From positions 3,899,001 through 3,963,000 of the forward strand of contig NZ_CP050137.1 in assembly GCF_013344685.1 (NCBI RefSeq): a stretch of 64,000 nt of DNA, written 5' to 3'. This document shows positions 1-64,000 of the stretch, in pieces. The translations under genes were made by a program, and so were the position numbers. The notes beneath the pieces are model-generated. The model did no database searches and was not told the DNA's origin. It was given only the letters and a program-made list of their open reading frames with translations. Positions within the stretch are counted from its first letter, which is position 1, and each line of letters begins with the position of its first letter. Source of the DNA: Sphingomonas sp. CL5.1 (GTDB lineage: Bacteria; Pseudomonadota; Alphaproteobacteria; Sphingomonadales; Sphingomonadaceae).

Positions 1-1080
1 CTGCTGGTTCTCGTTGGCGGGCAGACGCATCATGCCCTCGCCGCTCGCCTCCGCCATGCCGGAGATGCCCGTCTCGCTCGATCCCATGCCGTCGGTGATC
101 GTGGCGTGCGGCGGCAGCTTCGCCCTGATATCTGCCTTGACGTGCGCGGAGAACACCGCGCCGCCCGATCCGAAATTCACGATATGCGCGAGGTTCCAGC
201 GATCGGGGTGCGCGTAGAGCGCATCGCGCAGCGGCACCGCCATCGCGTCGCCGACGATCGCGATGATGTTGACCTGCTCGCGCTCCACCTTGTCCCAGAT
301 CGCCTCGGGGTCGAAGTGGCGGACCGGATCGAGCACGATGGTCAGCCCGCCGAGCAGCGCCGACCAGCTTCCCCAGGTCGCCGCCCCGTGCATCAATGGC
401 GCGATCGGGAAGAAGCGCAGGGGATGCCCCTCGCGCGCGCGGACGGCGATATCCTCCGGCGCGGCGATCGGCCCGGCGGGGTGGAAATGCCCTCCACCGC
501 CCAGGCAGCCGAACAGGAACGCCTTGTGCGGCCACATCACGCCCTTCGGCATCCCCGTTGTGCCGCCGGTGTAGATCAGGACGATATCGTCCTCGCTCCG
601 CTCGAAACCCGTGCGCGGCGCGGTGCGGAGCAGGTCGTCGTAACGCTCCGATCCGGCGATATCCTCGCCCGACCCGTCCTCCACAGCGACCGTCGCCTTG
701 AGCTTCGGCAGGTCGCCGCGAATCGCGCGCAATACGGGCGCGAACTCCGCGCCGTGGATCACCGCCGCCGCATCGGCATTGTCGAGCAGGTAGCGCAGTT
801 CCTCGGCGCGATAGCGATAGTTGATGTTGAACGGCACCGCCCCGCATTTCATCGCCGCGAGGAACGCTTCCAGATATTCCGGCCCGTTCATCAGATAGAG
901 GCCGACCGTCGCCCCCCGCCCGATCCCGCGATCGGCCAGCGCCGTGGCGAGCCGGTCGGCGCGATCGTTCAGCCCGGCATAGCTGATCGCGCCGCCGTCA
1001 TGCCGGATCGCGATCCGGTCGCCCACCGCGCCGGCGACGATCTCGAACAGATCGGCTAGGTGGAATTGCGCGGCCATCAT
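1..1080 (-). CDS. Acyl-CoA synthetase (AMP-forming), 3' end beyond window
   Basis: This is the N-terminal part of an ANL-superfamily acid:CoA ligase reading leftward off the window edge, so the C-terminal lid domain is not visible. The adenylate-binding P-loop IYTGGTTGMPKGVMW and the later DGMGSSETG motif are clear. The start is an ATGATG doublet, with GAGAGAGG immediately upstream; either ATG (1080 or 1077) could be used. It is the first and only visible gene of its unit, 113 bp downstream of an SDR on the same strand. The 30-bp dyad at 1131-1160 lies in that gap. By context it activates a steroid side-chain carboxylate or a ring-degradation acid. It is distinct from the FadD3-like ligase at 32362. 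Class is certain; substrate is inference. Confidence 0.85.
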   Translation of the reverse strand, partial: MMAAQFHLADLFEIVAGAVGDRIAIRHDGGAISYAGLNDRADRLATALADRGIGRGATVGLYLMNGPEYLEAFLAAMKCGAVPFNINYRYRAEELRYLLDNADAAAVIHGAEFAPVLRAIRGDLPKLKATVAVEDGSGEDIAGSERYDDLLRTAPRTGFERSEDDIVLIYTGGTTGMPKGVMWPHKAFLFGCLGGGGHFHPAGPIAAPEDIAVRAREGHPLRFFPIAPLMHGAATWGSWSALLGGLTIVLDPVRHFDPEAIWDKVEREQVNIIAIVGDAMAVPLRDALYAHPDRWNLAHIVNFGSGGAVFSAHVKADIRAKLPPHATITDGMGSSETGISGMAEASGEGMMRLPANENQQ

Positions 1081-1130
1081 CCTCTCTCGTTTGACGCGAT
1101 CGGCGGGTTTCGCCGATGAAATTCTTTATT

Positions 1131-1160
1131 TGCGTAACATTACTTCTCATACATTACGCA
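1131..1160. promoter_or_regulatory. Candidate operator, site A (30-bp dyad)
   Basis: Half-sites TGCGTAA (1131-1137) and TTACGCA (1154-1160) are exact inverted repeats separated by 16 bp. The site lies 50 bp upstream of the leftward acyl-CoA synthetase start. The same outer half-sites with the same end-to-end length occur at sites B and D, and one base longer at site C. Binding by a regulator is inferred. Confidence 0.6.
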
Positions 1161-1193
1161 TTTATGCAAGCGCCCCGCGACCGGCCGGCGGTT

Positions 1194-2066
1194 TCAATAA
1201 ACCGCCGCCGGATTCGGCGCGGGCGGGCTGCCCAGCATCTCGCGATAGGAGGGCCGCTCCTTGCCGCGATCGGTGACGCCAAGCTCGCGCGCGATCTCCG
1301 CCGCGATCAACGTGCGGCCGGAAAGCTCCGCCCCGCGCGGGTCGCTCGCCAGCGCGTATAGGATATGCGCGGTGAACTCCGGATTCTCGGCGGTGGCGAT
1401 GAAGCCCTCATATTGCTCCGGGTTGGTCTTGCTGGCGATCGCCGAACGCTCGGTGACGAGCGGCCCCATCCAGATCGAGACGGTGCGCACGCCGGTGCCG
1501 CGCAGATCATGCTCCATGTCGTGCGCGAACTTGTCGATCCCCGCCTTCTGCGCGCCATAGGCCGGGCCGTGCATGTAGCAGCTCGCGCCGAACGACGAGC
1601 CGAAGGCGATCAGCCCGCTTCCCTGCTCCACCATCATCCGCGCCGCGTGCCAGCTCGCGACATAGGCCGAGCGCAGCCCGACATCGAGGATGCGCGCCGC
1701 GTCCAGCTCCTTCTCCCAGAAGGGCTTCTTCTCGATGAGCTGATGGTGAATATAGGTGGCGTTGTTGACGAGGATATCGAGCCGCCCGGCCTCCGCCGCG
1801 ATCCGCGCGAACAACGCGGCGACCTGCGCGTCGTCGGCATGATCGCACATCACCGGCACGCCCTTGCCGCCCGCCTTCGTCACTTCCGCCGCCGTCTCGG
1901 CGACCGTGCCGGGCAGCACCGTGCCGTCCCAGCCGCGCGCGTCGCCCGGCGTCACAGTGCGGCCGGTGACGTAAACGGTCATGCCCTTCTCGCCCAGCCC
2001 GCGCGCGATCCCGCGCCCGGCCCCGCGACTGGCCCCGGTGACGAGCGCGATCTTCGGTTCCGTCAT
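1194..2066 (-). CDS. Short-chain dehydrogenase/reductase (290 aa)
   Basis: Classical-type SDR acting on NAD(P). It shows the N-terminal cofactor motif TGASRGAGRG, the NNAT segment (LVNNATYIH), a serine in FGSSFGAS and the catalytic YGAQK. The region between the Rossmann core and NNAT is longer than usual, resembling DHRS1-like SDRs. ATG at 2066 is preceded by GGGAGAG at good spacing. It lies 18 bp downstream of another SDR on the same strand, so the two probably form one leftward unit starting at site B. In this island the likely substrate is a steroid hydroxyl or keto group or a CoA-bound degradation intermediate, but nothing in the sequence fixes which. Confidence 0.85.
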   Translation of the reverse strand: MTEPKIALVTGASRGAGRGIARGLGEKGMTVYVTGRTVTPGDARGWDGTVLPGTVAETAAEVTKAGGKGVPVMCDHADDAQVAALFARIAAEAGRLDILVNNATYIHHQLIEKKPFWEKELDAARILDVGLRSAYVASWHAARMMVEQGSGLIAFGSSFGASCYMHGPAYGAQKAGIDKFAHDMEHDLRGTGVRTVSIWMGPLVTERSAIASKTNPEQYEGFIATAENPEFTAHILYALASDPRGAELSGRTLIAAEIARELGVTDRGKERPSYREMLGSPPAPNPAAVY

Positions 2067-2084
2067 GTCATTCTCTCCCTAAAT

Positions 2085-2840
2085 TCAGCCGAAATTGGCT
2101 TGCCCACCGTCGAGCGGCACCACCGCCCCCGTGAGATAGGCCATGTCGGACGAGCACAAGGCCACCACCGCGCGGCCGATATCCTCCTCCAGCCGGCCCA
2201 CACGGCCGAGCGGGATGGTGCGGAAGAACGCTTCCGCCTCCTCCGGGTTGTTCTTCATCCACCATTTGAGTCCGGGCGATTCGGCATGCGGCGCGATCGA
2301 CAGCGCACGGATGCCCTGCCGCCCCCATTCCGCCGCCGCCGCGCGGGTGAGCGCGTGGATTGCTTTCTTGACCGCCGCGTAAGCGCCATAGCCCGTCATG
2401 TCCCAGCGCACCGTGACGGAGGAGATGAGGTTGACGATGACCCCGCCGCCCCGCGCCACCAGATGCGGATGGACCAGCTTCATCAGCCGGTGCGCCGCGA
2501 GCGGGCCGGATTCGAAACCCGCGAGGAACGCCTCGTCGGTGACCTCCATCAGCTTGCCGTTGGGCACTTCCTGCGCATTGTTGACGAGGATGTCGATTCC
2601 GCCGAGTCGCGCCGCCGTCTCCTCCACGATCCGCGCGAGGTCGGCCGGCCGCTTCACGTCGCAGGCGAGCGGGATCGCGGCGCCGCCGCGCGCCGCGATC
2701 AGCGCGCAGGTGCGATCGAGCTTCTCGATCGTGCGGCCCGTGACGGCGACCGCCGCGCCCTCGCTCGCCAATGCCAGCGCAATGCCCTCACCGACGCCTT
2801 GCCCAGCGCCCGTGACCAGTGCGACCTTGCCGGTCATCAT
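2085..2840 (-). CDS. Short-chain dehydrogenase/reductase (251 aa)
   Basis: FabG/hydroxysteroid-dehydrogenase-like SDR. Motifs are TGAGQGVGEG (cofactor), ILVNNAQE, a serine in NLISSVTVRW, the YAAVKK catalytic pair and a C-terminal LTGAVVPLDGGQ. ATG at 2840 is chosen because GGAGAGGG lies about 9 nt upstream; an in-frame GTG at 2846 would add two residues. It is the first gene of the leftward SDR pair and faces the rightward SDR at 2954 across a shared intergenic region holding site B. It probably oxidises or reduces a steroid alcohol or ketone; position and stereochemistry cannot be read from sequence. Confidence 0.85.
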   Translation of the reverse strand: MMTGKVALVTGAGQGVGEGIALALASEGAAVAVTGRTIEKLDRTCALIAARGGAAIPLACDVKRPADLARIVEETAARLGGIDILVNNAQEVPNGKLMEVTDEAFLAGFESGPLAAHRLMKLVHPHLVARGGGVIVNLISSVTVRWDMTGYGAYAAVKKAIHALTRAAAAEWGRQGIRALSIAPHAESPGLKWWMKNNPEEAEAFFRTIPLGRVGRLEEDIGRAVVALCSSDMAYLTGAVVPLDGGQANFG

Positions 2841-2860
2841 CCCCACACACCCTCTCCATA

Positions 2861-2890
2861 TTCGTAATACAATCCACTATCACCTACGCA
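2861..2890. promoter_or_regulatory. Candidate operator, site B (30-bp dyad)
   Basis: Left half TTCGTA (2861-2866) and right half TACGCA (2885-2890) give the same 30-bp end-to-end geometry as sites A and D. The site sits in the 113-bp divergent region between the SDR starts at 2840 (left) and 2954 (right). A further partial half-site, TGCGTTA, lies at 2925-2931, and a TTGACA hexamer at 2896-2901. A shared operator for both directions is inferred. Confidence 0.55.
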
Positions 2891-2953
2891 CAACGTTGAC
2901 AATTTACCAAATATAGCCACAGAATGCGTTAAATTTATCGAGAGGATGCCTCA

Positions 2954-3724
2954 ATGAGCCAGGATTTCACCGGGCGCGTCGCGATCATCACGGGGGGCAG
3001 CGACGGGATCGGCCGCGCCACCGCCCGGCTGCTCGCGGAGCGGGGCGCCAGCGTCGTCATCTGCGCCCGCCGCCCCGAGAAACTGGAGGAAGCCCGCGCC
3101 GAGATCGCGAAGGTCGGCAAGGTCGAGGCGGTGCAGCTCGACGTGTCGGACGACGCGGCCTTCACGAAAGTGATCGAGGACGTCGCCGCGCGGCACGGCC
3201 GGCTCGACATGCTGGTGAACAACGCCATGTCGGTCCATTACGCGCCGATCGGCAAGCTGACGCTGGATCACTGGCGCAAGGATTTCGCGGTCAACGCCGA
3301 CGCCGTGTTCGTCGGCACCAAGGCGGCGATGAAGGTGATGATGGCGGCGGGTCGCGGCTCGATCGTCAACATCTCCTCCTCCTGCGGCATCCGCGCCGCG
3401 CCTTACATGGCGAGCTATTCCGCGTCCAAGGCGGCGCTGATCCAGTTCACCGCCGTCGCCGCGATGGAGGCGGCGCGCTCGGGCGTGCGCGTCAACGCGA
3501 TCGTGCCGGGGCAGGTGCAGACCCCGAGCACCGAGGATTTCGCGTCCAAGGCCCCCGACACCGCCGCCAAGACCGCCGACGCCATCCCGATGGGGCGCGG
3601 CGGCGAGCCGGACGAGCTGGCGGAGGCGATCATCTTCATGCTCTCCGACGCGGCGAGCTATATCACCGGCACCGCGCTTCCGGTCGACGGCGGCAAGGCG
3701 GCGCAACTCTATCTTCCTTCCTGA
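2954..3724 (+). CDS. Short-chain dehydrogenase/reductase (256 aa)
   Basis: Classical SDR with TGGSDGIGRA, LVNNAMS, serine in NISSSCG, catalytic YSASK and the C-terminal ITGTALPVDGG. ATG at 2954 has GAGG 8 nt upstream. It opens a three-gene rightward unit with the KstD-like flavoprotein (23 bp downstream) and another SDR. That linkage suggests it oxidises a steroid hydroxyl (for example at C3 or C17) to supply the 3-keto substrate of the dehydrogenase. This is inference from context; SDR sequence alone does not identify the substrate. Confidence 0.87.
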   Translation: MSQDFTGRVAIITGGSDGIGRATARLLAERGASVVICARRPEKLEEARAEIAKVGKVEAVQLDVSDDAAFTKVIEDVAARHGRLDMLVNNAMSVHYAPIGKLTLDHWRKDFAVNADAVFVGTKAAMKVMMAAGRGSIVNISSSCGIRAAPYMASYSASKAALIQFTAVAAMEAARSGVRVNAIVPGQVQTPSTEDFASKAPDTAAKTADAIPMGRGGEPDELAEAIIFMLSDAASYITGTALPVDGGKAAQLYLPS

Positions 3725-3747
3725 CCGAATCGAAAGGCGCGCGAAAA

Positions 3748-5433
3748 ATGGGGTGGGACAAGGAAGTCGACGTCCTGGTCGTCGGGTCCGGCGCGGGCGG
3801 GCTGCTTTCCGCATTGGTGGCGGCGGATGCCCATGCCGACGTGCTGGTGATCGAGAAGGAGCCGCTTTGGGGCGGCACCTCCGCCACTTCCGGCGCGGGC
3901 ATCTGGATTCCCGCGAGCGATCAGGCGGCGGCGGTCGGCTTCCATGACAAGGTGGAGGACGCCTTCGCCTATGTCCGCGCGCTGTCGGCGGACAATGTGC
4001 CGGACGCGAACATCCGCGCCTATGTCTCGAACGCCGCTCCGATGCTGCGCTGGCTGACGCAGCATACGCCGATCGAATACCACGCCTTTCCCTATCCCGA
4101 TTATCACGCCGAGAACCCCGGCGGCAGCCCGACCGGCTATCGCACGCACATGCCGCTGCCGATCGACGGGCGGCAGCTCGGCCGCGACGTGGAGACGTTG
4201 CGCTTCGCCTCTCCCGCCGCGAGCCTGTTCGGCTATCTCAACTGGCATTTCGACGAAACCTATATGCTGCTGTTCCGCGCGAAGGGCTGGCAGATGCATC
4301 TCGCGAAATCGCTCGCGCGCTACTGGTTCGACCTCCCCTTCCGCCTGCGCTCGCGCAAGGATCGGCGGCTGACGCTCGGCAACGCGCTGCTCGGCGGCCT
4401 GCGCATCGCGCTCAACAGGCAAAACGTGCCGGTGTGGCTGGAGACGCCGATGCGCGAGCTGGTCGAGAAGGACGGGCGCATCGCCGGCGTCGTCGTCGAG
4501 CATCGGGGGCGGCCGATGCGCATCGGCGCGCGGCGCGGCGTGGTGCTGGCGGCTGGCGGATTCGACAAGAACCAGGCGATGCGCGACGCCTATGCGCCAA
4601 GCTATCCGCGCGCGCTCTACAGCGGCGGCACCTCGGGCAATACCGGCGATTCGATCCGCGCCGGCATGGCGGTCGGCGCGGCGACGATGAACATGCAGTC
4701 CGCCTGGGCCGCGCCGGTTTTCTACGTGCCGGGCGAGGATCGCGGGCGGCTCTGCACGATCGAGCGTGCGCTGCCGGGCTGCATCATGGTCAACCAGTCG
4801 GGCGCGCGTTATCTCAACGAGGCGGCATCCTATCATATCGTCGGGCAGCAGATGGCGGCGCGGCAGCGCGAGCATCGGGACGCCGATCCGAGCTGGATGA
4901 TCTTCGACCATGATTTCCGCCATAAGTATCCGATGGGACCGCTGCTGCCTTTGGTGCCGGATGCGCTCCAGTCGAGGGGCGTGCGCAAGATCCTGCGCAA
5001 GGGCCGCACGATCGAGGAACTCGCCGCGAAGATCGGGGCGGACGCGGCTACGCTCGCCGCCACGGTCGCGCGCTTCAACGCTGGTGCCGTGAAGGGCGAG
5101 GACCCCGATTTCCATCGCGGCGAGGCGGCCTATGACAAGATGTACGGCGATCCGCGCGTCACGCCCAATCCGTCGCTCGCGCCGATGGTGAAAGGGCCGT
5201 TCTACGCCATGCCGATCCACCCCGGCGACATCGGCACCAACGGCGGCCTCGTCACCGACGAGCGCGCGCGGGTGATCGACGGCGCGGGCAAGCCGATCGC
5301 CGGCCTCTATGCGGTGGGCAACAACGCGGCCTCCGCGATGGGCGAGAGCTATCCGGGCGCGGGCGTTACGATCGGGCCGGCGCTGACTTTCGGCTATCTC
5401 GCCGCGCGCGACCTGACCGGCACCAACGAGTGA
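3748..5433 (+). CDS. kstD: 3-Ketosteroid delta1-dehydrogenase-like flavoprotein (561 aa)
   Basis: FAD-dependent dehydrogenase expected to introduce the C1-C2 double bond into 3-ketosteroids, the step before 9alpha-hydroxylation opens ring B. The N-terminal dinucleotide motif is VVGSGAGGLLSALVAADA, followed by GGTSATSGAGIWIP, typical of the KstD/flavocytochrome fold. Near the C-terminus ESYPGAGVTIGPALTFGY carries Y535 and G539, the Tyr-x3-Gly pair that in characterised KstD1 (Tyr487/Gly491) contacts the 3-keto group. Tyrosine-rich stretches PIEYHAFPY and PVFYVPG may supply the other active-site tyrosines. Length is normal or slightly long. It lies between two SDRs in one unit. Family is confident; delta1 specificity is probable. 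Confidence 0.82.
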   Translation: MGWDKEVDVLVVGSGAGGLLSALVAADAHADVLVIEKEPLWGGTSATSGAGIWIPASDQAAAVGFHDKVEDAFAYVRALSADNVPDANIRAYVSNAAPMLRWLTQHTPIEYHAFPYPDYHAENPGGSPTGYRTHMPLPIDGRQLGRDVETLRFASPAASLFGYLNWHFDETYMLLFRAKGWQMHLAKSLARYWFDLPFRLRSRKDRRLTLGNALLGGLRIALNRQNVPVWLETPMRELVEKDGRIAGVVVEHRGRPMRIGARRGVVLAAGGFDKNQAMRDAYAPSYPRALYSGGTSGNTGDSIRAGMAVGAATMNMQSAWAAPVFYVPGEDRGRLCTIERALPGCIMVNQSGARYLNEAASYHIVGQQMAARQREHRDADPSWMIFDHDFRHKYPMGPLLPLVPDALQSRGVRKILRKGRTIEELAAKIGADAATLAATVARFNAGAVKGEDPDFHRGEAAYDKMYGDPRVTPNPSLAPMVKGPFYAMPIHPGDIGTNGGLVTDERARVIDGAGKPIAGLYAVGNNAASAMGESYPGAGVTIGPALTFGYLAARDLTGTNE

Positions 5434-5444
5434 GGATATCAGGC

Positions 5445-6245
5445 ATGGGAAGGCTTGAGGGACGCGGCGCGATCGTCACCGGCGCGGGGCGCGGCATCGG
5501 CCGCGCGATCGTCGAGCGGCTGGCGGCGGAAGGCGCACGGGTCGCGGCGCTGGACCTCAAGGTGGAGGATTCGCCCGCCGCGCTCGCGATCCGCTGCGAC
5601 GTGAGCGACAGCACCTCCGTCGCCGCCGCCGTGCGTGAGGCGCGCGCGGCGTTCGGACGGCTCGACATCGCGGTCAGCAACGCCGGGATCGGCGCGGCCC
5701 CCGGCGACGGCAGCGAGCGATTCCACGCCGGCATGGGCGAGCGCAACGCGCAGATCGCGGCGGGCGAGACACCCACTGCCTTCGCCGACCAGCTCATCCA
5801 TATGGAGGACGCCGGCTGGCACGGGGTGATGGCGGTCAACCTCGACGGCGCGTTCTTCCTGGCGCGCGAGTTCGTCCGCGTACTGGCCGAGGACGGAAGC
5901 GGCGGCGCGATCGTCAACATCAGCTCGACCAGCGCGCAATCGGGCGAAGGCTCGCCGCATTATGTCGCGTCCAAGGCGGCGGTGATCGGGTTGACCCGGC
6001 AGCTTGCGAGGGAGCTCGCACCGCGCGGCATCCGCGTCAACGCCGTCGCGCCGGGGCCGACCGACACGCCGATCATGCAGGGCATACCGGCGGAGTGGAT
6101 CTCCTCGATGGAGGCCGCCGTGCCGCTCGGCCGCCTCGCCCGGCCGGAGGAGATCGCGGCGGCGGTCGCCTATCTCGCCAGCGACGACGCCAGCTTCACT
6201 ACCGGATCGGTGGTAGTGGCGAACGGCGGCAGCTATTTCTTCTAG
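5445..6245 (+). CDS. Short-chain dehydrogenase/reductase (266 aa)
   Basis: SDR with TGAGRGIGRA, a shortened segment to the acidic AALDLKV, SNAGIG, serine in NISSTSA, catalytic YVASK and FTTGSVVVANGG at the end. An insertion between SNAGIG and the catalytic serine (roughly residues 85-115, including GMGERNAQIAAGETP) is unusual for the family. ATG 5445 is preferred because GAGG lies 9 nt upstream; a GTG at 5430 overlapping the kstD stop is possible. It is the last gene of the rightward unit from site B and its end faces the leftward hydrolase at 6252 with 6 bp between stops. Confidence 0.83.
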   Translation: MGRLEGRGAIVTGAGRGIGRAIVERLAAEGARVAALDLKVEDSPAALAIRCDVSDSTSVAAAVREARAAFGRLDIAVSNAGIGAAPGDGSERFHAGMGERNAQIAAGETPTAFADQLIHMEDAGWHGVMAVNLDGAFFLAREFVRVLAEDGSGGAIVNISSTSAQSGEGSPHYVASKAAVIGLTRQLARELAPRGIRVNAVAPGPTDTPIMQGIPAEWISSMEAAVPLGRLARPEEIAAAVAYLASDDASFTTGSVVVANGGSYFF

Positions 6246-6251
6246 GACCGA

Positions 6252-7259
6252 TCAGGCAGCGACGAACCAGCACACGCCGTCCCGCGTCTCGCGCGTCGCG
6301 CGGCCGTCCAGCTCCAGCCGGCGCAGGTGCGACAGCGTCTCGCCGGTCGCCATGCTCACCATCTCCCGCACGATCGCACGGCGGAACAGCGCCGGGAAGC
6401 AATCGATCACGCGGCGCGGCGCGGCGAGCAGCGCGTGGAGCCGCTCCAGCCGGCGCTCGTACACCAGCGCCATCGCGTCCAGCCGCTCGTGCAATCCATA
6501 GAAAGGCTCGCCATGCCCCGGCAGCACGAGCAGGTCCGCATCGAGCAGCCGCAACCTCGCGATCGAGGCGAGCCAGTCGCCCAGCGGATCGCCCTCCGGC
6601 TCGGCCAGCGTGACCGACACGTTGGGGCTGACCCCCGGCAGCACCTGATCGCCCGCGATCAGCACCCGGCCGCACTCATCGAGCAGGCAGGCATGTTCGG
6701 GGCTGTGCCCGCTGCCGGTCACCACGCGCCACTCCGCGCCGTCCAGCGCGAGCCGGTCGCCGTCGGCGATGCGGCGGAAGCTTTGCGGCGGCGCGCCGAC
6801 CAGTTGTGCGTAGCCGCTCCACCCGCGAATCGATTGCGCGATCTGATCGTCGTCCCAGCCGGCCGCGCGCCAGTAATCGACGATCTCCGCCGGCACGCCG
6901 TCAGCGCCCGAGGCGAAGCGGTGCAGTTCCAGCCACTCGACCCGCGTCATCACCAGCGGCGCGCGATATTCGCGGCACAGCCAGCCGGCCGAACCGCTGT
7001 GATCGGGATGGTAATGCGTGCAGATCACCTGCGTCACCCGCTCCCCCGCGAGCGCCGCCGCCCAGCCGTCGCGGGTCGCGTCATTGTGGTAACCGGTATC
7101 GACGATCGCCACGCCGCCGTCGTCATCGACCAGCCAGCAATTCACGTCGCCGAGCGGACCGGGAACGGGCACGCTGCGCCAGCGGATGCCCGGCGCGACC
7201 GTGACCATCTCATGTGGCGCGGGGGTGCGGCCCGCGAAAGGCTGGCGGAGCCCAGTCAC
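6252..7259 (-). CDS. Metallo-beta-lactamase-fold hydrolase (335 aa)
   Basis: MBL-fold metallohydrolase of the glyoxalase II/LACTB2-like type. The zinc motif THYHPDHSG is followed by the histidine segment GSGHSPEHAC, the Asp-containing LIAGDQVLPG and the C-terminal LPGHGEPF. An alpha-helical tail with VREMVSMATGETLSHLRRL resembles the winged tail seen in many MBL hydrolases. The start is GTG 7259, whose GTGA overlaps the stop of the upstream flavoenzyme, so translation is coupled. It may hydrolyse a thioester, lactone or other ester made in the pathway. The tight linkage to a BaiCD/FadH-like enzyme argues for a related substrate, but no specific reaction can be assigned. Confidence 0.82.
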   Translation of the reverse strand: MTGLRQPFAGRTPAPHEMVTVAPGIRWRSVPVPGPLGDVNCWLVDDDGGVAIVDTGYHNDATRDGWAAALAGERVTQVICTHYHPDHSGSAGWLCREYRAPLVMTRVEWLELHRFASGADGVPAEIVDYWRAAGWDDDQIAQSIRGWSGYAQLVGAPPQSFRRIADGDRLALDGAEWRVVTGSGHSPEHACLLDECGRVLIAGDQVLPGVSPNVSVTLAEPEGDPLGDWLASIARLRLLDADLLVLPGHGEPFYGLHERLDAMALVYERRLERLHALLAAPRRVIDCFPALFRRAIVREMVSMATGETLSHLRRLELDGRATRETRDGVCWFVAA

Positions 7260-9412
7260 TCCGCCATCGCCACCGCCGGCTGCGGCGAGAGGATCGCCTC
7301 CACCGCCCCGGCCGCGCCGCGCATCGCGCCCTCGATATAGGAGATGCCGGTGCAATCGCCGATCGCATGGACCGCGAAGCCCTCGGCGCGCAACGCGTCG
7401 GCCAGCGCCTCGTCCGCCGTCGCGCCCTTGGCGACGATGACGTGATCGGCGCGCGGTCGTTGCGTCGTGCCGCCCGCGTCGGTGAAGGATACGAAACCCG
7501 GCTCGATGCGGATATCCGAGGCGGAGGGGAACAGCGCGACATTATGCTCGCGCAATTCGTCGAGCAGCCGCATCCGCCGCACCACCGTCAGCCCCGCGCC
7601 GAAGCGCGGCGCCTCGTCCACCACCGTCACCGTGCGCCCGCGTTCCAGCAGGAACTCCGCCAGCTCCAGCCCGACCAGCTCGCCGCCGACGATCACGACA
7701 TGATCGCCCAGCGGCATCCACTGGCGCGTCGCCTTGCGCACGAAATCGAGGTTGGCATTGAGGCCTGTCGCCGCGCCCAGCCTGGTCGCGAGTCGCGTGG
7801 CGAGGCTGGTCTTGCGCTTCAGCTCCTCGGAGCTCTCGCCGAGCATCATCTTGCGCATGTCGTCGCCCGACAGGACGTTGGGCAGGTCGCCGCCGGGGAT
7901 CAGCGGCATCCCGCGCCGCGCGCCGGTCGCGACGATCACCGCATCGGGCTTCAGCGAGCGCAGCAATTCGGGCGTCGCGGGCGTGTTGAGCCGCACCTCC
8001 GCGCCCGACGCCGCCACTTCCCGCTGGAGCCAGTCGAGCAGCCGCTCATTGGCCGGATAGGCGAGCGAGGCGAAGCGCAACGTGCCGCCGAGCCGCGCAC
8101 CCGCCTCCAGCAGGATCACCTCCTGCCCCTTCGCGCGCAGCCGCCGCGCCGCTTCCATCCCCGCCGGGCCGCCGCCGATCACCACCACGCGCTTCGGCGG
8201 CGCGACCGGAGCCTCGCGGCGGAGATATTCGAACCCCGTCTCCGGATTCACCGCGCAGCGCAGCGGATCGCAGACGTAGATCGCGCTGATGCAGGTGTAG
8301 CAATAGATGCAGGGCAACACGTCCTCGGGCCGCCCTGCCGCCAGCTTGTTCGGCAGGTGCGGATCGGCGAGCAGCTTGCGCCCCATCGACACGAAATCGA
8401 GCGAGCCGTCGGCGATCGCCGCATCCCCTACTTCAGGCTCGATCCGGCCGGAGGCGATGATCGGCACGTTCACCGCCGCCTTGATCCGCCGCGCGAAGGG
8501 GACGTTCAGCCCCGGCTCGTGCGGGGTGTGCGATCCCGAATGCAGCTTCGGCTGGCCGACGTCGTGATAAGCGGTGACGGTGATCGCATCGACCCCGGCG
8601 GCCTCCACCATCCGCGCCGTCTCGACCGCGTCCTCGATCGTGATGCCGCCATCCTTGCCGACCTCGCGCGAATCGAGCTTGCACCACACGGGGAAATCCG
8701 GCCCGACCGCCGCGCGCACCGCCGCGATCACCTCCAGCAGGAAGCGTACGCGATTCTCCAGCGGGCCGCCGTAATCGTCGGTGCGCTTGTTCGATTTGGG
8801 CGAGATGAAGGAGGAGATGAGGTAGCCGTGGCCGCCGTGGATCTCCACGCCGTCGAAGCCCGCGCGCTTCACCCGCTCCGCCGCCGCAGCGAACTGGCCG
8901 ACGACGTGGCGGATGTCCTCCACCGTCATCACCTTCAACTCGACGCCCTTGATGCGCCCGAACGGCGCGCGCATGATCTCCTCGATCAGGAAGGCGGCGG
9001 TGAAATCGCCACCCCGCGCGTCCGGCACCGAAGGCGTCCAGATCGGCCGCCCCGCGAGCAAATCCTCCATCGCCGCCGCGCCGCCGTGATGGAGCTGCGG
9101 CACGATCTTCGCGCCATGCGCATGCACCGCATCGACCAAGGCCGCGAGGCCGGGCAGGAAGCGATCGTCGGAAATCGCAATCTGCCCCTCCTGATTGGCG
9201 CCGACCGGCCATGCCACCCCCGCCACCCCGGTGATGATGAGGCCGACGCCGCCACGCGCCTGCTCCGCGTGATAGGCGATGATGCGTTCGCCGCATTGGC
9301 CGTCCTGCTCGGCGAGGCTCGCGCCCATCGCGGTGACGGCGATGCGGTTGCGCGTTTCCATCCGCCCGATGCGGCCGGGGGAAAGCAGATGCGGGAATTT
9401 CCTGACGGTCAT
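7256..9412 (-). CDS. NADH:flavin oxidoreductase, 2,4-dienoyl-CoA reductase/BaiCD type (718 aa)
   Basis: Two-part iron-sulfur flavoenzyme. Residues about 1-350 form an old-yellow-enzyme TIM barrel (GGVGLIITG, QLHHGG, GVEIHGGHGYLI). A cysteine cluster CIYCYTCISAIYVC then DPLRC follows (4Fe-4S). The C-terminal half is an FAD/NAD(P) module with VVIGGGPAGMEAARRL and VVIVGGELVGLELAEFL. This architecture is shared by FadH and by BaiCD/BaiH of bile-acid metabolism, which reduce or form conjugated C=C bonds in 3-oxo steroids. Here the second and third cysteines are separated by two residues rather than the three in FadH. A role in reducing or isomerising a steroid dienone or dienoyl-CoA is likely but inferred. 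The MBL hydrolase is translationally coupled downstream. Confidence 0.85.
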   Translation of the reverse strand: MTVRKFPHLLSPGRIGRMETRNRIAVTAMGASLAEQDGQCGERIIAYHAEQARGGVGLIITGVAGVAWPVGANQEGQIAISDDRFLPGLAALVDAVHAHGAKIVPQLHHGGAAAMEDLLAGRPIWTPSVPDARGGDFTAAFLIEEIMRAPFGRIKGVELKVMTVEDIRHVVGQFAAAAERVKRAGFDGVEIHGGHGYLISSFISPKSNKRTDDYGGPLENRVRFLLEVIAAVRAAVGPDFPVWCKLDSREVGKDGGITIEDAVETARMVEAAGVDAITVTAYHDVGQPKLHSGSHTPHEPGLNVPFARRIKAAVNVPIIASGRIEPEVGDAAIADGSLDFVSMGRKLLADPHLPNKLAAGRPEDVLPCIYCYTCISAIYVCDPLRCAVNPETGFEYLRREAPVAPPKRVVVIGGGPAGMEAARRLRAKGQEVILLEAGARLGGTLRFASLAYPANERLLDWLQREVAASGAEVRLNTPATPELLRSLKPDAVIVATGARRGMPLIPGGDLPNVLSGDDMRKMMLGESSEELKRKTSLATRLATRLGAATGLNANLDFVRKATRQWMPLGDHVVIVGGELVGLELAEFLLERGRTVTVVDEAPRFGAGLTVVRRMRLLDELREHNVALFPSASDIRIEPGFVSFTDAGGTTQRPRADHVIVAKGATADEALADALRAEGFAVHAIGDCTGISYIEGAMRGAAGAVEAILSPQPAVAMAE

Positions 9413-9428
9413 CGTGTTTCCTGTCCTC

Positions 9429-10052
9429 TCAATCCGCCCGCACCTTCACGCGCGGCGCGGCTTGCCCCCGGCGCATCGCGTTGAGGAAACCCTCCAGCGG
9501 TGCCGGCTCGGTGACCGGGCCGCCGTGGTCTCCCTCGCGCGCCCAATATTCGTCGTAGCTCGGAAAGAGCTTGTGGAAATTGCCCTCGACCCATTCCGCC
9601 CCCGGCCAGCGCATCTTGTTCGCGCCGACCGGCGGCTTGTTGAGATCGGTCGCGTACCAGTAGAGCGGCAGCCGGCGCGCGAAATGCCAGCGCCCCTCCG
9701 CGCGGACGTAATCGTCGACATACATCATCTGCATGATGACCCATTCGTCGCCCGTCTCATGCTCGTTCTTCGAATAGACCACGCCATGCGCGTGATCGGC
9801 ATCGTCGAACTCGATGACATGGCCGCCGATATGGTGCGAGGTGCCGGTGAAGGGCGAGCGCAAGGTGCGGTCCATATAGGCGCGCAGCGCGGCGCGCCCG
9901 CTCGCCTCCTTGCCGACGCGCACGTCCGCCGGGAACAGCGAGACCATCGCGTCCATGTCGCGCATGTCGAGCGCGAGCGCATATTTAGCGGGGAGTTGGC
10001 GAATCTGGTCCAGCGATTCGAGCCGATAGATGCGTGCTTCGAGATTCGACAA
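9429..10052 (-). CDS. SnoaL-like (NTF2-fold) protein (207 aa)
   Basis: Member of the SnoaL-like polyketide-cyclase/ketosteroid-isomerase superfamily, with the N-terminal helix pattern (IYRLESLDQIRQLPAKYALALDMRDMDAM) typical of the SnoaL_4 group. That group includes ring-hydroxylating dioxygenase beta-like, bile-acid 7alpha-dehydratase-like (BaiE, Hsh2) and ketosteroid isomerase-like members. It has no oxygenase alpha partner here. TTG at 10052 is the probable start, with GAGAGGAAA upstream. It opens the leftward unit continuing with the BaiCD/FadH-like flavoenzyme, 16 bp away. A steroid dehydratase or delta5-delta4 isomerase role is attractive from context but is inference. Confidence 0.78.
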   Translation of the reverse strand: MSNLEARIYRLESLDQIRQLPAKYALALDMRDMDAMVSLFPADVRVGKEASGRAALRAYMDRTLRSPFTGTSHHIGGHVIEFDDADHAHGVVYSKNEHETGDEWVIMQMMYVDDYVRAEGRWHFARRLPLYWYATDLNKPPVGANKMRWPGAEWVEGNFHKLFPSYDEYWAREGDHGGPVTEPAPLEGFLNAMRRGQAAPRVKVRAD

Positions 10053-10122
10053 GAGCGATTTCCTCTCCGTTTCACGGCATTTGAGCGCATATTGTTATTA
10101 GCTATCGCGTATTTTTCTATTA

Positions 10123-10155
10123 TTGCGTAGATTAATGCCGGTATAGTCTACGCAA
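10123..10155. promoter_or_regulatory. Candidate operator, site C (perfect 9-bp dyad)
   Basis: TTGCGTAGA (10123-10131) and TCTACGCAA (10147-10155) are perfect inverted repeats separated by 15 bp. The core TGCGTA to TACGCA distance is 31 bp, one longer than in the other three sites. A third, direct CGCGTA half-site lies 18 bp to the left (10106-10111). The site sits between the leftward SnoaL-like gene and the rightward SDR at 10175. This is the most symmetric of the four sites. Confidence 0.62.
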
Positions 10156-10174
10156 ATCAAGAGTGGAGGAGTGG

Positions 10175-10915
10175 ATGCGTTTTGCGGGCAAGAAGGTGCT
10201 GGTGACGGGCGCCGCATCGGGAATCGGGCGCGCGACGGCGCTACGTCTCGCGAGCGAAGGCGCGGAGCTGACGCTGGGCGACGTCAACGAGGCGGGCCTC
10301 GCCGACACCGCCGCAGTGATCGGGCGGCCGGTGCGCGTCCGCCCCTATGACGCGACAGACACGATATCCTGCCAGGCGCTGGTCGCGGCCGCAGCCGAAA
10401 ATGGGCTGGACGTGCTGTGCAACATCGGCGGGATGCTCGACTGGGGGCCGACGATAGATTTCGACGAAGCGCGATTCGAGCGCGTGCTGCGCGTCAACCT
10501 GTTCAGCGTCTATGTGCTGTGCCGCGCCGCGCTGCCGCACCTCGTCCGCTCGAAGGGGAATATCGTCAACATGGCGTCGGCCGCCGGGCTTTCCGGCGTC
10601 CCCTTCACCCTCGCCTATGCCGCATCCAAGCATGGCGTGGTGGGGATCACCAAGTCGCTCGCGGTGGAGTTCGCCGCGCGGGGCGTGCGCGTCAACGCGA
10701 TCTGCCCCGGACAGGTCAACACCGCCATGACGCGCACCCCGCCGCCCGAGGGCGACATCGACTGGCCGCTGATGATGCGCAACGCCCCCAAGCTGGAAGG
10801 CGGCGGCGCGGAGCCGGAGGATATCGCCGCCTCGGTCGCCTTCCTCGCCTCGGACGACGCGCGGAAGATCAGCGGCGCGGCGCTGCCGGTGGATTGCGCG
10901 CAGCTCGCGGGTTAG
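10175..10915 (+). CDS. Short-chain dehydrogenase/reductase (246 aa)
   Basis: SDR with TGAASGIGRA, an Asp in TLGDVNE consistent with NAD preference, CNIGG in place of the usual NNAG, serine in NMASAAG, catalytic YAASK and ISGAALPVDCA. ATG 10175 follows GGAGGA with only 4 nt spacing; a GTG at 10163 is a possible earlier start. It stands alone in its direction. Its TAG stop overlaps the TAA stop of the convergent flavoprotein gene, inside a small palindrome (GCGGG-ttag-CCCGC, 10907-10920). Probable hydroxysteroid dehydrogenase by context. Confidence 0.84.
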   Translation: MRFAGKKVLVTGAASGIGRATALRLASEGAELTLGDVNEAGLADTAAVIGRPVRVRPYDATDTISCQALVAAAAENGLDVLCNIGGMLDWGPTIDFDEARFERVLRVNLFSVYVLCRAALPHLVRSKGNIVNMASAAGLSGVPFTLAYAASKHGVVGITKSLAVEFAARGVRVNAICPGQVNTAMTRTPPPEGDIDWPLMMRNAPKLEGGGAEPEDIAASVAFLASDDARKISGAALPVDCAQLAG

Positions 10916-12369
10916 CCCGCCGCCGCGCGCCCGGCCCGCCGCCCGAAGAAGGTGCAGTCGGCAAGGCTCAGCCCCGAGCTGTAGCCATGTCCCCACGCCG
11001 GCAGCCCGGACGTGCAGCGCCCGGCGGCGAACAGGCCCGGAATCACCTGCCCGCCGCGATCGAGCACAGCGCCGTCGATCGACGTGCGCAGGCCGCCGAG
11101 CGTGAAGTGCGAGAAATAGCTCGACCGGAAGTTCAGCTCCAGCGCGATGAACGGCCCCTGATCGAGCGGCCTCAGGATCGGCGGCTGCTTGTCGAACAAC
11201 GGGTCGCGCCTCTCGCGCGCGTGGCGGTTGTAGAAGGCCATCGTCGCGGCGAGCATGCCTTCCGGCATTTCCAGCTCGCGTTCGACCTCTTCCCACGTCT
11301 CGCCGGTCGCGGCGATGGTCATGCGGGCGAACTCGGCAGGCCGGTCGAAATGCGCGTTGTCGAGCAAGAGATAGACGCGATCCCCCGGCTGGTCGATCAT
11401 GAAGCGGCTGACGCGGCCGTGATAGCAATCCTCGTTGATGAAGCGCTGGCCGTGGATGTTGACGAACACGCCATGCGCATGCGGCTCGGGCATCGTCCAC
11501 GGACAGGTGACGAAGAACTGGTCCATGTGGATCGCGTCGCCGCCCGCCGCCATGCCGAGGTTGATGCCCGAGCCGTCATCCTTGTCGCCGATCGGATCGG
11601 CGACCTTCGTGGTGAGCGGGGCGTAACGCTTCAGCATGTCCGGGTTGAGCACGAAGCCGCCGGTCGCCAGCACCACGCCGCTGCGCGCCCGGATGAAGCG
11701 CGGGCGGTTGTCGATCCGCATCACCGCGCCGACCACCCGGTCGCCATCGCGCACCAGCGCCAGCGCGCGCGCGTCAGTGACGACCGTCACGCCGAGTGCG
11801 CGCGTCCGCGCCTCCAGCACGTCCATCAATTTGCGCCCGCCACCCCAGCCGGTGAACTGGATCACATGCCCGCGCGGCGCCGGCTTCGCGGCGTGGCGGA
11901 ACGGCGCCGCCGCCTCGCTGCCGGACCAGATAAGGGTGTCGTCGGTTTCCGGCTCGATCACCTTGCCGGGGAGGTAGGTGCCTTTGTACGGTACGCCCTG
12001 CGCCTTCAGCCACGCATAATGATCGAGCGCGCCGGCGGCATAAGCGTCGCACTTCGCCGCGTCGGCGCACGGGCCGCCGGCCATCGTGAGATAGGTCGCG
12101 AAGTCCTCCGTGCTGTCCGCGAAACCGTTGGCGCGCTGGACGTCGGTGCCCCCGCCGCCGCCGATATAGATTTCCCCACCCGACAGGCCGGACGCGCCGC
12201 CGCTGCCCGAATTACGCTCGAACAGTATCACCGACGCGCCCGCCTCCGCCGCACCGATCGCCGCGCACGCGCCCGCCGCGCCGAAGCCGATGACGATCAC
12301 ATCGGCCTCATCGTCCCATTGCGGCACCTCGGCTGCGGGGACCGTGCGGTGCAGCGAGAATTCAGCCAT
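10912..12369 (-). CDS. 3-Ketosteroid delta4-(5alpha)-dehydrogenase-like flavoprotein (485 aa)
   Basis: FAD-dependent steroid dehydrogenase expected to introduce the C4-C5 double bond into 3-keto-5-hydro steroids. The N-terminal FAD motif VIGFGAAGACAAIGAAEAG is followed by GGASGLSGGEIYIGGGGG. The C-terminal GHGYSSGLSLAD carries Y463 and S465, matching the Tyr466/Ser468 pair described for Rhodococcus Kst4D, and total length (485) is close to that enzyme. ATG 12369 is used because it overlaps the stop of the upstream TIM-barrel gene by 8 nt; longer N-terminal extensions run into that gene. It is the last gene of the seven-gene hsa-type unit. Delta4 specificity is probable rather than proven. Confidence 0.75.
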   Translation of the reverse strand: MAEFSLHRTVPAAEVPQWDDEADVIVIGFGAAGACAAIGAAEAGASVILFERNSGSGGASGLSGGEIYIGGGGGTDVQRANGFADSTEDFATYLTMAGGPCADAAKCDAYAAGALDHYAWLKAQGVPYKGTYLPGKVIEPETDDTLIWSGSEAAAPFRHAAKPAPRGHVIQFTGWGGGRKLMDVLEARTRALGVTVVTDARALALVRDGDRVVGAVMRIDNRPRFIRARSGVVLATGGFVLNPDMLKRYAPLTTKVADPIGDKDDGSGINLGMAAGGDAIHMDQFFVTCPWTMPEPHAHGVFVNIHGQRFINEDCYHGRVSRFMIDQPGDRVYLLLDNAHFDRPAEFARMTIAATGETWEEVERELEMPEGMLAATMAFYNRHARERRDPLFDKQPPILRPLDQGPFIALELNFRSSYFSHFTLGGLRTSIDGAVLDRGGQVIPGLFAAGRCTSGLPAWGHGYSSGLSLADCTFFGRRAGRAAAG

Positions 12370-13195
12370 GAAACGTCTCTCCCAATGCGGCCCGTGTCGC
12401 CTCCACCGCCCTGCGCGCGCGATCGAGCATCGAGCGCCCGGCATCGAGCGCGGATTGGCGCGGCACCTCGACGCTGACCGGGCATTCCGGCGCGAGCGCC
12501 GCGACGAACCCGTCAATGTCGAATGCCCCCTCGCCCGGCAGCAGGCGCTCGCTCCCCGCTTCCCATTCGATCCTGTCGGGCGCGATGGCGAGCGGGCCGT
12601 CGCTCACCTGCGCGATGCGGATGCGCGGATCGGCGAGCAGCGGGAGCGCGCCCGGCATCTCGCCGGCGCGGTGGAGATGAAGCAGGTCCAGCGTCACACC
12701 GATATCATCGCGCCCCGTCGCCTCGATCAGCGCCAGCGCCTCATGCAGAGAGCGCACCTGCGACGGCGGATAGAATTCCACCGCCAGCCCGATGCCGTAA
12801 CCGCCCGCCAGCTCGGCGAGCGCGGCGAGCTTCCCGATCCGCCGCGCTGGCTCGCGATCGTAGCACAGCACATTGGCGAGCCGTCCGCCAAGCCATGCCG
12901 CCGTCTCCAGCACCGGTTCGAACACGACCACGTCGGTTCGTCCGGCCAGTGTGAAGGGATAGGCCAGATCGAGCGCCACTCCACCCGCGCGCATCGCATC
13001 GCGGGTAGCGCGGCGTTCGGGCGTATCCCCGATCAGCGCGAAGTCCGGCATCCCGGGCAGCACCGCCATCGGATGCAGGAACAGGCACATCCCCGCGCAT
13101 CCCGTCTCCGCCGCCAGACCCGCGAGCTGCGACGGCGTGGCGTCCACGACCGTGATGTGATCGAGCGACAGCGGGCGCACGGCCCCTCCCCTCAT
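12362..13195 (-). CDS. Xylose-isomerase-like TIM-barrel protein (277 aa)
   Basis: Sugar phosphate isomerase/epimerase (AP endonuclease family 2) fold. Alternating strands carry conserved acidic and His residues: [29 protein letters not shown] and a late PVSVEVPR. These positions usually bind a divalent metal in the family. It is embedded in the hsa-type operon: the start overlaps the aldolase stop by 4 nt and its end overlaps the next gene start by 8 nt, so it is co-translated. No step of the published 9,10-seco pathway needs such an enzyme. It may act on a keto-acid or hydroxy-acid intermediate, or on an oxidised steroid by-product. Fold is fairly certain; reaction unknown. Confidence 0.75.
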
Positions 13196-14229
13196 GCGCT
13201 CCCGACGCGCGCCTTGAGCATATCGAGAGCGACATCGGTGATCATGTCTTCCTGTCCGCCGACCATCTTGCGGCGTCCGAGCTCGACGAGGATGGCGCGG
13301 GTGTCGAGGCCATAGGTTTCGGCGGCCTTCTCGGCATGGCGCAGGAAGCTTGAGTAGACCCCCGCGTATCCAAGCGCGAGCGTCTCGCGATCGACGCGCA
13401 CCGGGCGGTCCTGCAACGGCCGCACGAGGTCCTCCGCCGCGTCCATCAGCGCCATCACGTCGCAGCCGTGGTTCCAGCCCTTGCGATCGGCGGCGGCGAC
13501 GAACACCTCCAGCGGCGCGTTGCCAGCGCCCGCGCCCATCCCGGCAAGACTGGCGTCGATGCGCACCGCCCCCTCCTGCGCCGCGACGATCGAGTTCGCC
13601 ACCCCGAGCGACAGGTTGTGGTGCGCGTGGATGCCGCGCTGCGTCTCCGGCCTGAGCACCTTGTCATAGGCGCGCAGCCGATCGCGCACCCCGTCCATGT
13701 CGAGCGCGCCCCCTGAATCGGTCACATAGACGCACTGCGCGCCGTAACTCTCCATCAGGGCTGCCTGCCGCGCGAGCGCCTCGGGTTCGATCATATGGCT
13801 CATCATCAGGAAGCCCGCGACATCCATGCCGAGATCGCGCGCGATGCCGATATGCTGCCTCGACACGTCCGCCTCGGTGCAATGCGTCGCCACCCTGACC
13901 GAGCGCACCCCGAGGTCACAGGCGCGGCGCAGTTCCTCCACCGTGCCGACCCCCGGCAGGATCAAGGTGGTCAGCACCGAACGCGTCAGCACGTCCGCGA
14001 CGGCCTCCAGCCATTCCCAGTCGGTATGCGCGCCGAAGCCATAGTTGAAGCTCGCGCCCGAGAGGCCGTCGCCATGCGCCACCTCGATCGCGTCCACCCC
14101 GGCGGCATCGAGCGCGCTCGCGATCGCGCGGACATGATCGAGCCCGTACATGTGGCGGATCGCGTGCATCCCGTCGCGCAGCGTCACGTCCTGGATGTAG
14201 AGCTTCTGCGTGTCGACGTCGAAGGTCAT
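13192..14229 (-). CDS. hsaF: 4-Hydroxy-2-oxoacid aldolase, HsaF/BphI type (345 aa)
   Basis: Class II pyruvate aldolase that splits 4-hydroxy-2-oxohexanoate (from the steroid ring-A fragment) into pyruvate and propanal. The N-terminal [13 protein letters not shown] contains the Arg-Asp catalytic/metal pair; the HAHHNLSLG segment supplies the metal-binding histidines; the C-terminal region includes [13 protein letters not shown], as in DmpG/BphI. The length is standard. ATG 14229 overlaps the stop of the aldehyde dehydrogenase (ATGA), consistent with the known complex that channels the aldehyde between the two enzymes. Family assignment is firm; HsaF rather than BphI naming rests on the operon. 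Confidence 0.92.
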
Positions 14230-15170
14230 GCCGCCGCCCTCCGCTCGAGGATGCGCCGGGCGAGCAACTCTCCGGTCGCCCTGGCCGCCGCCGTCATGAT
14301 GTCGAGGTTGCCCGAATAGCTCGGCAGATAATCGCCCGCCCCTTCCACCTCGAGGAAGATCGAGGTCCTGATCCCGGTGAACTCGCCCATGCCGGGGATC
14401 CTGAGGCGGTTGTTGTCGCCGTAGCGCTCGAACTGCACTTCCTGCTTCAGCCGATAGCCGGGGACATAGGCCTGCACCTTCGCCACCATCGCCTCGACCG
14501 AGGCGCGGATCGCCGCCTCGTCGCCGCCTTCGGACAGCGTGAACACCGTGTCGCGCATGATCATCGGCGGCTCGGCCGGGTTGAGGATGATGATCGCCTT
14601 GCCCTTCGCCGCCCCGCCGACTTCCTCGATCGCGCGCGCGGTGGTGCGGGTGAACTCGTCGATGTTGGCGCGCGTCCCCGGCCCCGCCGAGCGCGACGAC
14701 ACCGACGCCACGATCTCGGCGTAATGCACCCTCGCCACCTGGCTCACCGCCGCGACCATCGGGATCGTCGCCTGCCCGCCGCACGTCACCATGTTGACGT
14801 TGGGCTGGTCGAGATGCGCCTCCATGTTGACCGGCGGCACGGTGAACGGACCGATCGCCGCCGGGGTCAGGTCCACCACCTGGATGCCGTCCGCGCGCAG
14901 CGCCGCGTCATGCGCCTTGTGCGCATAAGCCGAGGTCGCGTCGAAGGCGATGCCGATCTCGCCATAGCAGGCGAGCTTCCGCAGCCCCTCGATCCCCTCG
15001 TGCGTCGTCGCCACCCCGCGCGCCCGCGCCATCGCCAGACCTTCCGACGCCGGATCGATTCCCACCACCGCCGCCAGTTCCATATGCTCCGACCCACGAA
15101 GCATCTTCACCATCAGGTCCGTCCCGATGTTCCCCGATCCAATGATCGCCGCCTTCACCTTGCACACCAC
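14226..15170 (-). CDS. hsaG: Acetaldehyde/propanal dehydrogenase (acylating), HsaG/BphJ type (314 aa)
   Basis: Converts the aldehyde released by the aldolase to acyl-CoA with NAD and CoA (propionyl-CoA in steroid breakdown). The Rossmann motif [14 protein letters not shown] starts the protein, and the catalytic cysteine lies in [12 protein letters not shown]. The C-terminal dimerisation region and length match DmpF/BphJ. The start is GTG 15170 (GTG 15167 is next in frame), with GGAG 6 nt upstream; the ATG at 15174 is out of frame. It is followed by the aldolase through an ATGA overlap and lies 9 bp after the hydratase. Confidence 0.92.
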
Positions 15171-15179
15171 TCATTACTC

Positions 15180-15956
15180 CTAGACGAAGCGCGCAGTGCA
15201 ACTGCCCACGCCCTCCAGCGTCATCTCGAACTGATCCCCGGCCACCGCCGGGGCCAGCGGCACCAGCGAGCCGGACAGGATCACGTCACCCGCCTCAAGC
15301 GTCACGCCGTAGCGCCCCAAAGTGTTGGCGAGCCATGCCACCGCCGCCGCCGGATCGCCCTGCACCGCATGACCATAGCCTTCGGACAGGGGCGCGCCGT
15401 TCTTCGTCACCGTCACATGCAGGGCGGGCATGTCATGTTCGCGCGGATCGGCCCGCGCCTCGCCCAGCACGAACACCCCGCAGGAGGCATTGTCCGCCAC
15501 CGTATCGACGATGCCGATCTTCCATTCGTCGATCCGGCTGTCGACGATCTCGAAACACGGCGCGATGCTTTCCGTCGCGGCCATCACGTCGGCCGCCGTC
15601 ACGCCGGGGCCTTTCAGCGCATCGCGCAGGATGAAGGCGATCTCCGCCTCCGCGCGCGGCTGGATCAGCCCGGTGGCGGCGATGTCGATATCGCCCTCGA
15701 TCCACATCCGATCGGTGAGGAAACCGAAGTCGGGCTGGTGGACACCCAGCATGTCCTGCACCGCCTTGCTGGTGACGCCGATCTTCTTGCCGATCACCCG
15801 TTCCCCCTCTCGCGTGCGGCGGGCGAGGAAATCGAGCGAGATGGCGTAGGCGTCGTCCACCGTCAGCGCCGGATCGCGGGCGATCAGCGGCGGCACCGTG
15901 CGGCGCGTGCGCAAGGCGGCGTGCAGCTCCGCGCCGTAGCGCTCAGCGATGCTCAT
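15180..15956 (-). CDS. hsaE: 2-Hydroxydienoate (2-keto-4-pentenoate) hydratase, HsaE type (258 aa)
   Basis: Hydrates the 2-hydroxydienoate product of ring-A meta-cleavage (2-hydroxyhexa-2,4-dienoate in steroid degraders) to 4-hydroxy-2-oxo acid. It belongs to the fumarylacetoacetate hydrolase/MhpD superfamily: EAEIAFILRD and the Glu in PCFEIVDSRI are metal-binding positions, with GKKIGVTSKAVQDMLG upstream and LSGSLVPLAP near the end. The length is typical. ATG 15956 overlaps the end of the hydrolase gene by 14 nt. Order hydrolase-hydratase-dehydrogenase-aldolase is the canonical meta-pathway order. Confidence 0.92.
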   Translation of the reverse strand: MSIAERYGAELHAALRTRRTVPPLIARDPALTVDDAYAISLDFLARRTREGERVIGKKIGVTSKAVQDMLGVHQPDFGFLTDRMWIEGDIDIAATGLIQPRAEAEIAFILRDALKGPGVTAADVMAATESIAPCFEIVDSRIDEWKIGIVDTVADNASCGVFVLGEARADPREHDMPALHVTVTKNGAPLSEGYGHAVQGDPAAAVAWLANTLGRYGVTLEAGDVILSGSLVPLAPAVAGDQFEMTLEGVGSCTARFV

Positions 15957-16761
15957 CGAGGAAGCCGATCGAATAGCGGTTGAACTCGCCCGCGCGCTCC
16001 ACCTGCACCCAATGGCCGACGCGGGTGAAGCTCATGAAGCGCACGTCCTCGCAAGCTTCGAGGAAATAGCGCGCGCCGCTCGCCGGGCAGAAATCGTCCT
16101 CCAGCCCCCAGAAGCCGAGGATCGGCTGCTTCACCTCGCCGAGCCGGGGCGCGAGGTTCGGCGTGCGCATCCGCACCAGCACGTCCTTCGGCTGGGTGCG
16201 GGCGACGGCATAGCGTTCCGCGACCAGCGCGTCGGTGACGGCCGACGCGTCATAGACGAGGTTGCAGATCAGCCGCCGCTGCTCCTCGATCGTGAAATCC
16301 GGGCCGCCGAAGTTCGACACCATCTTCGCAATGCCGGGCATGGCGAAATAGGTCTCGCGCTCCTCGATGCAGCCCGGCGCCATCAGCACGAGGCTGGAGA
16401 CGAATTCCGGGTGGTCCAGTGTCATCTGCAGGGCGACGCCGCCGCCCAGCGAGTTGCCGACCAGCGCCGCGCGGGTGATGCCGTGGGCGATCAGCGCGTC
16501 GTAGAGCGTGTCGGTGAAAAGCTGGAGCGTGTAATCCAGCCCCTCCGGCTTGGAGGACGCGCCATAGCCGATCATGTCGGGCAGGATCACGCGATAGCCC
16601 GCCGCGACGAAGGCGTCCGCGTTCTGCCGGAAGTTCGACGCGCCGGACGCCCCCGGCCCGCTGCCGTGGATGAACACCACCGCCGGGCCGCTGCCCATCT
16701 CGGCGATATGGATCTCATGGCCGCCGACGACGACATGCCGCTTGCTCACCAGCGCCTCCAT
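15943..16761 (-). CDS. hsaD: Meta-cleavage product hydrolase, HsaD/BphD type (272 aa)
   Basis: Alpha/beta hydrolase that cleaves the C-C bond of the meta-cleavage product (4,9-DSHA in steroid degradation), giving HIP/DOHNAA and a dienoate. Diagnostic features are the oxyanion segment HGSGPGASGASNF, nucleophile Ser104 in GNSLGGG, the acid in GLEDDFCPA and the histidine in VGHWVQVE. This set is shared by BphD, MhpC and HsaD. ATG 16761 overlaps the TGA of hsaA (TGATG), with in-frame GTG 16764 as an alternative. Naming as HsaD relies on the surrounding IpdAB/EchA20/IpdC genes. Confidence 0.9.
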   Translation of the reverse strand: MEALVSKRHVVVGGHEIHIAEMGSGPAVVFIHGSGPGASGASNFRQNADAFVAAGYRVILPDMIGYGASSKPEGLDYTLQLFTDTLYDALIAHGITRAALVGNSLGGGVALQMTLDHPEFVSSLVLMAPGCIEERETYFAMPGIAKMVSNFGGPDFTIEEQRRLICNLVYDASAVTDALVAERYAVARTQPKDVLVRMRTPNLAPRLGEVKQPILGFWGLEDDFCPASGARYFLEACEDVRFMSFTRVGHWVQVERAGEFNRYSIGFLDEHR

Positions 16762-17966
16762 CACAGGAACATCATCGCGGGCGGCTGGCCCATCAGGCCG
16801 CCGATCATGTCCGCCGTCCAGTTATTCGGATCGTTGGCGACATGCGCGCGCGCCGCGTTGAGATCGAGCCACGGCTGGACGATCGGGCTGGACATATAGA
16901 TCGCCCGCCCGCCGAGCAGCGGCAGAATATCCCCGATCAGCTCCGCACAGCGCCGCACCACGGTGGACGACTGGTATCGATAGGCCGATCTCTTCTCCAG
17001 CGGGATCGCCTCGCCGCGTTCGGCATAACCCATCAGGTCGTCGAAGGTCGCGCGCAGCGCCAGCTCCATCTCGCCGACCTGCGCATGCGCGCGCGCGATC
17101 GCGGCGTGAAGGATCGGGTCGGTCCTGGATGCCTTGCCGGTGTTGGTGGAGACGCGATCGGCGGCGATCGCCAGCGCCGCCTCGATCCCCGCCCGCGCGC
17201 CGCCCAGCGCCGCCGAGGAAACCGAGCGGACGAAGATCTGCGCCCACGGCAGGGTATAGAGGATGCCGTCATTCTCCTTCTGTCCCGGATTGCGGCAGTT
17301 GAAGCCGTCGACCGAGCGGTGCGTGCGATATTCCGGGACGAAGGCGCGCTCCACCACGATATCCTGGCTGCCCGTGCCCTGAAGGCCGAACACGTCCCAG
17401 TTGCGCTCGATCCGGTAATCCCCGCGCGGCAGCAGGAAGGTCCGCATGTCCGGCGGCCCGCCCGGCTCGCCGGGCGGCACCAGCGCGCCGAGCAGCACCC
17501 ATTGGCAATGCTCCGACCCGCTGGAGAAACCCCAACGCCCGGTCAGGTAGAAACCGCCGTCGGCATGCTCCACCTTGCCGACCGGCTGATAGGAGGAGGA
17601 GGCGAGCGCGCCGTCATCCTCGCCCCACACTTCCCGTTGCGCGCGATCGTCGAACAGCGCCAGCTCATAGGGATGGCAGCCGACCACGCCATAGACCCAG
17701 CCGGTCGACATGCAGCCTTCCGCCAGCAGCTTCTGCACGTCGAAGAAGGTGTTGGGGTGCATCTCATAGCCGCCCCAGCGCCTGGGCTGGAGGATGCGGA
17801 AGAACCCCGCCGCCCGCATCTCCGCGATCGTCTCGTCGGGCACCTTGCCCTCCGCGACGCATCGCTTCGCGCGCTCCTTGAGCGTCGGAATCATCGCACG
17901 CGCGCGCTCGACCAGCTCGGCCGCGGTGGGCTCGACCTGAGTCGTGAGCGGAACTGTGGCAGCCAT
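16761..17966 (-). CDS. hsaA: 3-HSA 4-hydroxylase oxygenase component, HsaA type (401 aa)
   Basis: Flavin-dependent monooxygenase of the acyl-CoA dehydrogenase fold (group D), which ortho-hydroxylates the phenolic 9,10-seco steroid before ring cleavage using FMNH2 from a reductase (HsaB). Features include ILQPRRWGGYEMHP, GWVYGVVGCHP, WGFSSGSEHCQW and the helix QSSTVVRRCAELIGDILPLLGGRAIY. These are characteristic of HsaA/HpaH-like oxygenases rather than true acyl-CoA dehydrogenases. ATG 17966 is preceded by a strong GGAGGGG. It is the first gene of the seven-gene leftward unit from site D. No HsaB reductase gene is visible in the window, so the flavin supply must be encoded elsewhere. Confidence 0.9.
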   Translation of the reverse strand: MAATVPLTTQVEPTAAELVERARAMIPTLKERAKRCVAEGKVPDETIAEMRAAGFFRILQPRRWGGYEMHPNTFFDVQKLLAEGCMSTGWVYGVVGCHPYELALFDDRAQREVWGEDDGALASSSYQPVGKVEHADGGFYLTGRWGFSSGSEHCQWVLLGALVPPGEPGGPPDMRTFLLPRGDYRIERNWDVFGLQGTGSQDIVVERAFVPEYRTHRSVDGFNCRNPGQKENDGILYTLPWAQIFVRSVSSAALGGARAGIEAALAIAADRVSTNTGKASRTDPILHAAIARAHAQVGEMELALRATFDDLMGYAERGEAIPLEKRSAYRYQSSTVVRRCAELIGDILPLLGGRAIYMSSPIVQPWLDLNAARAHVANDPNNWTADMIGGLMGQPPAMMFL

Positions 17967-18019
17967 TACAGCCCCTCCTTTATGCGGCCGGCGGTTATCA
18001 CCGGCTCAAAATCACAATC

Positions 18020-18049
18020 TTCGTAATTTCTCTTGCGCTATGATACGCA
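18020..18049. promoter_or_regulatory. Candidate operator, site D (30-bp dyad)
   Basis: Half-sites TTCGTA (18020-18025) and TACGCA (18044-18049) are spaced exactly as at sites A and B. An inner dyad, TTGCG (18033-18037) with CGCAA (18046-18050), overlaps it. The site lies in the 172-bp divergent region that must drive both the hsaA-type unit (7 genes left) and the ipd-type unit (17 genes right). Function inferred from recurrence and position. Confidence 0.58.
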
Positions 18050-18138
18050 AATCGTCAATAGAAAAGCGAGACCACGCGATTTGGTGATGGTTCAAGAACG
18101 ATTTCACACCCTTTATCGGGGAAGGCGGGAGGGAAGGC

Positions 18139-18906
18139 TTGGCGAGCGGCGCGCATCTCGATCTGACCGGCAAGGCCGCGATCGTGACCGGGGGCACGCG
18201 CGGCCTTGGCCGGACGATCGCGACCCGGCTGGTCGAGGCCGGCTGCGCCGTCACCGTCTGCGGCCGCGCCATGCCGGACGAGCTTCCCGCTGGCATCGCC
18301 TTCCATCAGGCGGACGTGCGCGATCCCGATCAGGCGCGCGCGCTGGTCGAGGCGGCGGTGGCGGCGCACGGGCGGCTCGACATATTGGTCAACAACGCCG
18401 GCGGATCGCCGCAGGCCGATGCCGCAAGCGTCTCGCCGCGATTCGTCGATGCGATCCTGAAGCTCAACCTCGTCGCCCCGCTCTACATGGCGCAGGCGGC
18501 GTATCCGCACATGGTGGCGGGCGGCGGCGGGAGCATCGTCAACATCGCCAGCGTCTCCGGCGCGCGCCCTTCCCCCGGCACCGCCATCTACGGCGCGGCC
18601 AAGGCGGGGCTGCTCAACCTGACGCAGAGCCTCGCGCAGGAATGGGGCGCGGCGAACATTCGCGTCAACGCGATCATCGCCGGGCTGATGCATACCGAGA
18701 ACGCCGAGGCGACCTATGGCGACGCCGAGGCGCAGGCGGCGGTCGGCCGCTCGATGCCGCTCGGCCGGATGGGCAACGGCGACGATATCGCGGGCGCGGT
18801 GCTCTACCTCTCCTCCCCGCTGGCGAGTTGGGTGAGCGGCGCGCGGCTCGAAGTCGATGGCGGCGGCGAGCGTCCGTATTTCCTCGATCTGGTGAAGGGA
18901 GCCTGA
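18139..18906 (+). CDS. Short-chain dehydrogenase/reductase (255 aa)
   Basis: Classical SDR opening the 17-gene rightward unit. It has TGGTRGLGRT, an Arg in CGRAMP consistent with NADP use, ILVNNAGG, serine in NIASVSG, catalytic YGAAK and WVSGARLEVDGGG. The start is TTG 18139 behind a GGGAGGGAAGG purine run; no ATG fits upstream of the cofactor motif. The hsaC-type dioxygenase follows after 4 bp. It may be a hydroxysteroid or HIP-ring ketoreductase, but the better IpdF candidate is at 31119. Confidence 0.83.
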   Translation: MASGAHLDLTGKAAIVTGGTRGLGRTIATRLVEAGCAVTVCGRAMPDELPAGIAFHQADVRDPDQARALVEAAVAAHGRLDILVNNAGGSPQADAASVSPRFVDAILKLNLVAPLYMAQAAYPHMVAGGGGSIVNIASVSGARPSPGTAIYGAAKAGLLNLTQSLAQEWGAANIRVNAIIAGLMHTENAEATYGDAEAQAAVGRSMPLGRMGNGDDIAGAVLYLSSPLASWVSGARLEVDGGGERPYFLDLVKGA

Positions 18907-18910
18907 TGTC

Positions 18911-19828
18911 ATGGGCGTGAAGTCGCTTGGCTATGCGGTGGTGGAGACCATGCAGCCGGACCGCTGGGACCATTTCCTGACGCAAGTCGCGGGCGCGATG
19001 CGCGGCGCGCCCGCGAGCGATGGCGCGGCGTTATACCGCGTTGACGAGCGGCCGTTCCGCTTCCGCATCGAAACCGGCTCCGCCGACCGGCTCGCGGCCT
19101 CGGGTTACGAGGTGGAGGACAAGGCCGCGCTCGACGCGCTGGCGGAGAAGGTTCGCGCCGCCGGCCGCCCGGTCGAGATGGGCACGCCGGAACTGGCCGC
19201 CTCGCGCTGCGTCGCCGGGCTGTTCCGCACGACCGATCCCGCCGGCAACGGGCTGGAATTCTATCATGGCGACCAACGCGCGGAGACGCCGTTCGTCTCC
19301 CCCGTCGGCGTGCCGCACTTCGTCACCGGCATCTATGGCATGGGCCATTCGGTGCTCGCCGCGCCCGATTTCGAGGCGAGCCATGCCTTCTATCGCGACG
19401 TGCTCGGCTTCCACGACACCGACCTGCCGCACTTCTTCCTGATGGGCGGCGACCACGATCCGGGAATGCGCTTCGCCTTCATGCACGCCGACAACGGCCG
19501 CCACCACAGCGTCGCGCTGGCCGAGATGCCGGTGCCGCCCTCGCAGAGCATCCACCTGATGCTCGAACTGCCCTCGCTGGAGGAGGTGGAGAAGGCGCAC
19601 GCGCGGATGGTCGCGGGCGGCTACAAGGAATCCGCGACGCTCGGTGAGCACGTCAATGACGAGATGACCAGCTTCTACGTCCAGACGCCGGGCGGTTTCG
19701 ATCTGGAGATCGGCTGCAACGGGCTGGTGATCGATCCCGCCACCTGGGAAGTCACCGCGCACGACAAGGTCAGCAAATGGGGCCACGTCTGGGCATGGCA
19801 GACCGAAGCCGCCGAGGGAGCCGCCTGA
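18911..19828 (+). CDS. hsaC: Extradiol ring-cleavage dioxygenase, HsaC type (305 aa)
   Basis: Type I (VOC-fold) Fe(II) extradiol dioxygenase that opens the catecholic ring A of 3,4-DHSA. Two VOC modules are present: a degenerate N-terminal one (residues about 1-125) and a catalytic C-terminal one. Iron ligands are H146 (GMGHSV), H215 (SIHLMLEL) and E266 (DLEIG), with H199/H200 in GRHHS and Tyr256 in TSFYVQTPGG as active-site residues. Spacing matches BphC/HsaC. It is separated from hsaA/D by the divergent region and instead leads the ipd-type unit. An OecC-type estrogen-catechol specificity cannot be excluded. Confidence 0.9.
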   Translation: MGVKSLGYAVVETMQPDRWDHFLTQVAGAMRGAPASDGAALYRVDERPFRFRIETGSADRLAASGYEVEDKAALDALAEKVRAAGRPVEMGTPELAASRCVAGLFRTTDPAGNGLEFYHGDQRAETPFVSPVGVPHFVTGIYGMGHSVLAAPDFEASHAFYRDVLGFHDTDLPHFFLMGGDHDPGMRFAFMHADNGRHHSVALAEMPVPPSQSIHLMLELPSLEEVEKAHARMVAGGYKESATLGEHVNDEMTSFYVQTPGGFDLEIGCNGLVIDPATWEVTAHDKVSKWGHVWAWQTEAAEGAA

Positions 19829-20706
19829 TGCTCGACAAACGCATGACCGCGGCGGAGATCGTCGCCAATCTCCATGACGGGATGACGCTCGGCATCGGCG
19901 GCTGGGGGCCAAGGCGCAAGCCGATGGCGCTGGTGCGCGAGATAATGCGCTCGCCGCTGAAGGACCTGACGATCGTCGCTTATGGCGGCGCGGACGTGGG
20001 GATGCTGTGCGCGGCGGGGAAGGTGAAGAAACTCGTCTTCGCCTTCGTCTCGCTCGACGCGATCCCGCTGGAGCCGTGGTTCCGCAAGGCGCGCGAGGCG
20101 GGGTCGATCGAGGTGCTCGAGCTCGACGAGGGGATGCTGCAATGGGGGCTGAAGGCCGCCGCCTTCGGCCTGCCCTTCCTGCCGACGCGCGTCGGCCTCG
20201 GCACCGATCTCGCCGAACTGGGCGGGCTGAAGCTGGTCCAGTCCCCCTATGAGGACGGCGAGACGCTGATCGCGATGCCGGCGCTGAAGCTCGACGCGGC
20301 GCTGATCCACGTCAACCGCGCGGACTGGCGCGGCAACGTCCAGCTTTTCGGGCCGGACACCTATTACGACCAATGGTTCGCCCGCGCGGCGGCGCGCAGC
20401 TTCGTCTCATGCGAGGAACTGGTCGACCGGATGGAGGATCATTATCCCGATGACGCGCGGTTCAACGAATTCGAGCGCTGCTTCGTGAGCAGCGTGGTCG
20501 AGATGAAGGGCGGCGCGCATCCCGGCTCGATGCCCCCCGCCTATGGCTGGGACATGAAGGCGTTCCGCGACTATGCGGCGGCCGCGAAGGAACCCGGCGA
20601 CTGGGCGCAGGTGGCCGACCGCTTCGTCGGCGCGGACGAGCAGGGCTATATGGATTCGGTGGGCGGCATGGAATCGGTGGCGAAGCTGCCGATGCCGGTG
20701 TTCTGA
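19828..20706 (+). CDS. ipdA: COCHEA-CoA hydrolase alpha subunit, IpdA type (292 aa)
   Basis: Class I CoA-transferase-fold subunit. In actinobacteria IpdAB is not a transferase but opens the last steroid ring (C/D remnant) of COCHEA-CoA. This protein has GIGGWGPRRKPMALVREI at the N-terminus, the Glu-containing LELDEGMLQWGL around residue 101 (candidate for the catalytic Glu of the family) and FLPTRVGLGTDL. Its length equals the mycobacterial IpdA. ATG 19828 overlaps the hsaC stop (TGATG), and the beta-subunit gene starts on its own stop. Identification rests on the pair plus neighbouring ipdC and echA20. Confidence 0.9.
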   Translation: MLDKRMTAAEIVANLHDGMTLGIGGWGPRRKPMALVREIMRSPLKDLTIVAYGGADVGMLCAAGKVKKLVFAFVSLDAIPLEPWFRKAREAGSIEVLELDEGMLQWGLKAAAFGLPFLPTRVGLGTDLAELGGLKLVQSPYEDGETLIAMPALKLDAALIHVNRADWRGNVQLFGPDTYYDQWFARAAARSFVSCEELVDRMEDHYPDDARFNEFERCFVSSVVEMKGGAHPGSMPPAYGWDMKAFRDYAAAAKEPGDWAQVADRFVGADEQGYMDSVGGMESVAKLPMPVF

Positions 20707-21506
20707 TGAGCAGCGCCACCCTCGCCGAACTGTGCATCTTCGCCGCGTCGGAAGCATTCCGCGACACGCGCGAGATCATCGCCACCGGGGTCGGCCCGGT
20801 GCCCCGGCTTGGCGCGAGCCTCGCCAAGCTCACCCACTCGCCCAGCCTGATGATGACCGACGGCGAGGCGTTCCTGGTCGAGCAGCCGGTGCCGATCGGC
20901 CCGCGCGGCTATGACGATCGGCCGAAATCGGCGGGCTACCTCCCCTTCTCGCGCTTCTTCGACGCGGCGGTGTGGACCGGACGGCGGCACGCGATGGTGA
21001 CGCCGACGCAGATCGACCGTTTCGGGCAGACCAACCTGTCCTATCTCGGCGGCACCCATCGCCAGCCGAAGACGCAGATGCTGGGCGTGCGCGGTTTCCC
21101 CGGCAATTCGGTCTATCACCCCAATTCGATGTTCGTGCCCGTGCATTCGCCGCGCGTGTTCGTCGCTGGCGAGGTCGATATGGTGTCGAGCGCGGGCTAT
21201 AATCCGGCGAAGCGCGTGGCGGGCGGCAACTACGGCGGGATCGACCTCCGGCGCATCATCACCAACCTGTGCGTGATGGATTTCGGCGGCAAGGATCACG
21301 CGGTCCGCGTCATCTCGCTCCATCCCGGCGTGACGTTCGCGGAAGTGCAGGCCGCGACCGGCTTCCCGCTGGAACAGGGCGCGCTGGCCGAAACACCGCT
21401 TCCCGATGCCGAGGCGCTGGCGATCATCGCGCGGCTCGATCCGCACAACGTCCGCGCGACCGTCATCGCGGGCAATCCCGATGCGGTGAAGGAGAAAGCA
21501 GCATGA
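20706..21506 (+). CDS. ipdB: COCHEA-CoA hydrolase beta subunit, IpdB type (266 aa)
   Basis: Beta subunit of the IpdAB ring-cleaving hydrolase, CoA-transferase beta fold. Visible features are ATGVGPVPRLGASLAKLTH, QIDRFGQTNLSYLGG and the GGGN-like GGNYGGIDLRRIITNLCVMDFGG. It starts at ATG 20706 on the ipdA stop (TGATG) and ends with an ATGA overlap into the crotonase gene, so the stoichiometry is translationally coupled. The sequence is slightly longer than mycobacterial IpdB. It forms an alpha2beta2 enzyme with the preceding gene by family knowledge. Confidence 0.9.
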   Translation: MSSATLAELCIFAASEAFRDTREIIATGVGPVPRLGASLAKLTHSPSLMMTDGEAFLVEQPVPIGPRGYDDRPKSAGYLPFSRFFDAAVWTGRRHAMVTPTQIDRFGQTNLSYLGGTHRQPKTQMLGVRGFPGNSVYHPNSMFVPVHSPRVFVAGEVDMVSSAGYNPAKRVAGGNYGGIDLRRIITNLCVMDFGGKDHAVRVISLHPGVTFAEVQAATGFPLEQGALAETPLPDAEALAIIARLDPHNVRATVIAGNPDAVKEKAA

Positions 21507-22402
21507 GCGACGAGATCGTCCCCCGCCAGCCGCAATCGCCGGTCTATGAGACCGACACGCCGGTCCGCTACGAAACCGACGGTCCTGTCGCGTGGATCAC
21601 GATGGACCGGCCGCAGTTCAACAACGCGCAGAACAGCCAGATGACCTATGCGCTCGACGCCGCCTTCGGGCGCGCGACCGACGACGATGCGATCAAGGTC
21701 ATCGTGCTGGCGGGCGAAGGCAGGCATTTCAGCGCCGGCCACGACATCGGCACGCCGGGGCGCGACCACCTCGTGCCGTTCGACCGCAAATTGATGTTCG
21801 GCGACCACACCACCCGCCCGGCGGCGGAATTGCTCTACACGCGCGAGCATGAGGTCTATCTCGGCATGTGCCGCCGCTGGCGCGACATCCCGAAGCCGAC
21901 CATCGCGATGGTGCAGGGCGCGTGCATCGCGGGCGGGCTGACGCTCGCCTGGGTGTGCGACCTGATCGTCGCGAGCGAGGACGCGTTCTTCCAGGACCCG
22001 GTGAACCGCATGGGCATCCCCGGCGTCGAATATTTCGCGCACGGCTTCGAGCTGCCGCCGCGCGTCGCCAAGGAGTTCCTGCTCCTCGGCGAGCGGCTGC
22101 CCGCCGCGCGCGCCTATCAGTTCGGCATGGTCAACCGCATGGTGCCGCGCGAGGAATTGCGCGCGGAGACCGCGAAGATGGCGCATGAGCTGGCGCAGCG
22201 CCCGCGCCTCGGCAACTGGCTGACCAAGCAGGCGTTCAACCATGTCGAGGACCTGCGCGGCAAGCGCACCGCGATGGACGCGGTGTTCCACATGCACCAT
22301 TTCGCGCACGCCCAGAACGATCTGACCAGCGGCAACTCGCTCGGCGGGCTGGACGGCAAGGCGATGGCGTCCGCCAACAAGAAGGCGGCGGGCGAGGGCT
22401 AA
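21503..22402 (+). CDS. Crotonase-fold protein lacking both canonical Glu (299 aa)
   Basis: Enoyl-CoA hydratase/isomerase superfamily member inserted between ipdB and ipdC. Oxyanion-hole segments are HFSAGHDI and ACIAGGLTLAW. The two hydratase glutamates are not conserved: the position in GGGCELA-type motifs reads GGLTLA (Thr), and the QPE-type position reads QDPV (Val). A C-terminal extension (HMHHFAHAQNDLTSG) makes it longer than ordinary hydratases. It is therefore unlikely to be a simple hydratase and may be a hydrolase, isomerase or retro-Claisen enzyme acting on a HIP-derived CoA ester. ATG 21503 overlaps the ipdB stop. Fold certain, reaction unknown. Confidence 0.83.
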   Translation: MSDEIVPRQPQSPVYETDTPVRYETDGPVAWITMDRPQFNNAQNSQMTYALDAAFGRATDDDAIKVIVLAGEGRHFSAGHDIGTPGRDHLVPFDRKLMFGDHTTRPAAELLYTREHEVYLGMCRRWRDIPKPTIAMVQGACIAGGLTLAWVCDLIVASEDAFFQDPVNRMGIPGVEYFAHGFELPPRVAKEFLLLGERLPAARAYQFGMVNRMVPREELRAETAKMAHELAQRPRLGNWLTKQAFNHVEDLRGKRTAMDAVFHMHHFAHAQNDLTSGNSLGGLDGKAMASANKKAAGEG

Positions 22403-22405
22403 GCG

Positions 22406-23491
22406 ATGGGCGATCCGCTTGCCACGATTATGACCGAGCGGCTCGGCTGCCGCCTGCCGGTGATCCAGACCGCGATGGGCTGGGTCGCCGAGCCGCCGCT
22501 CGTCGCCGCCGCGTGCGAGGCGGGCGCGTTCGGCTTCCTCGGCGCGGCGGTGATGACGCCGGGCGAGGCGGCGGCGAAGATCGCCGACGTCCGCAAGCGC
22601 ACGTCTAGGCCGTTTGGCGTCAACTTCCACATGTTCCAGCCCGGCGCGGGCGAGATCGTCGAGACGATCCTCGCCAATCGCGACCAGGTGCGCGCGGTGA
22701 GCTTCGGGCGCGGGCCGGACGCGAAGATGATCGGCCGCTTCAGGGATGCCGGCATCCTGTGCGTGCCGACCGTCGGCGCGGTGAAGCACGCCAAGAAGAT
22801 AGTCGAGCTCGGCTGCGACATGGTGACGGTGCAGGGCGGCGAAGGCGGCGGGCATACCGGCGCGGTCGCCACCACCGTGCTGCTGCCGCAGGTGCTCGAC
22901 GCGGTGAAGGTGCCGGTGATCGCGGCGGGCGGGTTCGCGGACGGGCGCGGGCTGGTGGCTGCGCTCGCCTATGGCGCGGTCGGCATCGCGATGGGCACCC
23001 GCTTCCTGCTTACCACCGAAAGCGCGCCGCCGGCCGCTGCCAAGCAGGTCTATCTCAAGGCCGGCACCGACGACATCCACGTCACCACGAAGATCGACGG
23101 CCTGCCGCAGCGCATGGTCCGCACCCCGATGTTCGACCGGATCGAGAAGTCCGGCCCGCTCGGCATGTGGCTGCGCGCGATCGAGGGTGGCCTCGCGATG
23201 AAGAAGCGCACTGGCGCGAACTGGGGCGAGCTGATCGCCGCCGCGCGGGGGATGACCAGCCACGGGGGCCTGAGCTTCATGCAGGCGATGCTCGCCGCCG
23301 CCGCCCCGACGCTGATCCAGAAGGCGGTGGTGGACGGCGACGTCGAGCATGGCGTGATGGCGACCGGCCTCGTCGCCGGGCGGATCACCTCGCTCCCCAC
23401 CTGCGCCGACCTGCTCGCCGATATCGAGCGCGAGGCGCGCGTGCGCATCGCCGCGCTGACCGCGACCGCCGCCAACGAGAAAGCCGCCTGA
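22406..23491 (+). CDS. ipdC: IpdC-type flavin oxidoreductase, nitronate monooxygenase family (361 aa)
   Basis: TIM-barrel flavoprotein of the 2-nitropropane dioxygenase/nitronate monooxygenase family. In the cholesterol pathway IpdC dehydrogenates the hydroxylated HIC-CoA intermediate to introduce the double bond needed for ring D hydrolysis. The FMN-binding signatures are QGGEGGGHTG, IAAGGFADGRG and YGAVGIAMGTRFL. The N-terminal PVIQTAMGWVAEPPLVAAAC is family-typical. Length is close to the mycobacterial protein. It starts 3 nt after the crotonase stop and ends on the echA20 start (TGATG). Its position beside ipdAB and echA20 supports IpdC over a generic nitronate monooxygenase. Confidence 0.88.
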   Translation: MGDPLATIMTERLGCRLPVIQTAMGWVAEPPLVAAACEAGAFGFLGAAVMTPGEAAAKIADVRKRTSRPFGVNFHMFQPGAGEIVETILANRDQVRAVSFGRGPDAKMIGRFRDAGILCVPTVGAVKHAKKIVELGCDMVTVQGGEGGGHTGAVATTVLLPQVLDAVKVPVIAAGGFADGRGLVAALAYGAVGIAMGTRFLLTTESAPPAAAKQVYLKAGTDDIHVTTKIDGLPQRMVRTPMFDRIEKSGPLGMWLRAIEGGLAMKKRTGANWGELIAAARGMTSHGGLSFMQAMLAAAAPTLIQKAVVDGDVEHGVMATGLVAGRITSLPTCADLLADIEREARVRIAALTATAANEKAA

Positions 23492-24240
23492 TGCCGATCC
23501 GCACCCACATCGCCGACAACATCGGCGAGGTCATCCTCGATCACCCGCCGGTCAACGCGCTCGACAGCGCGGGCTGGAACGAGCTGCCCGGCATCATCGA
23601 GACGCTCGGGCGCGATCCCGAAGTGCGCGGCGTGCTGATCCGCGCGGAGGGCAAGGGCTTCTGCGGCGGCGTCGACATCAAGGAGATGCAGGCGCACCCG
23701 GAGCGGATCGTCGATCTCAATCGCGGCAACTACCGCACCTTCCGCGCGGTGCGCGGCTGCGAGGTGCCGGTGGTGACGGCGGTGCATAATTTCGTGATCG
23801 GCGGCGGCATCGGCATCTGCGGCGCGTCCGACGTGGTGATCGCGGCGGAGGGCGCGTTCTTCTCGCTGCCCGAGGTCGATCGCGGCGCGATGGGCGGGGC
23901 GAGCCACCTCCAGCGCATGTTCCCGATCCAGAAGGTCCGCGCGGCCTTCTTCACCGGCGGGCGCATCCCGGCGGAGGAAGCTTATCGCATCGGCGCGATC
24001 GAGAAACTGGTGCCCGCCGACAGGCTCGTTGAAGAATCGCGCGCCTTCGCGGCGGTGATTGCGTCCAAGAGCCGCAAGGCGCTGGTGATCGCCAAGGAGG
24101 CGCTCAACGGGCTGGAGCCGCGCGACGTCGATCACGGCTATCGCTTCGAGCAGGGCTTCACGCTGGAAATGTACATGCACGAGGACAGCCAGAAATCGCG
24201 CGACGCCTTCGTGGAGAACAAGGGGGCGGCGAAGTTCTGA
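23491..24240 (+). CDS. echA20: EchA20-type ring-D hydrolase, crotonase family (249 aa)
   Basis: Crotonase-fold enzyme matching EchA20, which hydrolytically opens steroid ring D in the bicyclic CoA thioester, giving COCHEA-CoA for IpdAB. Short N-terminus, NIGEVILDHPPVNALD, oxyanion segments GFCGGVDI and FVIGGGIGICGA; the first hydratase Glu is replaced by Gly while the second is kept in FSLPEVDRGAMGG. The length (249) is near that of the mycobacterial protein. It is joined to ipdC and to the next acyl-CoA dehydrogenase by TGATG overlaps. Confidence 0.87.
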   Translation: MPIRTHIADNIGEVILDHPPVNALDSAGWNELPGIIETLGRDPEVRGVLIRAEGKGFCGGVDIKEMQAHPERIVDLNRGNYRTFRAVRGCEVPVVTAVHNFVIGGGIGICGASDVVIAAEGAFFSLPEVDRGAMGGASHLQRMFPIQKVRAAFFTGGRIPAEEAYRIGAIEKLVPADRLVEESRAFAAVIASKSRKALVIAKEALNGLEPRDVDHGYRFEQGFTLEMYMHEDSQKSRDAFVENKGAAKF

Positions 24241-25400
24241 TGGACCTTCTCTACACCCCCGAGCAGCAGGCGTTCCGCGCCGAGGTGCGCGCGTGGATGG
24301 AAGCGCATGTGCCCAAGGAGCCGCTGCCGACGCTCGAAGGGCGCGTGGGCTTCGACGCGCATGTCGCATGGGAGCGCACGCTGGCGTCGGGCAACTGGGG
24401 CATGGTGACATGGCCCGAGGTCTATGGCGGGCGCGGGCTGGACCTGATCCGCTGGCTGATCTTCGAGGAGGAATATTATCGCGCCGGGGCGCCGCTGCGC
24501 GCCAACCAGAACGGCATCTTCCTGCTCGGCCCGACGATCATGGAATTCGGCACCGACGAGCAGAAGGCGCGCTTCCTCACGCCGATGGCGAACGGCGAGG
24601 TGATGTGGGCGCAGGCGTGGTCTGAGCCGAACGCCGGGTCCGACATGGCGGCGATCCGCTCGCGCGCGGTGCGTGAAGGCGACGATTACGTCATCTCGGG
24701 GCAGAAGACCTGGTCGAGCCGCGCGGCCTTCGCCGATTGGGGCTTCGGCCTGTTCCGCACCGATCCCGAATCGAAGCGACACAAGGGGCTGAGCTTCATC
24801 CTCGTGCCCCTGGACGCGCCGGGCGTGACGATCCGCCCGATCCGCCAGCTCCACGGCGAGACCGGCTTCGCGGAAATCTTCTTCGACGAGGTGCGCGTCC
24901 CCGCCGCCAACCGCATCGCGGGCGAGGGCGAAGGCTGGAACGTCGCGATGGCGACCGCGGGCTTCGAGCGCGGGCTGATGCTGCGCAGCCCGGCGCGCTT
25001 CCAGGCGGCAGCGAAACGGCTGGTCGAACTGTATCGCGAGCGGGAGGCGGACGCCTCCCCCGCCGCGCGCGAGGCGGTGGTTAAGGCATGGGCGGAGGCG
25101 GAGGCCTATGCGCTCAACACCTACAAGGTCGCCTCAACCGTGATGGCGGGCGGGAAGATCGGCGCGGAGGCGAGCCTCAACAAGATTTTCTGGTCCGAGT
25201 TGGATCGCGCGCTGCACCGCACCGCGATGAGCCTGATGGGCGCCGCAGCGGAGCTGAAGGCGGTCGGCGGCCGCGTCAACCAATGGCTGGAGGGTTATAT
25301 CTTCTCGCTCTCCGGCCCGATCTACGCCGGATCGAACGAGATCCAGCGCAACATCGTCGCCGAGCGGCTGCTCGGTCTGCCGCGGCTGGGGGCGGGCTGA
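24240..25400 (+). CDS. Acyl-CoA dehydrogenase, large subunit of a pair (386 aa)
   Basis: FAD-dependent acyl-CoA dehydrogenase with full N-terminal helical, beta and C-terminal domains. FAD and substrate motifs are QAWSEPNAGSDMAAIR and KTWSSRAAFADW. The usual C-terminal catalytic Glu position is Ala363 (IYAGSNEIQRN). An alternative base is available at Glu243 in GFERGLML, the isovaleryl-CoA-dehydrogenase-type position. It is immediately followed by a shorter dehydrogenase, the arrangement of heteromeric alpha2beta2 FadE enzymes of steroid catabolism. It may oxidise HIP-CoA or a later ring intermediate (FadE30-33-like roles); the exact substrate is not deducible. Confidence 0.88.
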   Translation: MDLLYTPEQQAFRAEVRAWMEAHVPKEPLPTLEGRVGFDAHVAWERTLASGNWGMVTWPEVYGGRGLDLIRWLIFEEEYYRAGAPLRANQNGIFLLGPTIMEFGTDEQKARFLTPMANGEVMWAQAWSEPNAGSDMAAIRSRAVREGDDYVISGQKTWSSRAAFADWGFGLFRTDPESKRHKGLSFILVPLDAPGVTIRPIRQLHGETGFAEIFFDEVRVPAANRIAGEGEGWNVAMATAGFERGLMLRSPARFQAAAKRLVELYREREADASPAAREAVVKAWAEAEAYALNTYKVASTVMAGGKIGAEASLNKIFWSELDRALHRTAMSLMGAAAELKAVGGRVNQWLEGYIFSLSGPIYAGSNEIQRNIVAERLLGLPRLGAG

Positions 25401-26371
25401 TGGAATTCTCGTTCACGCAGGACCAGATCGAGCTGCGCGACGGCGTGCGCGCCTTCCTCGACGGCACGCACGGCCCCGAGGTGCTGCGGCGGCTCGATGC
25501 CGAGGGCGGCCGCGATCCGGCGATCTGGCGCTCGCTGGTCGAGATGGGGTTGACCGGGCTGATCGTGCCGGAGGCGCAGGGCGGCCTCGGGCTGGGGCTG
25601 ATCGAGGCGGTGCTGGTCGCGGTCGAGCTTGGCCGCGCCGACGTGTCGGAGCCGATCGTCGATACCGCCTTGGTCGCGCCGCGCCTGATCGCGGACGAGG
25701 CGCGGCTCGCGGCGATCGCTGTCGGCGAGTTGAAGGTCGCGCTGGCGCATCGGGTCAACCCGTGGGTGGCGGATGCCGATCAGGCCGGACTAGTGCTCGG
25801 CGGCGCTGCGACCGGCGAGCGGCTGGAGAGCGCCGATCCGCTGCGGCGGCTGTTCGCGGTCGAGCGGGCCGACGCCGATCCCGCCATGCTCGATCTTTCC
25901 GCGCTGACGGCGGCGGCACAACTCGTCGGCGCGAGCGAACGGATGCTGGCGCTCGCCACCGATTACGCCAAGGACCGCGAGCAGTTCGGCCAGCCGATCG
26001 GCGCGTTCCAGGCGATCAAGCACCACCTCGCCAGCGTCGCGGTGGCGCTGGAGTTCGCGCGGCCGGTGCTGTGGCGCGCGGCCTGGGCGCTCGATCACGG
26101 CCATGCCCGCGCGCCCGTCCACGTCAGCCACGCCAAGCTCGCCGCGACCGACGCCGCGATGCAGGCGGCGGAGACGGCGATCCAGGTCCATGGCGCGATG
26201 GGCTACACCTACGAGGTCGATCTCCATTACTGGATGAAGCGCGCATGGGCGCTCGCCGGGACATGGGGCGATCGCGCCTTCCACCTCCGCCGCCTCGACG
26301 CCGCCGTGATCGACGGCGCGATGGCGATCGGCCCGGACCAGACTTTCGAGACAGGAATGCAACATGGCTGA
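25400..26371 (+). CDS. Acyl-CoA dehydrogenase, small subunit of a pair (323 aa)
   Basis: Shorter acyl-CoA dehydrogenase homologue that begins with FSFTQDQIELRDGVRAFL and lacks a normal-length middle beta domain. The C-terminal helical part is recognisable: KDREQFGQPIGAFQAIKHHLA and IQVHGAMGYTYEVDLHYWMKRAW. It starts on the stop codon of the large-subunit gene (TGATG) and overlaps the thiolase start by 8 nt. By analogy with FadE28-FadE29-type enzymes it should complete a heterotetramer with one active site per heterodimer. Steroid-pathway function is inferred from operon and architecture. Confidence 0.86.
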   Translation: MEFSFTQDQIELRDGVRAFLDGTHGPEVLRRLDAEGGRDPAIWRSLVEMGLTGLIVPEAQGGLGLGLIEAVLVAVELGRADVSEPIVDTALVAPRLIADEARLAAIAVGELKVALAHRVNPWVADADQAGLVLGGAATGERLESADPLRRLFAVERADADPAMLDLSALTAAAQLVGASERMLALATDYAKDREQFGQPIGAFQAIKHHLASVAVALEFARPVLWRAAWALDHGHARAPVHVSHAKLAATDAAMQAAETAIQVHGAMGYTYEVDLHYWMKRAWALAGTWGDRAFHLRRLDAAVIDGAMAIGPDQTFETGMQHG

Positions 26372-27515
26372 AGCCTATATCGTCGATGCGGTGCGCACCC
26401 CGATCGGGCGCAAGAAGGGCACGCTCGCGGGCGTCCATCCCACCGATCTCGGCGCGCGTCCGATCAAGACGCTGATCGCGCGCGCCGGCATCGATCCGAA
26501 GGCGGTGGACGACGTGGTGTGGGGCTGCTGCGACACGATCGGGCCGCAGGCGGGCGATATCGGCCGCACCGCATGGCTCGCCGCCGGGCTGCCGGAGGAA
26601 GTGCCGGGGGTGACGATCGATCGCCAGTGCGGCTCCTCGCAGCAGGCGGTGCATTTCGCCGCGCAGGGGGTGATGAGCGGCACGCAGGATCTGGTCGTCG
26701 CGGGCGGCAGCCAGGCGATGAACGCCATCCCGATCTCCGCCGCGATGTTCGCGGGCCAGCCGTACGGCTTCGACGATCCGTTCCGCGGCTCGATCGGCTG
26801 GCAGGCGCGCTACGGCGACGAGGAAGTGAACCAGATCAAGTCGGCCGAGATGATCGCCGACAAATGGGGCATCACCCGCGAGGCGATGGAGGCGTTCGCG
26901 GTCGAATCCCACACCCGCGCGCAGCGGGCGACCGAACAGGGCTGGTTCAGGGGCGAGATCGCCCCGCTCGCCGGTCTGGAGGTGGACGAGACGATCCGGC
27001 CGGCGACCAGCATGGAGGGTCTCGCCGCGCTGAAGCCGGTGCGCGAAGGCGGCGTCATCACCGCCGGCGTCGCCAGCCAGAATTGCGACGGCGCGGCCGC
27101 GCTCCTGATCGCGAGCGAGGCGGCGGTGAAGGCGCATAGGCTGAAGCCGCGCGCGCGCATCCACCACCTCTCCGTCCGCGCCGCCAATCCGGTGTGGATG
27201 CTCACCGGCCCGATCCCGGCCACGCAATACGCGCTGGCGAAGGCGGGCATGTCGGTCGCCGATATCGACCTGTTCGAGTGCAACGAGGCGTTCGCCTCCG
27301 TGCCGATGGCGTGGATGAAGGAACTCGGCGTGCCGCACGAGAAGGTCAACGTGGCTGGCGGCGCGATTGCGCTCGGCCATCCGATCGGCGCGACCGGCGC
27401 GCGGCTGATGACCACCCTGCTCAACGCGCTGGAGCGCACCGGCGGACGCTACGGCCTCCAGACCATGTGCGAGGGCGGCGGGCAGGCCAATGTCACCATC
27501 ATCGAAAGGCTGTGA
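26364..27515 (+). CDS. fadA6: Acetyl-CoA acyltransferase (thiolase), FadA6-like (383 aa)
   Basis: Thiolase cleaving a 3-ketoacyl-CoA with CoA. Catalytic residues are visible: Cys89 in DRQCGSSQQA, the GHPIGATGAR histidine, and the second Cys in TMCEGGGQAN, with CNEAFASVP upstream. In steroid degraders the thiolase in this neighbourhood (FadA6) removes acetyl-CoA from the open-chain MOODA-CoA after IpdAB. The length is slightly short but complete. ATG 26364 overlaps the preceding gene by 8 nt, and a SnoaL-like gene follows after 7 bp. The family is certain; the FadA6 role comes from context. Confidence 0.85.
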   Translation: MAEAYIVDAVRTPIGRKKGTLAGVHPTDLGARPIKTLIARAGIDPKAVDDVVWGCCDTIGPQAGDIGRTAWLAAGLPEEVPGVTIDRQCGSSQQAVHFAAQGVMSGTQDLVVAGGSQAMNAIPISAAMFAGQPYGFDDPFRGSIGWQARYGDEEVNQIKSAEMIADKWGITREAMEAFAVESHTRAQRATEQGWFRGEIAPLAGLEVDETIRPATSMEGLAALKPVREGGVITAGVASQNCDGAAALLIASEAAVKAHRLKPRARIHHLSVRAANPVWMLTGPIPATQYALAKAGMSVADIDLFECNEAFASVPMAWMKELGVPHEKVNVAGGAIALGHPIGATGARLMTTLLNALERTGGRYGLQTMCEGGGQANVTIIERL

Positions 27516-27522
27516 GCGGATC

Positions 27523-27975
27523 ATGACGAACCCCGCCATCGACATCCCCAACCTGCTCTATCGCTACGCCGACGCGATCGATTCGGCTGACTTCCACCGC
27601 GCGGCACGGATGTTCCGCCACGGCTGCCTCGTAACCAGCGGGGGCGAGCTGCGCGGCGAGGACGCGATCGTCGCAATGTGGAAAAGCTGGGTGCATATCT
27701 ATGCGGACGGCACGCCGCGCACCCGCCACATCATCACCAATCCGGTGATCGAGCTGTCGGCGGATGGCCAGAGCGCGACCTGCCGCTCGCAATGGACCAT
27801 CATCCAGGCGACCGACGACCTGCCGCTCCAGGTGATCGCCGCCGGCCATTATGCCGACAAGCTCGCGATCATCGACGGCGAGTGGCATTACACCGAGCGC
27901 CAGTATCTCGCGCCAGAACTGACCGGCGACATGAGCGGCCACCTGCTCCGCACCATCGCGCGCCGGGAGGCTTGA
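27523..27975 (+). CDS. SnoaL-like (NTF2-fold) protein (150 aa)
   Basis: Small SnoaL/ketosteroid-isomerase-fold protein: NLLYRYADAIDSADFHRAARMFRHG at the start, GEDAIVAMWKSW, RHIITNPVIEL in the middle and GEWHYTERQYL near the end. The His in TRHIITN is a common active-site position in SnoaL-like dehydratases. ATG 27523 is preferred to an upstream in-frame start that would overlap the thiolase. It precedes an SDR by 2 bp. A dehydratase or isomerase role in the pathway is plausible. It differs from the longer SnoaL protein at 9429. Confidence 0.78.
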   Translation: MTNPAIDIPNLLYRYADAIDSADFHRAARMFRHGCLVTSGGELRGEDAIVAMWKSWVHIYADGTPRTRHIITNPVIELSADGQSATCRSQWTIIQATDDLPLQVIAAGHYADKLAIIDGEWHYTERQYLAPELTGDMSGHLLRTIARREA

Positions 27976-27977
27976 GC

Positions 27978-28883
27978 ATGGGTATCTGCGACGGACGCAC
28001 CGTCATCATCACCGGCGCGGCGCGCGGGCTGGGGCGCGCCTATGCGCTCGCCTTCGCCGCCGAGGGCGCGAACGTGGTGGCGAACGATATCGGCACCTCG
28101 CTCGGCGGCGAGGGACGCGACACCAGCGCGGCCGATCAGGTGGTGGCGGAGATAAAGGCGGCGGGCGGCACGGCCATCGCCAATTACGAGGACATCACCG
28201 ATTGGGACGCGGCGAAGCGGATCGTCGATGCCACCGTCGCCGCGTTCGGCGGACTGGACGTGGTGGTCAACAACGCCGGGATCGTGCGCGACCGCATGTT
28301 CGTCTCCGCGACGCCCGAGGAATGGGACGCGACGATGCACGTCCACCTGCGCGGCCATTTCTGCCTGTCGCGCCACGCGGTCGATCACTGGCGTGCGCGG
28401 CAGAAGGCGGGCGACGCGGTGGACGCGCGGATCATCAACACGACGAGCGGCGCGGGGCTGCAAGGCTCGATCGCGCAGGCGGCCTATTCCACCGCCAAGG
28501 GCGGAATCGCCGCGCTGACCCTGGTGCAGGCGGCGGAGCTCGGGCGCTACGGCATCACCGCCAACGCGCTCGCCCCCTCGGCGCGCACCCGCATGACCGA
28601 ACAGGCGTTCGCGGAGAAGATGGCGACCGAGGGACAGACGTTCGACACGATGGACCCGGCCAATATCGCCCCCACCGTGGTGTGGCTGGGCAGCGCGCAG
28701 TCCGCGCACGTCACCGGCTGCGTGTTCGAGCTGGAGGGAGGCAGGATCATGCTGGAGGACGGCTGGCGCGAAGGCCCGGTGGTCGATGCGGGCAAGCGCT
28801 GGGCGCCCGCCGATGTCGGCGCGGCGGTGGACGGATTGCTCGCCGAACGGATCGCGCCGCGCAAGGTATGGGGGACGGCCTGA
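27978..28883 (+). CDS. SDR, 17beta-HSD4/hydroxyacyl-CoA dehydrogenase-like (301 aa)
   Basis: SDR with the extended pattern of MFE-2-type hydroxyacyl-CoA dehydrogenases and of the longer SDRs in actinobacterial steroid clusters. Motifs: TGAARGLGRAYALAF, Asp in VVANDIG (NAD), VVNNAGIVRDRMF, serine in NTTSGAG, catalytic YSTAK. A C-terminal extension (GKRWAPADVGAAVDGLL) goes beyond the usual 250 residues. The RDRMF segment is typical of (3R)-hydroxyacyl-CoA dehydrogenase domains. It likely oxidises a CoA-bound hydroxy intermediate. ATG 27978 follows GGGAGGCTTGAGC, and the next gene starts on its stop. Confidence 0.83.
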   Translation: MGICDGRTVIITGAARGLGRAYALAFAAEGANVVANDIGTSLGGEGRDTSAADQVVAEIKAAGGTAIANYEDITDWDAAKRIVDATVAAFGGLDVVVNNAGIVRDRMFVSATPEEWDATMHVHLRGHFCLSRHAVDHWRARQKAGDAVDARIINTTSGAGLQGSIAQAAYSTAKGGIAALTLVQAAELGRYGITANALAPSARTRMTEQAFAEKMATEGQTFDTMDPANIAPTVVWLGSAQSAHVTGCVFELEGGRIMLEDGWREGPVVDAGKRWAPADVGAAVDGLLAERIAPRKVWGTA

Positions 28884-29941
28884 TGCAATTCGCCTTCACA
28901 GAAGAACAGGCGATGATCGCGGAGACGGCCCGCGCCTTCTTCGCCGGGAACGCCACCAGCGAACGCACCCGCCGCGCGATGGAAGGCGACGGGATCGATC
29001 GGGACTTATGGGCGAGCTTCTGCACCGAGCTGGGCCTCGCCGGGATCGCGGTGCCGGAGGCGCATGGCGGCTCGGGCCTCGGGCTGGTCGAGTTCGCGAC
29101 CATTGCCGAGGCGGCCGGCGCGCAGGTCGCCGCCCTCCCCCTGCTCGGCCTCGCCATGCCCGCCCGCGCGATCGCCGCCGGGGGCAGCGAGGCGCAGAAG
29201 CGGGAATGGCTGCCGAAGCTCGCGTCCGGCGAGGTGATCGCCGCGCCGGGCGGAAGCCATGACCAGCGCGTCGGGGACGGCAAATTGACCGGCACGGTCG
29301 ATTTCGTGCCCCACGGCGGGATCGCGGATATGTTCGTCCTCGCATCGCCCGAAGGCGCATGGATCGTCCGCGCCGACGCGCCGGGCCTCGCGATCGAGCG
29401 CCCGGTGACGATGGACCAGACGCGCCCCCTCGCCCGCGTCACGCTCACCGACACGCCCGGCGATCCGCTGCCCGACTGGCAGGCAGGGCTGGAAGCGGCG
29501 CGCGCGGGCGGCTGGATTTGCGTAGCGGCGGAGGCGCTGGGCGGCGCGCAGGCAACGCTCGACCGCACCGTCGGCTATGCGCAGGAACGCGTGCAATTCG
29601 GCCGCCCGATCGGCAGCTTCCAGGCGTACAAGCATCGCCTCGCCGACATGATGGTGGAGATCGAGCAGGCGCGCTCGGCGGTCTATTGGGCAGCCTGCGC
29701 GGTGGACGAGGACTCGGCGGAAGCCCCGCTCGCGCTGCACAGCGCCAAGAGCTTCGCGGCCGACACCTATTGCCGCTGCGCGGGCGACATGATCCAGCTC
29801 CACGGCGGGATCGGCTTCACCTGGGAGCATGACGCGCACCTGTTCTTCAAGCGCGCCCGCGCGATCCGTTCGATGCTGGGCGACAGCGACTGGCACCGCG
29901 AGCAGGTCGCCAACATCATCGGATTGGGAGAAGCGGCATGA
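28883..29941 (+). CDS. Acyl-CoA dehydrogenase, small subunit of second pair (352 aa)
   Basis: Acyl-CoA dehydrogenase homologue beginning FAFTEEQAMIAETARAFF. The central part is degenerate compared with a full enzyme (no clear SEPNAGSD-like FAD motif; GGSHDQRVGDGKLTG instead). The C-terminal helices are well conserved: AQERVQFGRPIGSFQAYKHRLADMM and IQLHGGIGFTWEHDAHLFFKRARA. The order small-then-large is reversed relative to the 24240/25400 pair. It overlaps the downstream large subunit by ATGA. Predicted half of a heteromeric steroid-type FadE enzyme; substrate unknown. Confidence 0.86.
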   Translation: MQFAFTEEQAMIAETARAFFAGNATSERTRRAMEGDGIDRDLWASFCTELGLAGIAVPEAHGGSGLGLVEFATIAEAAGAQVAALPLLGLAMPARAIAAGGSEAQKREWLPKLASGEVIAAPGGSHDQRVGDGKLTGTVDFVPHGGIADMFVLASPEGAWIVRADAPGLAIERPVTMDQTRPLARVTLTDTPGDPLPDWQAGLEAARAGGWICVAAEALGGAQATLDRTVGYAQERVQFGRPIGSFQAYKHRLADMMVEIEQARSAVYWAACAVDEDSAEAPLALHSAKSFAADTYCRCAGDMIQLHGGIGFTWEHDAHLFFKRARAIRSMLGDSDWHREQVANIIGLGEAA

Positions 29942-31122
29942 GGCTCGGATTCTCGGCCGGGGACGAGGCGTTCCGCGCTGAGGCGGCGGACTGGCTCGCC
30001 GACCAGATGTCCGGCGAGTTCCGCGACATCAAGGACGTGCTGGGCCTGACGGTGATGGCCGAACGCCGCAAGGAATGGGAGCAGCAGCTCGGCCGCCATC
30101 GCTGGAGCTGCATCGGTTGGCCCAGCAAATGGGGCGGCCGCGACGCGACGCTGGAACAGCAGGTGATCTTCGCGGAGGAATATGCGCGTTCCGGCGCGCC
30201 CGGCCGCGTCGGGCATATGGGAATCGAGCTGGCCGGGCCGACCATCCTCGCCTTCGGCACCGAGGAGCAGAAGGCGCGCTTCCTGCCCGGCATCGCCTCG
30301 GGCGAAGTCTTGTGGTGCCAGGGCTATTCGGAGCCGAACGCCGGGTCAGACCTCGCCTCGGTGCGCACCCGCGCGCGGGTCGATGAAGCGACCGGCGAAT
30401 GGGTGGTGGACGGGCAGAAGATCTGGACCAGCCTCGCGCAGATCTGCGACTGGATCTTCGTCGTCACCCGCAGCGAGGAAGGGTCGAAGGGGCCGAAGGG
30501 CCTCACCTTCCTGCTTATGCCGATCGACCAGCCGGGGATCACCATCCGCCCGATCAGGCAGATCAACGGCGACGCCGAGTTCAACGAGACCTTCTTCGAC
30601 GGCGCGCGCACGGCGGCGGAGAACCTCGTCTCCACGCCGGGCAACGGCTGGCAGGTGGCGATGGGGCTGCTCGCGTTCGAGCGCGGCGTCTCCACGCTCG
30701 GCCAGCAGATGGGCTTCCGGCACGAGCTGGACGCGATCATCGCGGCGGCGAAGGCCAACGGCTCAGCGAGCAACCCGCTGATCCGCCAGCGTATCGCCAA
30801 GGCGGAGATCGGGTTGCGCCTGATGCGCTACGGCGCGCTGCGCGTGCTGAGCAACACCGATCACGCCCGGCCGGACGGCGCGGCGCTGACGTACAAGCTG
30901 CAATGGGCGACGTGGCGGCGCAATCTCGGCGAGCTGGCGATGGACGTGCTGGGTCAGGCGGGTGAAGTGACGGCCGGGCCGGATTACGACTTCCCGATGC
31001 TCCCCAGCCTGTTCCTCTCGTCGCGCGCCGACACGATCTACGGCGGCACTAACCAGATCCAGCGCAACATCGTCGCCGAGCGCGCGCTCGGCCTGCCGCG
31101 CGAACCGCGAGGCAACGCATGA
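29938..31122 (+). CDS. Acyl-CoA dehydrogenase, large subunit of second pair (394 aa)
   Basis: Full-length acyl-CoA dehydrogenase with CQGYSEPNAGSDLASVRTRA, GQKIWTSLAQICDW and the C-terminal TIYGGTNQIQRNIVAERALG. As in the first pair, the canonical Glu is missing (Gly369 in IYGGT), while Glu248 in AFERGVST occupies the isovaleryl-CoA-dehydrogenase-type base position. It overlaps its partner by ATGA and the IpdF-like SDR by ATGA. Together with 28883 it forms the second predicted alpha2beta2 dehydrogenase of the island. Confidence 0.88.
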   Translation: MRLGFSAGDEAFRAEAADWLADQMSGEFRDIKDVLGLTVMAERRKEWEQQLGRHRWSCIGWPSKWGGRDATLEQQVIFAEEYARSGAPGRVGHMGIELAGPTILAFGTEEQKARFLPGIASGEVLWCQGYSEPNAGSDLASVRTRARVDEATGEWVVDGQKIWTSLAQICDWIFVVTRSEEGSKGPKGLTFLLMPIDQPGITIRPIRQINGDAEFNETFFDGARTAAENLVSTPGNGWQVAMGLLAFERGVSTLGQQMGFRHELDAIIAAAKANGSASNPLIRQRIAKAEIGLRLMRYGALRVLSNTDHARPDGAALTYKLQWATWRRNLGELAMDVLGQAGEVTAGPDYDFPMLPSLFLSSRADTIYGGTNQIQRNIVAERALGLPREPRGNA

Positions 31123-31898
31123 CCCCTGCCCCCGCCTATCCCGCCCCGCGCGGGCTGCTGAAAGACCGCACTATCGTGGTCACCGCCGCCGCCGGGACCG
31201 GCATCGGCTTCGCGGTCGCCAGGCGCGCCGCCGAGGAAGGCGCGCGCGTGCTCATCAGCGATTTCCACGAGCGCCGGCTGGGCGAAGCGGCGGACGCGAT
31301 CGCGGAAGCGGTCGGCACCCGCCCCGAAACCTGCCTGTGCGACGTGACCAGCGAGGCGCAGGTGCGGGCGCTACGCGACGCGGCTCTGGCTAAGCTCGGC
31401 CATGTCGACGTGCTCATCAACAATGCCGGGCTGGGCGGCGAGGTGCCGGTGGTCGACATGACCGACGAGCAATGGTCGCGCGTGATCGACGTGACGCTCA
31501 CCAGCGTGTTCCGCATGACCCGCGCCTTCCTGCCCGCGATGACCGCGCGCGGCACCGGCGCGATCGTCAACAACGCCTCCGTGCTCGGCTGGCGCGCGCA
31601 GAAGGGGCAGGCGCATTATGCCGCCGCCAAGGCGGGCGTGATGGCCTTCACCCGCTGCGCGGCGGTGGAGGCGGCGGAACAGGGCGTGCGGATCAACGCG
31701 GTCGCGCCGTCGATCGCGATGCATCCCTTCCTCGCCAAGGTGACGACCGAGGACATGCTGGCGAAGCTCTCCGCGCAGGAGGCGTTCGGCCGCCCCGCCG
31801 AGGTGTGGGAAGTGGCGAACGTGATGATCTTCCTCGCTTCCGACCTGTCGTCGTACATGACGGGTGAGATCGTCTCGGTATCGAGCCAGCGGGCGTGA
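31119..31898 (+). CDS. ipdF: SDR, IpdF-like (259 aa)
   Basis: SDR whose cofactor loop reads VVTAAAGTGIGFAVARRA, an unusual version of TGxxxGxG in which Ala-Ala precedes the Gly stretch. I associate this with the IpdF SDR of steroid C/D-ring degradation. Other motifs: ISDFHERRLGEA, LINNAGLGGEV, serine in NNASVLGWRAQKGQ, catalytic YAAAK. In the HIP pathway this enzyme handles the 5-keto/5-hydroxy group of HIP-CoA derivatives. It lies between a dehydrogenase pair and the MaoC/FadD3 genes with 4-nt overlaps on both sides. The IpdF assignment is from recalled motif similarity plus context, not alignment. Confidence 0.78.
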   Translation: MTPAPAYPAPRGLLKDRTIVVTAAAGTGIGFAVARRAAEEGARVLISDFHERRLGEAADAIAEAVGTRPETCLCDVTSEAQVRALRDAALAKLGHVDVLINNAGLGGEVPVVDMTDEQWSRVIDVTLTSVFRMTRAFLPAMTARGTGAIVNNASVLGWRAQKGQAHYAAAKAGVMAFTRCAAVEAAEQGVRINAVAPSIAMHPFLAKVTTEDMLAKLSAQEAFGRPAEVWEVANVMIFLASDLSSYMTGEIVSVSSQRA

Positions 31899-32356
31899 GC
31901 GCGCGGGTCTATCAGCACCCGCGCGGCCTGATCGGGCAGGAAGGCACCGCGCTCGGCCCGACCGGCTGGCTCGCGATCGATCAGGCGCGCGTCGACGGCT
32001 TCGCGCAGGTGACGGGCGATCACCAGTGGATCCACGTCGATGTCGAGCGCGCCAGGGTCGGCCCGTTCGGCGGCACGATCGCGCACGGCTATCTGACGAT
32101 GAGCCTCGTCAACCTGTTCCTCCCCGACCTGATCGAGGTGCGCGGCTTCGCCCATGCGGTGAACGTCGGCGCGGATCGGCTGCGCTTCCTCGCGCCGGTG
32201 AAGGTGGGCGCGCGGATTCGCGGCACGGGCGAGATCGTCGCGGTGGAGGAGGTAAAGGGCGCGATCCAGTCCACCGTCCGCGTCACCGTGGAAATCGAGG
32301 GCGGCGACAAGCCCGCCTGCGTCGTCGACACGATCAGCCGCTATTTCCCGGAGTGA
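31895..32356 (+). CDS. MaoC-like hydratase (153 aa)
   Basis: Single hot-dog-domain R-specific enoyl-CoA hydratase of the MaoC type. The hydratase-2 motif is clear: VTGDHQWIHVDVERA with catalytic Asp and His, then GGTIAHGYLTMSLVN. The rest is DRLRFLAPVKVGARIRG and the strand-rich C-terminus. It probably hydrates the double bond made by one of the neighbouring FadE pairs. The gene overlaps the SDR before it by 4 nt and the stop lies next to the start of the FadD3-like ligase. Confidence 0.87.
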   Translation: MSARVYQHPRGLIGQEGTALGPTGWLAIDQARVDGFAQVTGDHQWIHVDVERARVGPFGGTIAHGYLTMSLVNLFLPDLIEVRGFAHAVNVGADRLRFLAPVKVGARIRGTGEIVAVEEVKGAIQSTVRVTVEIEGGDKPACVVDTISRYFPE

Positions 32357-32361
32357 CGGCC

Positions 32362-33903
32362 GTGGCCCTCCCCCCGACGATCCCGCACCTCGCCGCCTCC
32401 GCCGCCGAACGCTTCGGGGATCGCCCGGCGCTGCTGGAAAATGGCGAGACGTGGAGCTTCGCGGAACTTTGGCGGCGCGCCCGCGCGGCGGCCTCCGCCT
32501 TCCTCGCCAACGGAATCGGGGCGGGCGACCGCATCGCGATCTGGGCGCCCAACCGCGCGGAGTGGATCATCGCGGCGATCGGCGCGCAGACGGCAGGGGC
32601 GGCGATCGTACCGCTCAACACCCGGCTGAAGGGGCGCGAGGCGGGCGATATCCTGCGGCGGACGGGCGCGCGGATGCTGTTTACGGTCGGCGACTTCCTC
32701 GGCACCGATTACCCCGCCCTGCTCGAGGATGAGGCGCTGCCCGCGCTGGAACGGACGATTCTGCTGGACGATGATTGGAACTCCTTCCTCGCCGAAGGCG
32801 CAGGAGCGGACGCCCCCCGCGTCGCCGCTGCCCTCGCCGCGCTCGGCCCCGATGCGCTGAGCGACATCATGTTCACCTCCGGCACCACCGGTGCGCCCAA
32901 GGGCGTGCTGACCACGCACGGCCGCATCGTCCCGATGTTCGAGGCATGGGGCGACGCGGTGGGGCTTCGTGAAGGCGACGTCTACCTCATCGTCAACCCG
33001 TTCTTCCACAGTTTCGGCTTCAAGGCGGGCTGGGTCGCGGCGCTGATCAAGGGCGCGACGGTCGTGCCGATGGCGACCTTCGACGTGGCGAGAGCGATCG
33101 CGCATATCGAGCGCGACCGCGTCTCCTTCCTCCCCGGGCCGCCGACGATCTTCCAGTCGCTGCTCGCCGAGCCGCGCTTCGACTCATCCTCGCTGCGCTG
33201 CGCGGTTACGGGCGCCGCGACGGTGCCGCCGATCCTCATCGAGCGGATGCGGAACGAACTCGGCTTCCGCACCATCGTCACCGCTTACGGCATGACCGAA
33301 TGCAGCGCGATCACCTCCTGCCGGCAGGGCGATTCGGCCGAGCTGGTCGCGTCGAGCTGCGGCAAGGCGCTGCCGGGGCTGGAGGTGAAGTGCGCCGACG
33401 ATGCCGGGCGCGAGGTGCCTCGCGGCCAGGAGGGCGAGGTGCTGGTGCGCGGCTATGGCGTGATGCTCGGCTATCTCGACGACCCCGCCGCCACCGCCGA
33501 GGCGATCGATGCCGGCGGCTGGCTCCATACCGGCGACGTGGGGGTGATGGACGCGGCGGGCTATCTGCGCATCACCGATCGCAAGAAGGACATGTACATC
33601 TCCGGCGGGTTCAACTGCTATCCGGCGGAGATCGAGAAATTGCTCTCCGCCCATCCTGCCATCGCCGCCGCCGCCGTGATCGGCGTGCCGGACGAGCGGA
33701 TGGGCGAGATCGGCCACGCCTTCATCGTGCTCCGCCCCGACGCGCCACGCGCGGACGAAGCGGCGCTGATCGGCTGGTCGCGCGCGAATATGGCGAATTA
33801 CAAGGCCCCGCGCCGCGTGACCCTGCTCGACGCACTGCCGCTCAACGCTTCCGGCAAGGTGGTGAAGCCCGAGCTGCGCGCATTGGCGGAACGGGAAGGC
33901 TGA
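32362..33903 (+). CDS. fadD3: Acyl-CoA synthetase, FadD3-like HIP-CoA ligase (513 aa)
   Basis: Complete AMP-forming acid:CoA ligase. P-loop MFTSGTTGAPKGVLTTH, adenine motif AYGMTECSAI, the YLHTGD-equivalent GGWLHTGDVGVMD, hinge ITDRKKDMYISGG and the C-terminal catalytic Lys in NASGKVVK are all present. In steroid degraders the ligase in the ipd gene neighbourhood (FadD3) activates the propionate side chain of HIP, the first step of C/D-ring breakdown. GTG 32362 is chosen because GGAG lies 8 nt upstream; GTG 32353 overlapping the maoC stop is the alternative. It ends the 17-gene unit. Family certain, FadD3 role by context. Confidence 0.86.
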   Translation: MALPPTIPHLAASAAERFGDRPALLENGETWSFAELWRRARAAASAFLANGIGAGDRIAIWAPNRAEWIIAAIGAQTAGAAIVPLNTRLKGREAGDILRRTGARMLFTVGDFLGTDYPALLEDEALPALERTILLDDDWNSFLAEGAGADAPRVAAALAALGPDALSDIMFTSGTTGAPKGVLTTHGRIVPMFEAWGDAVGLREGDVYLIVNPFFHSFGFKAGWVAALIKGATVVPMATFDVARAIAHIERDRVSFLPGPPTIFQSLLAEPRFDSSSLRCAVTGAATVPPILIERMRNELGFRTIVTAYGMTECSAITSCRQGDSAELVASSCGKALPGLEVKCADDAGREVPRGQEGEVLVRGYGVMLGYLDDPAATAEAIDAGGWLHTGDVGVMDAAGYLRITDRKKDMYISGGFNCYPAEIEKLLSAHPAIAAAAVIGVPDERMGEIGHAFIVLRPDAPRADEAALIGWSRANMANYKAPRRVTLLDALPLNASGKVVKPELRALAEREG

Positions 33904-33958
33904 GCCGCCGTCTGGGTGACGATTGCTCCGAGGAACGCCGGCGAATGCGGCCCGCTGC

Positions 33959-34132
33959 CTATTCTTCCTCGGTGGGCGCGCCCGGTCCGTTCTTCTTGAT
34001 CGATTCGATCGCGTTCACCGCGCCCGCCTTGTTGGCATAGCCCTCGGTCCAGAAGATCGTTTCGCTATTGTATTTGAAATACGCCACGAACTCACCGGCC
34101 TTGTTCTTCTTGATCGTGAACTTGTGCGCCAT
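33959..34132 (-). CDS. DUF1508 (YegP-type) protein (57 aa)
   Basis: Very small protein with one YegP/DUF1508 repeat: MAHKFTIKKNKAGEFVAYFKYN, ETIFWTEGY and NKAGAVNAIESIKKN. The family has a beta-beta-alpha unit often found in tandem; this copy has a single unit. Function is not established. The start at 34132 is supported by GGGGAGAG upstream. It lies between the convergent end of the ipd unit and the FAD oxidoreductase at 34158, marking the right boundary of the catabolic island. Confidence 0.8.
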   Translation of the reverse strand: MAHKFTIKKNKAGEFVAYFKYNSETIFWTEGYANKAGAVNAIESIKKNGPGAPTEEE

Positions 34133-34157
34133 CGAACACTCTCCCCTAAGCCATGGG

Positions 34158-35243
34158 TCAGGCGAGCTTATCCACGAAACGCGCGGGCGTATAGCGGGAG
34201 ATGTCGATGCCCGCAGGAGGCGCATCGCCCAGCAGCAGCGCGGCGCCGACCCGCGCGGCGGCCGGCGCGGTCTGGATGCCGAACCCGCCCTGCCCCGCGA
34301 ACCAGAAGAAGCCCGGCGCATCGGCGGCGAAGCCATAGACCGGCAGCCGATCCGGCGCGAAGCTGCGCAGCCCGGCCCATTTCCGCTCGACCTGCTCGAC
34401 CCGCCAGTCGACCGCCTGCTCCATCCGGTCGATCGCGATCGCGACATCCAGTTCCTCAGGCTGCACATCGCCCGGCGCGACCGGCGTCTCGTCATGCGGC
34501 GACAGCCACAGCCGCCCGCCCGCCTCCGGCTTGAAGTAGAAGCTGCCGCCGAGATGCGCGACATGCGGCACCGCCGCCGGCACCGGCGGATCGACGCGAA
34601 GCTGGATCAGCGTGCGGCGATAGGGCTGGATGCCGATCGGCGCCGCGCCGGCTCCGCGCGCCACTTCGTCCACCCACGCGCCGGCGGCATTGACCAGCAC
34701 CGCCGCGTCGCGCACGCCGCCGCTCGTCTCGATCCGCCAGCGGCCGTCCACGCGCGTCGCGGATCGCAATGCGCGGCCCAGCTCGATCACCGCGCCCGCC
34801 CGCCGCGCGGCGGCCAGCGCATCGCCGTGCAGCGCCGCGACGTCGATATAGGCGCAGCTCGGTTCGATCACGCCCACCGTCCAGCCCGGACGCAGGCCGG
34901 GGACGAAGCGCGCGGGATCGACCCGCGCCAGCTCCACGCCCGATCCGTCGAAGCCGGCGATGAACGCATCGGCCAAAGCCTCGTCCCCCGCCCTGCCGAT
35001 GTGCAGCGAGCCGAGCGGCTGGAGATACCCCCCGCCCCGCAGCGCATCGCCGGAAAGCGTCGTCAGCGGCTGGATCGCCGGCCCGCCATAGGTTTCGGAC
35101 CAGAAAGCGGCGGAGCGGCCGGTCGCGTGATAACCGGCGACCTCCTCCGCCTCCAGGATCAGCACCCGCGCGCGATCGCCGATCGCGGCGGCAAGGGTGG
35201 CGCCAGCGATCCCGGCGCCGACGATCGCGATATCGTAGCTCAT
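34158..35243 (-). CDS. FAD-dependent oxidoreductase, DAO family (361 aa)
   Basis: D-amino-acid-oxidase/glycine-oxidase-fold flavoprotein: IAIVGAGIAGATLAAAIG at the N-terminus, EVAGYHATGRSAAFWSETYGG for flavin contact, VNAAGAWVDEVARGAG in the middle and FWFAGQGGFGIQTAPAAARVG at the end. Such enzymes oxidise amino or 2-hydroxy acids. It overlaps the stop of the upstream hydrolase by ATGA, suggesting joint expression. Nothing ties it specifically to steroid catabolism. Product class certain; substrate unknown. Confidence 0.85.
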   Translation of the reverse strand: MSYDIAIVGAGIAGATLAAAIGDRARVLILEAEEVAGYHATGRSAAFWSETYGGPAIQPLTTLSGDALRGGGYLQPLGSLHIGRAGDEALADAFIAGFDGSGVELARVDPARFVPGLRPGWTVGVIEPSCAYIDVAALHGDALAAARRAGAVIELGRALRSATRVDGRWRIETSGGVRDAAVLVNAAGAWVDEVARGAGAAPIGIQPYRRTLIQLRVDPPVPAAVPHVAHLGGSFYFKPEAGGRLWLSPHDETPVAPGDVQPEELDVAIAIDRMEQAVDWRVEQVERKWAGLRSFAPDRLPVYGFAADAPGFFWFAGQGGFGIQTAPAAARVGAALLLGDAPPAGIDISRYTPARFVDKLA

Positions 35244-36172
35244 CGCGCGTGCGTTTCGAGGAAAGCGTCGATCGCCGCAAGCGCGCGATCGCGCACCGGA
35301 TCGGCCTCGCGCAGGATCTCATGCGCGGATTCGGGACCGAAGCGCACTGCCTCGGCCGCTGGCAGCTTGCCGGCGACACGCAGCGCCGCGCGCGCATCGA
35401 CCAGCCCGTCCGCCTCCGCGACGAGCAGCATCACCGGCGTCGTCATCGCCGCGAGGCGCGGATCGGCCTCCAGCGCGCGCGTACCGGCAAACGCCCGCGC
35501 CAGCCACGCCCAGCTCGGCGGGCCGAGCTGTATCTCGGGCTTCTCGGCATACCAGAAGCCCTCGTCCTCATAACGCGAGGCGTCGTGAGTCAGGAGCTTC
35601 TGCCGGTCGAGCCGCGCGCCGGGGCGCTCATGCCCCTGCCACGCGGCGCGCGCGGGATCGCCGAGCAGGCACATCAGCCGCGCCACCTGCTCCCCCAGCC
35701 ACGGCCCGACCGGCGCCTTCAGCCCCAGCATCGGCGCGACCAGCACGGCGGCGGCGGGGTCCACCGCCCGTTCCACCAATGCGCGCAGCACGAGGTAGCC
35801 GCCCATCGAATGTCCCATGATGACACGCGGGCCAGCCGCCTCCCATGATCGCCAGAAGGCGGCGAGATCGGCGATCCACGGCGCGAAATCCGCCGCATGG
35901 CCGACCCGAGGGTTCGCCGATAGCCGCCCCGACCCGCCCTGCCCGCGCCAGTCGAACGAGGCGATCATCCAGCCGGCATCATGCCAATGGCCGAATGTTT
36001 CCAGATACTTCTCGAACACATCGCCGCGCCCGCCCTGGAACAGGATCGCGCCGCGCGGCACGCCCTCCGCCGGCCAGTCGAAGCGGCGGATCGACCACCC
36101 GTCGGGCGCCGCCCATTGCGTGATCGACGCGCCGGCCGGAATCGCGCGGCGGATGGGCGATGCGATGGTCAT
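35240..36172 (-). CDS. Alpha/beta hydrolase, lysophospholipase-like (310 aa)
   Basis: Serine hydrolase with the oxyanion-type ILFQGGRGDVFEKYLE, SFDWRGQGGSGR, nucleophile elbow GHSMGGYLVLRA, an acid in LLVAEADGLVD and a C-terminal His in ESAHEILRE. This pattern is typical of monoacylglycerol lipase/lysophospholipase L2 relatives. It is the first gene of a two-gene leftward unit with the DAO-family oxidoreductase and faces the rightward pilus cluster with 47 bp between start codons. Confidence 0.83.
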   Translation of the reverse strand: MTIASPIRRAIPAGASITQWAAPDGWSIRRFDWPAEGVPRGAILFQGGRGDVFEKYLETFGHWHDAGWMIASFDWRGQGGSGRLSANPRVGHAADFAPWIADLAAFWRSWEAAGPRVIMGHSMGGYLVLRALVERAVDPAAAVLVAPMLGLKAPVGPWLGEQVARLMCLLGDPARAAWQGHERPGARLDRQKLLTHDASRYEDEGFWYAEKPEIQLGPPSWAWLARAFAGTRALEADPRLAAMTTPVMLLVAEADGLVDARAALRVAGKLPAAEAVRFGPESAHEILREADPVRDRALAAIDAFLETHAR

Positions 36173-36219
36173 CGGGCATGGTTACGGTTTGGAAAGCCAT
36201 TCCGTCTAGTGCGTGGGGA

Positions 36220-36693
36220 ATGGCATGGTCCGTTCTCCACTGGCTGCTCCCCGCGATCCTCCTGCTGCTGTTGCTGTCGGCGGGGATCGAGGATGCGCGC
36301 AGGCGGGAGATCGCCAACTGGAAGAACGCCGCCATCGCGCTGCTCGCGCCGCTGTGGTGGGTGACGAGCGGGCTGGCGCCGTGGCCGGACATGGCGATCC
36401 AGTTCGGCATGGCGCTGATCGTGTTCGCGTTGTTCTGCGTGGCGTTCCACTTCGGCCAGATGGGCGGCGGCGACGTGAAGCTGATCGGCGCGCTCGCCCT
36501 GTGGCTGCCGCTGACGCCGCTGCTCCAGATGCTGCTGGTGATGTCGCTTGCCGGCGGCGTGCTGACATTGGTCATGCTGGCCGATCATCACATCAGAAAA
36601 AGTCAACGAATTCTTGAGGTTCCCTATGGAGTCGCGATCGTCTTCGGCGGCCTCGCGGTTCTTCACGAACTTCTTCTTAACCAGTTTGCGTAA
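36220..36693 (+). CDS. cpaA: Prepilin peptidase, CpaA/TadV type (157 aa)
   Basis: Integral membrane aspartic peptidase that processes Flp-type prepilins. About four hydrophobic segments are visible, starting with LHWLLPAILLLLLLSAG. The first catalytic Asp is in GIEDARRREIANW and the second in the GxGD motif GQMGGGDVKLIGALALW. The start at ATG 36220 gives a short cytoplasmic or periplasmic lead before the first helix; in-frame starts at 36178 or 36160 would add 14-20 residues and reach the divergent hydrolase start. First gene of the tad/cpa cluster, although no pilin gene is present next to it. Confidence 0.88.
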   Translation: MAWSVLHWLLPAILLLLLLSAGIEDARRREIANWKNAAIALLAPLWWVTSGLAPWPDMAIQFGMALIVFALFCVAFHFGQMGGGDVKLIGALALWLPLTPLLQMLLVMSLAGGVLTLVMLADHHIRKSQRILEVPYGVAIVFGGLAVLHELLLNQFA

Positions 36694-36745
36694 TCATGAC
36701 CGGAATAACCCCGGCGTGACGGACGCTTGAAAGGCACGTTGAGTC

Positions 36746-37774
36746 ATGGACACTCGCAAGGTTGTATTGCTGGTCGGCGCGCTGTTCGTCGCGGCCATCA
36801 CCGCATTCTTCGCGCGCACCCTGATTACGGGAAGCGCCGCGCCTCAGGCGACCGCGATGGTCGGCGCGCCGGCGCCGGTCGACGGGCCGAAGGTGCTGGT
36901 CGCGATCCGCGCGCTGCCCGTCGGCACGATCATCGATCCGACGGCGGTGAAGTTCCAGCCGTGGCCGAAGGAACTGGTCGAAGGGGCCTATTTCCAGGAA
37001 GGCGCGGGCTTCGACATGAAGAATGTCGTCGGCACGGTGGTGCGCAACGCGATCACCGCCGGGCAGCCGATCACGCAGGGCGCACTGGTCAAGCCGGGCG
37101 ACCGCGGCTTCCTCGCCGCCGCGCTCGGGCCGGGGATGCGCGCCGTGACGGTGCCGGTCTCCGCCCAGACCTCGGTCGCGGGCTTCATCTTTCCAGGCGA
37201 TCGCGTCGACCTGCTGCTGAGCCAGTCGGTCACGGGCGGCGGCGATGGCCCGCCGCTCAAGACCGCCGAGACGATCCTGCGCAACCTGCGCGTGCTGGCC
37301 ACCGATCAGCGCACCGCCGACGAGAAGGACGAGAAGGGCAACACCGTCGTCCACACCTTCTCCACGGTCACGCTGGAGACGACGCCGAAGATCGCCGAGC
37401 AGATCGCGGTGGCGGAATCCGCCGGCACGCTGTCGCTGTCGCTGCGCTCGATCGCCGACAATCAGGCCGAGTTCGAGCAGGCGATCGCCGCCGGCGCGGT
37501 GAAGGCGCCGGCCAACGGCGATCCGAAGGCGGAGCGCGCGCTGATGCTCCAGGTCGCCAGCCAACCGCAAGCCGGCGATTCGAGCGTCACCGTCGGCGCC
37601 GACGTGTCGCGCTTCCAGCGCCGCACCGTGCCGGGCAAGTCGTCCGACGCGCCGCAGCAGGGCGCGCAGGTGGCAGGCGGCAATTTTCCGGGAGGGGCGC
37701 CGGTGCTCGGCCCCGTGGTGCGGGTGGCGCGGGGCAATACTGTGACCGATGTTCCGGTCGGGGGGAAGCACTGA
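36746..37774 (+). CDS. cpaB: Flp pilus assembly protein CpaB/RcpC (342 aa)
   Basis: Periplasmic pilus-assembly protein with an N-terminal membrane anchor (VVLLVGALFVAAITAFFART) and a SAF domain (VLVAIRALPVGTIIDPTAVKFQPWP), followed by the RcpC/CpaB domain (MRAVTVPVSAQTSVAGFIFPGDRVDLLL, TILRNLRVLA). It is thought to work with the secretin at the outer membrane. The C-terminal third is Gly/Ala/Pro-rich and probably disordered. It lies 52 bp after cpaA, and 2 bp before cpaC. Confidence 0.9.
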   Translation: MDTRKVVLLVGALFVAAITAFFARTLITGSAAPQATAMVGAPAPVDGPKVLVAIRALPVGTIIDPTAVKFQPWPKELVEGAYFQEGAGFDMKNVVGTVVRNAITAGQPITQGALVKPGDRGFLAAALGPGMRAVTVPVSAQTSVAGFIFPGDRVDLLLSQSVTGGGDGPPLKTAETILRNLRVLATDQRTADEKDEKGNTVVHTFSTVTLETTPKIAEQIAVAESAGTLSLSLRSIADNQAEFEQAIAAGAVKAPANGDPKAERALMLQVASQPQAGDSSVTVGADVSRFQRRTVPGKSSDAPQQGAQVAGGNFPGGAPVLGPVVRVARGNTVTDVPVGGKH

Positions 37775-37776
37775 AG

Positions 37777-39438
37777 ATGCGTATTCGTTCGACATCGATC
37801 GGGCTGCCGCTGGCAGTCGCGCTCGCAGCGGCCGCAGTCGCCGCAACGCCCGCCGCGGCGCCGGCGCAGTCCGCGCCGGGGGCCGGCGGACCGGTTGTCC
37901 AGCTCGCCACCAATCGTGGCCGGCTGGTGACGCTGGCGCGGCCGATGAGCGACCTGTTCGTCGCCAACTCGGAAATCGCCGACGTCCAGGTCCGCTCGCC
38001 GACCCAGCTCTACATCTTCGGCAAGAAGACCGGCGAGACGACCGTCTCCGCCACGTCCAAGAGCGGGCAGGTCGTCTATTCCGCGACGATCCGCGTCGGC
38101 AACAACTTCGACTCGATCGGCCAGATGCTCAAGCTGGCGATGCCGGAGGCGCAGATCACCGCCACGACGATGAACGGCGTGGTGCTGCTGACCGGCACCG
38201 TCGCGCAGCCCGACGACGGCGCGGAGGCTGAACGCCTCGCCACCGCCTTCGTCGGCGAGGGCACGAAGGTCATCAGCCGCCTGCGCACGGCAACGCCGTT
38301 GCAGGTGAACCTGCAGGTAAAGTTCGCCGAAGTGAGCCGCAGCTTCATCAAGAACATCGGCTCGAACATCATGACGCGGGACACGACGAACGGCTTCAAC
38401 TTCGGCGTGCTTTCCGGCCGGGCCGGCGGGACGATCGGCAGTTTCAACACGTCCAACCTGCCCGTGCTCGACGCCTCGTCAAAGTTCGGTCTGCCGGCCG
38501 GCTCGATCTCGCTGCCGTTCAATCCGGCGACCGGCACGTTCGTCTATCCCAATTCGGGCAGCCAATACGGGTTCACGCAGAGCACCACCGAGCGCACGAC
38601 GCTCGGCCTCGCGGGCAAATTGTTCGGCCTCGACGTGCTCCAGGCGCTCGACCTTGGCGAGCGCATCGGGCAGGTGACGAGCCTCGCCAACCCGAACCTG
38701 ACGGCGCTGTCGGGCGAGACCGGCACGTTCCTGGCGGGCGGCGAGATCCCGATCCCGGTGGCGCAGGGCCTCGGCGCGGTGTCGATCGAATACAAACAAT
38801 ATGGCGTCAGCCTGGCCTATACGCCGACGGTGCTGGCGGACGGCCGGATCAGCCTGCGCGTCCGCCCGGAAGTGTCGCAGCTTTCATCGGATGGCGCGGT
38901 CACCTTCCAGGGCACGACGATCCCCGCCATCACCACGCGGCGCGCGGAAACGACGGTGGAGCTGGGCTCCGGCCAGAGCTTCATGATCGCCGGGTTGCTC
39001 CAGAACTCGCACAACAACTCGATCGACAAGACACCGGGTATCGGCGACCTGCCGGTGCTGGGCGCGCTGTTCCGCTCCAACGGCTTCCAGCGCAACGAGA
39101 CGGAACTGGTGATCGTCATCACCCCGTATCTGGTGAAGCCGGTGAACGCCAACGACATCGCCCTGCCGACCGACGGCTACAAGGCGCCGACCGATCTCGA
39201 TCGCGTGCTGTTCGGCCAGCTCGGCGGCGGCACCAGCGGCGGCCAGCGGCCCAAGCCGACGATGGAGGCCGGTCCGCCCGCGCAGCCGGCGGTCGGCGCG
39301 GCGGCGCCGGTCACTCCGGTCCCCGCGCCCGAGCCACGCCGCGACGATGCGGATCGCAAGGCGGCCGCGAAGCCAAAGGACAAGGCTTCGTCCGCCACAC
39401 CCGCCGCGACGCCGGCTCCCGGCTTCTCGTTCAATTGA
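37777..39438 (+). CDS. cpaC: Pilus secretin CpaC/RcpA (553 aa)
   Basis: Outer-membrane secretin of the tad system. A signal peptide (LPLAVALAAAAVAATPAAAPAQ) is followed by the pilus/BON-like N domain (RPMSDLFVANSEIADVQVRSPTQLYIFGKK), then the secretin core ending in GSGQSFMIAGLLQN, IPGIGDLPVLGALF-like residues and VIVITPYLVKPV. A long Pro/Ala/Lys-rich tail follows the core. ATG 37777 is the only start that gives a clean signal peptide. It is immediately downstream of cpaB. Confidence 0.92.
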   Translation: MRIRSTSIGLPLAVALAAAAVAATPAAAPAQSAPGAGGPVVQLATNRGRLVTLARPMSDLFVANSEIADVQVRSPTQLYIFGKKTGETTVSATSKSGQVVYSATIRVGNNFDSIGQMLKLAMPEAQITATTMNGVVLLTGTVAQPDDGAEAERLATAFVGEGTKVISRLRTATPLQVNLQVKFAEVSRSFIKNIGSNIMTRDTTNGFNFGVLSGRAGGTIGSFNTSNLPVLDASSKFGLPAGSISLPFNPATGTFVYPNSGSQYGFTQSTTERTTLGLAGKLFGLDVLQALDLGERIGQVTSLANPNLTALSGETGTFLAGGEIPIPVAQGLGAVSIEYKQYGVSLAYTPTVLADGRISLRVRPEVSQLSSDGAVTFQGTTIPAITTRRAETTVELGSGQSFMIAGLLQNSHNNSIDKTPGIGDLPVLGALFRSNGFQRNETELVIVITPYLVKPVNANDIALPTDGYKAPTDLDRVLFGQLGGGTSGGQRPKPTMEAGPPAQPAVGAAAPVTPVPAPEPRRDDADRKAAAKPKDKASSATPAATPAPGFSFN

Positions 39439-39458
39439 CCCGCATCGAGGACATGAAC

Positions 39459-40097
39459 ATGGTCAAGCGCACCCTGCTCCTCGCCGCCCTCCCCGCGATA
39501 TTGCTCGGCGGATGCAGCGGCACGAAGAATCGCGGGCTCGAATCCGTCCATCAGCCGGTCGTCAGCCGCACCGACTACAGCTTCGACGTCGGCACCGGCC
39601 CCGCCGGGCTGGCGCCGGGTGAGGAGCAGCGGCTCGCTGGCTGGATGGGCTCGCTCCGCCTCGGCTACGGCGACAGCATCGCGATCGACGATCCGGCCGG
39701 CGCAAGCCCCGCGGCGCGCGGCGCGGTGTCGCGCGCCGCGGCCCGTTTCGGCCTGCTCGTATCCGGCGACGCGCCGGTGACGGGCGCGCCGGTCACGCCG
39801 GGCACGTTGCGCGTGGTGGTCAGCCGGACGCGCGCGCGCGTCCCGAACTGCCCGGATTTCTCGCGCACGCGCCAGCCGGAGTTCGAGAGCAACACCTCCT
39901 CGAACCAGGGCTGCGCGGTCAATTCGAACCTTGCCGCGATGGTCGCCAATCCGCTCGATCTGGTGCGCGGCGAGCCGGGCGCGCAGGTCTATGACGCGGC
40001 GACCGGCACGCGCGCGATCACCGAATATCGCAAGGCGACGCCCACCGGAGCCGGCGGCACGGTGCTGAAGACCGAAAAAATGACGGGGAACAAGTAA
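39459..40097 (+). CDS. cpaD: Pilus assembly lipoprotein CpaD (212 aa)
   Basis: Predicted outer-membrane-associated lipoprotein of the tad apparatus. The signal peptide MVKRTLLLAALPAILLGGC carries a lipobox (LGGC), and the mature part has the CpaD pattern with NCPDFSRTRQPEFES and GCAVNSNLAAMVANPLDLVRG. ATG 39459 is chosen because GAGG lies 8 nt upstream and it gives an ideal lipoprotein signal; an ATG at 39453 and a TTG at 39435 are alternatives. It lies 20 bp after cpaC and 1 bp before cpaE. Confidence 0.88.
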   Translation: MVKRTLLLAALPAILLGGCSGTKNRGLESVHQPVVSRTDYSFDVGTGPAGLAPGEEQRLAGWMGSLRLGYGDSIAIDDPAGASPAARGAVSRAAARFGLLVSGDAPVTGAPVTPGTLRVVVSRTRARVPNCPDFSRTRQPEFESNTSSNQGCAVNSNLAAMVANPLDLVRGEPGAQVYDAATGTRAITEYRKATPTGAGGTVLKTEKMTGNK

Positions 40098-40098
40098 G

Positions 40099-41391
40099 AT
40101 GAACGCTCCGTGGAAACCGGGCGGCGTGGCCCATCGCGAACCCTTCGTCGCCTATGTCTGCGACGAGACGGCCGCCGAGGCGATCCGCCCCATCGCAACC
40201 GAGATGGGCTGGTCGCCCGAGAAGGTGAACAAGGGCGGCCTGCGCAACGCGGTGCAGTCGCTGTCCGTGTCGGCCAGCCCGCAGATCCTGTTCGTCGACC
40301 TCGCCGAATCGGGCGATCCGCTCGGCGATATCAATTCGCTCGCCGAGGTATGCGAGCCGGGCACGGTGGTGATCGCCTCCGGGCAAGTCAACGATGTGCG
40401 GCTGTACCGCGATCTCGTCGCGAGCGGGATCCAGGATTATCTCCTGAAGCCGCTGTCGCCGGACATGCTGCGCGATGCCTTCTCCCACGCGCAGGCGGTG
40501 CTGAACGCGCCCAAGGTGGTCGAGGGCGCGGTGGACCGGCCGCATTATGCGGTGGCGGTGATCGGCACGCGCGGCGGCACCGGCGCCTCCACCATCGCCG
40601 CCTCGCTGGCGTGGCTGATGAGCGAGAAGCAGCAGCGCACCACCGCGATGCTCGATCTCGACGTGCATTTCGGCACCGGCGCGCTGGCGCTCGATCTGGA
40701 ACCGGGACGCGGCCTCACCGACGCGATCGAGAACCCCAGCCGCATCGACGGCCTGTTCATCGAGCGCGCCATGGTCCGCGCCTCCGACAAGCTGTCGATC
40801 CTGTCCGCCGAGGCGCCGATCAACTCGCCGATCGTCACCGACGGCAGCGCCTTCTTCCAGTTGCAGGAGGAGATGCGCGCCGCGTTCGAGTGCACCGTGG
40901 TCGATCTGCCGCGCAACATGCTGGTCGCGCACCCGCATCTGGTGAGCGACATGCAGTGCGCGCTGATCGTCACCGAGCTGACGCTGGCGGCGGCGCGCGA
41001 CACGATCCGCATCCTCTCATGGATCAAAGCCAATGCGCCGCACCTGATGGTGCTGGTGCTGGCCAACCGCGTCCATCCGGGGCAGCAACTCGAAATCACG
41101 CGCAAGGATTTCGAGAATTCGATCGAGCGCAAGATCGATTTCATCGTCCCGTTCGACCAGAAGCTCGCCGCGCAGGCCGCGAAGCTCGGCAAGCCGCTCG
41201 CGGAAGCCGGCAAGGGTTCCAAGACGGTTGCGCCGATCGCGCAGCTCGCGAGCCGGCTTTGTACCGTGAGCGACGAGAGCGGATCGGGCGACGCGGCCGA
41301 CGCGAAGGCGAAAAGCGGGTCGCTGATGGACCGGTTCGCCGACCTGAAATCCCTCCTGCCCAGGAAACCGGGCGGAGCGAAGGCGAAATGA
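40099..41391 (+). CDS. cpaE: Pilus assembly ATPase CpaE, ParA/MinD-like (430 aa)
   Basis: Localisation and assembly protein with a receiver-like N-terminal domain (residues about 15-140, without a full phosphoacceptor site) and a MinD/ParA-type ATPase domain. The deviant Walker A reads GTRGGTGASTIAASLAWL; Walker A' and B equivalents are MLDLDVHFGT and CTVVDLPRN. In tad systems CpaE positions the secretion machinery at the pole. Here the gene is followed after 55 bp directly by tadB, where a cpaF ATPase gene would be expected. Confidence 0.9.
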   Translation: MNAPWKPGGVAHREPFVAYVCDETAAEAIRPIATEMGWSPEKVNKGGLRNAVQSLSVSASPQILFVDLAESGDPLGDINSLAEVCEPGTVVIASGQVNDVRLYRDLVASGIQDYLLKPLSPDMLRDAFSHAQAVLNAPKVVEGAVDRPHYAVAVIGTRGGTGASTIAASLAWLMSEKQQRTTAMLDLDVHFGTGALALDLEPGRGLTDAIENPSRIDGLFIERAMVRASDKLSILSAEAPINSPIVTDGSAFFQLQEEMRAAFECTVVDLPRNMLVAHPHLVSDMQCALIVTELTLAAARDTIRILSWIKANAPHLMVLVLANRVHPGQQLEITRKDFENSIERKIDFIVPFDQKLAAQAAKLGKPLAEAGKGSKTVAPIAQLASRLCTVSDESGSGDAADAKAKSGSLMDRFADLKSLLPRKPGGAKAK

Positions 41392-41446
41392 TCGCGCGCC
41401 CGCGCTTTTCCGCGCGGGGCCGCGCCCAAGGACGTGTGAGGCCGCG

Positions 41447-42421
41447 ATGCCCCTGATGCCGATTGTCATGCTTGCGCTGGGCGCGCTGACCGTGATCGCG
41501 ATGATCGGGTTCGCGTTCGCCGGCCCGTCCGCAGCGCGCGCCGGCAGCCGGCGGCTCGGCGCCCTGCGCGAGCGTCATTCCGCCTCGCCGACGATGGCGG
41601 TGGAGGCGCAGATGCGCCGCATCACCGGCAAGAACGCCACCAGGGCGGATCAGGCGGCGATGCGCTTCCTGCCGAAGCCGGCCGAACTGAAGAAGCGGCT
41701 GACCCGCACCGGCAAGAACTGGACGGTCGGTCAATACGGTATGGTGACGGTGGCGCTGCTGGTGATCGTCACCCTGCTGCTGACGCTGCAGGGCCTGCCG
41801 CTGCTGCTGGCGCTGCTGGTCGGGCTGGGCGTCGGCGCGGGCCTGCCGCATTATGTCGTCGGCTTCTTCATCAAGCGCCGCATCGCGAAGTTCAATGCGA
41901 AATTTCCCGACGCGATCGAATTGCTCGTGCGCGGCTTGCGCTCGGGCCTGCCGATCACAGAAACCATGTCGGTCGTCGCCAGCGAGGTGCCGGGTCCTGT
42001 GGGCGAGGAATTCCGCATCGTCTCGGACAAGATGAAGATCGGCCGCTCGATGGACGTGGCGCTCCAGGAAACCGCCGAGCGGATTCCGACGCCCGAGTTC
42101 CAGTTCTTCTGCATCACCATCGCGATCCAGCGCGAGACCGGCGGCAATCTGGCGGAAACGCTCCAGAACCTCGCCACCGTGTTGCGTCAGCGCGGGCAGA
42201 TGAAGCTGAAGATCAAGGCGATGTCGTCGGAATCGAAGGCGTCGGCCTATATCATCGGCGCGCTGCCGTTCATCGTTTTCGGCCTGATCTGGTTCATCAA
42301 CGGCAGCTACATGCAGAAATTCTTCGTCGATGAACGGCTTATCATGGTCGGCGGCGGCGGGCTGGTATGGATGGCGATCGGCGGCTTCATCATGGCCAAG
42401 ATGATCAACTTCGAGATCTGA
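41447..42421 (+). CDS. tadB: Inner-membrane platform protein TadB (324 aa)
   Basis: Type II secretion F-domain protein of the tad platform. A leading transmembrane segment (PIVMLALGALTVIAMIGFAF), a pair of central helices (YGMVTVALLVIVTLLLTLQGLPLLLALLVGLGVGAG) and C-terminal helices flank the cytoplasmic F domain (FPDAIELLVRGLRSGLPITETM, IAIQRETGGNLAETLQNLATVLRQR). It forms the platform with TadC. The 3' end is 4 bp before tadC. Confidence 0.92.
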   Translation: MPLMPIVMLALGALTVIAMIGFAFAGPSAARAGSRRLGALRERHSASPTMAVEAQMRRITGKNATRADQAAMRFLPKPAELKKRLTRTGKNWTVGQYGMVTVALLVIVTLLLTLQGLPLLLALLVGLGVGAGLPHYVVGFFIKRRIAKFNAKFPDAIELLVRGLRSGLPITETMSVVASEVPGPVGEEFRIVSDKMKIGRSMDVALQETAERIPTPEFQFFCITIAIQRETGGNLAETLQNLATVLRQRGQMKLKIKAMSSESKASAYIIGALPFIVFGLIWFINGSYMQKFFVDERLIMVGGGGLVWMAIGGFIMAKMINFEI

Positions 42422-42425
42422 CGCG

Positions 42426-43427
42426 ATGGAACCCACATCCAATCCGACGCTGCTTGGCATCGACGTCTATCTGGCCGCGACGATCCTGTCCGGCGTGGCG
42501 GCGTTCGCCGTGCTGGTGGCGATCTACGCCGCGCTCAGCGTGCGCGACCCGATGGCCCGGCGCGTCAAGGCGCTGAACGAGCGTCGCGAGCAGCTCAAGG
42601 CCGGCATCACCGCCTCCAGCGGCAAGCGCCGCGCGAAGCTGGTGCGCCGCAGCGAGGGCGCCGACCGCATCCGCGCCTTCCTCGCCTCGCTGAAGGTGCT
42701 GCAGGACAGCCAGCTCAAGGACGCGCAGGTCAAGCTGCTCCAGGCCGGCATCCGATCGAAGGAATGGGCGGTGGGGGTGATCTTCGGCCGGCTGGTGCTG
42801 CCGGTGGTGATCGGCGGCATCATGGTGTTCGTCGTCTATGGCACGAACAGCTTCGCCGAATGGTCCGCGCTCAAGCGCTATGGGCTGGTCGCCTTCACCT
42901 TCATCGCCTGCTACAAGGCGCCGGACATCTTCCTCAAGAACCAGATCACCAAGCGCTCGCAGGCGATCCGCAAGGGCCTGCCCGACGCGCTCGATCTGCT
43001 GGTGATCTGCGCCGAGGCCGGCCTGACTGTGGACGCCGCGTTCCACCGCGTCGCGAAGGAGCTGGGCAAGGCCTATCCCGAGCTGGGCGACGAATTCGCG
43101 CTCACCGCGATCGAGCTGGGCTTCCTCACCGATCGCCGCCAGGCGTTCGAGAATTTTTCCAACCGCATCGCGCTGGACGAGGTGAAGGGCATCGTCACCA
43201 CGATGATCCAGACCGAGAAATACGGCACCCCCCTCGCCTCCGCGCTGCGCGTGCTGTCCGCCGAGTTCCGCAACGAGCGCATGATGCGCGCGGAGGAAAA
43301 GGCCGCCCGCCTGCCGGCGATCATGACGGTGCCGCTGATCCTGTTCATCCTGCCGGTGCTGTTCATCGTCATCCTCGGCCCGGCGGCCTGCTCGATCAAC
43401 GACGCCTTCATCCACGGCACCCCCTGA
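42426..43427 (+). CDS. tadC: Inner-membrane platform protein TadC (333 aa)
   Basis: Second F-domain platform protein of the tad machinery: N-terminal helix (YLAATILSGVAAFAVLVAIYAAL), central membrane pair (LVLPVVIGGIMVFVVYG), F domain (GLPDALDLLVICAEAGLTVDAAFHRVAKELG, MIQTEKYGTPLASALRVLSAEFR) and C-terminal helix (VPLILFILPVLFIVILGPA). It ends the tad cluster as seen here; the usual downstream tadD and pseudopilin tadE/F/G genes are absent. A long perfect hairpin follows 7 bp after the stop. Confidence 0.92.
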   Translation: MEPTSNPTLLGIDVYLAATILSGVAAFAVLVAIYAALSVRDPMARRVKALNERREQLKAGITASSGKRRAKLVRRSEGADRIRAFLASLKVLQDSQLKDAQVKLLQAGIRSKEWAVGVIFGRLVLPVVIGGIMVFVVYGTNSFAEWSALKRYGLVAFTFIACYKAPDIFLKNQITKRSQAIRKGLPDALDLLVICAEAGLTVDAAFHRVAKELGKAYPELGDEFALTAIELGFLTDRRQAFENFSNRIALDEVKGIVTTMIQTEKYGTPLASALRVLSAEFRNERMMRAEEKAARLPAIMTVPLILFILPVLFIVILGPAACSINDAFIHGTP

Positions 43428-43433
43428 CCGGCC

Positions 43434-43469
43434 CGCCGTTCCGGCCGCGCGCAAGCGGCCGGAACGGCG
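43434..43469 (+). terminator. Long hairpin after tadC
   Basis: Perfect 15-bp inverted repeat, arms 43434-43448 and 43455-43469 with a 6-nt loop (GCGCAA), beginning 7 bp after the tadC stop. There is no U-tract downstream, so it is either an imperfect intrinsic terminator or a 3'-end stabilising structure. It is the natural boundary between the tad and sphingolipid genes. Confidence 0.55.
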
Positions 43470-43528
43470 CGGCGCGGTGAATCGTTGAGGCTCCCGTAAG
43501 AGGAGGCCGCACGAGGAGGTCCGCCGCC

Positions 43529-43828
43529 ATGCCGTTCACCACGCCGACACAATATCTCGCGCTAGCGCTCGCCCTGATCGCGGGCTGGCTGCTCGGCCTC
43601 GCCAGCCATCCCGGCGGCCGCAAGTGGCGCGATCGCTACATCGCCGAGCGCGACGCCCATGCCGCCACCCGCAACGAGGCGGAAGCGCGCATCCGCGAGT
43701 TGGAGGCGGAGAACGCCCGGCTCGGCCGCGCCGCGCCCTTCACCGCCGCGACGATCGCGCCCAACGCGCATCGCGCCAACGAAGGCGATCATCCGCCGGA
43801 CGTCGACCATATCGGAACGAACGGCTGA
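43529..43828 (+). CDS. Small membrane-anchored coiled-coil protein (99 aa)
   Basis: Unassigned small protein. The N-terminal helix (YLALALALIAGWLLGLASH) should anchor it in the membrane. It is followed by a charged heptad-like segment (YIAERDAHAATRNEAEARIRELEAENARL) consistent with a short coiled coil, and a flexible tail. A strong GAGGAGG precedes ATG 43529. It lies 67 bp upstream of the acyl carrier protein and serine palmitoyltransferase genes on the same strand, so a link with membrane or sphingolipid biology is possible but unproven. Confidence 0.72.
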   Translation: MPFTTPTQYLALALALIAGWLLGLASHPGGRKWRDRYIAERDAHAATRNEAEARIRELEAENARLGRAAPFTAATIAPNAHRANEGDHPPDVDHIGTNG

Positions 43829-43895
43829 CGCCTTTGGGCCAAGCTTCGGCCGCAATCGCTTGGCAAGGCCAAGGTCAAGCGATTAAGGCCGGGAC

Positions 43896-44138
43896 ATGAG
43901 CGACCGCGACACCATCCTCACCGCCATCAAGGCGCAGATCGAACCTTTCAACAAGAAGGGCGTCGCCGTCACCGACGCCACCACCTTCCAGGGCGACCTG
44001 GAGTGGGACAGCCTGACGGTGATGGATTTCGTCGCCGCGATCGAGGACGAGTTCGACATCATCATCACGATGAACATGCAGGCCGAAATCGAAACTGTCG
44101 GCCAGCTCGCCGACGCCGTCGCCAGGCTGAAGGCGTGA
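43896..44138 (+). CDS. Acyl carrier protein for sphingolipid synthesis (80 aa)
   Basis: Type II acyl carrier protein: the phosphopantetheine attachment site is Ser39 in EWDSLTVMDFVAAIEDEF, with helix II and acidic residues as in other ACPs. It is separated by 1 bp from the serine palmitoyltransferase gene. In sphingomonads and Caulobacter, bacterial serine palmitoyltransferase is accompanied by a dedicated ACP that delivers the acyl chain. This is different from the general fatty-acid AcpP, which would lie in a fab cluster. Confidence 0.88.
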   Translation: MSDRDTILTAIKAQIEPFNKKGVAVTDATTFQGDLEWDSLTVMDFVAAIEDEFDIIITMNMQAEIETVGQLADAVARLKA

Positions 44139-44139
44139 A

Positions 44140-45399
44140 ATGAGCGACAGCGGCCTGCAATCCGATCTCCCGCCGGCGGCCACCCCGGCGCCGGCCGAAC
44201 GCGACCTGTTCGACAAGTTCGCCCCCCTGATCGCCGAGCGCGAGGCGCTGCTGTCGAGCGGCCTGCGCGATCCGTTCGGCATCGTGATGGAGGAGGTGAA
44301 ATCCCCCACCGTCGCGGTCATCAAGGGCAGGGAAACGATCCTGCTCGGTACCTATAATTACATGGGGATGACCTTCGACCCGGACGTGATCGCCGCCGGC
44401 AAGCAGGCGTTCGACAAGTTCGGCACCGGCACCAACGGCAGCCGCGCGCTCAACGGCACGTTCCACGACCATATGGAGGTGGAGCAGGCGCTGCGCGAAT
44501 TCTACGGCATGTCGGGCGCGATCGTCTTCTCCACCGGCTATCAGGCCAATCTCGGCGTGATCTCCGCGATCGCGGGCAAGGGCGAATATATCATCCTCGA
44601 CGCCGACAGCCACGCCTCGATCTACGATGGCTGCGCGATGGGCAATGCCGAGGTCGTCCGCTTCCGCCACAATTCGGTCGAGGACCTCGACAAGCGCCTC
44701 GGCCGGCTGCCGAAGGAGCCGGGCAAGCTCGTCGTGCTCGAAGGCGTCTATTCGATGCTCGGCGACGTCGCCCCGCTCAGGGAAATGGTGGCCGTCGCCA
44801 AAAAGCACGGCGCGATGGTGCTGGTGGACGAGGCGCATTCGATGGGCTTCTTCGGCCCCAACGGGCGCGGCGTCTATGAGGAGCAGGGGCTGGAGGATCA
44901 GGTCGATTTCGTGATCGGCACCTTCTCCAAGTCGGTCGGCACGGTCGGCGGCTTCTGCGTCTCGAACCATCCGAAGTTCGAGATCCTGCGCTTCGTCTGC
45001 CGCCCGTATATCTTCACCGCCAGCCTGCCGCCGGCGGTGATGGCGAGCGCGGCCGTCTCGATCCGCAAGCTGATGCACGCCCATAACAAGCGCGCGCATC
45101 TGTGGGAAAATACCAGGGCATTGCACGGCGGCCTCAAGGCGCTGGGTTTCCGCCTGCCGACCGATGAGCCGCAATCGGCGGTCGTCGCGGTGCTGCTCGA
45201 CGATCAGGATCAGGCGGTGGCGATGTGGCATGCGCTGCTGGAGGCGGGGCTGTACGTCAACGTCGCGCGCCCGCCGGCTACACCCGCGGGCACCTTCCTG
45301 CTGCGCTGCTCGGTCTGCGCCGAGCATACGAGCGAACAGATCGCCCGCGTGATCGCGATGTTCGAGGCGGCGGGCCGCTCGACCGGCGCGATCGCCTGA
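44140..45399 (+). CDS. spt: Serine palmitoyltransferase (419 aa)
   Basis: PLP-dependent alpha-oxoamine synthase condensing L-serine with an acyl thioester to 3-ketosphinganine, the committed step of sphingolipid synthesis. The length is the same as the soluble Sphingomonas enzyme. The PLP Lys is K264 in GTFSKSVGTVGG; other family signatures are GTYNYMGM, GTGTNGSRALNGT, LDADSHASIYDG and LVDEAHSMGFFG. Close pairing with the ACP gene separates it from Kbl or BioF. It underlies the sphingomonad assignment of the window. Confidence 0.92.
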   Translation: MSDSGLQSDLPPAATPAPAERDLFDKFAPLIAEREALLSSGLRDPFGIVMEEVKSPTVAVIKGRETILLGTYNYMGMTFDPDVIAAGKQAFDKFGTGTNGSRALNGTFHDHMEVEQALREFYGMSGAIVFSTGYQANLGVISAIAGKGEYIILDADSHASIYDGCAMGNAEVVRFRHNSVEDLDKRLGRLPKEPGKLVVLEGVYSMLGDVAPLREMVAVAKKHGAMVLVDEAHSMGFFGPNGRGVYEEQGLEDQVDFVIGTFSKSVGTVGGFCVSNHPKFEILRFVCRPYIFTASLPPAVMASAAVSIRKLMHAHNKRAHLWENTRALHGGLKALGFRLPTDEPQSAVVAVLLDDQDQAVAMWHALLEAGLYVNVARPPATPAGTFLLRCSVCAEHTSEQIARVIAMFEAAGRSTGAIA

Positions 45400-45441
45400 G
45401 CAACCGGCACACGCTTTTCCCGCATCGCCCGGTCTGATACT

Positions 45442-47400
45442 ATGTCGGTCGTGAGCGCGATCGACGGGGGAAAAACGCGAGAGCGGGCGATTTCGAAGCT
45501 CCGCACCATCGCGCTGGCGCTGATGGGCGTGCTCGGCGTCGCCGTGCTGTTCGCGCTGATCCTGACGCTCGGCGAGGCCAACCGCCAGCGCGACCGCGCG
45601 ATCCAGCTCCAGTCGCACAGCTATGACATCATGGTGCTGGCGCGCACGCTGGACGGGACGATCGCGGAATCCGAAGCGTCGCTCGGCCGCTTCGTCATCT
45701 CCGGCGACAAGCAGCTCGGCCGCCTCTATTACGACAACTGGCAGCTCGCGGGGAAGCAGATCGACCGGCTGGCCGATCTCGCCCGCCAGAACGGCAGCCA
45801 GATCCCGCGCCTCGCGCAATTGCGGCTCGCCTATCAGCAGCGCGGCAAGGAATTGTCGCTGATCGCGCTCAGCACCAATTACGGCAAGAACAGCCAGGCG
45901 CTGTCGCTCTATTATCGCGCGCGCGAGGCGCCCTCGCTGACGGCGATCGACCGCATCCTCGAGGAGGTAATCCGCAGCGAGCGGAACCTGCTCGACCAGC
46001 GCACGCAGGAAACCCGCGTCGCGATCGCCCGCTCGACGCGGCTGGCGCGAATCCTCTCCGCCTTCGGCATCCTGATCCTGGTCGGCGCGATCACGCTGGG
46101 CGCGCTCACCGCGCGCGCGCTGACCGAGCGCGGCGTCGCCCGCGCCGAGGCCGCCGCCGAGCGCGAGCGCGCCGACCAGTTCGCCGCCGCCGTGACGGTC
46201 GCCACCGCCGAGCTGCGCCAGCAGGAAGCCCGGCTGCGGCAGGTGCAGAAGATGGAGGCGGTGGGCCAGCTCACCGGCGGCATCGCGCACGATTTCAACA
46301 ATATGCTGGCGGTCGTGATCGGCGGGCTGGAGCTTGCCCAGCGCGGACTGGCGGGCACGACTTCGCGCAAGGAGATCGGCCGCCATGTCGACAGCGCGAT
46401 GGAGGGGGCGAAGCGCGCCGCGGCGCTGACGGGCCGCCTGCTTTCCTTCACCCGCGAGGCCGCGATCAATCCCGTGGCGATGGGCGCGGCCGATCTGCTG
46501 CGCGGGATGTCCGACCTGCTCGACCGGACGCTGGGCGACGCCATCACCGTCGTCATCCGCGACGAGAGCGTCGGATGGCGGCTGCGCGCCGATCGCGTCC
46601 AGATCGAGAACAGCATCCTCAACCTGGCGGTCAACGCGCGCGACGCGATGGACGGGCGCGGCAGGCTGACCATAACCGCCGCCACGGCGACGCTGGCGGA
46701 GAACGAGCGCGAATGCGCCGCTGGCGATTATCTCACCATCGCGGTGACGGACACCGGCTGCGGCATGGCGCCGGAAGTCGCCGAGCGCGTGTTCGAGCCG
46801 TTCTTCACCACCAAGCCGGTGGGCAAGGGCACCGGACTGGGGTTGAGCCAGATCTTCGCCTTCGTCCGGCAGCAGGGTGGCGCGATCACGGTCGACACCG
46901 CGCCCGGCGAGGGCACGACGATCACGCTATATCTGCCGCGCGAGCATGAGGAGGCGGCCGCGCTTCCCGTTACGAGCGACGAAGAAACGTCCCACGCCTC
47001 CCCCGCCGCGCTCGACGTCCTGGTCGTGGAGGACGATCCGCGCGTGCTGGCCGCGACGAGCGGCGCGCTTCGTGAGCTGGGCCATCGCCCCATCCCCTGC
47101 AACGACCCGCTCGCCGCGCCGGCGATGCTCGCCACGCACGATGCGATCGGGCTGATCCTTTCCGACGTGCTGATGCCCACCCAGACGGGGCCGGAGATGA
47201 TCGCCGCGCTCGATCGCCAGCATGCGCACATCCCGGTGCTGTTCGTCACCGGATTCGCCGGCGAGGCGAGCGACGGCGATGCGTTCAGCGGCCATCACGT
47301 CCTGCGCAAGCCGTTCACGCTCAACGCGCTCGATCGCGCGATCTCCGCCGCGACCGCCGCCGATCGCGCGGCTGCGCGCTCCGGCATCGCGGCGGAATGA
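45442..47400 (+). CDS. CHASE3 hybrid sensor histidine kinase (652 aa)
   Basis: Membrane-bound hybrid kinase. TM1 (IALALMGVLGVAVLFALILTLG) is followed by a CHASE3-type periplasmic helical domain (residues about 45-195), TM2 (ILSAFGILILVGAITLGALTA), a short coiled coil, a HisKA-like box with phosphoacceptor H283 (GGIAHDFNNML), HATPase motifs (NLAVNARDAMDG, DTGCGMAPE, GTGLGLSQIFAFV) and a C-terminal receiver whose acceptor is D575 (LILSDVLMP). This is the HWE/NtrB-like single-box type common in alphaproteobacteria. It follows spt by 42 bp; signal and output are unknown. Confidence 0.88.
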   Translation: MSVVSAIDGGKTRERAISKLRTIALALMGVLGVAVLFALILTLGEANRQRDRAIQLQSHSYDIMVLARTLDGTIAESEASLGRFVISGDKQLGRLYYDNWQLAGKQIDRLADLARQNGSQIPRLAQLRLAYQQRGKELSLIALSTNYGKNSQALSLYYRAREAPSLTAIDRILEEVIRSERNLLDQRTQETRVAIARSTRLARILSAFGILILVGAITLGALTARALTERGVARAEAAAERERADQFAAAVTVATAELRQQEARLRQVQKMEAVGQLTGGIAHDFNNMLAVVIGGLELAQRGLAGTTSRKEIGRHVDSAMEGAKRAAALTGRLLSFTREAAINPVAMGAADLLRGMSDLLDRTLGDAITVVIRDESVGWRLRADRVQIENSILNLAVNARDAMDGRGRLTITAATATLAENERECAAGDYLTIAVTDTGCGMAPEVAERVFEPFFTTKPVGKGTGLGLSQIFAFVRQQGGAITVDTAPGEGTTITLYLPREHEEAAALPVTSDEETSHASPAALDVLVVEDDPRVLAATSGALRELGHRPIPCNDPLAAPAMLATHDAIGLILSDVLMPTQTGPEMIAALDRQHAHIPVLFVTGFAGEASDGDAFSGHHVLRKPFTLNALDRAISAATAADRAAARSGIAAE

Positions 47401-47501
47401 CGGGCGGAAACGCGCCGCGCGGATATTTCGGCTGACGCCCGGCTTTCCCCCGCCTATACCGCCCCGATCGACCAGCAGCGCCGAGTGACCGTTTCCCGCC
47501 C

Positions 47502-48701
47502 ATGAAATCGATCGACCGCTACATGGCACGGCTGATCGCGCTGCCGCTGTTCTCGACTCTCGTGCTCGCGGCGATGCTGCTGGTGCTGGACCGCATGCTG
47601 CGCCTGTTCGACTTCGTCGCGACCGAGGGCGGCCCGGTTTCGGTGGTATGGCGGATGCTGGCGAACCTGCTGCCGGAATATCTTGGCCTCGGCATCCCGA
47701 TCGGGTTGATGCTGGGTATCCTGCTCGCCTTCCGCCGCCTCGCCACCTCGTCGGAGCTGGACGTGATGCGCGGCGTGGGGATGAGTTACGGGCGACTGCT
47801 GCGCGTGCCCTATATGTATGCGATCGCGCTGGCGCTGCTGAACCTCGCGATCGTCGGCTATGTCCAGCCCAAGGCGCGCTACGCCTATGAGCAGCTCGGC
47901 TTCGAGCTGCGCACCGGCGCGCTGGGCGCCTCGATCAAGGTCGGCGAATTCACCCATCTCGGCGACCGCACCACGCTGCGCATCGAGCAGAGCCGCGACG
48001 ACGGGCGCCAGCTTTCGGGCATCTTCGTGCATACCGAGACGCAGAAGGGCGACTGGGTGGGCGTGACGGCGCAGCGCGGCCAGTTCCTCGCGACCGACGA
48101 CCCGGACGTCATCATCCTGCGCCTGACCAACGGCACCCTCGTCCACAATCGCAAGGATTTCAGCACCCCGCGCGTGCTGACCTTCAGCAGCCACGACCTG
48201 CCGATCAACCTGCCGAAGTTCGAGCGATTCCGCGTGCGCAGCGGCGAAAGCCTCGAGGCGACGCTGCCGGAGCTGGCGCGCACCGGCCGCACCGGACAGA
48301 CCGTCGAGGAGCGCGACAGCAGCCGATCGGAATTCCATTTCCGCCTCGCGGAAGTCGCCTCGATGTTCCTCCTGCCGCTGCTCGCGGTGGCGCTGGGCGT
48401 GCCGCCGAAGCGCTCCACCTCGGCGCTCGGCGTGTTCCTGTCGATCGTGATCATCGTGACCTATCACAAGATCAACCAATATGCGGCCTCGGTGGGGCAT
48501 CTCGGCCGGATCGACCCGTTCTTCGCGCTTTGGATACCGTTCCTCGTCTTCGCCGCGCTGGTGCTTTGGATGTACCGCACGATCGCCTTCGTCCCCGGCG
48601 GCCAGCCGATCGGCGCGCTGGAGCGCGTCGCGGGCAAGGCGTGGAAGGCGGTTGCCAGCCGCCTGCCGGGCCGCCGCAAGCGCGCGGAGACCACCGCATG
48701 A
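47502..48701 (+). CDS. lptF: LPS export permease LptF (399 aa)
   Basis: YjgP/YjgQ-family permease of the Lpt lipopolysaccharide or lipid transport ABC system. N-terminal helices (IALPLFSTLVLAAMLLVLDRML, YLGLGIPIGLMLGILLAF) precede a periplasmic beta-jellyroll region (residues about 120-290), and C-terminal helices follow (MFLLPLLAVALGVPP, FALWIPFLVFAALVLWMY). It overlaps lptG by ATGA. Sphingomonads replace LPS largely by glycosphingolipids, so retention of LptF/G next to spt is notable but expected for outer-membrane assembly. Confidence 0.9.
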   Translation: MKSIDRYMARLIALPLFSTLVLAAMLLVLDRMLRLFDFVATEGGPVSVVWRMLANLLPEYLGLGIPIGLMLGILLAFRRLATSSELDVMRGVGMSYGRLLRVPYMYAIALALLNLAIVGYVQPKARYAYEQLGFELRTGALGASIKVGEFTHLGDRTTLRIEQSRDDGRQLSGIFVHTETQKGDWVGVTAQRGQFLATDDPDVIILRLTNGTLVHNRKDFSTPRVLTFSSHDLPINLPKFERFRVRSGESLEATLPELARTGRTGQTVEERDSSRSEFHFRLAEVASMFLLPLLAVALGVPPKRSTSALGVFLSIVIIVTYHKINQYAASVGHLGRIDPFFALWIPFLVFAALVLWMYRTIAFVPGGQPIGALERVAGKAWKAVASRLPGRRKRAETTA

Positions 48702-49789
48702 CCTCCTTCTTCCCCTCGCGCACCGTCTCCCTCTACATGGGGCGGATGTTCCTGGTGCGGACGTTCGGCATCCTCGCCGGACTGGTGCTGGTGCTCCAGG
48801 CGCTCGACCTGCTGGGCGAATCCGGCAAGATTCTCGCCGCGCAGGGCAACGGCGACGCGCAGGTGTGGTATTACGTCACGCTGCGCGCGCCGCAGATCAT
48901 CGCGCGCTTCCTGCCCTTCTCGGTGCTGCTCGGCACGATCCTCACGCTCATCACGATGAACCAGAACAGCGAGGTGATCGCGCTGAAGGGCGCGGGCATG
49001 TCCGCGCATCAGGTGCTGGCGCCGCTGATCGTCGCCAGCATGGGCGTCGCGGTGCTGAGCTTCGCCTTCAACGACCGCGTCGTGCCGCGCGCCACCGCCA
49101 CGCTCAACCGCTGGCAGAAGGTCGACTACGGGCCGATGCCGGTCGATCGCGGCGACCGGACGAACGTGTGGGTGCGATCCGGCCCGGACCTGATCGAGGT
49201 CGATACGATCAACGGGCGCGGGAACGCGGCGGAACTGGGCGGCATCACCGTCTATGACCGGCAGGGCGGCGCGCTGCGCGCGATCATCACCGCGCCGCGC
49301 GGCCGCCGCGCCGGCGATGGCTGGGCGGTGGCCCCGGCGCAACGCTTCGACGTCGCGAGTGGCAAGATATCGCAGATCGGCGAGATGGTGATCGCGCGCG
49401 GCGTGACGCCGGACCAGTTCACCCTCGCCTCGGTCGATGCCGACGAGCTGTCGTTCGGCGCGCTCAGGGAAGCGATCGGCGACCTCAAGGCGGCGGGGCG
49501 GCCGACCAAGGCGCTCGAAGGCTCGCTGTGGCACAAATTGTCGGGGCCGCTCTCGTCGGTGCTGATGCCGCTGCTCGGCGCGGTGGCGGCGTTCGGCATC
49601 GCGCGCTCGGGCAAGCTGTTCGTCCGCGCCGTGATCGGCATGGCGCTGGGTTTCGCCTATTTCGTCGCGGACAATTTCGCGCTGGCGATGGGCAATCTCG
49701 GCGCCTACCCGCCGTTCCTGGCGGCGTGGGCGCCGTTCCTACTGTTCCTGTTCATCGGCGAGACGGTGCTGCTGCGCACCGAGGAGTGA
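48698..49789 (+). CDS. lptG: LPS export permease LptG (363 aa)
   Basis: Partner of LptF in the inner-membrane Lpt complex: N-terminal helices (FGILAGLVLVLQALDLL, RFLPFSVLLGTILTLITM), a periplasmic domain (NRWQKVDYGPMPVDRGDRTNVWVRSG through SFGALREAIGDLKAAG) and C-terminal helices (LSSVLMPLLGAVAAFGIA, VIGMALGFAYFVADNFALAMG, FLAAWAPFLLFLFIGETVLL). It starts inside the lptF stop (ATGA). The stop lies 6 bp from the convergent desaturase gene end. Confidence 0.9.
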   Translation: MTSFFPSRTVSLYMGRMFLVRTFGILAGLVLVLQALDLLGESGKILAAQGNGDAQVWYYVTLRAPQIIARFLPFSVLLGTILTLITMNQNSEVIALKGAGMSAHQVLAPLIVASMGVAVLSFAFNDRVVPRATATLNRWQKVDYGPMPVDRGDRTNVWVRSGPDLIEVDTINGRGNAAELGGITVYDRQGGALRAIITAPRGRRAGDGWAVAPAQRFDVASGKISQIGEMVIARGVTPDQFTLASVDADELSFGALREAIGDLKAAGRPTKALEGSLWHKLSGPLSSVLMPLLGAVAAFGIARSGKLFVRAVIGMALGFAYFVADNFALAMGNLGAYPPFLAAWAPFLLFLFIGETVLLRTEE

Positions 49790-49795
49790 GCTGCC

Positions 49796-50881
49796 TCAGC
49801 GCGGCAGCATCGTGCTCCGCGCGATCTTGCCGACCAGATACGGCAGGCTGCGGTAATTGGCGTCGTGATAGGGCGAGGATGCGTCCAGCGCCTTCGACAG
49901 CCGCCGGTGCGCCTCGCCCAGCGAGTGATAGGGCAGCCCCGGCAGCAGATGGTGCAAGGCGTGATAGCGTAGCCCGACCGGCGCCCACAGGCCCGGCAGC
50001 AGCCCCGGCGGCGGCACGTTGACCGAATCGAGATATTGCGCCGTGACGGTCATCGTCTCGCCCTCGTTCTCCCACAGGTGCGCCACGAGGGTGCGGACCT
50101 GGTTGAGCACCGCCACGCCCGAGGCGACCGCCACCATGATGCCGAACGCGCGCAGCGGCAGCACGCCCGTCGCCGCCAGCGCGACCAGCGCGATCGCCCA
50201 GACCATGCAGGCGGCTTCGATCCGGTTCCATTGCGCGCGGAACTCGCCCTCCGGCATCCGGCGGCGGAAGGCGGGGTTGATCGACAACGACGAGTAACGC
50301 GCCACCACCGCGCGGCGCAGCGGCGGGATGAGCAGCGAGAGCGGCGTCAGCACGGCGTAGCGGATGATCAGCCCCACCGGCGCCAGCGCCGCGACGATGA
50401 TGAACACGGGCAAGGTCCACGGCTTCATCAACGCTAGCGGCAGATATTCCGGATCGTCGACCGTGCCGTAGCGGGTGCGCGCATGGTGCAGGTTGTGGAC
50501 GCCCTCGTACATGAACGACGGCACCAGCATCGGCACGCCAATCACCAGATTATAGGCGAAGCGGAACCCCGGCAGCGCAGCGTGGCGCACATGGGTCAGT
50601 TCGTGGATGAACAGCAGCGCGCGATAGAGCGCCAGCACCGATACCACCCCCGCCGCGATCGTCACGGCGGTCGAATGCGACAGGATCGCCGCCGCCAGCG
50701 CGGCATAGCCGAGCACCGCCGATCCGAGGAAATCCGCCCAATAGATACCCGGACGCGGCGCATTGATATCGCGCGTCAGCTCGGCGGCGGCCTTCAGCAT
50801 CTCGCGATCGTCGGCGATCGGCAGGCGCGCGGGCGCCGCGGACGCGCGGTCGAGGGTAATGGTCGTCATGGCGTGGTCCAT
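49796..50881 (-). CDS. Fatty acid desaturase family protein (361 aa)
   Basis: Membrane di-iron desaturase/hydroxylase. Three histidine boxes are visible: HELTHVRH, HNLHHAR and HALHHLLPG, separated by hydrophobic segments (VLGYAALAAAILSHSTAV, FIIVAALAPVGLIIRYAVL, AIALVALAATGVLPL). The protein is topologically like FA_desaturase enzymes acting on lipids. It starts at ATG 50881 (an internal ATG at 50869 is possible). The substrate could be a fatty acyl chain, a sphingoid base or a carotenoid; context does not decide. Confidence 0.85.
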   Translation of the reverse strand: MDHAMTTITLDRASAAPARLPIADDREMLKAAAELTRDINAPRPGIYWADFLGSAVLGYAALAAAILSHSTAVTIAAGVVSVLALYRALLFIHELTHVRHAALPGFRFAYNLVIGVPMLVPSFMYEGVHNLHHARTRYGTVDDPEYLPLALMKPWTLPVFIIVAALAPVGLIIRYAVLTPLSLLIPPLRRAVVARYSSLSINPAFRRRMPEGEFRAQWNRIEAACMVWAIALVALAATGVLPLRAFGIMVAVASGVAVLNQVRTLVAHLWENEGETMTVTAQYLDSVNVPPPGLLPGLWAPVGLRYHALHHLLPGLPYHSLGEAHRRLSKALDASSPYHDANYRSLPYLVGKIARSTMLPR

Positions 50882-50989
50882 TGGCCGAAGATAGTGGCGA
50901 GACGGTGGCGTTTACAGGCCGCCGGCGGCGCGATGATGACGGAAAGGTCACTCGCCATGATCGCCCCGTGCGATTATTGCGCCTGTCCC

Positions 50990-52144
50990 ATGGCATCACC
51001 GATCACCATCCGCCCCGTCCTGACGAAGCGCGACCGCAAGACCTTCGTCGACCTTCCCTTCCGCCTCTATCGCGACGATCCGAACTGGGTGCCGCCGCTG
51101 AAGGGCGAGGCTCTGGGCCTCATCACGCCGGAGAAGAACGGCTGGTACAGCCATGCGAAGGCGCAGCTTTTCCTCGCCGAGCAGGACGGCCGGGTGGCCG
51201 GGCGCATCTCCGCGCATATCGACACGCTGGCGCTGGAAATGCCACCCGAGCGCGGCTTCGGCCCCGGCACCGGCTTCTGGGGGCTGATGGACGCGGAGAA
51301 CGAGGAGCAATTCGCCGCGCTGATCGCGGCGGCGGAAGGCTGGCTGCGCGATCAGGGCATGACGCGGGCGATCGGCCCCGTCTCGCAATCGGTGTGGGAG
51401 GAGCCGGGGCTGCTGATCGAGGGTTTCGATCATCCGCCGACGGTGATGATGGGTCATGCCAGGCCCGAATATCGCGGCTGGGTGGAGCGCGCGGGCTACC
51501 TCCCGGCGAAGCAGCTCTTCACCTATGACCTGCCGATCTCGGACGGCTTTCCGCCGATCGTCAACCGCATCGTCGCGTCCGGCGAGAAGAACCCGCGCAT
51601 CCGCATCCGGCACGTCGACAAGTCGAGGTTCCAGCAGGAGGCCGCGATCATCCTGGGCATCCTCAACGATGCCTGGTCCGACAACTGGGGCTTCATCCCG
51701 CTGACCCAGCCGGAGATCGACGATATCGGCGTGAAGCTGAAGCCGATCGTATTCAACGACCTGATCCGCATCGCCGAGCTGGACGGCCGGCCGGTCGCCT
51801 TCATGATAACGCTGCCGGACCTCAACGAGGCGATCAAGCCGCTCAATGGCAACCTGCTGCCGTTCGGCTGGGCGAAGCTGTTGCTGTGGTTGCGGCGGCC
51901 GAAGGTGCGGACGATGCGCGTGCCGCTGATGGGCGTGCTGAAGGAGCTTCAGGCGTCGCGGCTGGCGAGCCAGCTCGCCTTCATGATGATCGAGTTCATC
52001 CGCCGCGACGCGGTGGGGCGTTATGGCGCAAGCCGCGCAGAGATCGGCTGGGTGCTCGACGACAATCAGGGCATGAATTCGATCGCCAGCGCGATCGATA
52101 GCAAAGTCAACAAGGTCTATCAGATCTACGCGCGCGATCTGTAG
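50990..52144 (+). CDS. GNAT-like N-acetyltransferase domain protein (384 aa)
   Basis: Protein of the YghO/GNAT-like family often annotated as N-acetyltransferase. The N-terminus has FVDLPFRLYRDDPNWVPPLKGE, with AQLFLAEQDGRVAGRISAHID, then GPVSQSVWEEPGLLIEGFDHPPTVMM and a C-terminal acyltransferase-like half (ELDGRPVAFMITLPDLNEAI, AEIGWVLDDNQGMNSIA). Most upstream in-frame codons are unconvincing; ATG 50990 gives the family N-terminus. Biochemical function is not established. A strong inverted repeat follows the stop. Confidence 0.82.
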   Translation: MASPITIRPVLTKRDRKTFVDLPFRLYRDDPNWVPPLKGEALGLITPEKNGWYSHAKAQLFLAEQDGRVAGRISAHIDTLALEMPPERGFGPGTGFWGLMDAENEEQFAALIAAAEGWLRDQGMTRAIGPVSQSVWEEPGLLIEGFDHPPTVMMGHARPEYRGWVERAGYLPAKQLFTYDLPISDGFPPIVNRIVASGEKNPRIRIRHVDKSRFQQEAAIILGILNDAWSDNWGFIPLTQPEIDDIGVKLKPIVFNDLIRIAELDGRPVAFMITLPDLNEAIKPLNGNLLPFGWAKLLLWLRRPKVRTMRVPLMGVLKELQASRLASQLAFMMIEFIRRDAVGRYGASRAEIGWVLDDNQGMNSIASAIDSKVNKVYQIYARDL

Positions 52145-52153
52145 CGGCAAGTC

Positions 52154-52191
52154 GGACGGCTCGCGACATGAGGGAGGGTCGCGAGCCGTCC
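52154..52191. terminator. Bidirectional hairpin between convergent genes
   Basis: Perfect 14-bp inverted repeat, arms 52154-52167 and 52178-52191 with a 10-nt loop. It lies between the end of the GNAT-like gene (52144) and the end of the leftward small secreted protein gene (52202). No U-run follows on either strand, so termination efficiency is uncertain, but the position fits a shared terminator. Confidence 0.55.
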
Positions 52192-52201
52192 GTGCCCGCC
52201 G

Positions 52202-52441
52202 TCACTTCTTGGCGAGCGGGTCCACACCCATCTTCTGCCACTCGGCGCGGGTATGGCATTCCTTCGTGGGGATGCGCGAGCCGGTGACCGTATCGACCCA
52301 GCAGATACGCTGCGTGGGCGATGGCGTGTCGGTCGGCGCGGGGACGGGCGCGGGCGGCGGGAGCGTGCGCGCCGCGGCGGGGACGGCGATCGCGGCGGTG
52401 AAGGCGATGGTCGCGGCGGCAATCAGGGAACGGGTGTTCAT
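52202..52441 (-). CDS. Small secreted protein with Cys-containing motif (79 aa)
   Basis: Short exported protein. The signal peptide (MNTRSLIAAATIAFTAAIAVPAAA) is followed by a Pro/Thr-rich linker and the motif ICWVDTVTGSRIPTKECHTRAEW, with two cysteines 14 residues apart that could form a disulfide. Similar C-x-VTGSR-x-C-TRAEW tails are common in small periplasmic proteins of sphingomonads. ATG 52441 is preceded by GGAGGA at about 7 nt. No function is known. Confidence 0.75.
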   Translation of the reverse strand: MNTRSLIAAATIAFTAAIAVPAAARTLPPPAPVPAPTDTPSPTQRICWVDTVTGSRIPTKECHTRAEWQKMGVDPLAKK

Positions 52442-52750
52442 GGCTTTCCTCCTCCGAAAATTTCGCAGCCTGGGGAGCGCTGCGACCATCGAAGTGCATT
52501 AGTCGTGCCAAACACTTGAATCTTTTATTTTCAAATACTTATGAAAACATCACCCTGAAAGACGCACCGGAGATTGGTGAAAATCACGCCTTGTCGGCGC
52601 ATTACGCCAACCCTCGCAGTGATAAGCGCCATCCTGCAATCCGGCGCGCGCGCTAACTGAATCGTGGCCGAGCGTTCGCCTTTATCCGTTGGAAAATGCA
52701 TCCCGCTGGGCCAAACCGCGCCGACGCCATAACGACAGGAAACCCATCCG
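52442..52750. other. Intergenic region, 309 bp
   Basis: Non-coding gap between a leftward small gene and the rightward Cds1-like gene, noticeably more A+T-rich than its surroundings around 52510-52555. It probably holds the promoters of both genes: a TTGAAT hexamer at 52516-52521 with TTATGA 17 nt downstream is a weak rightward candidate. A short dyad (TTGAA with TTCAA, 52516-52533) covers the same stretch. No RNA gene or repeat is recognised. Confidence 0.5.
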
Positions 52751-53824
52751 ATGTACGCCTCCTCCCCGCTCGCCTCGCACCGCGCGTGGCTGACCGATGC
52801 GATCCGACGGATCGAGGCCGATTTCAATCGCTCGGCGGACACACACCTGATCCGCGTCGACCTGCCGCGCCACCCCGGCATCACGCTGTATCTGAAGGAT
52901 GAAAGCTCGCATCCCACCGGCAGCCTGAAGCACCGCCTCGCCCGCTCGCTGTTCCTCTATGCGCTGTGCAACGAATGGATCGGCCCGGATACGTGCGTGA
53001 TCGAGGCGTCGTCAGGCTCGACGGCGGTGAGCGAGGCGTATTTCGCGCGGATGCTGGGGCTGCGCTTCATCGCCGTGGTGCCGGCGACCACCGCCGCGCC
53101 GAAGCTCGACGCGATCCGCTTTCAGGGCGGCGAGATCCATACTGTCGACGATCCGCGCACCGTCTATGACGTGGCGCAGCGGCTCGCGGCGGAGACGCGC
53201 GGCCATTACCTCGACCAGTTCACCTATGCCGAGCGCGCGACGGACTGGCGCGGCAACAACAATATCGCCGAGAGCATTTTCTCCCAGATGGCGCGCGAGG
53301 AGCGGCCGATCCCTGACTGGATCGTGTGTGGCGCGGGCACCGGCGGCACCTCCGCGACGATCGGGCGCTTCATCCGCTACCAGCGCCACGCGACGCGGCT
53401 GCTGGTCGCCGATCCGCTCCATTCGGTGTTCCATCGCCATTACGCCGACCGCAGCGTCGACGCGCTGCCGGAGGGCTGCGCCTCGTGCATCGAGGGAATC
53501 GGCCGCCCGCGCGTCGAGCCGAGCTTCATCCCCGGCGTGATCGACCGGATGGTGGCGGTGGACGACGCCCAGAGCATCGGCGCGATGCGCGCGCTTTCGG
53601 CGCGGCTTGGCCGGCGCGTCGGCGGCTCGACCGGTACGAACCTCTGGGCCTGCGCGCAATTGGTGGAGGAGATGGCGGCGGCGGGCGAGCGCGGCAGCAT
53701 CGTCACGTTGCTGTGCGACGGCGGCGACCGCTACGGCTGCACCTATTACGACGATGCGTGGCTCGCCGAACGCCGGATCGACTGGCGGAGTGCGGCTGAA
53801 CGCGTCGCGGCGCTGTGGGATTGA
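52751..53824 (+). CDS. PLP-dependent cysteine synthase/desulfhydrase-like, Cds1 type (357 aa)
   Basis: Fold-type II PLP enzyme of the cysteine synthase family, closest in pattern to the L-cysteine desulfhydrase Cds1. The PLP Lys is in [12 protein letters not shown], the substrate loop is [11 protein letters not shown] and the phosphate-binding glycines are [16 protein letters not shown]-terminal [11 protein letters not shown] and [15 protein letters not shown] differ from CysK. It may release H2S and pyruvate from cysteine, or act as a cysteine synthase. It lies upstream of hisE with a possible 35-codon gene in between. Confidence 0.85.
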
Positions 53825-53916
53825 TTGTTCCGGCGCGGACGTTCGGCCCGGATGGCATGGAGGCTTCCGCATCCACGCCGGGCGCGCCGCATAGCGGCAC
53901 CGTCCGCGAACGCAAG

Positions 53917-54024
53917 ATGCCTGAGCTTTCCGACGTCGCGCTGTTCGTCGTCGCCGTGCTCGCGGTGTGGCTGACACGCCGCGCGCTCAGGCGACGGATG
54001 CGAAAAGGGCCGCCGGACGGTTGA
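53917..54024 (+). CDS. Possible small membrane protein (35 aa)
   Basis: Short frame starting at ATG 53917: MPELSDVALFVVAVLAVWL, then a run of basic residues (TRRALRRRMRK). It would be a single-pass membrane peptide with a positive-inside tail. A longer in-frame version starts at 53815. The frame lies between the Cds1-like gene and hisE on the same strand. Coding status is uncertain; no homologue is recognised. Confidence 0.35.
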   Translation: MPELSDVALFVVAVLAVWLTRRALRRRMRKGPPDG

Positions 54025-54056
54025 CCGCGCGCGCCACACGCGGCACCGCTGCCGGC

Positions 54057-54392
54057 ATGGCCGACGATACGCTCGATCGCCTCGAGGCGACGATCCGCGC
54101 GCGCAAGGACGCGGCGGCGATGAAATCCTATACCGCCAGCCTGTTCTTCCAGGGACGCAGGCGCATCGCGCAGAAGCTGGGCGAGGAAGCGGTGGAAACC
54201 GTGATCGCCGCCTGCTCCGGCGACGACGCCAAGATCGTCCCCGAGGCAGCGGACCTGATCTTCCACCTGCTCGTCCTGCTCGCCGACGCGGACCTGACGC
54301 TGGACGACGTGCGCCGCGAACTGGAGCGTCGCGAGGGCCAGTCCGGCCATGACGAGAAAGCCGGCCGGCCGCTTTCCTTCCGCCCCGAATAG
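54057..54392 (+). CDS. hisE: Phosphoribosyl-ATP pyrophosphatase HisE (111 aa)
   Basis: All-alpha MazG-like pyrophosphatase catalysing the second step of histidine biosynthesis (PR-ATP to PR-AMP). Signature residues are KSYTASLFFQGRRRIAQKLGEEAVETVIAA and EAADLIFHLLVLL, giving the metal-binding acidic cluster EExxE. The length is standard. In many alphaproteobacteria hisE follows hisF; here the upstream genes are a Cds1-like enzyme and a possible small membrane protein. The HIT gene 10 bp downstream is the usual neighbour. Confidence 0.9.
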   Translation: MADDTLDRLEATIRARKDAAAMKSYTASLFFQGRRRIAQKLGEEAVETVIAACSGDDAKIVPEAADLIFHLLVLLADADLTLDDVRRELERREGQSGHDEKAGRPLSFRPE

Positions 54393-54402
54393 GAGTCGCA
54401 TC

Positions 54403-54795
54403 ATGGCCGTCGACGCCACCCAGCCCTATGACGATCAGAACATCTTCGCGAAGATCCTGCACGGCGAGATCCGGTCGCGAAAGGTGTTCGAGGACGAACA
54501 TACATTGGTGTTCCACGACATCGCGCCATGGGCGCCGACGCACCTGCTGGTAATCCCGAAGGGCGCCTATGTGAGCTGGGACGATTTTTCCGAAAAGGCG
54601 TCCGACGCGGAAATCGCCAGCTTCGTCCGCGTCACCGGCAAGGTCGCGCGCGAGGCCGGGCTGGTCGAAAGCGGCTATCGCCTGATCGCCAACACCGGGC
54701 TGGATTCCCATGCCGAGGTGCCGCACCTCCACGTCCATATCCTCGCCGGACGGCAACTCGGGCCGATGCTGGTGCGGAACGACAGCCGCCGCTGA
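54403..54795 (+). CDS. HIT-family nucleotide hydrolase (130 aa)
   Basis: Histidine-triad protein of the Hint type. DDQNIFAKILHGEIRSRKVFEDEHTLVFHDIAPWAPTH is the N-terminal nucleotide-binding part, and VPHLHVHILAG carries the His-x-His-x-His active site. Hint proteins hydrolyse AMP-lysine-type phosphoramidates. ATG 54403 has AGGAG 7 nt upstream. It is probably co-transcribed with hisE, a common arrangement in sphingomonads. Confidence 0.9.
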   Translation: MAVDATQPYDDQNIFAKILHGEIRSRKVFEDEHTLVFHDIAPWAPTHLLVIPKGAYVSWDDFSEKASDAEIASFVRVTGKVAREAGLVESGYRLIANTGLDSHAEVPHLHVHILAGRQLGPMLVRNDSRR

Positions 54796-54904
54796 TCCAT
54801 CCTCCCCTCAACCCGCCCCGTTCGGGCTAGGCGAGCCGCGCATTCGCCGCTAGGTTCCGGCGCTTAACGTATTCGGGCCGTCCGGGGGCGGCCGAGGGAG
54901 GATT

Positions 54905-56473
54905 ATGGCAACCAGACCCGCAGAAGGTCTTCTCGCGCGGATGACGCTCCGCAAGACGGTGGAGCAGGTTCAGCGCGAGACGCAGGCCAGCGAGCTGAAA
55001 CGAACGCTCAGCGCGGCCAATCTCGTTTTTCTCGGCATTGGTTGCATCATCGGCGCGGGCATCTTCGTGCGCACCGGCAACGCGGCGGCGCTCCATGCCG
55101 GGCCGGCGGTGCTGATCTCGTTCGTCGTCGCCGGCGTGATCTGCGGGCTTGCGGGCCTGTGCTATGCCGAGCTTTCCTCGACCCTGCCCGTATCGGGGTC
55201 GGCCTATACCTATTCATATACCACGATCGGCGAGTTCGCCGCCTGGGTGATGGGCGCGCTGCTGCTGCTCGAATACGGGCTGGCGGCATCGGTCGTCGCG
55301 GTCGGCTGGTCGGGCTATGTCGTGTCGCTACTGCGCGATTACGGCATCATCATACCCGTGGAGCTTACCGGGCCGAGCGGCCATGCGATCATGCAGAACG
55401 GCGCGGCGGTGCTCGGTGCCAACGGCGCGCCGCTGACCTACCTGTTCAACCTCCCCGCCTTCATGATCTGCGTGCTGCTCGGCGCGCTGCTGGTCGTCGG
55501 CGTGAGCGAGAGCGCGAAGGTCAACAACGCGATCGTAGTGGTCAAGATGGGCGTCATCATCGCGTTCATCCTGATCGTCGGCTGGTTCGTGATCCAGAAT
55601 TTCGGCACGCTGAAGGCCAATTGGGAGCCGTTCATCCCGCCGCCCTCCGGCGCGAAGGGCGAGTTCGGCTGGGGTGGCATCATGCGCGCGGCCTCGATCG
55701 TGTTCTTCGCCTATATCGGCTTCGAGGCGGTCTCCACCGCCGGGCAGGAAGCGAAGAACCCGGCGCGCGACATGCCGATCGGCATCATCGGCAGCCTCGT
55801 CGTCTGCACCGTCATCTACATGCTGGTGTCGGTGACGATGACGCTGATCGTGAACTACAAATTGCTCAACGTGCCCGATCCGGTCGCGGTGGCGGTGGAC
55901 GCGCTCGGCCCGCAATGGGGCTGGTTCGCGAAGATCGTCAAGATCGGCGCGATCGTTGGCCTCACCTCGGTCGTGCTGGTGCTGATGTACGGCCAGACGC
56001 GCATCTTCTACACGATGGCACGCGACGGGCTGCTGCCGCGCGTGTTCGCCAACGTGCATCCGCGCTTCAAGACGCCGTGGGTCAACACGATCCTCGTCGC
56101 GGCGATCGTCGCGGCGGCGGCGGGCTTCTTCGACATCAACACGCTGGGAGACATGACTTCGGTCGGCACGCTGGCGGCGTTCGGCATCGTCTGCCTCACG
56201 GTGGTGTGGCTGCGCCGCACGCACCCGAATCTGCCGCGTGGCTTCAAGGTACCGCTCTATCCGGTGCTGCCGATCCTCGGCATCCTGTTCTGCTTCGGCC
56301 TGATCTTCTCGATCGAGACGCGGGTGCTGATGTTCTTCCTGTGGTATTCGATCGGCGCGATCGTGCTGTATTTCGTCTATGGGATGCACAACTCGCGGCT
56401 CTACAAGGGACTCGACGAGATCGAGGGCAAGGACATGGGCGAATATGTCGCGCCCGTGGGCGAGCAGCCCTGA
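54905..56473 (+). CDS. APC-superfamily amino acid permease (522 aa)
   Basis: Amino acid/polyamine transporter with about 12 transmembrane helices. The first helix carries the unwound substrate motif GCIIGAGIFVRTG, and further helices include PAVLISFVVAGVICGLAGLCYAEL, AAWVMGALLLLEYGLAAS and GFEAVSTAGQEAKNPARDMPIGI. The pattern matches YfnA/CAT-like cationic amino acid permeases. An N-terminal cytoplasmic stretch of about 35 residues precedes TM1. Substrate cannot be fixed from sequence. It stands between the HIT gene and ligA. Confidence 0.88.
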   Translation: MATRPAEGLLARMTLRKTVEQVQRETQASELKRTLSAANLVFLGIGCIIGAGIFVRTGNAAALHAGPAVLISFVVAGVICGLAGLCYAELSSTLPVSGSAYTYSYTTIGEFAAWVMGALLLLEYGLAASVVAVGWSGYVVSLLRDYGIIIPVELTGPSGHAIMQNGAAVLGANGAPLTYLFNLPAFMICVLLGALLVVGVSESAKVNNAIVVVKMGVIIAFILIVGWFVIQNFGTLKANWEPFIPPPSGAKGEFGWGGIMRAASIVFFAYIGFEAVSTAGQEAKNPARDMPIGIIGSLVVCTVIYMLVSVTMTLIVNYKLLNVPDPVAVAVDALGPQWGWFAKIVKIGAIVGLTSVVLVLMYGQTRIFYTMARDGLLPRVFANVHPRFKTPWVNTILVAAIVAAAAGFFDINTLGDMTSVGTLAAFGIVCLTVVWLRRTHPNLPRGFKVPLYPVLPILGILFCFGLIFSIETRVLMFFLWYSIGAIVLYFVYGMHNSRLYKGLDEIEGKDMGEYVAPVGEQP

Positions 56474-56526
56474 TCGATCGCCTCCGCCCGTTCACCCCCT
56501 TCGCAACGAGGGGGCGGACGGGCTAG

Positions 56527-58662
<2,136 letters not shown>

Positions 58663-58666
58663 TTTC

Positions 58667-58688
58667 GCGACGAAAGTGTCGCTTTTTT
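58667..58688 (+). terminator. Intrinsic terminator after ligA
   Basis: A 5-bp stem (GCGAC 58667-58671, GTCGC 58678-58682) with a 6-nt loop is followed directly by six T residues (58683-58688). It starts 4 bp after the ligA stop codon. Stem is short but the U-tract is clear. Confidence 0.68.
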
Positions 58689-58834
58689 GCAACGCCTCAT
58701 GAGTCGAGTCTGAAGCGGGGACGAAATCGACTCGCGGCTGTCATCGTAGCTTAATAATGCGAAGGCACGGGCTCGGCGGACGGTCAGGGAACCGCCGGGA
58801 ACCTGAGCAGAAGCTCGCAAGGGGAACAGGAACG

Positions 58835-61800
58835 ATGCGTACTAGCCTATTTCTGGGCGTGGCTGCGGCTGCGCTCATCGCGCCGGTTGCAGCCACGGCG
58901 CAGGAAACCACTTCGTCGATTCGCGGCTCGGTGACGTCGGGCGGCGCCCCGGTCGCCGGCGCGACCGTGACGATCGTGAACGTGCCGACCGGCACCACCA
59001 GCACCACCGTCACCGACGGCAACGGCGGCTTCATCGCCAACGGCCTGCGCCCCGGCGGCCCCTACACCGTCTCCGTAACCGCGACCGGCTTCGCCAAGAC
59101 GCAGATCACCGACGTCAACACCACGGTCGCGCAGGTCTATGAGCTGCCGATCGAGCTGCAGACCGAAGGCTCCGCGCAGGACGTCGTCGTCACCGCCTCG
59201 CGCCTGCCGAACGCCCGCACTGTATCGCAGGGCCCGGCCACCGTGCTGACCGCGGCGGACATCGCCAACGTCCCCACCATCAACCGCGACATCCGCGATC
59301 TCGAGCGCCGCGATCCGTTCGCCCGTCTCGACGACAGCCCCACTGGCGGCCGCGCCGTCTCGTTCGCGGGACAGAATGCGCGTTACAACCGCTTCTCGGT
59401 GGACGGCGTGCCGATCACCGACAATTTCGGCCTCAACACCGACGGTTTGCCCAGCCGCCGTTCGCCGATCCCGATCGACGCGATCGGCCAGTTCCAGGCG
59501 AAGGTCGCGCCCTATGACGTGCGCGAGGGCAATTTCCAGGGCGGCGCGATCAACATCGTGCTGAAGTCCGGCACCAATTCGTTCCACGGCACCGGCTTCT
59601 ATTCCTATATGGGCGACGGGCTGGTCGGCAAGGACACGAAGCCGGGACCAGGTATCCCGAGCGGCCACACCAGCGTTCCCGATTTCAAGATCCAGAACTT
59701 CGGTGCCGAGCTTTCCGGCCCGATCATCAAGGATAAATTGTTCTTCATGGTCGCCGGCGAGCGGCTGCGCGGCGGCCGCCCGATCGCGGAAGGCCCGATC
59801 GACAATAATGTCGGCACCGCCATTCCGAACCTGACGCAGGCGCAGGTCGATCAGGTGTCGCAGATCGCCAAGACCGTGTACGGCTACAACACCGGCACCG
59901 TGCTGCACGATCTGGGAGACAAGGACGACCGCATCGTGGCGCGCATCGATGCCAACCTGTCGGATCGCCAGCGTCTGTCGTTGACCTACACCTACGCCAA
60001 TGACGCGATCAACCTGCTCAACAACACCTATTCGTCGATCACCACCGGCAGCCCCGGCCTCGGCCTGGCGTCGAACGCCTATATCCAGGGCAACCGCCTG
60101 CACACCGGCGTGGTGCAGTGGAACGCCGACTGGTCGGACAATTTCTCGACCGAGGCGCGCGGTTATTACAAAAACTACACCCGTATCCAGCAGCCGCTGA
60201 TGGGCAAGGGCTTCGCACAGTTCCGCGTCTGCACCAATCCGACCAACAGCATCGTCAGCGCAATCAACGCCACCGTCTCGCCGACAGGCTGCGAACGCAC
60301 CAGCGCCGATGAGGTTGGCACCGACGCGGTCGTTTCGTTCGGCCCGGACAACTCGCGCCAGACCAACGAACTGCGCACCACCACCTGGGGCGGCTTGCTG
60401 CAGGCGCGCCTGACGATAGACAATCACGACGTTCGCCTCTTCACCGAGGTCGCGGCGGTGAGCGTATTCAACGCCTTCCTTCAGAACAGTGCCGGAAATT
60501 ATTATTTCGACTCGATTGAGGATTTCCAGAACCAGCGCGCCAGTTCGATCACCTATGCCAACGCGATCCCGTCGCTGAACCCGGACGACGCGGCCGCCAA
60601 CTTCCATTACCAGAGCTATACCTTTGGCCTGATGGATCAGTGGCGCATTTCCGACACGTTCAACGTCAGCTTCGGCGCGCGCTACGACCTTTTCGCGCAG
60701 CATGACCGGCCGGCGCTCAGCCAGGCCTACGTCAATCGCTACATCGGCGGCGCCTATGTCAACGGCCGGACCATCCTGGTTGGGCCGAACTCGGTCAACA
60801 TTGGCGGTCTCGGCCTGTTCCAGCCGCGCTTCGGCTTCGATTGGAAGCCCGCGCCGCGCCTGAGCTTCCGTGGCGGCGGCGGCATCTTCGGCGGCGGCGC
60901 GCCGGACGTGTACGTGTCGAACAGCTTCTCGAACACGGGCGTACTGACCAACTCGATCTCGATCAGCCGCACGGCTACCGGCTACACCGGCACGCCGGTC
61001 GACCCGACGGACGCCAACGCGATTCTGACGAACGTGACGGGCAAGAGCATCCCGTCGCTCGCCAATCAGGTGCTGACCAACGCCACGGTGAACACGCTTG
61101 CGCCGATCAATGCCATCGACCGCAACTTCAAGACGCCGTCGCAATGGCGCGCCACGCTGACGGGCGAGTATAACGCCAACCTTGGCCCGCTTGGCGACAA
61201 CTGGCTGTTCGGCGCCGACCTGCTCTACTCGAAGGTCCGCAACCAGGTGTTCTTCACCGACATCCGCTCGACCCCGGTGACGAACCCGGCCAATGCGCTG
61301 ACGCCGGACGGCCGCATCCGCTATCAGAACGTGGCTCTCGACTCCAAGACCGGCCTACCATCAAGCGACACCAACACCGATATCCTGATGACCAATACGG
61401 ACAAGGGCCGGTCGTGGGTCGCGGTCGCGCGCGTCGACAAGTCGTGGGATATGGGGCTGAGCATCTACGGCAGCTACACGTTCCAGAACATCAAGGATCA
61501 GTCGCCCGCGACCTCCTCGACCGCCGGCTCGAACTATTCGAACGGCGCGTTCGTCGATCCGAACAACGTGGCCTACGGCACGTCGAACGACGAGGTGCGC
61601 CACATGTTCAAATATGGCGTGACGTTCGATCACGCCTTCTTCGGCGACAACAAGACCTCGATCGCGCTGTTCGGGGAGACCCGTATCGGCCGCCCGTTCA
61701 GCTATACGTTCCAGGACTTCGGCTCCGGCCGCTCGGCGGTGTTCGGCGTCACCGGGCGCAGCACGGCCACCAGCACGGCAGGCCAACGCTATCTGATGTA

Positions 61801-62287
61801 CGTGCCGTTGGTGAACGATCCGCTCGTTTCGTACAGCTCGACCGATTACCAGAACAAGCTGAACGCGTTCATCGACGCCTCGGGCCTTGGCAAGTACCGT
61901 GGCAAGGTCGCGCCACGTAACGGCTTCAACTCGCCGTGGTTCACCCGCATCGACCTGCACGTCGCGCAGGAGCTGCCGACCGGCCTGTTCGGTTCCAAGG
62001 TGCAGGTGTTCGCCGACATCGAAAACTTCACCAACTTCCTCAACAAGAAGTGGGGGCAGCTCCGCGAATATGTCTTCCCGTATAACGCGGCGGTTACCCA
62101 GGTGCAGTGCTTGACGGCACCGGCCGGTCAGCCGGGCAGCGCCGTGGCGACCAGCACCGGGCAGCCTTGCGCACAGTATAAATACTCGCCGCTGGGCGGC
62201 ACCAACGACTTCGTGAAGCCGACGGATCAGATCTACGTGAACCAGTCGCTCTACACGATCCGCATCGGCGCGCGCTTCAGCTTCTGA
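58835..62287 (+). CDS. TonB-dependent receptor, Oar-like (1150 aa)
   Basis: Large outer-membrane receptor. Signal peptide (MRTSLFLGVAAAALIAPVAATAQ), then a carboxypeptidase-regulatory/CarboxypepD_reg-like beta domain (residues about 25-110: RGSVTSGGAPVAGATVTIVN, GNGGFIANGLRPGGPYTVSVTATGF), a plug (VVVTASRLPNARTVSQGPATVLTAADI, GVPITDNFGLNT) and a long beta-barrel ending in the terminal aromatic motif IRIGARFSF. This is the Oar/SusC-like TonB receptor architecture found in sphingomonads and myxobacteria, of unknown ligand. ATG 58835 gives the signal peptide; an upstream in-frame extension does not. A strong terminator follows. Confidence 0.9.
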   Translation: MRTSLFLGVAAAALIAPVAATAQETTSSIRGSVTSGGAPVAGATVTIVNVPTGTTSTTVTDGNGGFIANGLRPGGPYTVSVTATGFAKTQITDVNTTVAQVYELPIELQTEGSAQDVVVTASRLPNARTVSQGPATVLTAADIANVPTINRDIRDLERRDPFARLDDSPTGGRAVSFAGQNARYNRFSVDGVPITDNFGLNTDGLPSRRSPIPIDAIGQFQAKVAPYDVREGNFQGGAINIVLKSGTNSFHGTGFYSYMGDGLVGKDTKPGPGIPSGHTSVPDFKIQNFGAELSGPIIKDKLFFMVAGERLRGGRPIAEGPIDNNVGTAIPNLTQAQVDQVSQIAKTVYGYNTGTVLHDLGDKDDRIVARIDANLSDRQRLSLTYTYANDAINLLNNTYSSITTGSPGLGLASNAYIQGNRLHTGVVQWNADWSDNFSTEARGYYKNYTRIQQPLMGKGFAQFRVCTNPTNSIVSAINATVSPTGCERTSADEVGTDAVVSFGPDNSRQTNELRTTTWGGLLQARLTIDNHDVRLFTEVAAVSVFNAFLQNSAGNYYFDSIEDFQNQRASSITYANAIPSLNPDDAAANFHYQSYTFGLMDQWRISDTFNVSFGARYDLFAQHDRPALSQAYVNRYIGGAYVNGRTILVGPNSVNIGGLGLFQPRFGFDWKPAPRLSFRGGGGIFGGGAPDVYVSNSFSNTGVLTNSISISRTATGYTGTPVDPTDANAILTNVTGKSIPSLANQVLTNATVNTLAPINAIDRNFKTPSQWRATLTGEYNANLGPLGDNWLFGADLLYSKVRNQVFFTDIRSTPVTNPANALTPDGRIRYQNVALDSKTGLPSSDTNTDILMTNTDKGRSWVAVARVDKSWDMGLSIYGSYTFQNIKDQSPATSSTAGSNYSNGAFVDPNNVAYGTSNDEVRHMFKYGVTFDHAFFGDNKTSIALFGETRIGRPFSYTFQDFGSGRSAVFGVTGRSTATSTAGQRYLMYVPLVNDPLVSYSSTDYQNKLNAFIDASGLGKYRGKVAPRNGFNSPWFTRIDLHVAQELPTGLFGSKVQVFADIENFTNFLNKKWGQLREYVFPYNAAVTQVQCLTAPAGQPGSAVATSTGQPCAQYKYSPLGGTNDFVKPTDQIYVNQSLYTIRIGARFSF

Positions 62288-62313
62288 GCGCCCGCCTTTC
62301 GGCAAACCCTTAC

Positions 62314-62356
62314 GGGCCGTCGCTCCCTTCGCGGGAGCGGCGGCCCGCTTGTTTTT
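62314..62356 (+). terminator. Strong intrinsic terminator after the TonB receptor
   Basis: A 14-bp GC-rich stem (arms 62314-62327 and 62333-62346, one G-T pair) with a TTCGC loop is followed by a T-rich tract ending in five T residues (62347-62356). It lies 27 bp after the receptor stop codon and upstream of the histidine kinase. The best terminator in the window. Confidence 0.85.
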
Positions 62357-62390
62357 GCACCGTTGCGCCGGGGCGTGTAAGGCGGCGGCG

Positions 62391-63551
62391 ATGGCGACCT
62401 CGTTCACGGCCCCCAACACCAGCCCGACACCTGCGGCGGACGCTCCTCCGCCGCTGCCCTTTCCGGCGACGCCGATCCGCGCGCCCACGATGTTCGCCCG
62501 CCCGTTCTTCGAGGACAAGGCGCGCGCCTTCTGGTTCCTCCAGGCGGCGGGCTGGTCCGGCTATCTGATCCTGCGCACCGTATCGAGCATCTCGAACGGC
62601 TTCACGCTGCAAGGCATCACCACCAACATCATCGAGACGATCGTCGGCTATTGCATCACGCTGCTGCTCTCGACGCTCTACGGCTATTACCGCAGCTTCC
62701 CGCGCATCGCCGGGATCATGCTGACGCTGCTGACGCTCGGCGCGGCGACGTTCCTCTACGCGCTGCTCGACACTTTCTCGTTCAGCTTCATCAAGTTCGC
62801 CGCGCCCGGCATCGACGTGAAGCTGCTGATCGGCGCGCTGTTCCTCAATTTCACCGTGCTGGCGGGCTGGTCGGCGCTCTATTTCGGGATCAACTTCTAC
62901 CTTATCATCGAGGAACAGATCGACCAGATGCAGCATCTGGAGACGCAGGCTTCCTCCGCGCAGCTCGCGATGCTACGCTATCAGCTCAATCCGCATTTCC
63001 TGTTCAACACGCTGAACTCGATCTCGACATTGGTGCTGCTGAAGCAGACGGAGCGCGCCAATGCGATGCTCTCCCGCCTCGCCTCCTTCCTGCGCTACAC
63101 GCTGATCAACGAGCCGACCGCGCACGTCACGATGGCGCAGGAGATAGAGACGCTGAAGCTCTATCTGGAGATCGAGAAGATGCGTTTCGAGGAACGGCTG
63201 CGCCCGCAATTCGATATCGATCCGGCGGTGGAGAAGGCGCACCTGCCGTCGCTGCTGCTCCAGCCGCTGGTCGAGAATGCGATCAAATATGCTGTCACGC
63301 CGCAGGAGGAAGGGGCCGAAATCCACATCAGCGCGCGGCTCGCCGGGGATCGCGTGCAGATCGGCGTATCTGACACCGGACCGGGCTTGCAGGGAACGAA
63401 AAACCGGCCGAGTCTTTCAACCGGCGTCGGCATCGCCAATATCAGGGAGCGCCTGGCGCAGGCCTACGGGGCGGATCATCGTTTCGAGATCCAGGCCATG
63501 CCGGCGGGCGGGTTCGGGGTCGAGATAGAGATCCCGTTCCAGCTCGAGTGA
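62391..63551 (+). CDS. LytS-type sensor histidine kinase (386 aa)
   Basis: Membrane sensor kinase with about four N-terminal transmembrane helices (FWFLQAAGWSGYLILRTVSSI, IIETIVGYCITLLLSTLYGYY, MLTLLTLGAATFLYALLDTF, LFLNFTVLAGWSALYFGIN), a coiled linker, the His_kinase box with H202 in QLNPHFLFNTLNSIS, and an HATPase domain (LLLQPLVENAIKYA, DTGPGLQG, GVGIANIRERL). This is the LytS/YehU family, which pairs with LytTR-type regulators. ATG 62391 avoids the terminator. The response regulator gene begins shortly downstream. Confidence 0.9.
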   Translation: MATSFTAPNTSPTPAADAPPPLPFPATPIRAPTMFARPFFEDKARAFWFLQAAGWSGYLILRTVSSISNGFTLQGITTNIIETIVGYCITLLLSTLYGYYRSFPRIAGIMLTLLTLGAATFLYALLDTFSFSFIKFAAPGIDVKLLIGALFLNFTVLAGWSALYFGINFYLIIEEQIDQMQHLETQASSAQLAMLRYQLNPHFLFNTLNSISTLVLLKQTERANAMLSRLASFLRYTLINEPTAHVTMAQEIETLKLYLEIEKMRFEERLRPQFDIDPAVEKAHLPSLLLQPLVENAIKYAVTPQEEGAEIHISARLAGDRVQIGVSDTGPGLQGTKNRPSLSTGVGIANIRERLAQAYGADHRFEIQAMPAGGFGVEIEIPFQLE

Positions 63552-63635
63552 GTCAACAGGGGTGTGGAGTAAATGAAGCCGTCGCGCTGGACGGATGAAT
63601 TGGGCGCGGCGGATGTATTGGAGAATACCCAGGCA

Positions 63636-64000
63636 ATGACCATCCGCACCATTCTGGTCGACGATGAACCGTTGGCGATACAGGGCCTCGAACTGCGGCT
63701 CCAGACCCATGAGGATGTCGAGATCATCGCCAAGTGCCAGAACGGGCGCGAGGCGATCAGCGCGATCAAGACGCATAAGCCCGATCTAGTGTTCCTCGAT
63801 ATCCAGATGCCCGGCTTCGACGGTTTCTCCGTCGTGCAGGGGCTGATGGAAGTGGAACCGCCGCTGTTCGTGTTCGTGACCGCATATTCGGACCACGCGC
63901 TGCGCGCCTTCGAGGCGCAGGCGGTCGATTATCTGATGAAGCCGGTCGAGGAAGCGCGCCTCGCCGATACGCTGGACCGCGTGCGCCAGCGCCTCGCGGA
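63636..64000 (+). CDS. LytTR-family response regulator, 3' end beyond window
   Basis: N-terminal receiver domain of a response regulator: TIRTILVDDEPLAIQGLELRL (acidic pocket), phosphoacceptor D55 in VFLDIQMPGFDG, Thr in VFVTAYSDHAL and Lys in DYLMKPVEEARL. The receiver sequence is of the LytR/AlgR type, and the gene is paired with a LytS kinase; the LytTR DNA-binding domain would lie after position 64000 and is assumed. ATG 63636 matches the usual receiver start, but ATG 63573 in frame has GGAG just upstream and would add 21 residues. Confidence 0.85.
   Translation, partial: MTIRTILVDDEPLAIQGLELRLQTHEDVEIIAKCQNGREAISAIKTHKPDLVFLDIQMPGFDGFSVVQGLMEVEPPLFVFVTAYSDHALRAFEAQAVDYLMKPVEEARLADTLDRVRQRLA

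Follow-up and report, generated by a model that had tools for sequence, protein, structure and literature searches.

A 30-bp dyad in a sphingomonad steroid island as the probable operator of a tandem Lrp/AsnC pair

We propose that a dyad recurring in the steroid-degradation island of Sphingomonas sp. CL5.1 is very probably the operator of a tandem pair of Lrp/AsnC proteins that governs the steroid regulon, with binding inferred from the correlation of site and protein across genomes. The window, that is, the whole stretch of 64,000 nucleotides analysed (contig NZ_CP050137.1, positions 3,899,001 to 3,963,000), holds four such dyads, and on our best reading the regulon spans at least the 3865–3932 kb island. 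Re-reading the sequence placed all four where the original prediction had put them, three of 30 bp and one of 31 bp:

Site A, 1131..1160, TGCGTA-N18-TACGCA, 30 bp, 51 bp upstream of the g57 start at 1080 (minus strand)
Site B, 2861..2890, TTCGTA-N18-TACGCA, 30 bp, gap from which g59-g58 (minus) and g60-g62 (plus) diverge
Site C, 10124..10154, TGCGTA-N19-TACGCA, 31 bp, gap from which g65-g63 (minus) and g66 (plus) diverge
Site D, 18020..18049, TTCGTA-N18-TACGCA, 30 bp, gap from which g73-g67 (minus) and g74-g90 (plus) diverge

Site C had been described as a perfect 9-bp dyad; when both strands are compared, it has 8 perfect base pairs, followed by one mismatch and two further matching pairs. 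The consensus across genera is TKCGTA-N18-TACGMA, in which each symmetric arm reads AT[AT]T[GT]CGTA; the arms are 6–9 bp long and the spacer is AT-rich, with 18 bp between the arms in the conserved form. Searching the window with TGCGTAN{17,20}TACGMA gave six strand-matches at four places, compared with none in 100 dinucleotide shuffles.

Independent gene calls, made with their start positions by a custom script, agree with 34 island genes in the window (g57–g90) and with seven transcription-unit heads, all of which face the four gaps (g57, g59/g60, g65/g66 and g73/g74). The genes most relevant here are:

g57, 1..1080, minus, acyl-CoA ligase (AMP-binding) that runs past the left window edge; first gene of operon g57-g53
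g58, 1194..2066, minus, SDR
g59, 2085..2846, minus, SDR; operon head on site B
g60, 2954..3724, plus, SDR; operon head on site B
g61, 3748..5433, plus, 3-ketosteroid dehydrogenase-like; top NCBIfam hit 3-ketosteroid-delta-1-dehydrogenase, under the model's cut-off
g64, 7256..9412, minus, OYE-type flavoenzyme; top NCBIfam hit BaiCD, under the model's cut-off
g65, 9429..10052, minus, SnoaL-like; head on site C
g66, 10163..10915, plus, SDR; head on site C; the true start is probably the ATG at 10175, as in relatives
g73, 16761..17966, minus, monooxygenase resembling HsaA (NCBIfam HsaA model, under its cut-off); head on site D
g74, 18139..18906, plus, SDR; head on site D
g75, 18911..19828, plus, extradiol dioxygenase; HsaC type by position
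g76, 19828..20706, plus, CoA-transferase, which we take to be of IpdA type; steroid-pathway marker in the genome comparison
g90, 32353..33903, plus, acyl-CoA ligase of the FadD3 family (exceeds the NCBIfam cut-off); closes the g74 operon

The predicted extent of 34 genes holds for the part of the island inside the window; the island itself runs on past the left edge, where more sites lie. A strict scan of the 4.57-Mb genome with TGCGTAN{17,20}TACGMA found seven places, all in C1:3872393-3917049 (44.7 kb) and none outside the island, and the reversed-pattern control gave 2+2 matches genome-wide. The sites left of the window, in genome coordinates, are:

3872393, 3887333 and 3893257, strict sites from the genome scan
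3865292 and 3881469, weaker sites from a two-mismatch scan and a PWM

The island is thus likely to hold nine dyads, seven strict and two weaker. Both weaker sites lie in divergent island gaps, have AT-rich spacers and reach PWM scores of 31–33, in a scoring that left aside the remaining 35 two-mismatch places outside the island and in which five shuffles gave no background match of at least 13. As a site finder in its own right, the two-mismatch scan was discarded as not specific (3 matches in the window against a shuffle mean of 2.9; 43 places in the genome against 110 for the reversed control). When half-site spacings from 0 to 60 were tallied over 704 kb of our own island and relatives' DNA, from loci picked for carrying the pair or the dyad, spacing 18 occurred in 43 distinct sequences, and spacings 40 and 58 once each.

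Orthologous clusters in other genera keep the dyad at the same promoters for sites B and D, and partly for C. Site B is retained beside the g59 ortholog in six relatives (G050, G228, G185, G133, G061 and G033), and site D between the g73 and g74 orthologs in four (G050, G228, G061 and G033). Site C stands beside the g66 ortholog with a spacer of 18 in G050, G228 and G185, and is absent beside g66 in G033. In the four relatives checked, where g58 and g57 are joined (gap of 5–10 bp), that gap contains no strict equivalent of site A; instead, upstream of g58, G050 and G228 (by PWM) and also G033 have a dyad in which one half-site is altered, and the G185 dyad there has a spacer of 19. The exact arm spacing is constant across places while the spacer sequence varies, as compared over 108 places among the matches listed, with some listed entries left out, among them G001, G249, G314, G377 and a second G009 entry.

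Two promoter registers accompany the dyad, illustrated by these elements:

2896..2901, plus, -35-like TTGACA, 5 bp outside site B, toward g60
2925..2929, plus, possible third half-site TGCGT of putative function, at offset 34, downstream of this -35 box
18053..18058, minus, -35-like TTGACG, directed into site D, toward g73

In the first register, TTGAC stands exactly 5 bp outside the dyad and is directed away from it in 10 flanks, seven of which are B orthologs; all seven aligned B regions have it at exactly the site-B offset. Eight of these 10 flanks also have the possible third TGCGT arm, at offset 33. A firm promoter call was abandoned, because the two registers have distinct -35 boxes but no clear -10 boxes. 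Given that the dyads often lie between a -35 box and a start codon, we favour repression relieved by ligand at most promoters; at the g60 promoter, the dyad immediately precedes the -35 box, an arrangement that would suit activation too. The pair might accordingly be mainly an activator, with steroid making the complex recruit polymerase, and the outward-directed flanks, where the likely -10 regions look poor, speak for such a mode. We nevertheless consider it somewhat unlikely: the register of the site D box, with TTGAC pointing inward from 4 bp outside the dyad edge, is seen in 14 other flanks, so that the dyad would cover the -10 region there, and dyads frequently end 15–30 bp ahead of start codons.

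Candidate readers of the dyad were sought among the 69 island genes g22–g90 (six scanned with NCBIfam only, one scanned over all but its first 33 residues and two without any family). HTH families were found in g28, g29, g48 and g49 only, and no TetR domain was detected among the genes scanned. The four genes form two tandem pairs:

g49/g48, genome 3888425-3887356, 11 kb before the window begins
g29/g28, genome 3869859-3868961, left of the window

All four proteins carry an N-terminal AsnC-type HTH (PF13404 and PF13412) and the C-terminal ligand domain PF01037 above curated cut-offs, and all score far below the curated cut-offs of the named NCBIfam equivalogs Lrp, AsnC, LysM, LrpA and ChrS. 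Among g48 orthologs the recognition helix VTEGTVRGRIKRL hardly varies, and it aligns with the DNA-binding helix of the Lrp-type protein PH1519/FL11 (PDB 2e1c). A de novo search of 21 loci with VTEGTV-type pairs returned TGCGTA-N18 as the commonest exact 6-mer dyad with an AT-rich spacer, in 10 of the 21; the next-best dyad occurred in 3. Novosphingobium ES2-1 and THN1 have VTEGTV pairs and no strict dyad within 40 kb. The suggestion that one unknown regulator controls the whole pathway withstood both refuting conditions attached to it, the strict dyad being confined to the island and conserved at orthologous promoters (for C in part), but "one" may be two related pairs, because g49/g48 and g29/g28 share the island and relatives of either adjoin the same half-sites. 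With two pairs in one island, either may read a given site.

Variation in the recognition helix was also compared with variation in the site. Loci with a VNEG helix in place of VTEG, from one or two close genera, carry TKCGGA-N18-TCCGMA in 4 of 5 cases; this variant is absent from the other loci listed, and genome-wide the pattern is common as background. A clean code from helix to half-site was dropped, as TKCGTA arms lie beside 2 of the 5 VNEG loci. Likewise, the idea that VTEGTI-type pairs lack the dyad is contradicted by the pMSHV cluster of Sphingobium herbicidovorans (L173), which has one.

Across a sample of 397 genomes of the family, at least three strict strand-matches were found in 36 of the 46 genomes encoding a g48-like protein (E ≤ 1.4e-19) versus none of the 351 others (Fisher 2e-42, not corrected for kinship); conversely, all 36 genomes with that many matches carry the protein. 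Shared descent affects all of these profile counts. Ten of the 46 have fewer than three strict matches and five have none (G057, G084, G224, G253 and G362), of which G057 gains matches at spacings 16–21, among the matches listed. Of the genomes lacking the protein, 18 show one or two isolated strand-matches. Among 58 genomes with ipdA, at least one strict site is present in 41 of the 45 that have the protein and in none of the 13 that do not. What the dyad tracks is the regulator pair rather than steroid catabolism in itself.

These profiles also bear on whether the reader might be a regulator encoded elsewhere in the genome, with the Lrp pairs merely travelling with steroid clusters. The link of pair to dyad is one of correlation, other regulators were sought among g22–g90 only, and some 6 kb to the left of the first weak site there is g17, an AraC-type gene judging by its sequence. 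Such a reader is quite improbable, however, given the split among the ipdA genomes and given that pair and dyads persist together in quite different gene orders in several relatives. An intergenic inverted repeat could also be a transcription terminator, attenuator or repeat element, but arms of 6–8 bp around an 18-bp loop, a location mainly in divergent gaps, fixed spacing with variable spacer sequence and a presence that tracks a regulator protein make this very improbable. Chance resemblance in AT-rich intergenic DNA, which the AT-rich spacers might suggest, is scarcely credible in view of the shuffles, the seven of seven genome matches in one island and the conservation at orthologous promoters.

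Returning to the Lrp/AsnC pair as reader, the dyad would be bound by g49/g48, possibly together with or replaced by the related g29/g28. The recognition helices of the pair would take each symmetric arm, and the tandem products may form a heteromer. The exact 18–19 bp between arms, together with the third TGCGT arm at some promoters, would fit more than one dimer bound per site, and one complex per divergent gap would serve both operons. By analogy with the family, a steroid or CoA-linked breakdown product in the C-terminal ligand domains would alter the complex and switch the regulon on. We put forward only tentatively, rating it a little below an even chance, a more specific form: an obligate two-protein, steroid-responsive complex that wraps the promoter by holding two inverted arms whose centres are 24 bp apart, joined at some promoters by a third arm 63 bp (six helical turns) from the first. 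The two pairs would share one operator code that shifts with helix changes, unlike the TetR switches of other steroid degraders.

A precise operator with a named candidate pair makes regulation a direct bench question. The dyad defines regulon members beyond the obvious operons (TonB receptors, KshA-type Rieske enzymes and a RibBA-type fusion) and offers a search key for sphingomonad steroid clusters and a possible steroid sensor. If the pair is the reader, it widens the range of what Lrp/AsnC proteins bind and sense; if the two-protein complex is real, it would be a master switch of sphingomonad steroid and bile-acid catabolism.

In actinobacteria, KstR and KstR2 are TetR-family regulators with a short palindromic operator. 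The island resembles them in that steroid catabolism would be controlled pathway-wide through one common palindrome. In Proteobacteria, the control of steroid and bile-acid degradation has been called largely unknown in the available passages of PMC8399759. EdcR of Caenibius tardaugens, a TetR-family estrogen-dependent repressor, controls the edc cluster through TnnCnnTACnAnTnGTAnnGnnA, a palindrome overlapping the -10 box (PMC8700777, in part), and is likewise a sphingomonad steroid regulator with a palindromic operator. An operator of this type was rejected for the island, as the arms and spacing of TnnCnnTACnAnTnGTAnnGnnA, compared by eye, differ from TKCGTA-N18-TACGMA. Our literature searches, including passages of PMC12882949, PMC8399759, PMC8700777, PMC2995911, PMC10653915 and PMC5343134, returned no description of the dyad operator.

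The bile-salt cluster of Sphingobium sp. Chol11 contains contiguous Lrp/AsnC genes, NCHOL11_RS15865 and NCHOL11_RS15860 (PMC12882949), which, like g49/g48, lie in tandem inside a sphingomonad steroid cluster. From this description, they are very probably a pair of the same kind; the available passages discuss them in terms of amino acid metabolism and give no operator, regulon or test. According to passages of PMC2995911, known Lrp dimers recognize imperfect palindromes of 13–17 bp, natural sites are degenerate and sensing is mostly of amino acids; a sharp 30-bp site is unlike these palindromes and was counted against an Lrp pair as reader. FL11 (PH1519), LysM, Ss-LrpB and Escherichia coli Lrp share with the island proteins the AsnC-type HTH, the Lrp/AsnC ligand domain and the position of the recognition helix, and, as far as those passages describe them, the island system differs in its sharp 30-bp dyad, its tandem gene pair and its presumed steroid-derived ligand.

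Dyads of the form TKCGTA-N18-TACGMA occur in the window at 1131-1160 (site A), 2861-2890 (site B), 10124-10154 (site C) and 18020-18049 (site D), exactly where the original prediction had placed them. The arms TKCGTA and TACGCA are common to all four; they are 19 bp apart in site C and 18 bp apart in the other sites. The strict pattern appeared in none of 100 dinucleotide shuffles of the window. A genome-wide scan with TGCGTAN{17,20}TACGMA returned seven places in 4.57 Mb, all within C1:3872393-3917049 (C1, the genome contig) and three of them left of the window, which starts at 3899001; the reversed-pattern control gave 2+2 matches across the whole genome. With a PWM, 124 kb around the island yielded two further, weaker dyads, one at 3865292 and one at 3881469 (scores of at least 31), which are also among the places of a two-mismatch pattern and lie in divergent island gaps according to our own gene calls. 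A third additional place scored only 12, and five shuffles gave no score of 13 or above.

Between the left edge of the window and position 33903, our gene calls also reproduced the 34 genes and seven transcription-unit heads that had been claimed. Domains in the window (NCBIfam, Pfam) include FadD3-type, HsaA-like, KstD-like, extradiol dioxygenase, DmpG-type aldolase, acetaldehyde dehydrogenase, CoA-transferase, acyl-CoA dehydrogenase, thiolase and MaoC, a set that we take to match steroid breakdown at the 9,10-seco and later ring stages. The island extends leftward beyond the window, where it encodes two Rieske proteins bearing a KshA-type domain, a TonB receptor that has a dyad site 64 bp upstream, CoA ligases, an amidase and an MFS transporter. 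Across the 69 genes scanned, g22-g90 (six by NCBIfam only, one minus its first 33 residues and g57 in two pieces), HTH-family matches were found in four, g28, g29, g48 and g49, all Lrp/AsnC and arranged as two head-to-tail pairs; g35 and g77 had no family match. Two features of this leftward part are as follows.

L018:9961-10859, minus strand: second tandem Lrp/AsnC pair of the same island, g29/g28
L019:4773-5903 (genome 3883773-3884903), minus strand: RibBA-type fusion (DHBP synthase and GTP cyclohydrolase II), from domain matches

The RibBA-type fusion lies downstream of a strict site, in one gene run with an OYE flavoenzyme and a KshA-type Rieske protein, a setting that would suit a steroid regulon that includes flavin supply.

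Searching 397 genomes of the family with TGCGTAN{16,21}TACGMA revealed dyad clusters in many genera. Among 108 of the places listed, the spacer was 18 in 69, with a mean spacer GC of 0.33; other spacings had 4-11 places each and a mean GC of 0.50-0.62. Strict half-sites paired at spacings 0-60 gave 43 distinct sequences at 18 and otherwise one each at 40 and 58, in 704 kb of own-island and relatives' loci chosen for the dyad or the pair, with the window excluded from the count. A spacer of 19 rather than 18 was seen at site C, in the sampled genome G057 (which has matches if spacings of 16-21 are permitted and none at 18) and at L142:4409; site C orthologs in relatives have 18. The expected conservation in orthologous clusters held in other genera for sites B and D and partly for C, and failed for the strict form of A. 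All six relatives in which the gap was examined (G050, G228, G185, G133, G061 and G033) keep site B beside g59. Site D is retained between g73 and g74 in all four compared (G050, G228, G061 and G033), and site C beside g66 in G050, G228 and G185 and not in G033. Site A had no strict counterpart in the four relatives checked, in all of which g58 and g57 are joined; upstream of g58, a dyad with one arm altered is present in G050, G228 and G033, and one with a spacer of 19 in G185.

Each of the seven relatives initially chosen for their dyads carried a g49/g48-like Lrp pair in the same cluster (68-78% identity for g49-like and 62-73% for g48-like proteins). In an unselected test, 46 of the 397 genomes encoded a g48-like protein (E 1.4e-19 or better; next best 6.5e-15), and 59 had any match to the strict dyad with spacing fixed at 18. 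At least three strand-matches, a count in which a symmetric site scores twice, were found in 36 genomes, all among the 46; none of the 351 genomes without the protein reached three, and 18 of them had a stray one or two. At least one match was present in 41 of the 46, and the remaining five (G057, G084, G224, G253 and G362) had none at spacing 18. To separate the effect of the pair from that of steroid catabolism itself, we searched for ipdA (g76), which was present in 58 genomes. The site occurred in 41 of 45 ipdA genomes with the Lrp protein (three or more matches in 36) and in 0 of 13 without it (Fisher 8e-10, uncorrected for kinship), indicating that the sites follow the pair. These 13 genomes (for example, G098, G160, G209, G282 and G313) have steroid-type clusters, which would have to use another regulator. 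Two Novosphingobium loci count against the model: ES2-1 (L118) and THN1 (L172) have VTEGTV pairs with no strict dyad within 40 kb. The ES2-1 locus, on plasmid p1, has an orthologous pair and no obvious steroid genes in 40 kb. On Sphingobium herbicidovorans pMSHV (L173), a tandem pair with one strict dyad at 4656 adjoins CoA-transferase, VOC dioxygenase, flavin reductase and dmpG genes, and has the appearance of another steroid-type cluster controlled by a pair of this kind.

The pairs form two subfamilies, g49/g48 and g29/g28, both carried by our genome and both with relatives near TKCGTA-N18/19-TACGMA dyads. In surveyed loci, the g48- or g28-like gene has an adjacent g49- or g29-like gene, except in L162 and L164, where a g48-like gene was found with no partner. 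Almost no variation was seen in the g48 recognition helix, VTEGTVRGRIKRL, which aligns with its counterpart in PH1519/FL11, a protein for which a DNA complex is available (PDB 2e1c). Five loci from one or two close genera have the helix variant VNEG (L119, L131, L133, L136 and L171); TKCGGA-N18-TCCGMA dyads occur in all of these but L136 and in no other surveyed pair locus. The four loci with these dyads belong to tomato-associated Sphingobium plasmids and relatives. The association of VNEG with TKCGGA arms is suggestive only; L131 and L171 have TKCGTA dyads as well.

We analysed 126 flanks of 63 non-redundant sites. TTGAC is concentrated in two registers. In 10 flanks, of which seven are from B orthologs, it is directed away from the dyad at exactly 5 bp from its edge; in 14 it is directed inward at exactly 4 bp outside, and of these four are D orthologs and most others adjoin pairs of the g29/g28 type. 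Summed over every offset, there were 16 (away) and 19 (inward), compared with shuffles that averaged 6.0 and never exceeded 15. Eight of the 10 away-directed flanks have a third arm, TGCGT, at an offset of 33 bp (34 in site B, window:2925-2929); offset 33 holds TGCGT in 12 of 126 flanks, compared with no more than 3 for any offset across 200 shuffles. This arm is found mostly at g60-type promoters and, at offset 33, is 63 bp centre to centre from the first arm. The away register would put the dyad upstream of the -35 element and the inward register would put it over the -10 region. A multi-dimer Lrp complex may cover or flank the promoter. We favour repression that a steroid-derived ligand would relieve, with activation or dual control as alternatives.

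The candidate regulator would belong to an established family, and we found no published description of its operator architecture or regulon. The bile-salt cluster of Sphingobium Chol11 contains two contiguous Lrp/AsnC genes, for which the 2026 report, as far as accessible, proposes no operator (PMC12882949), and a review describes the way in which Proteobacteria regulate bile-acid degradation as largely unknown (PMC8399759). The sites known for Lrp proteins are degenerate and 13-17 bp long (PMC2995911), and EdcR is a TetR repressor with an operator different from the dyad seen here (PMC8700777).
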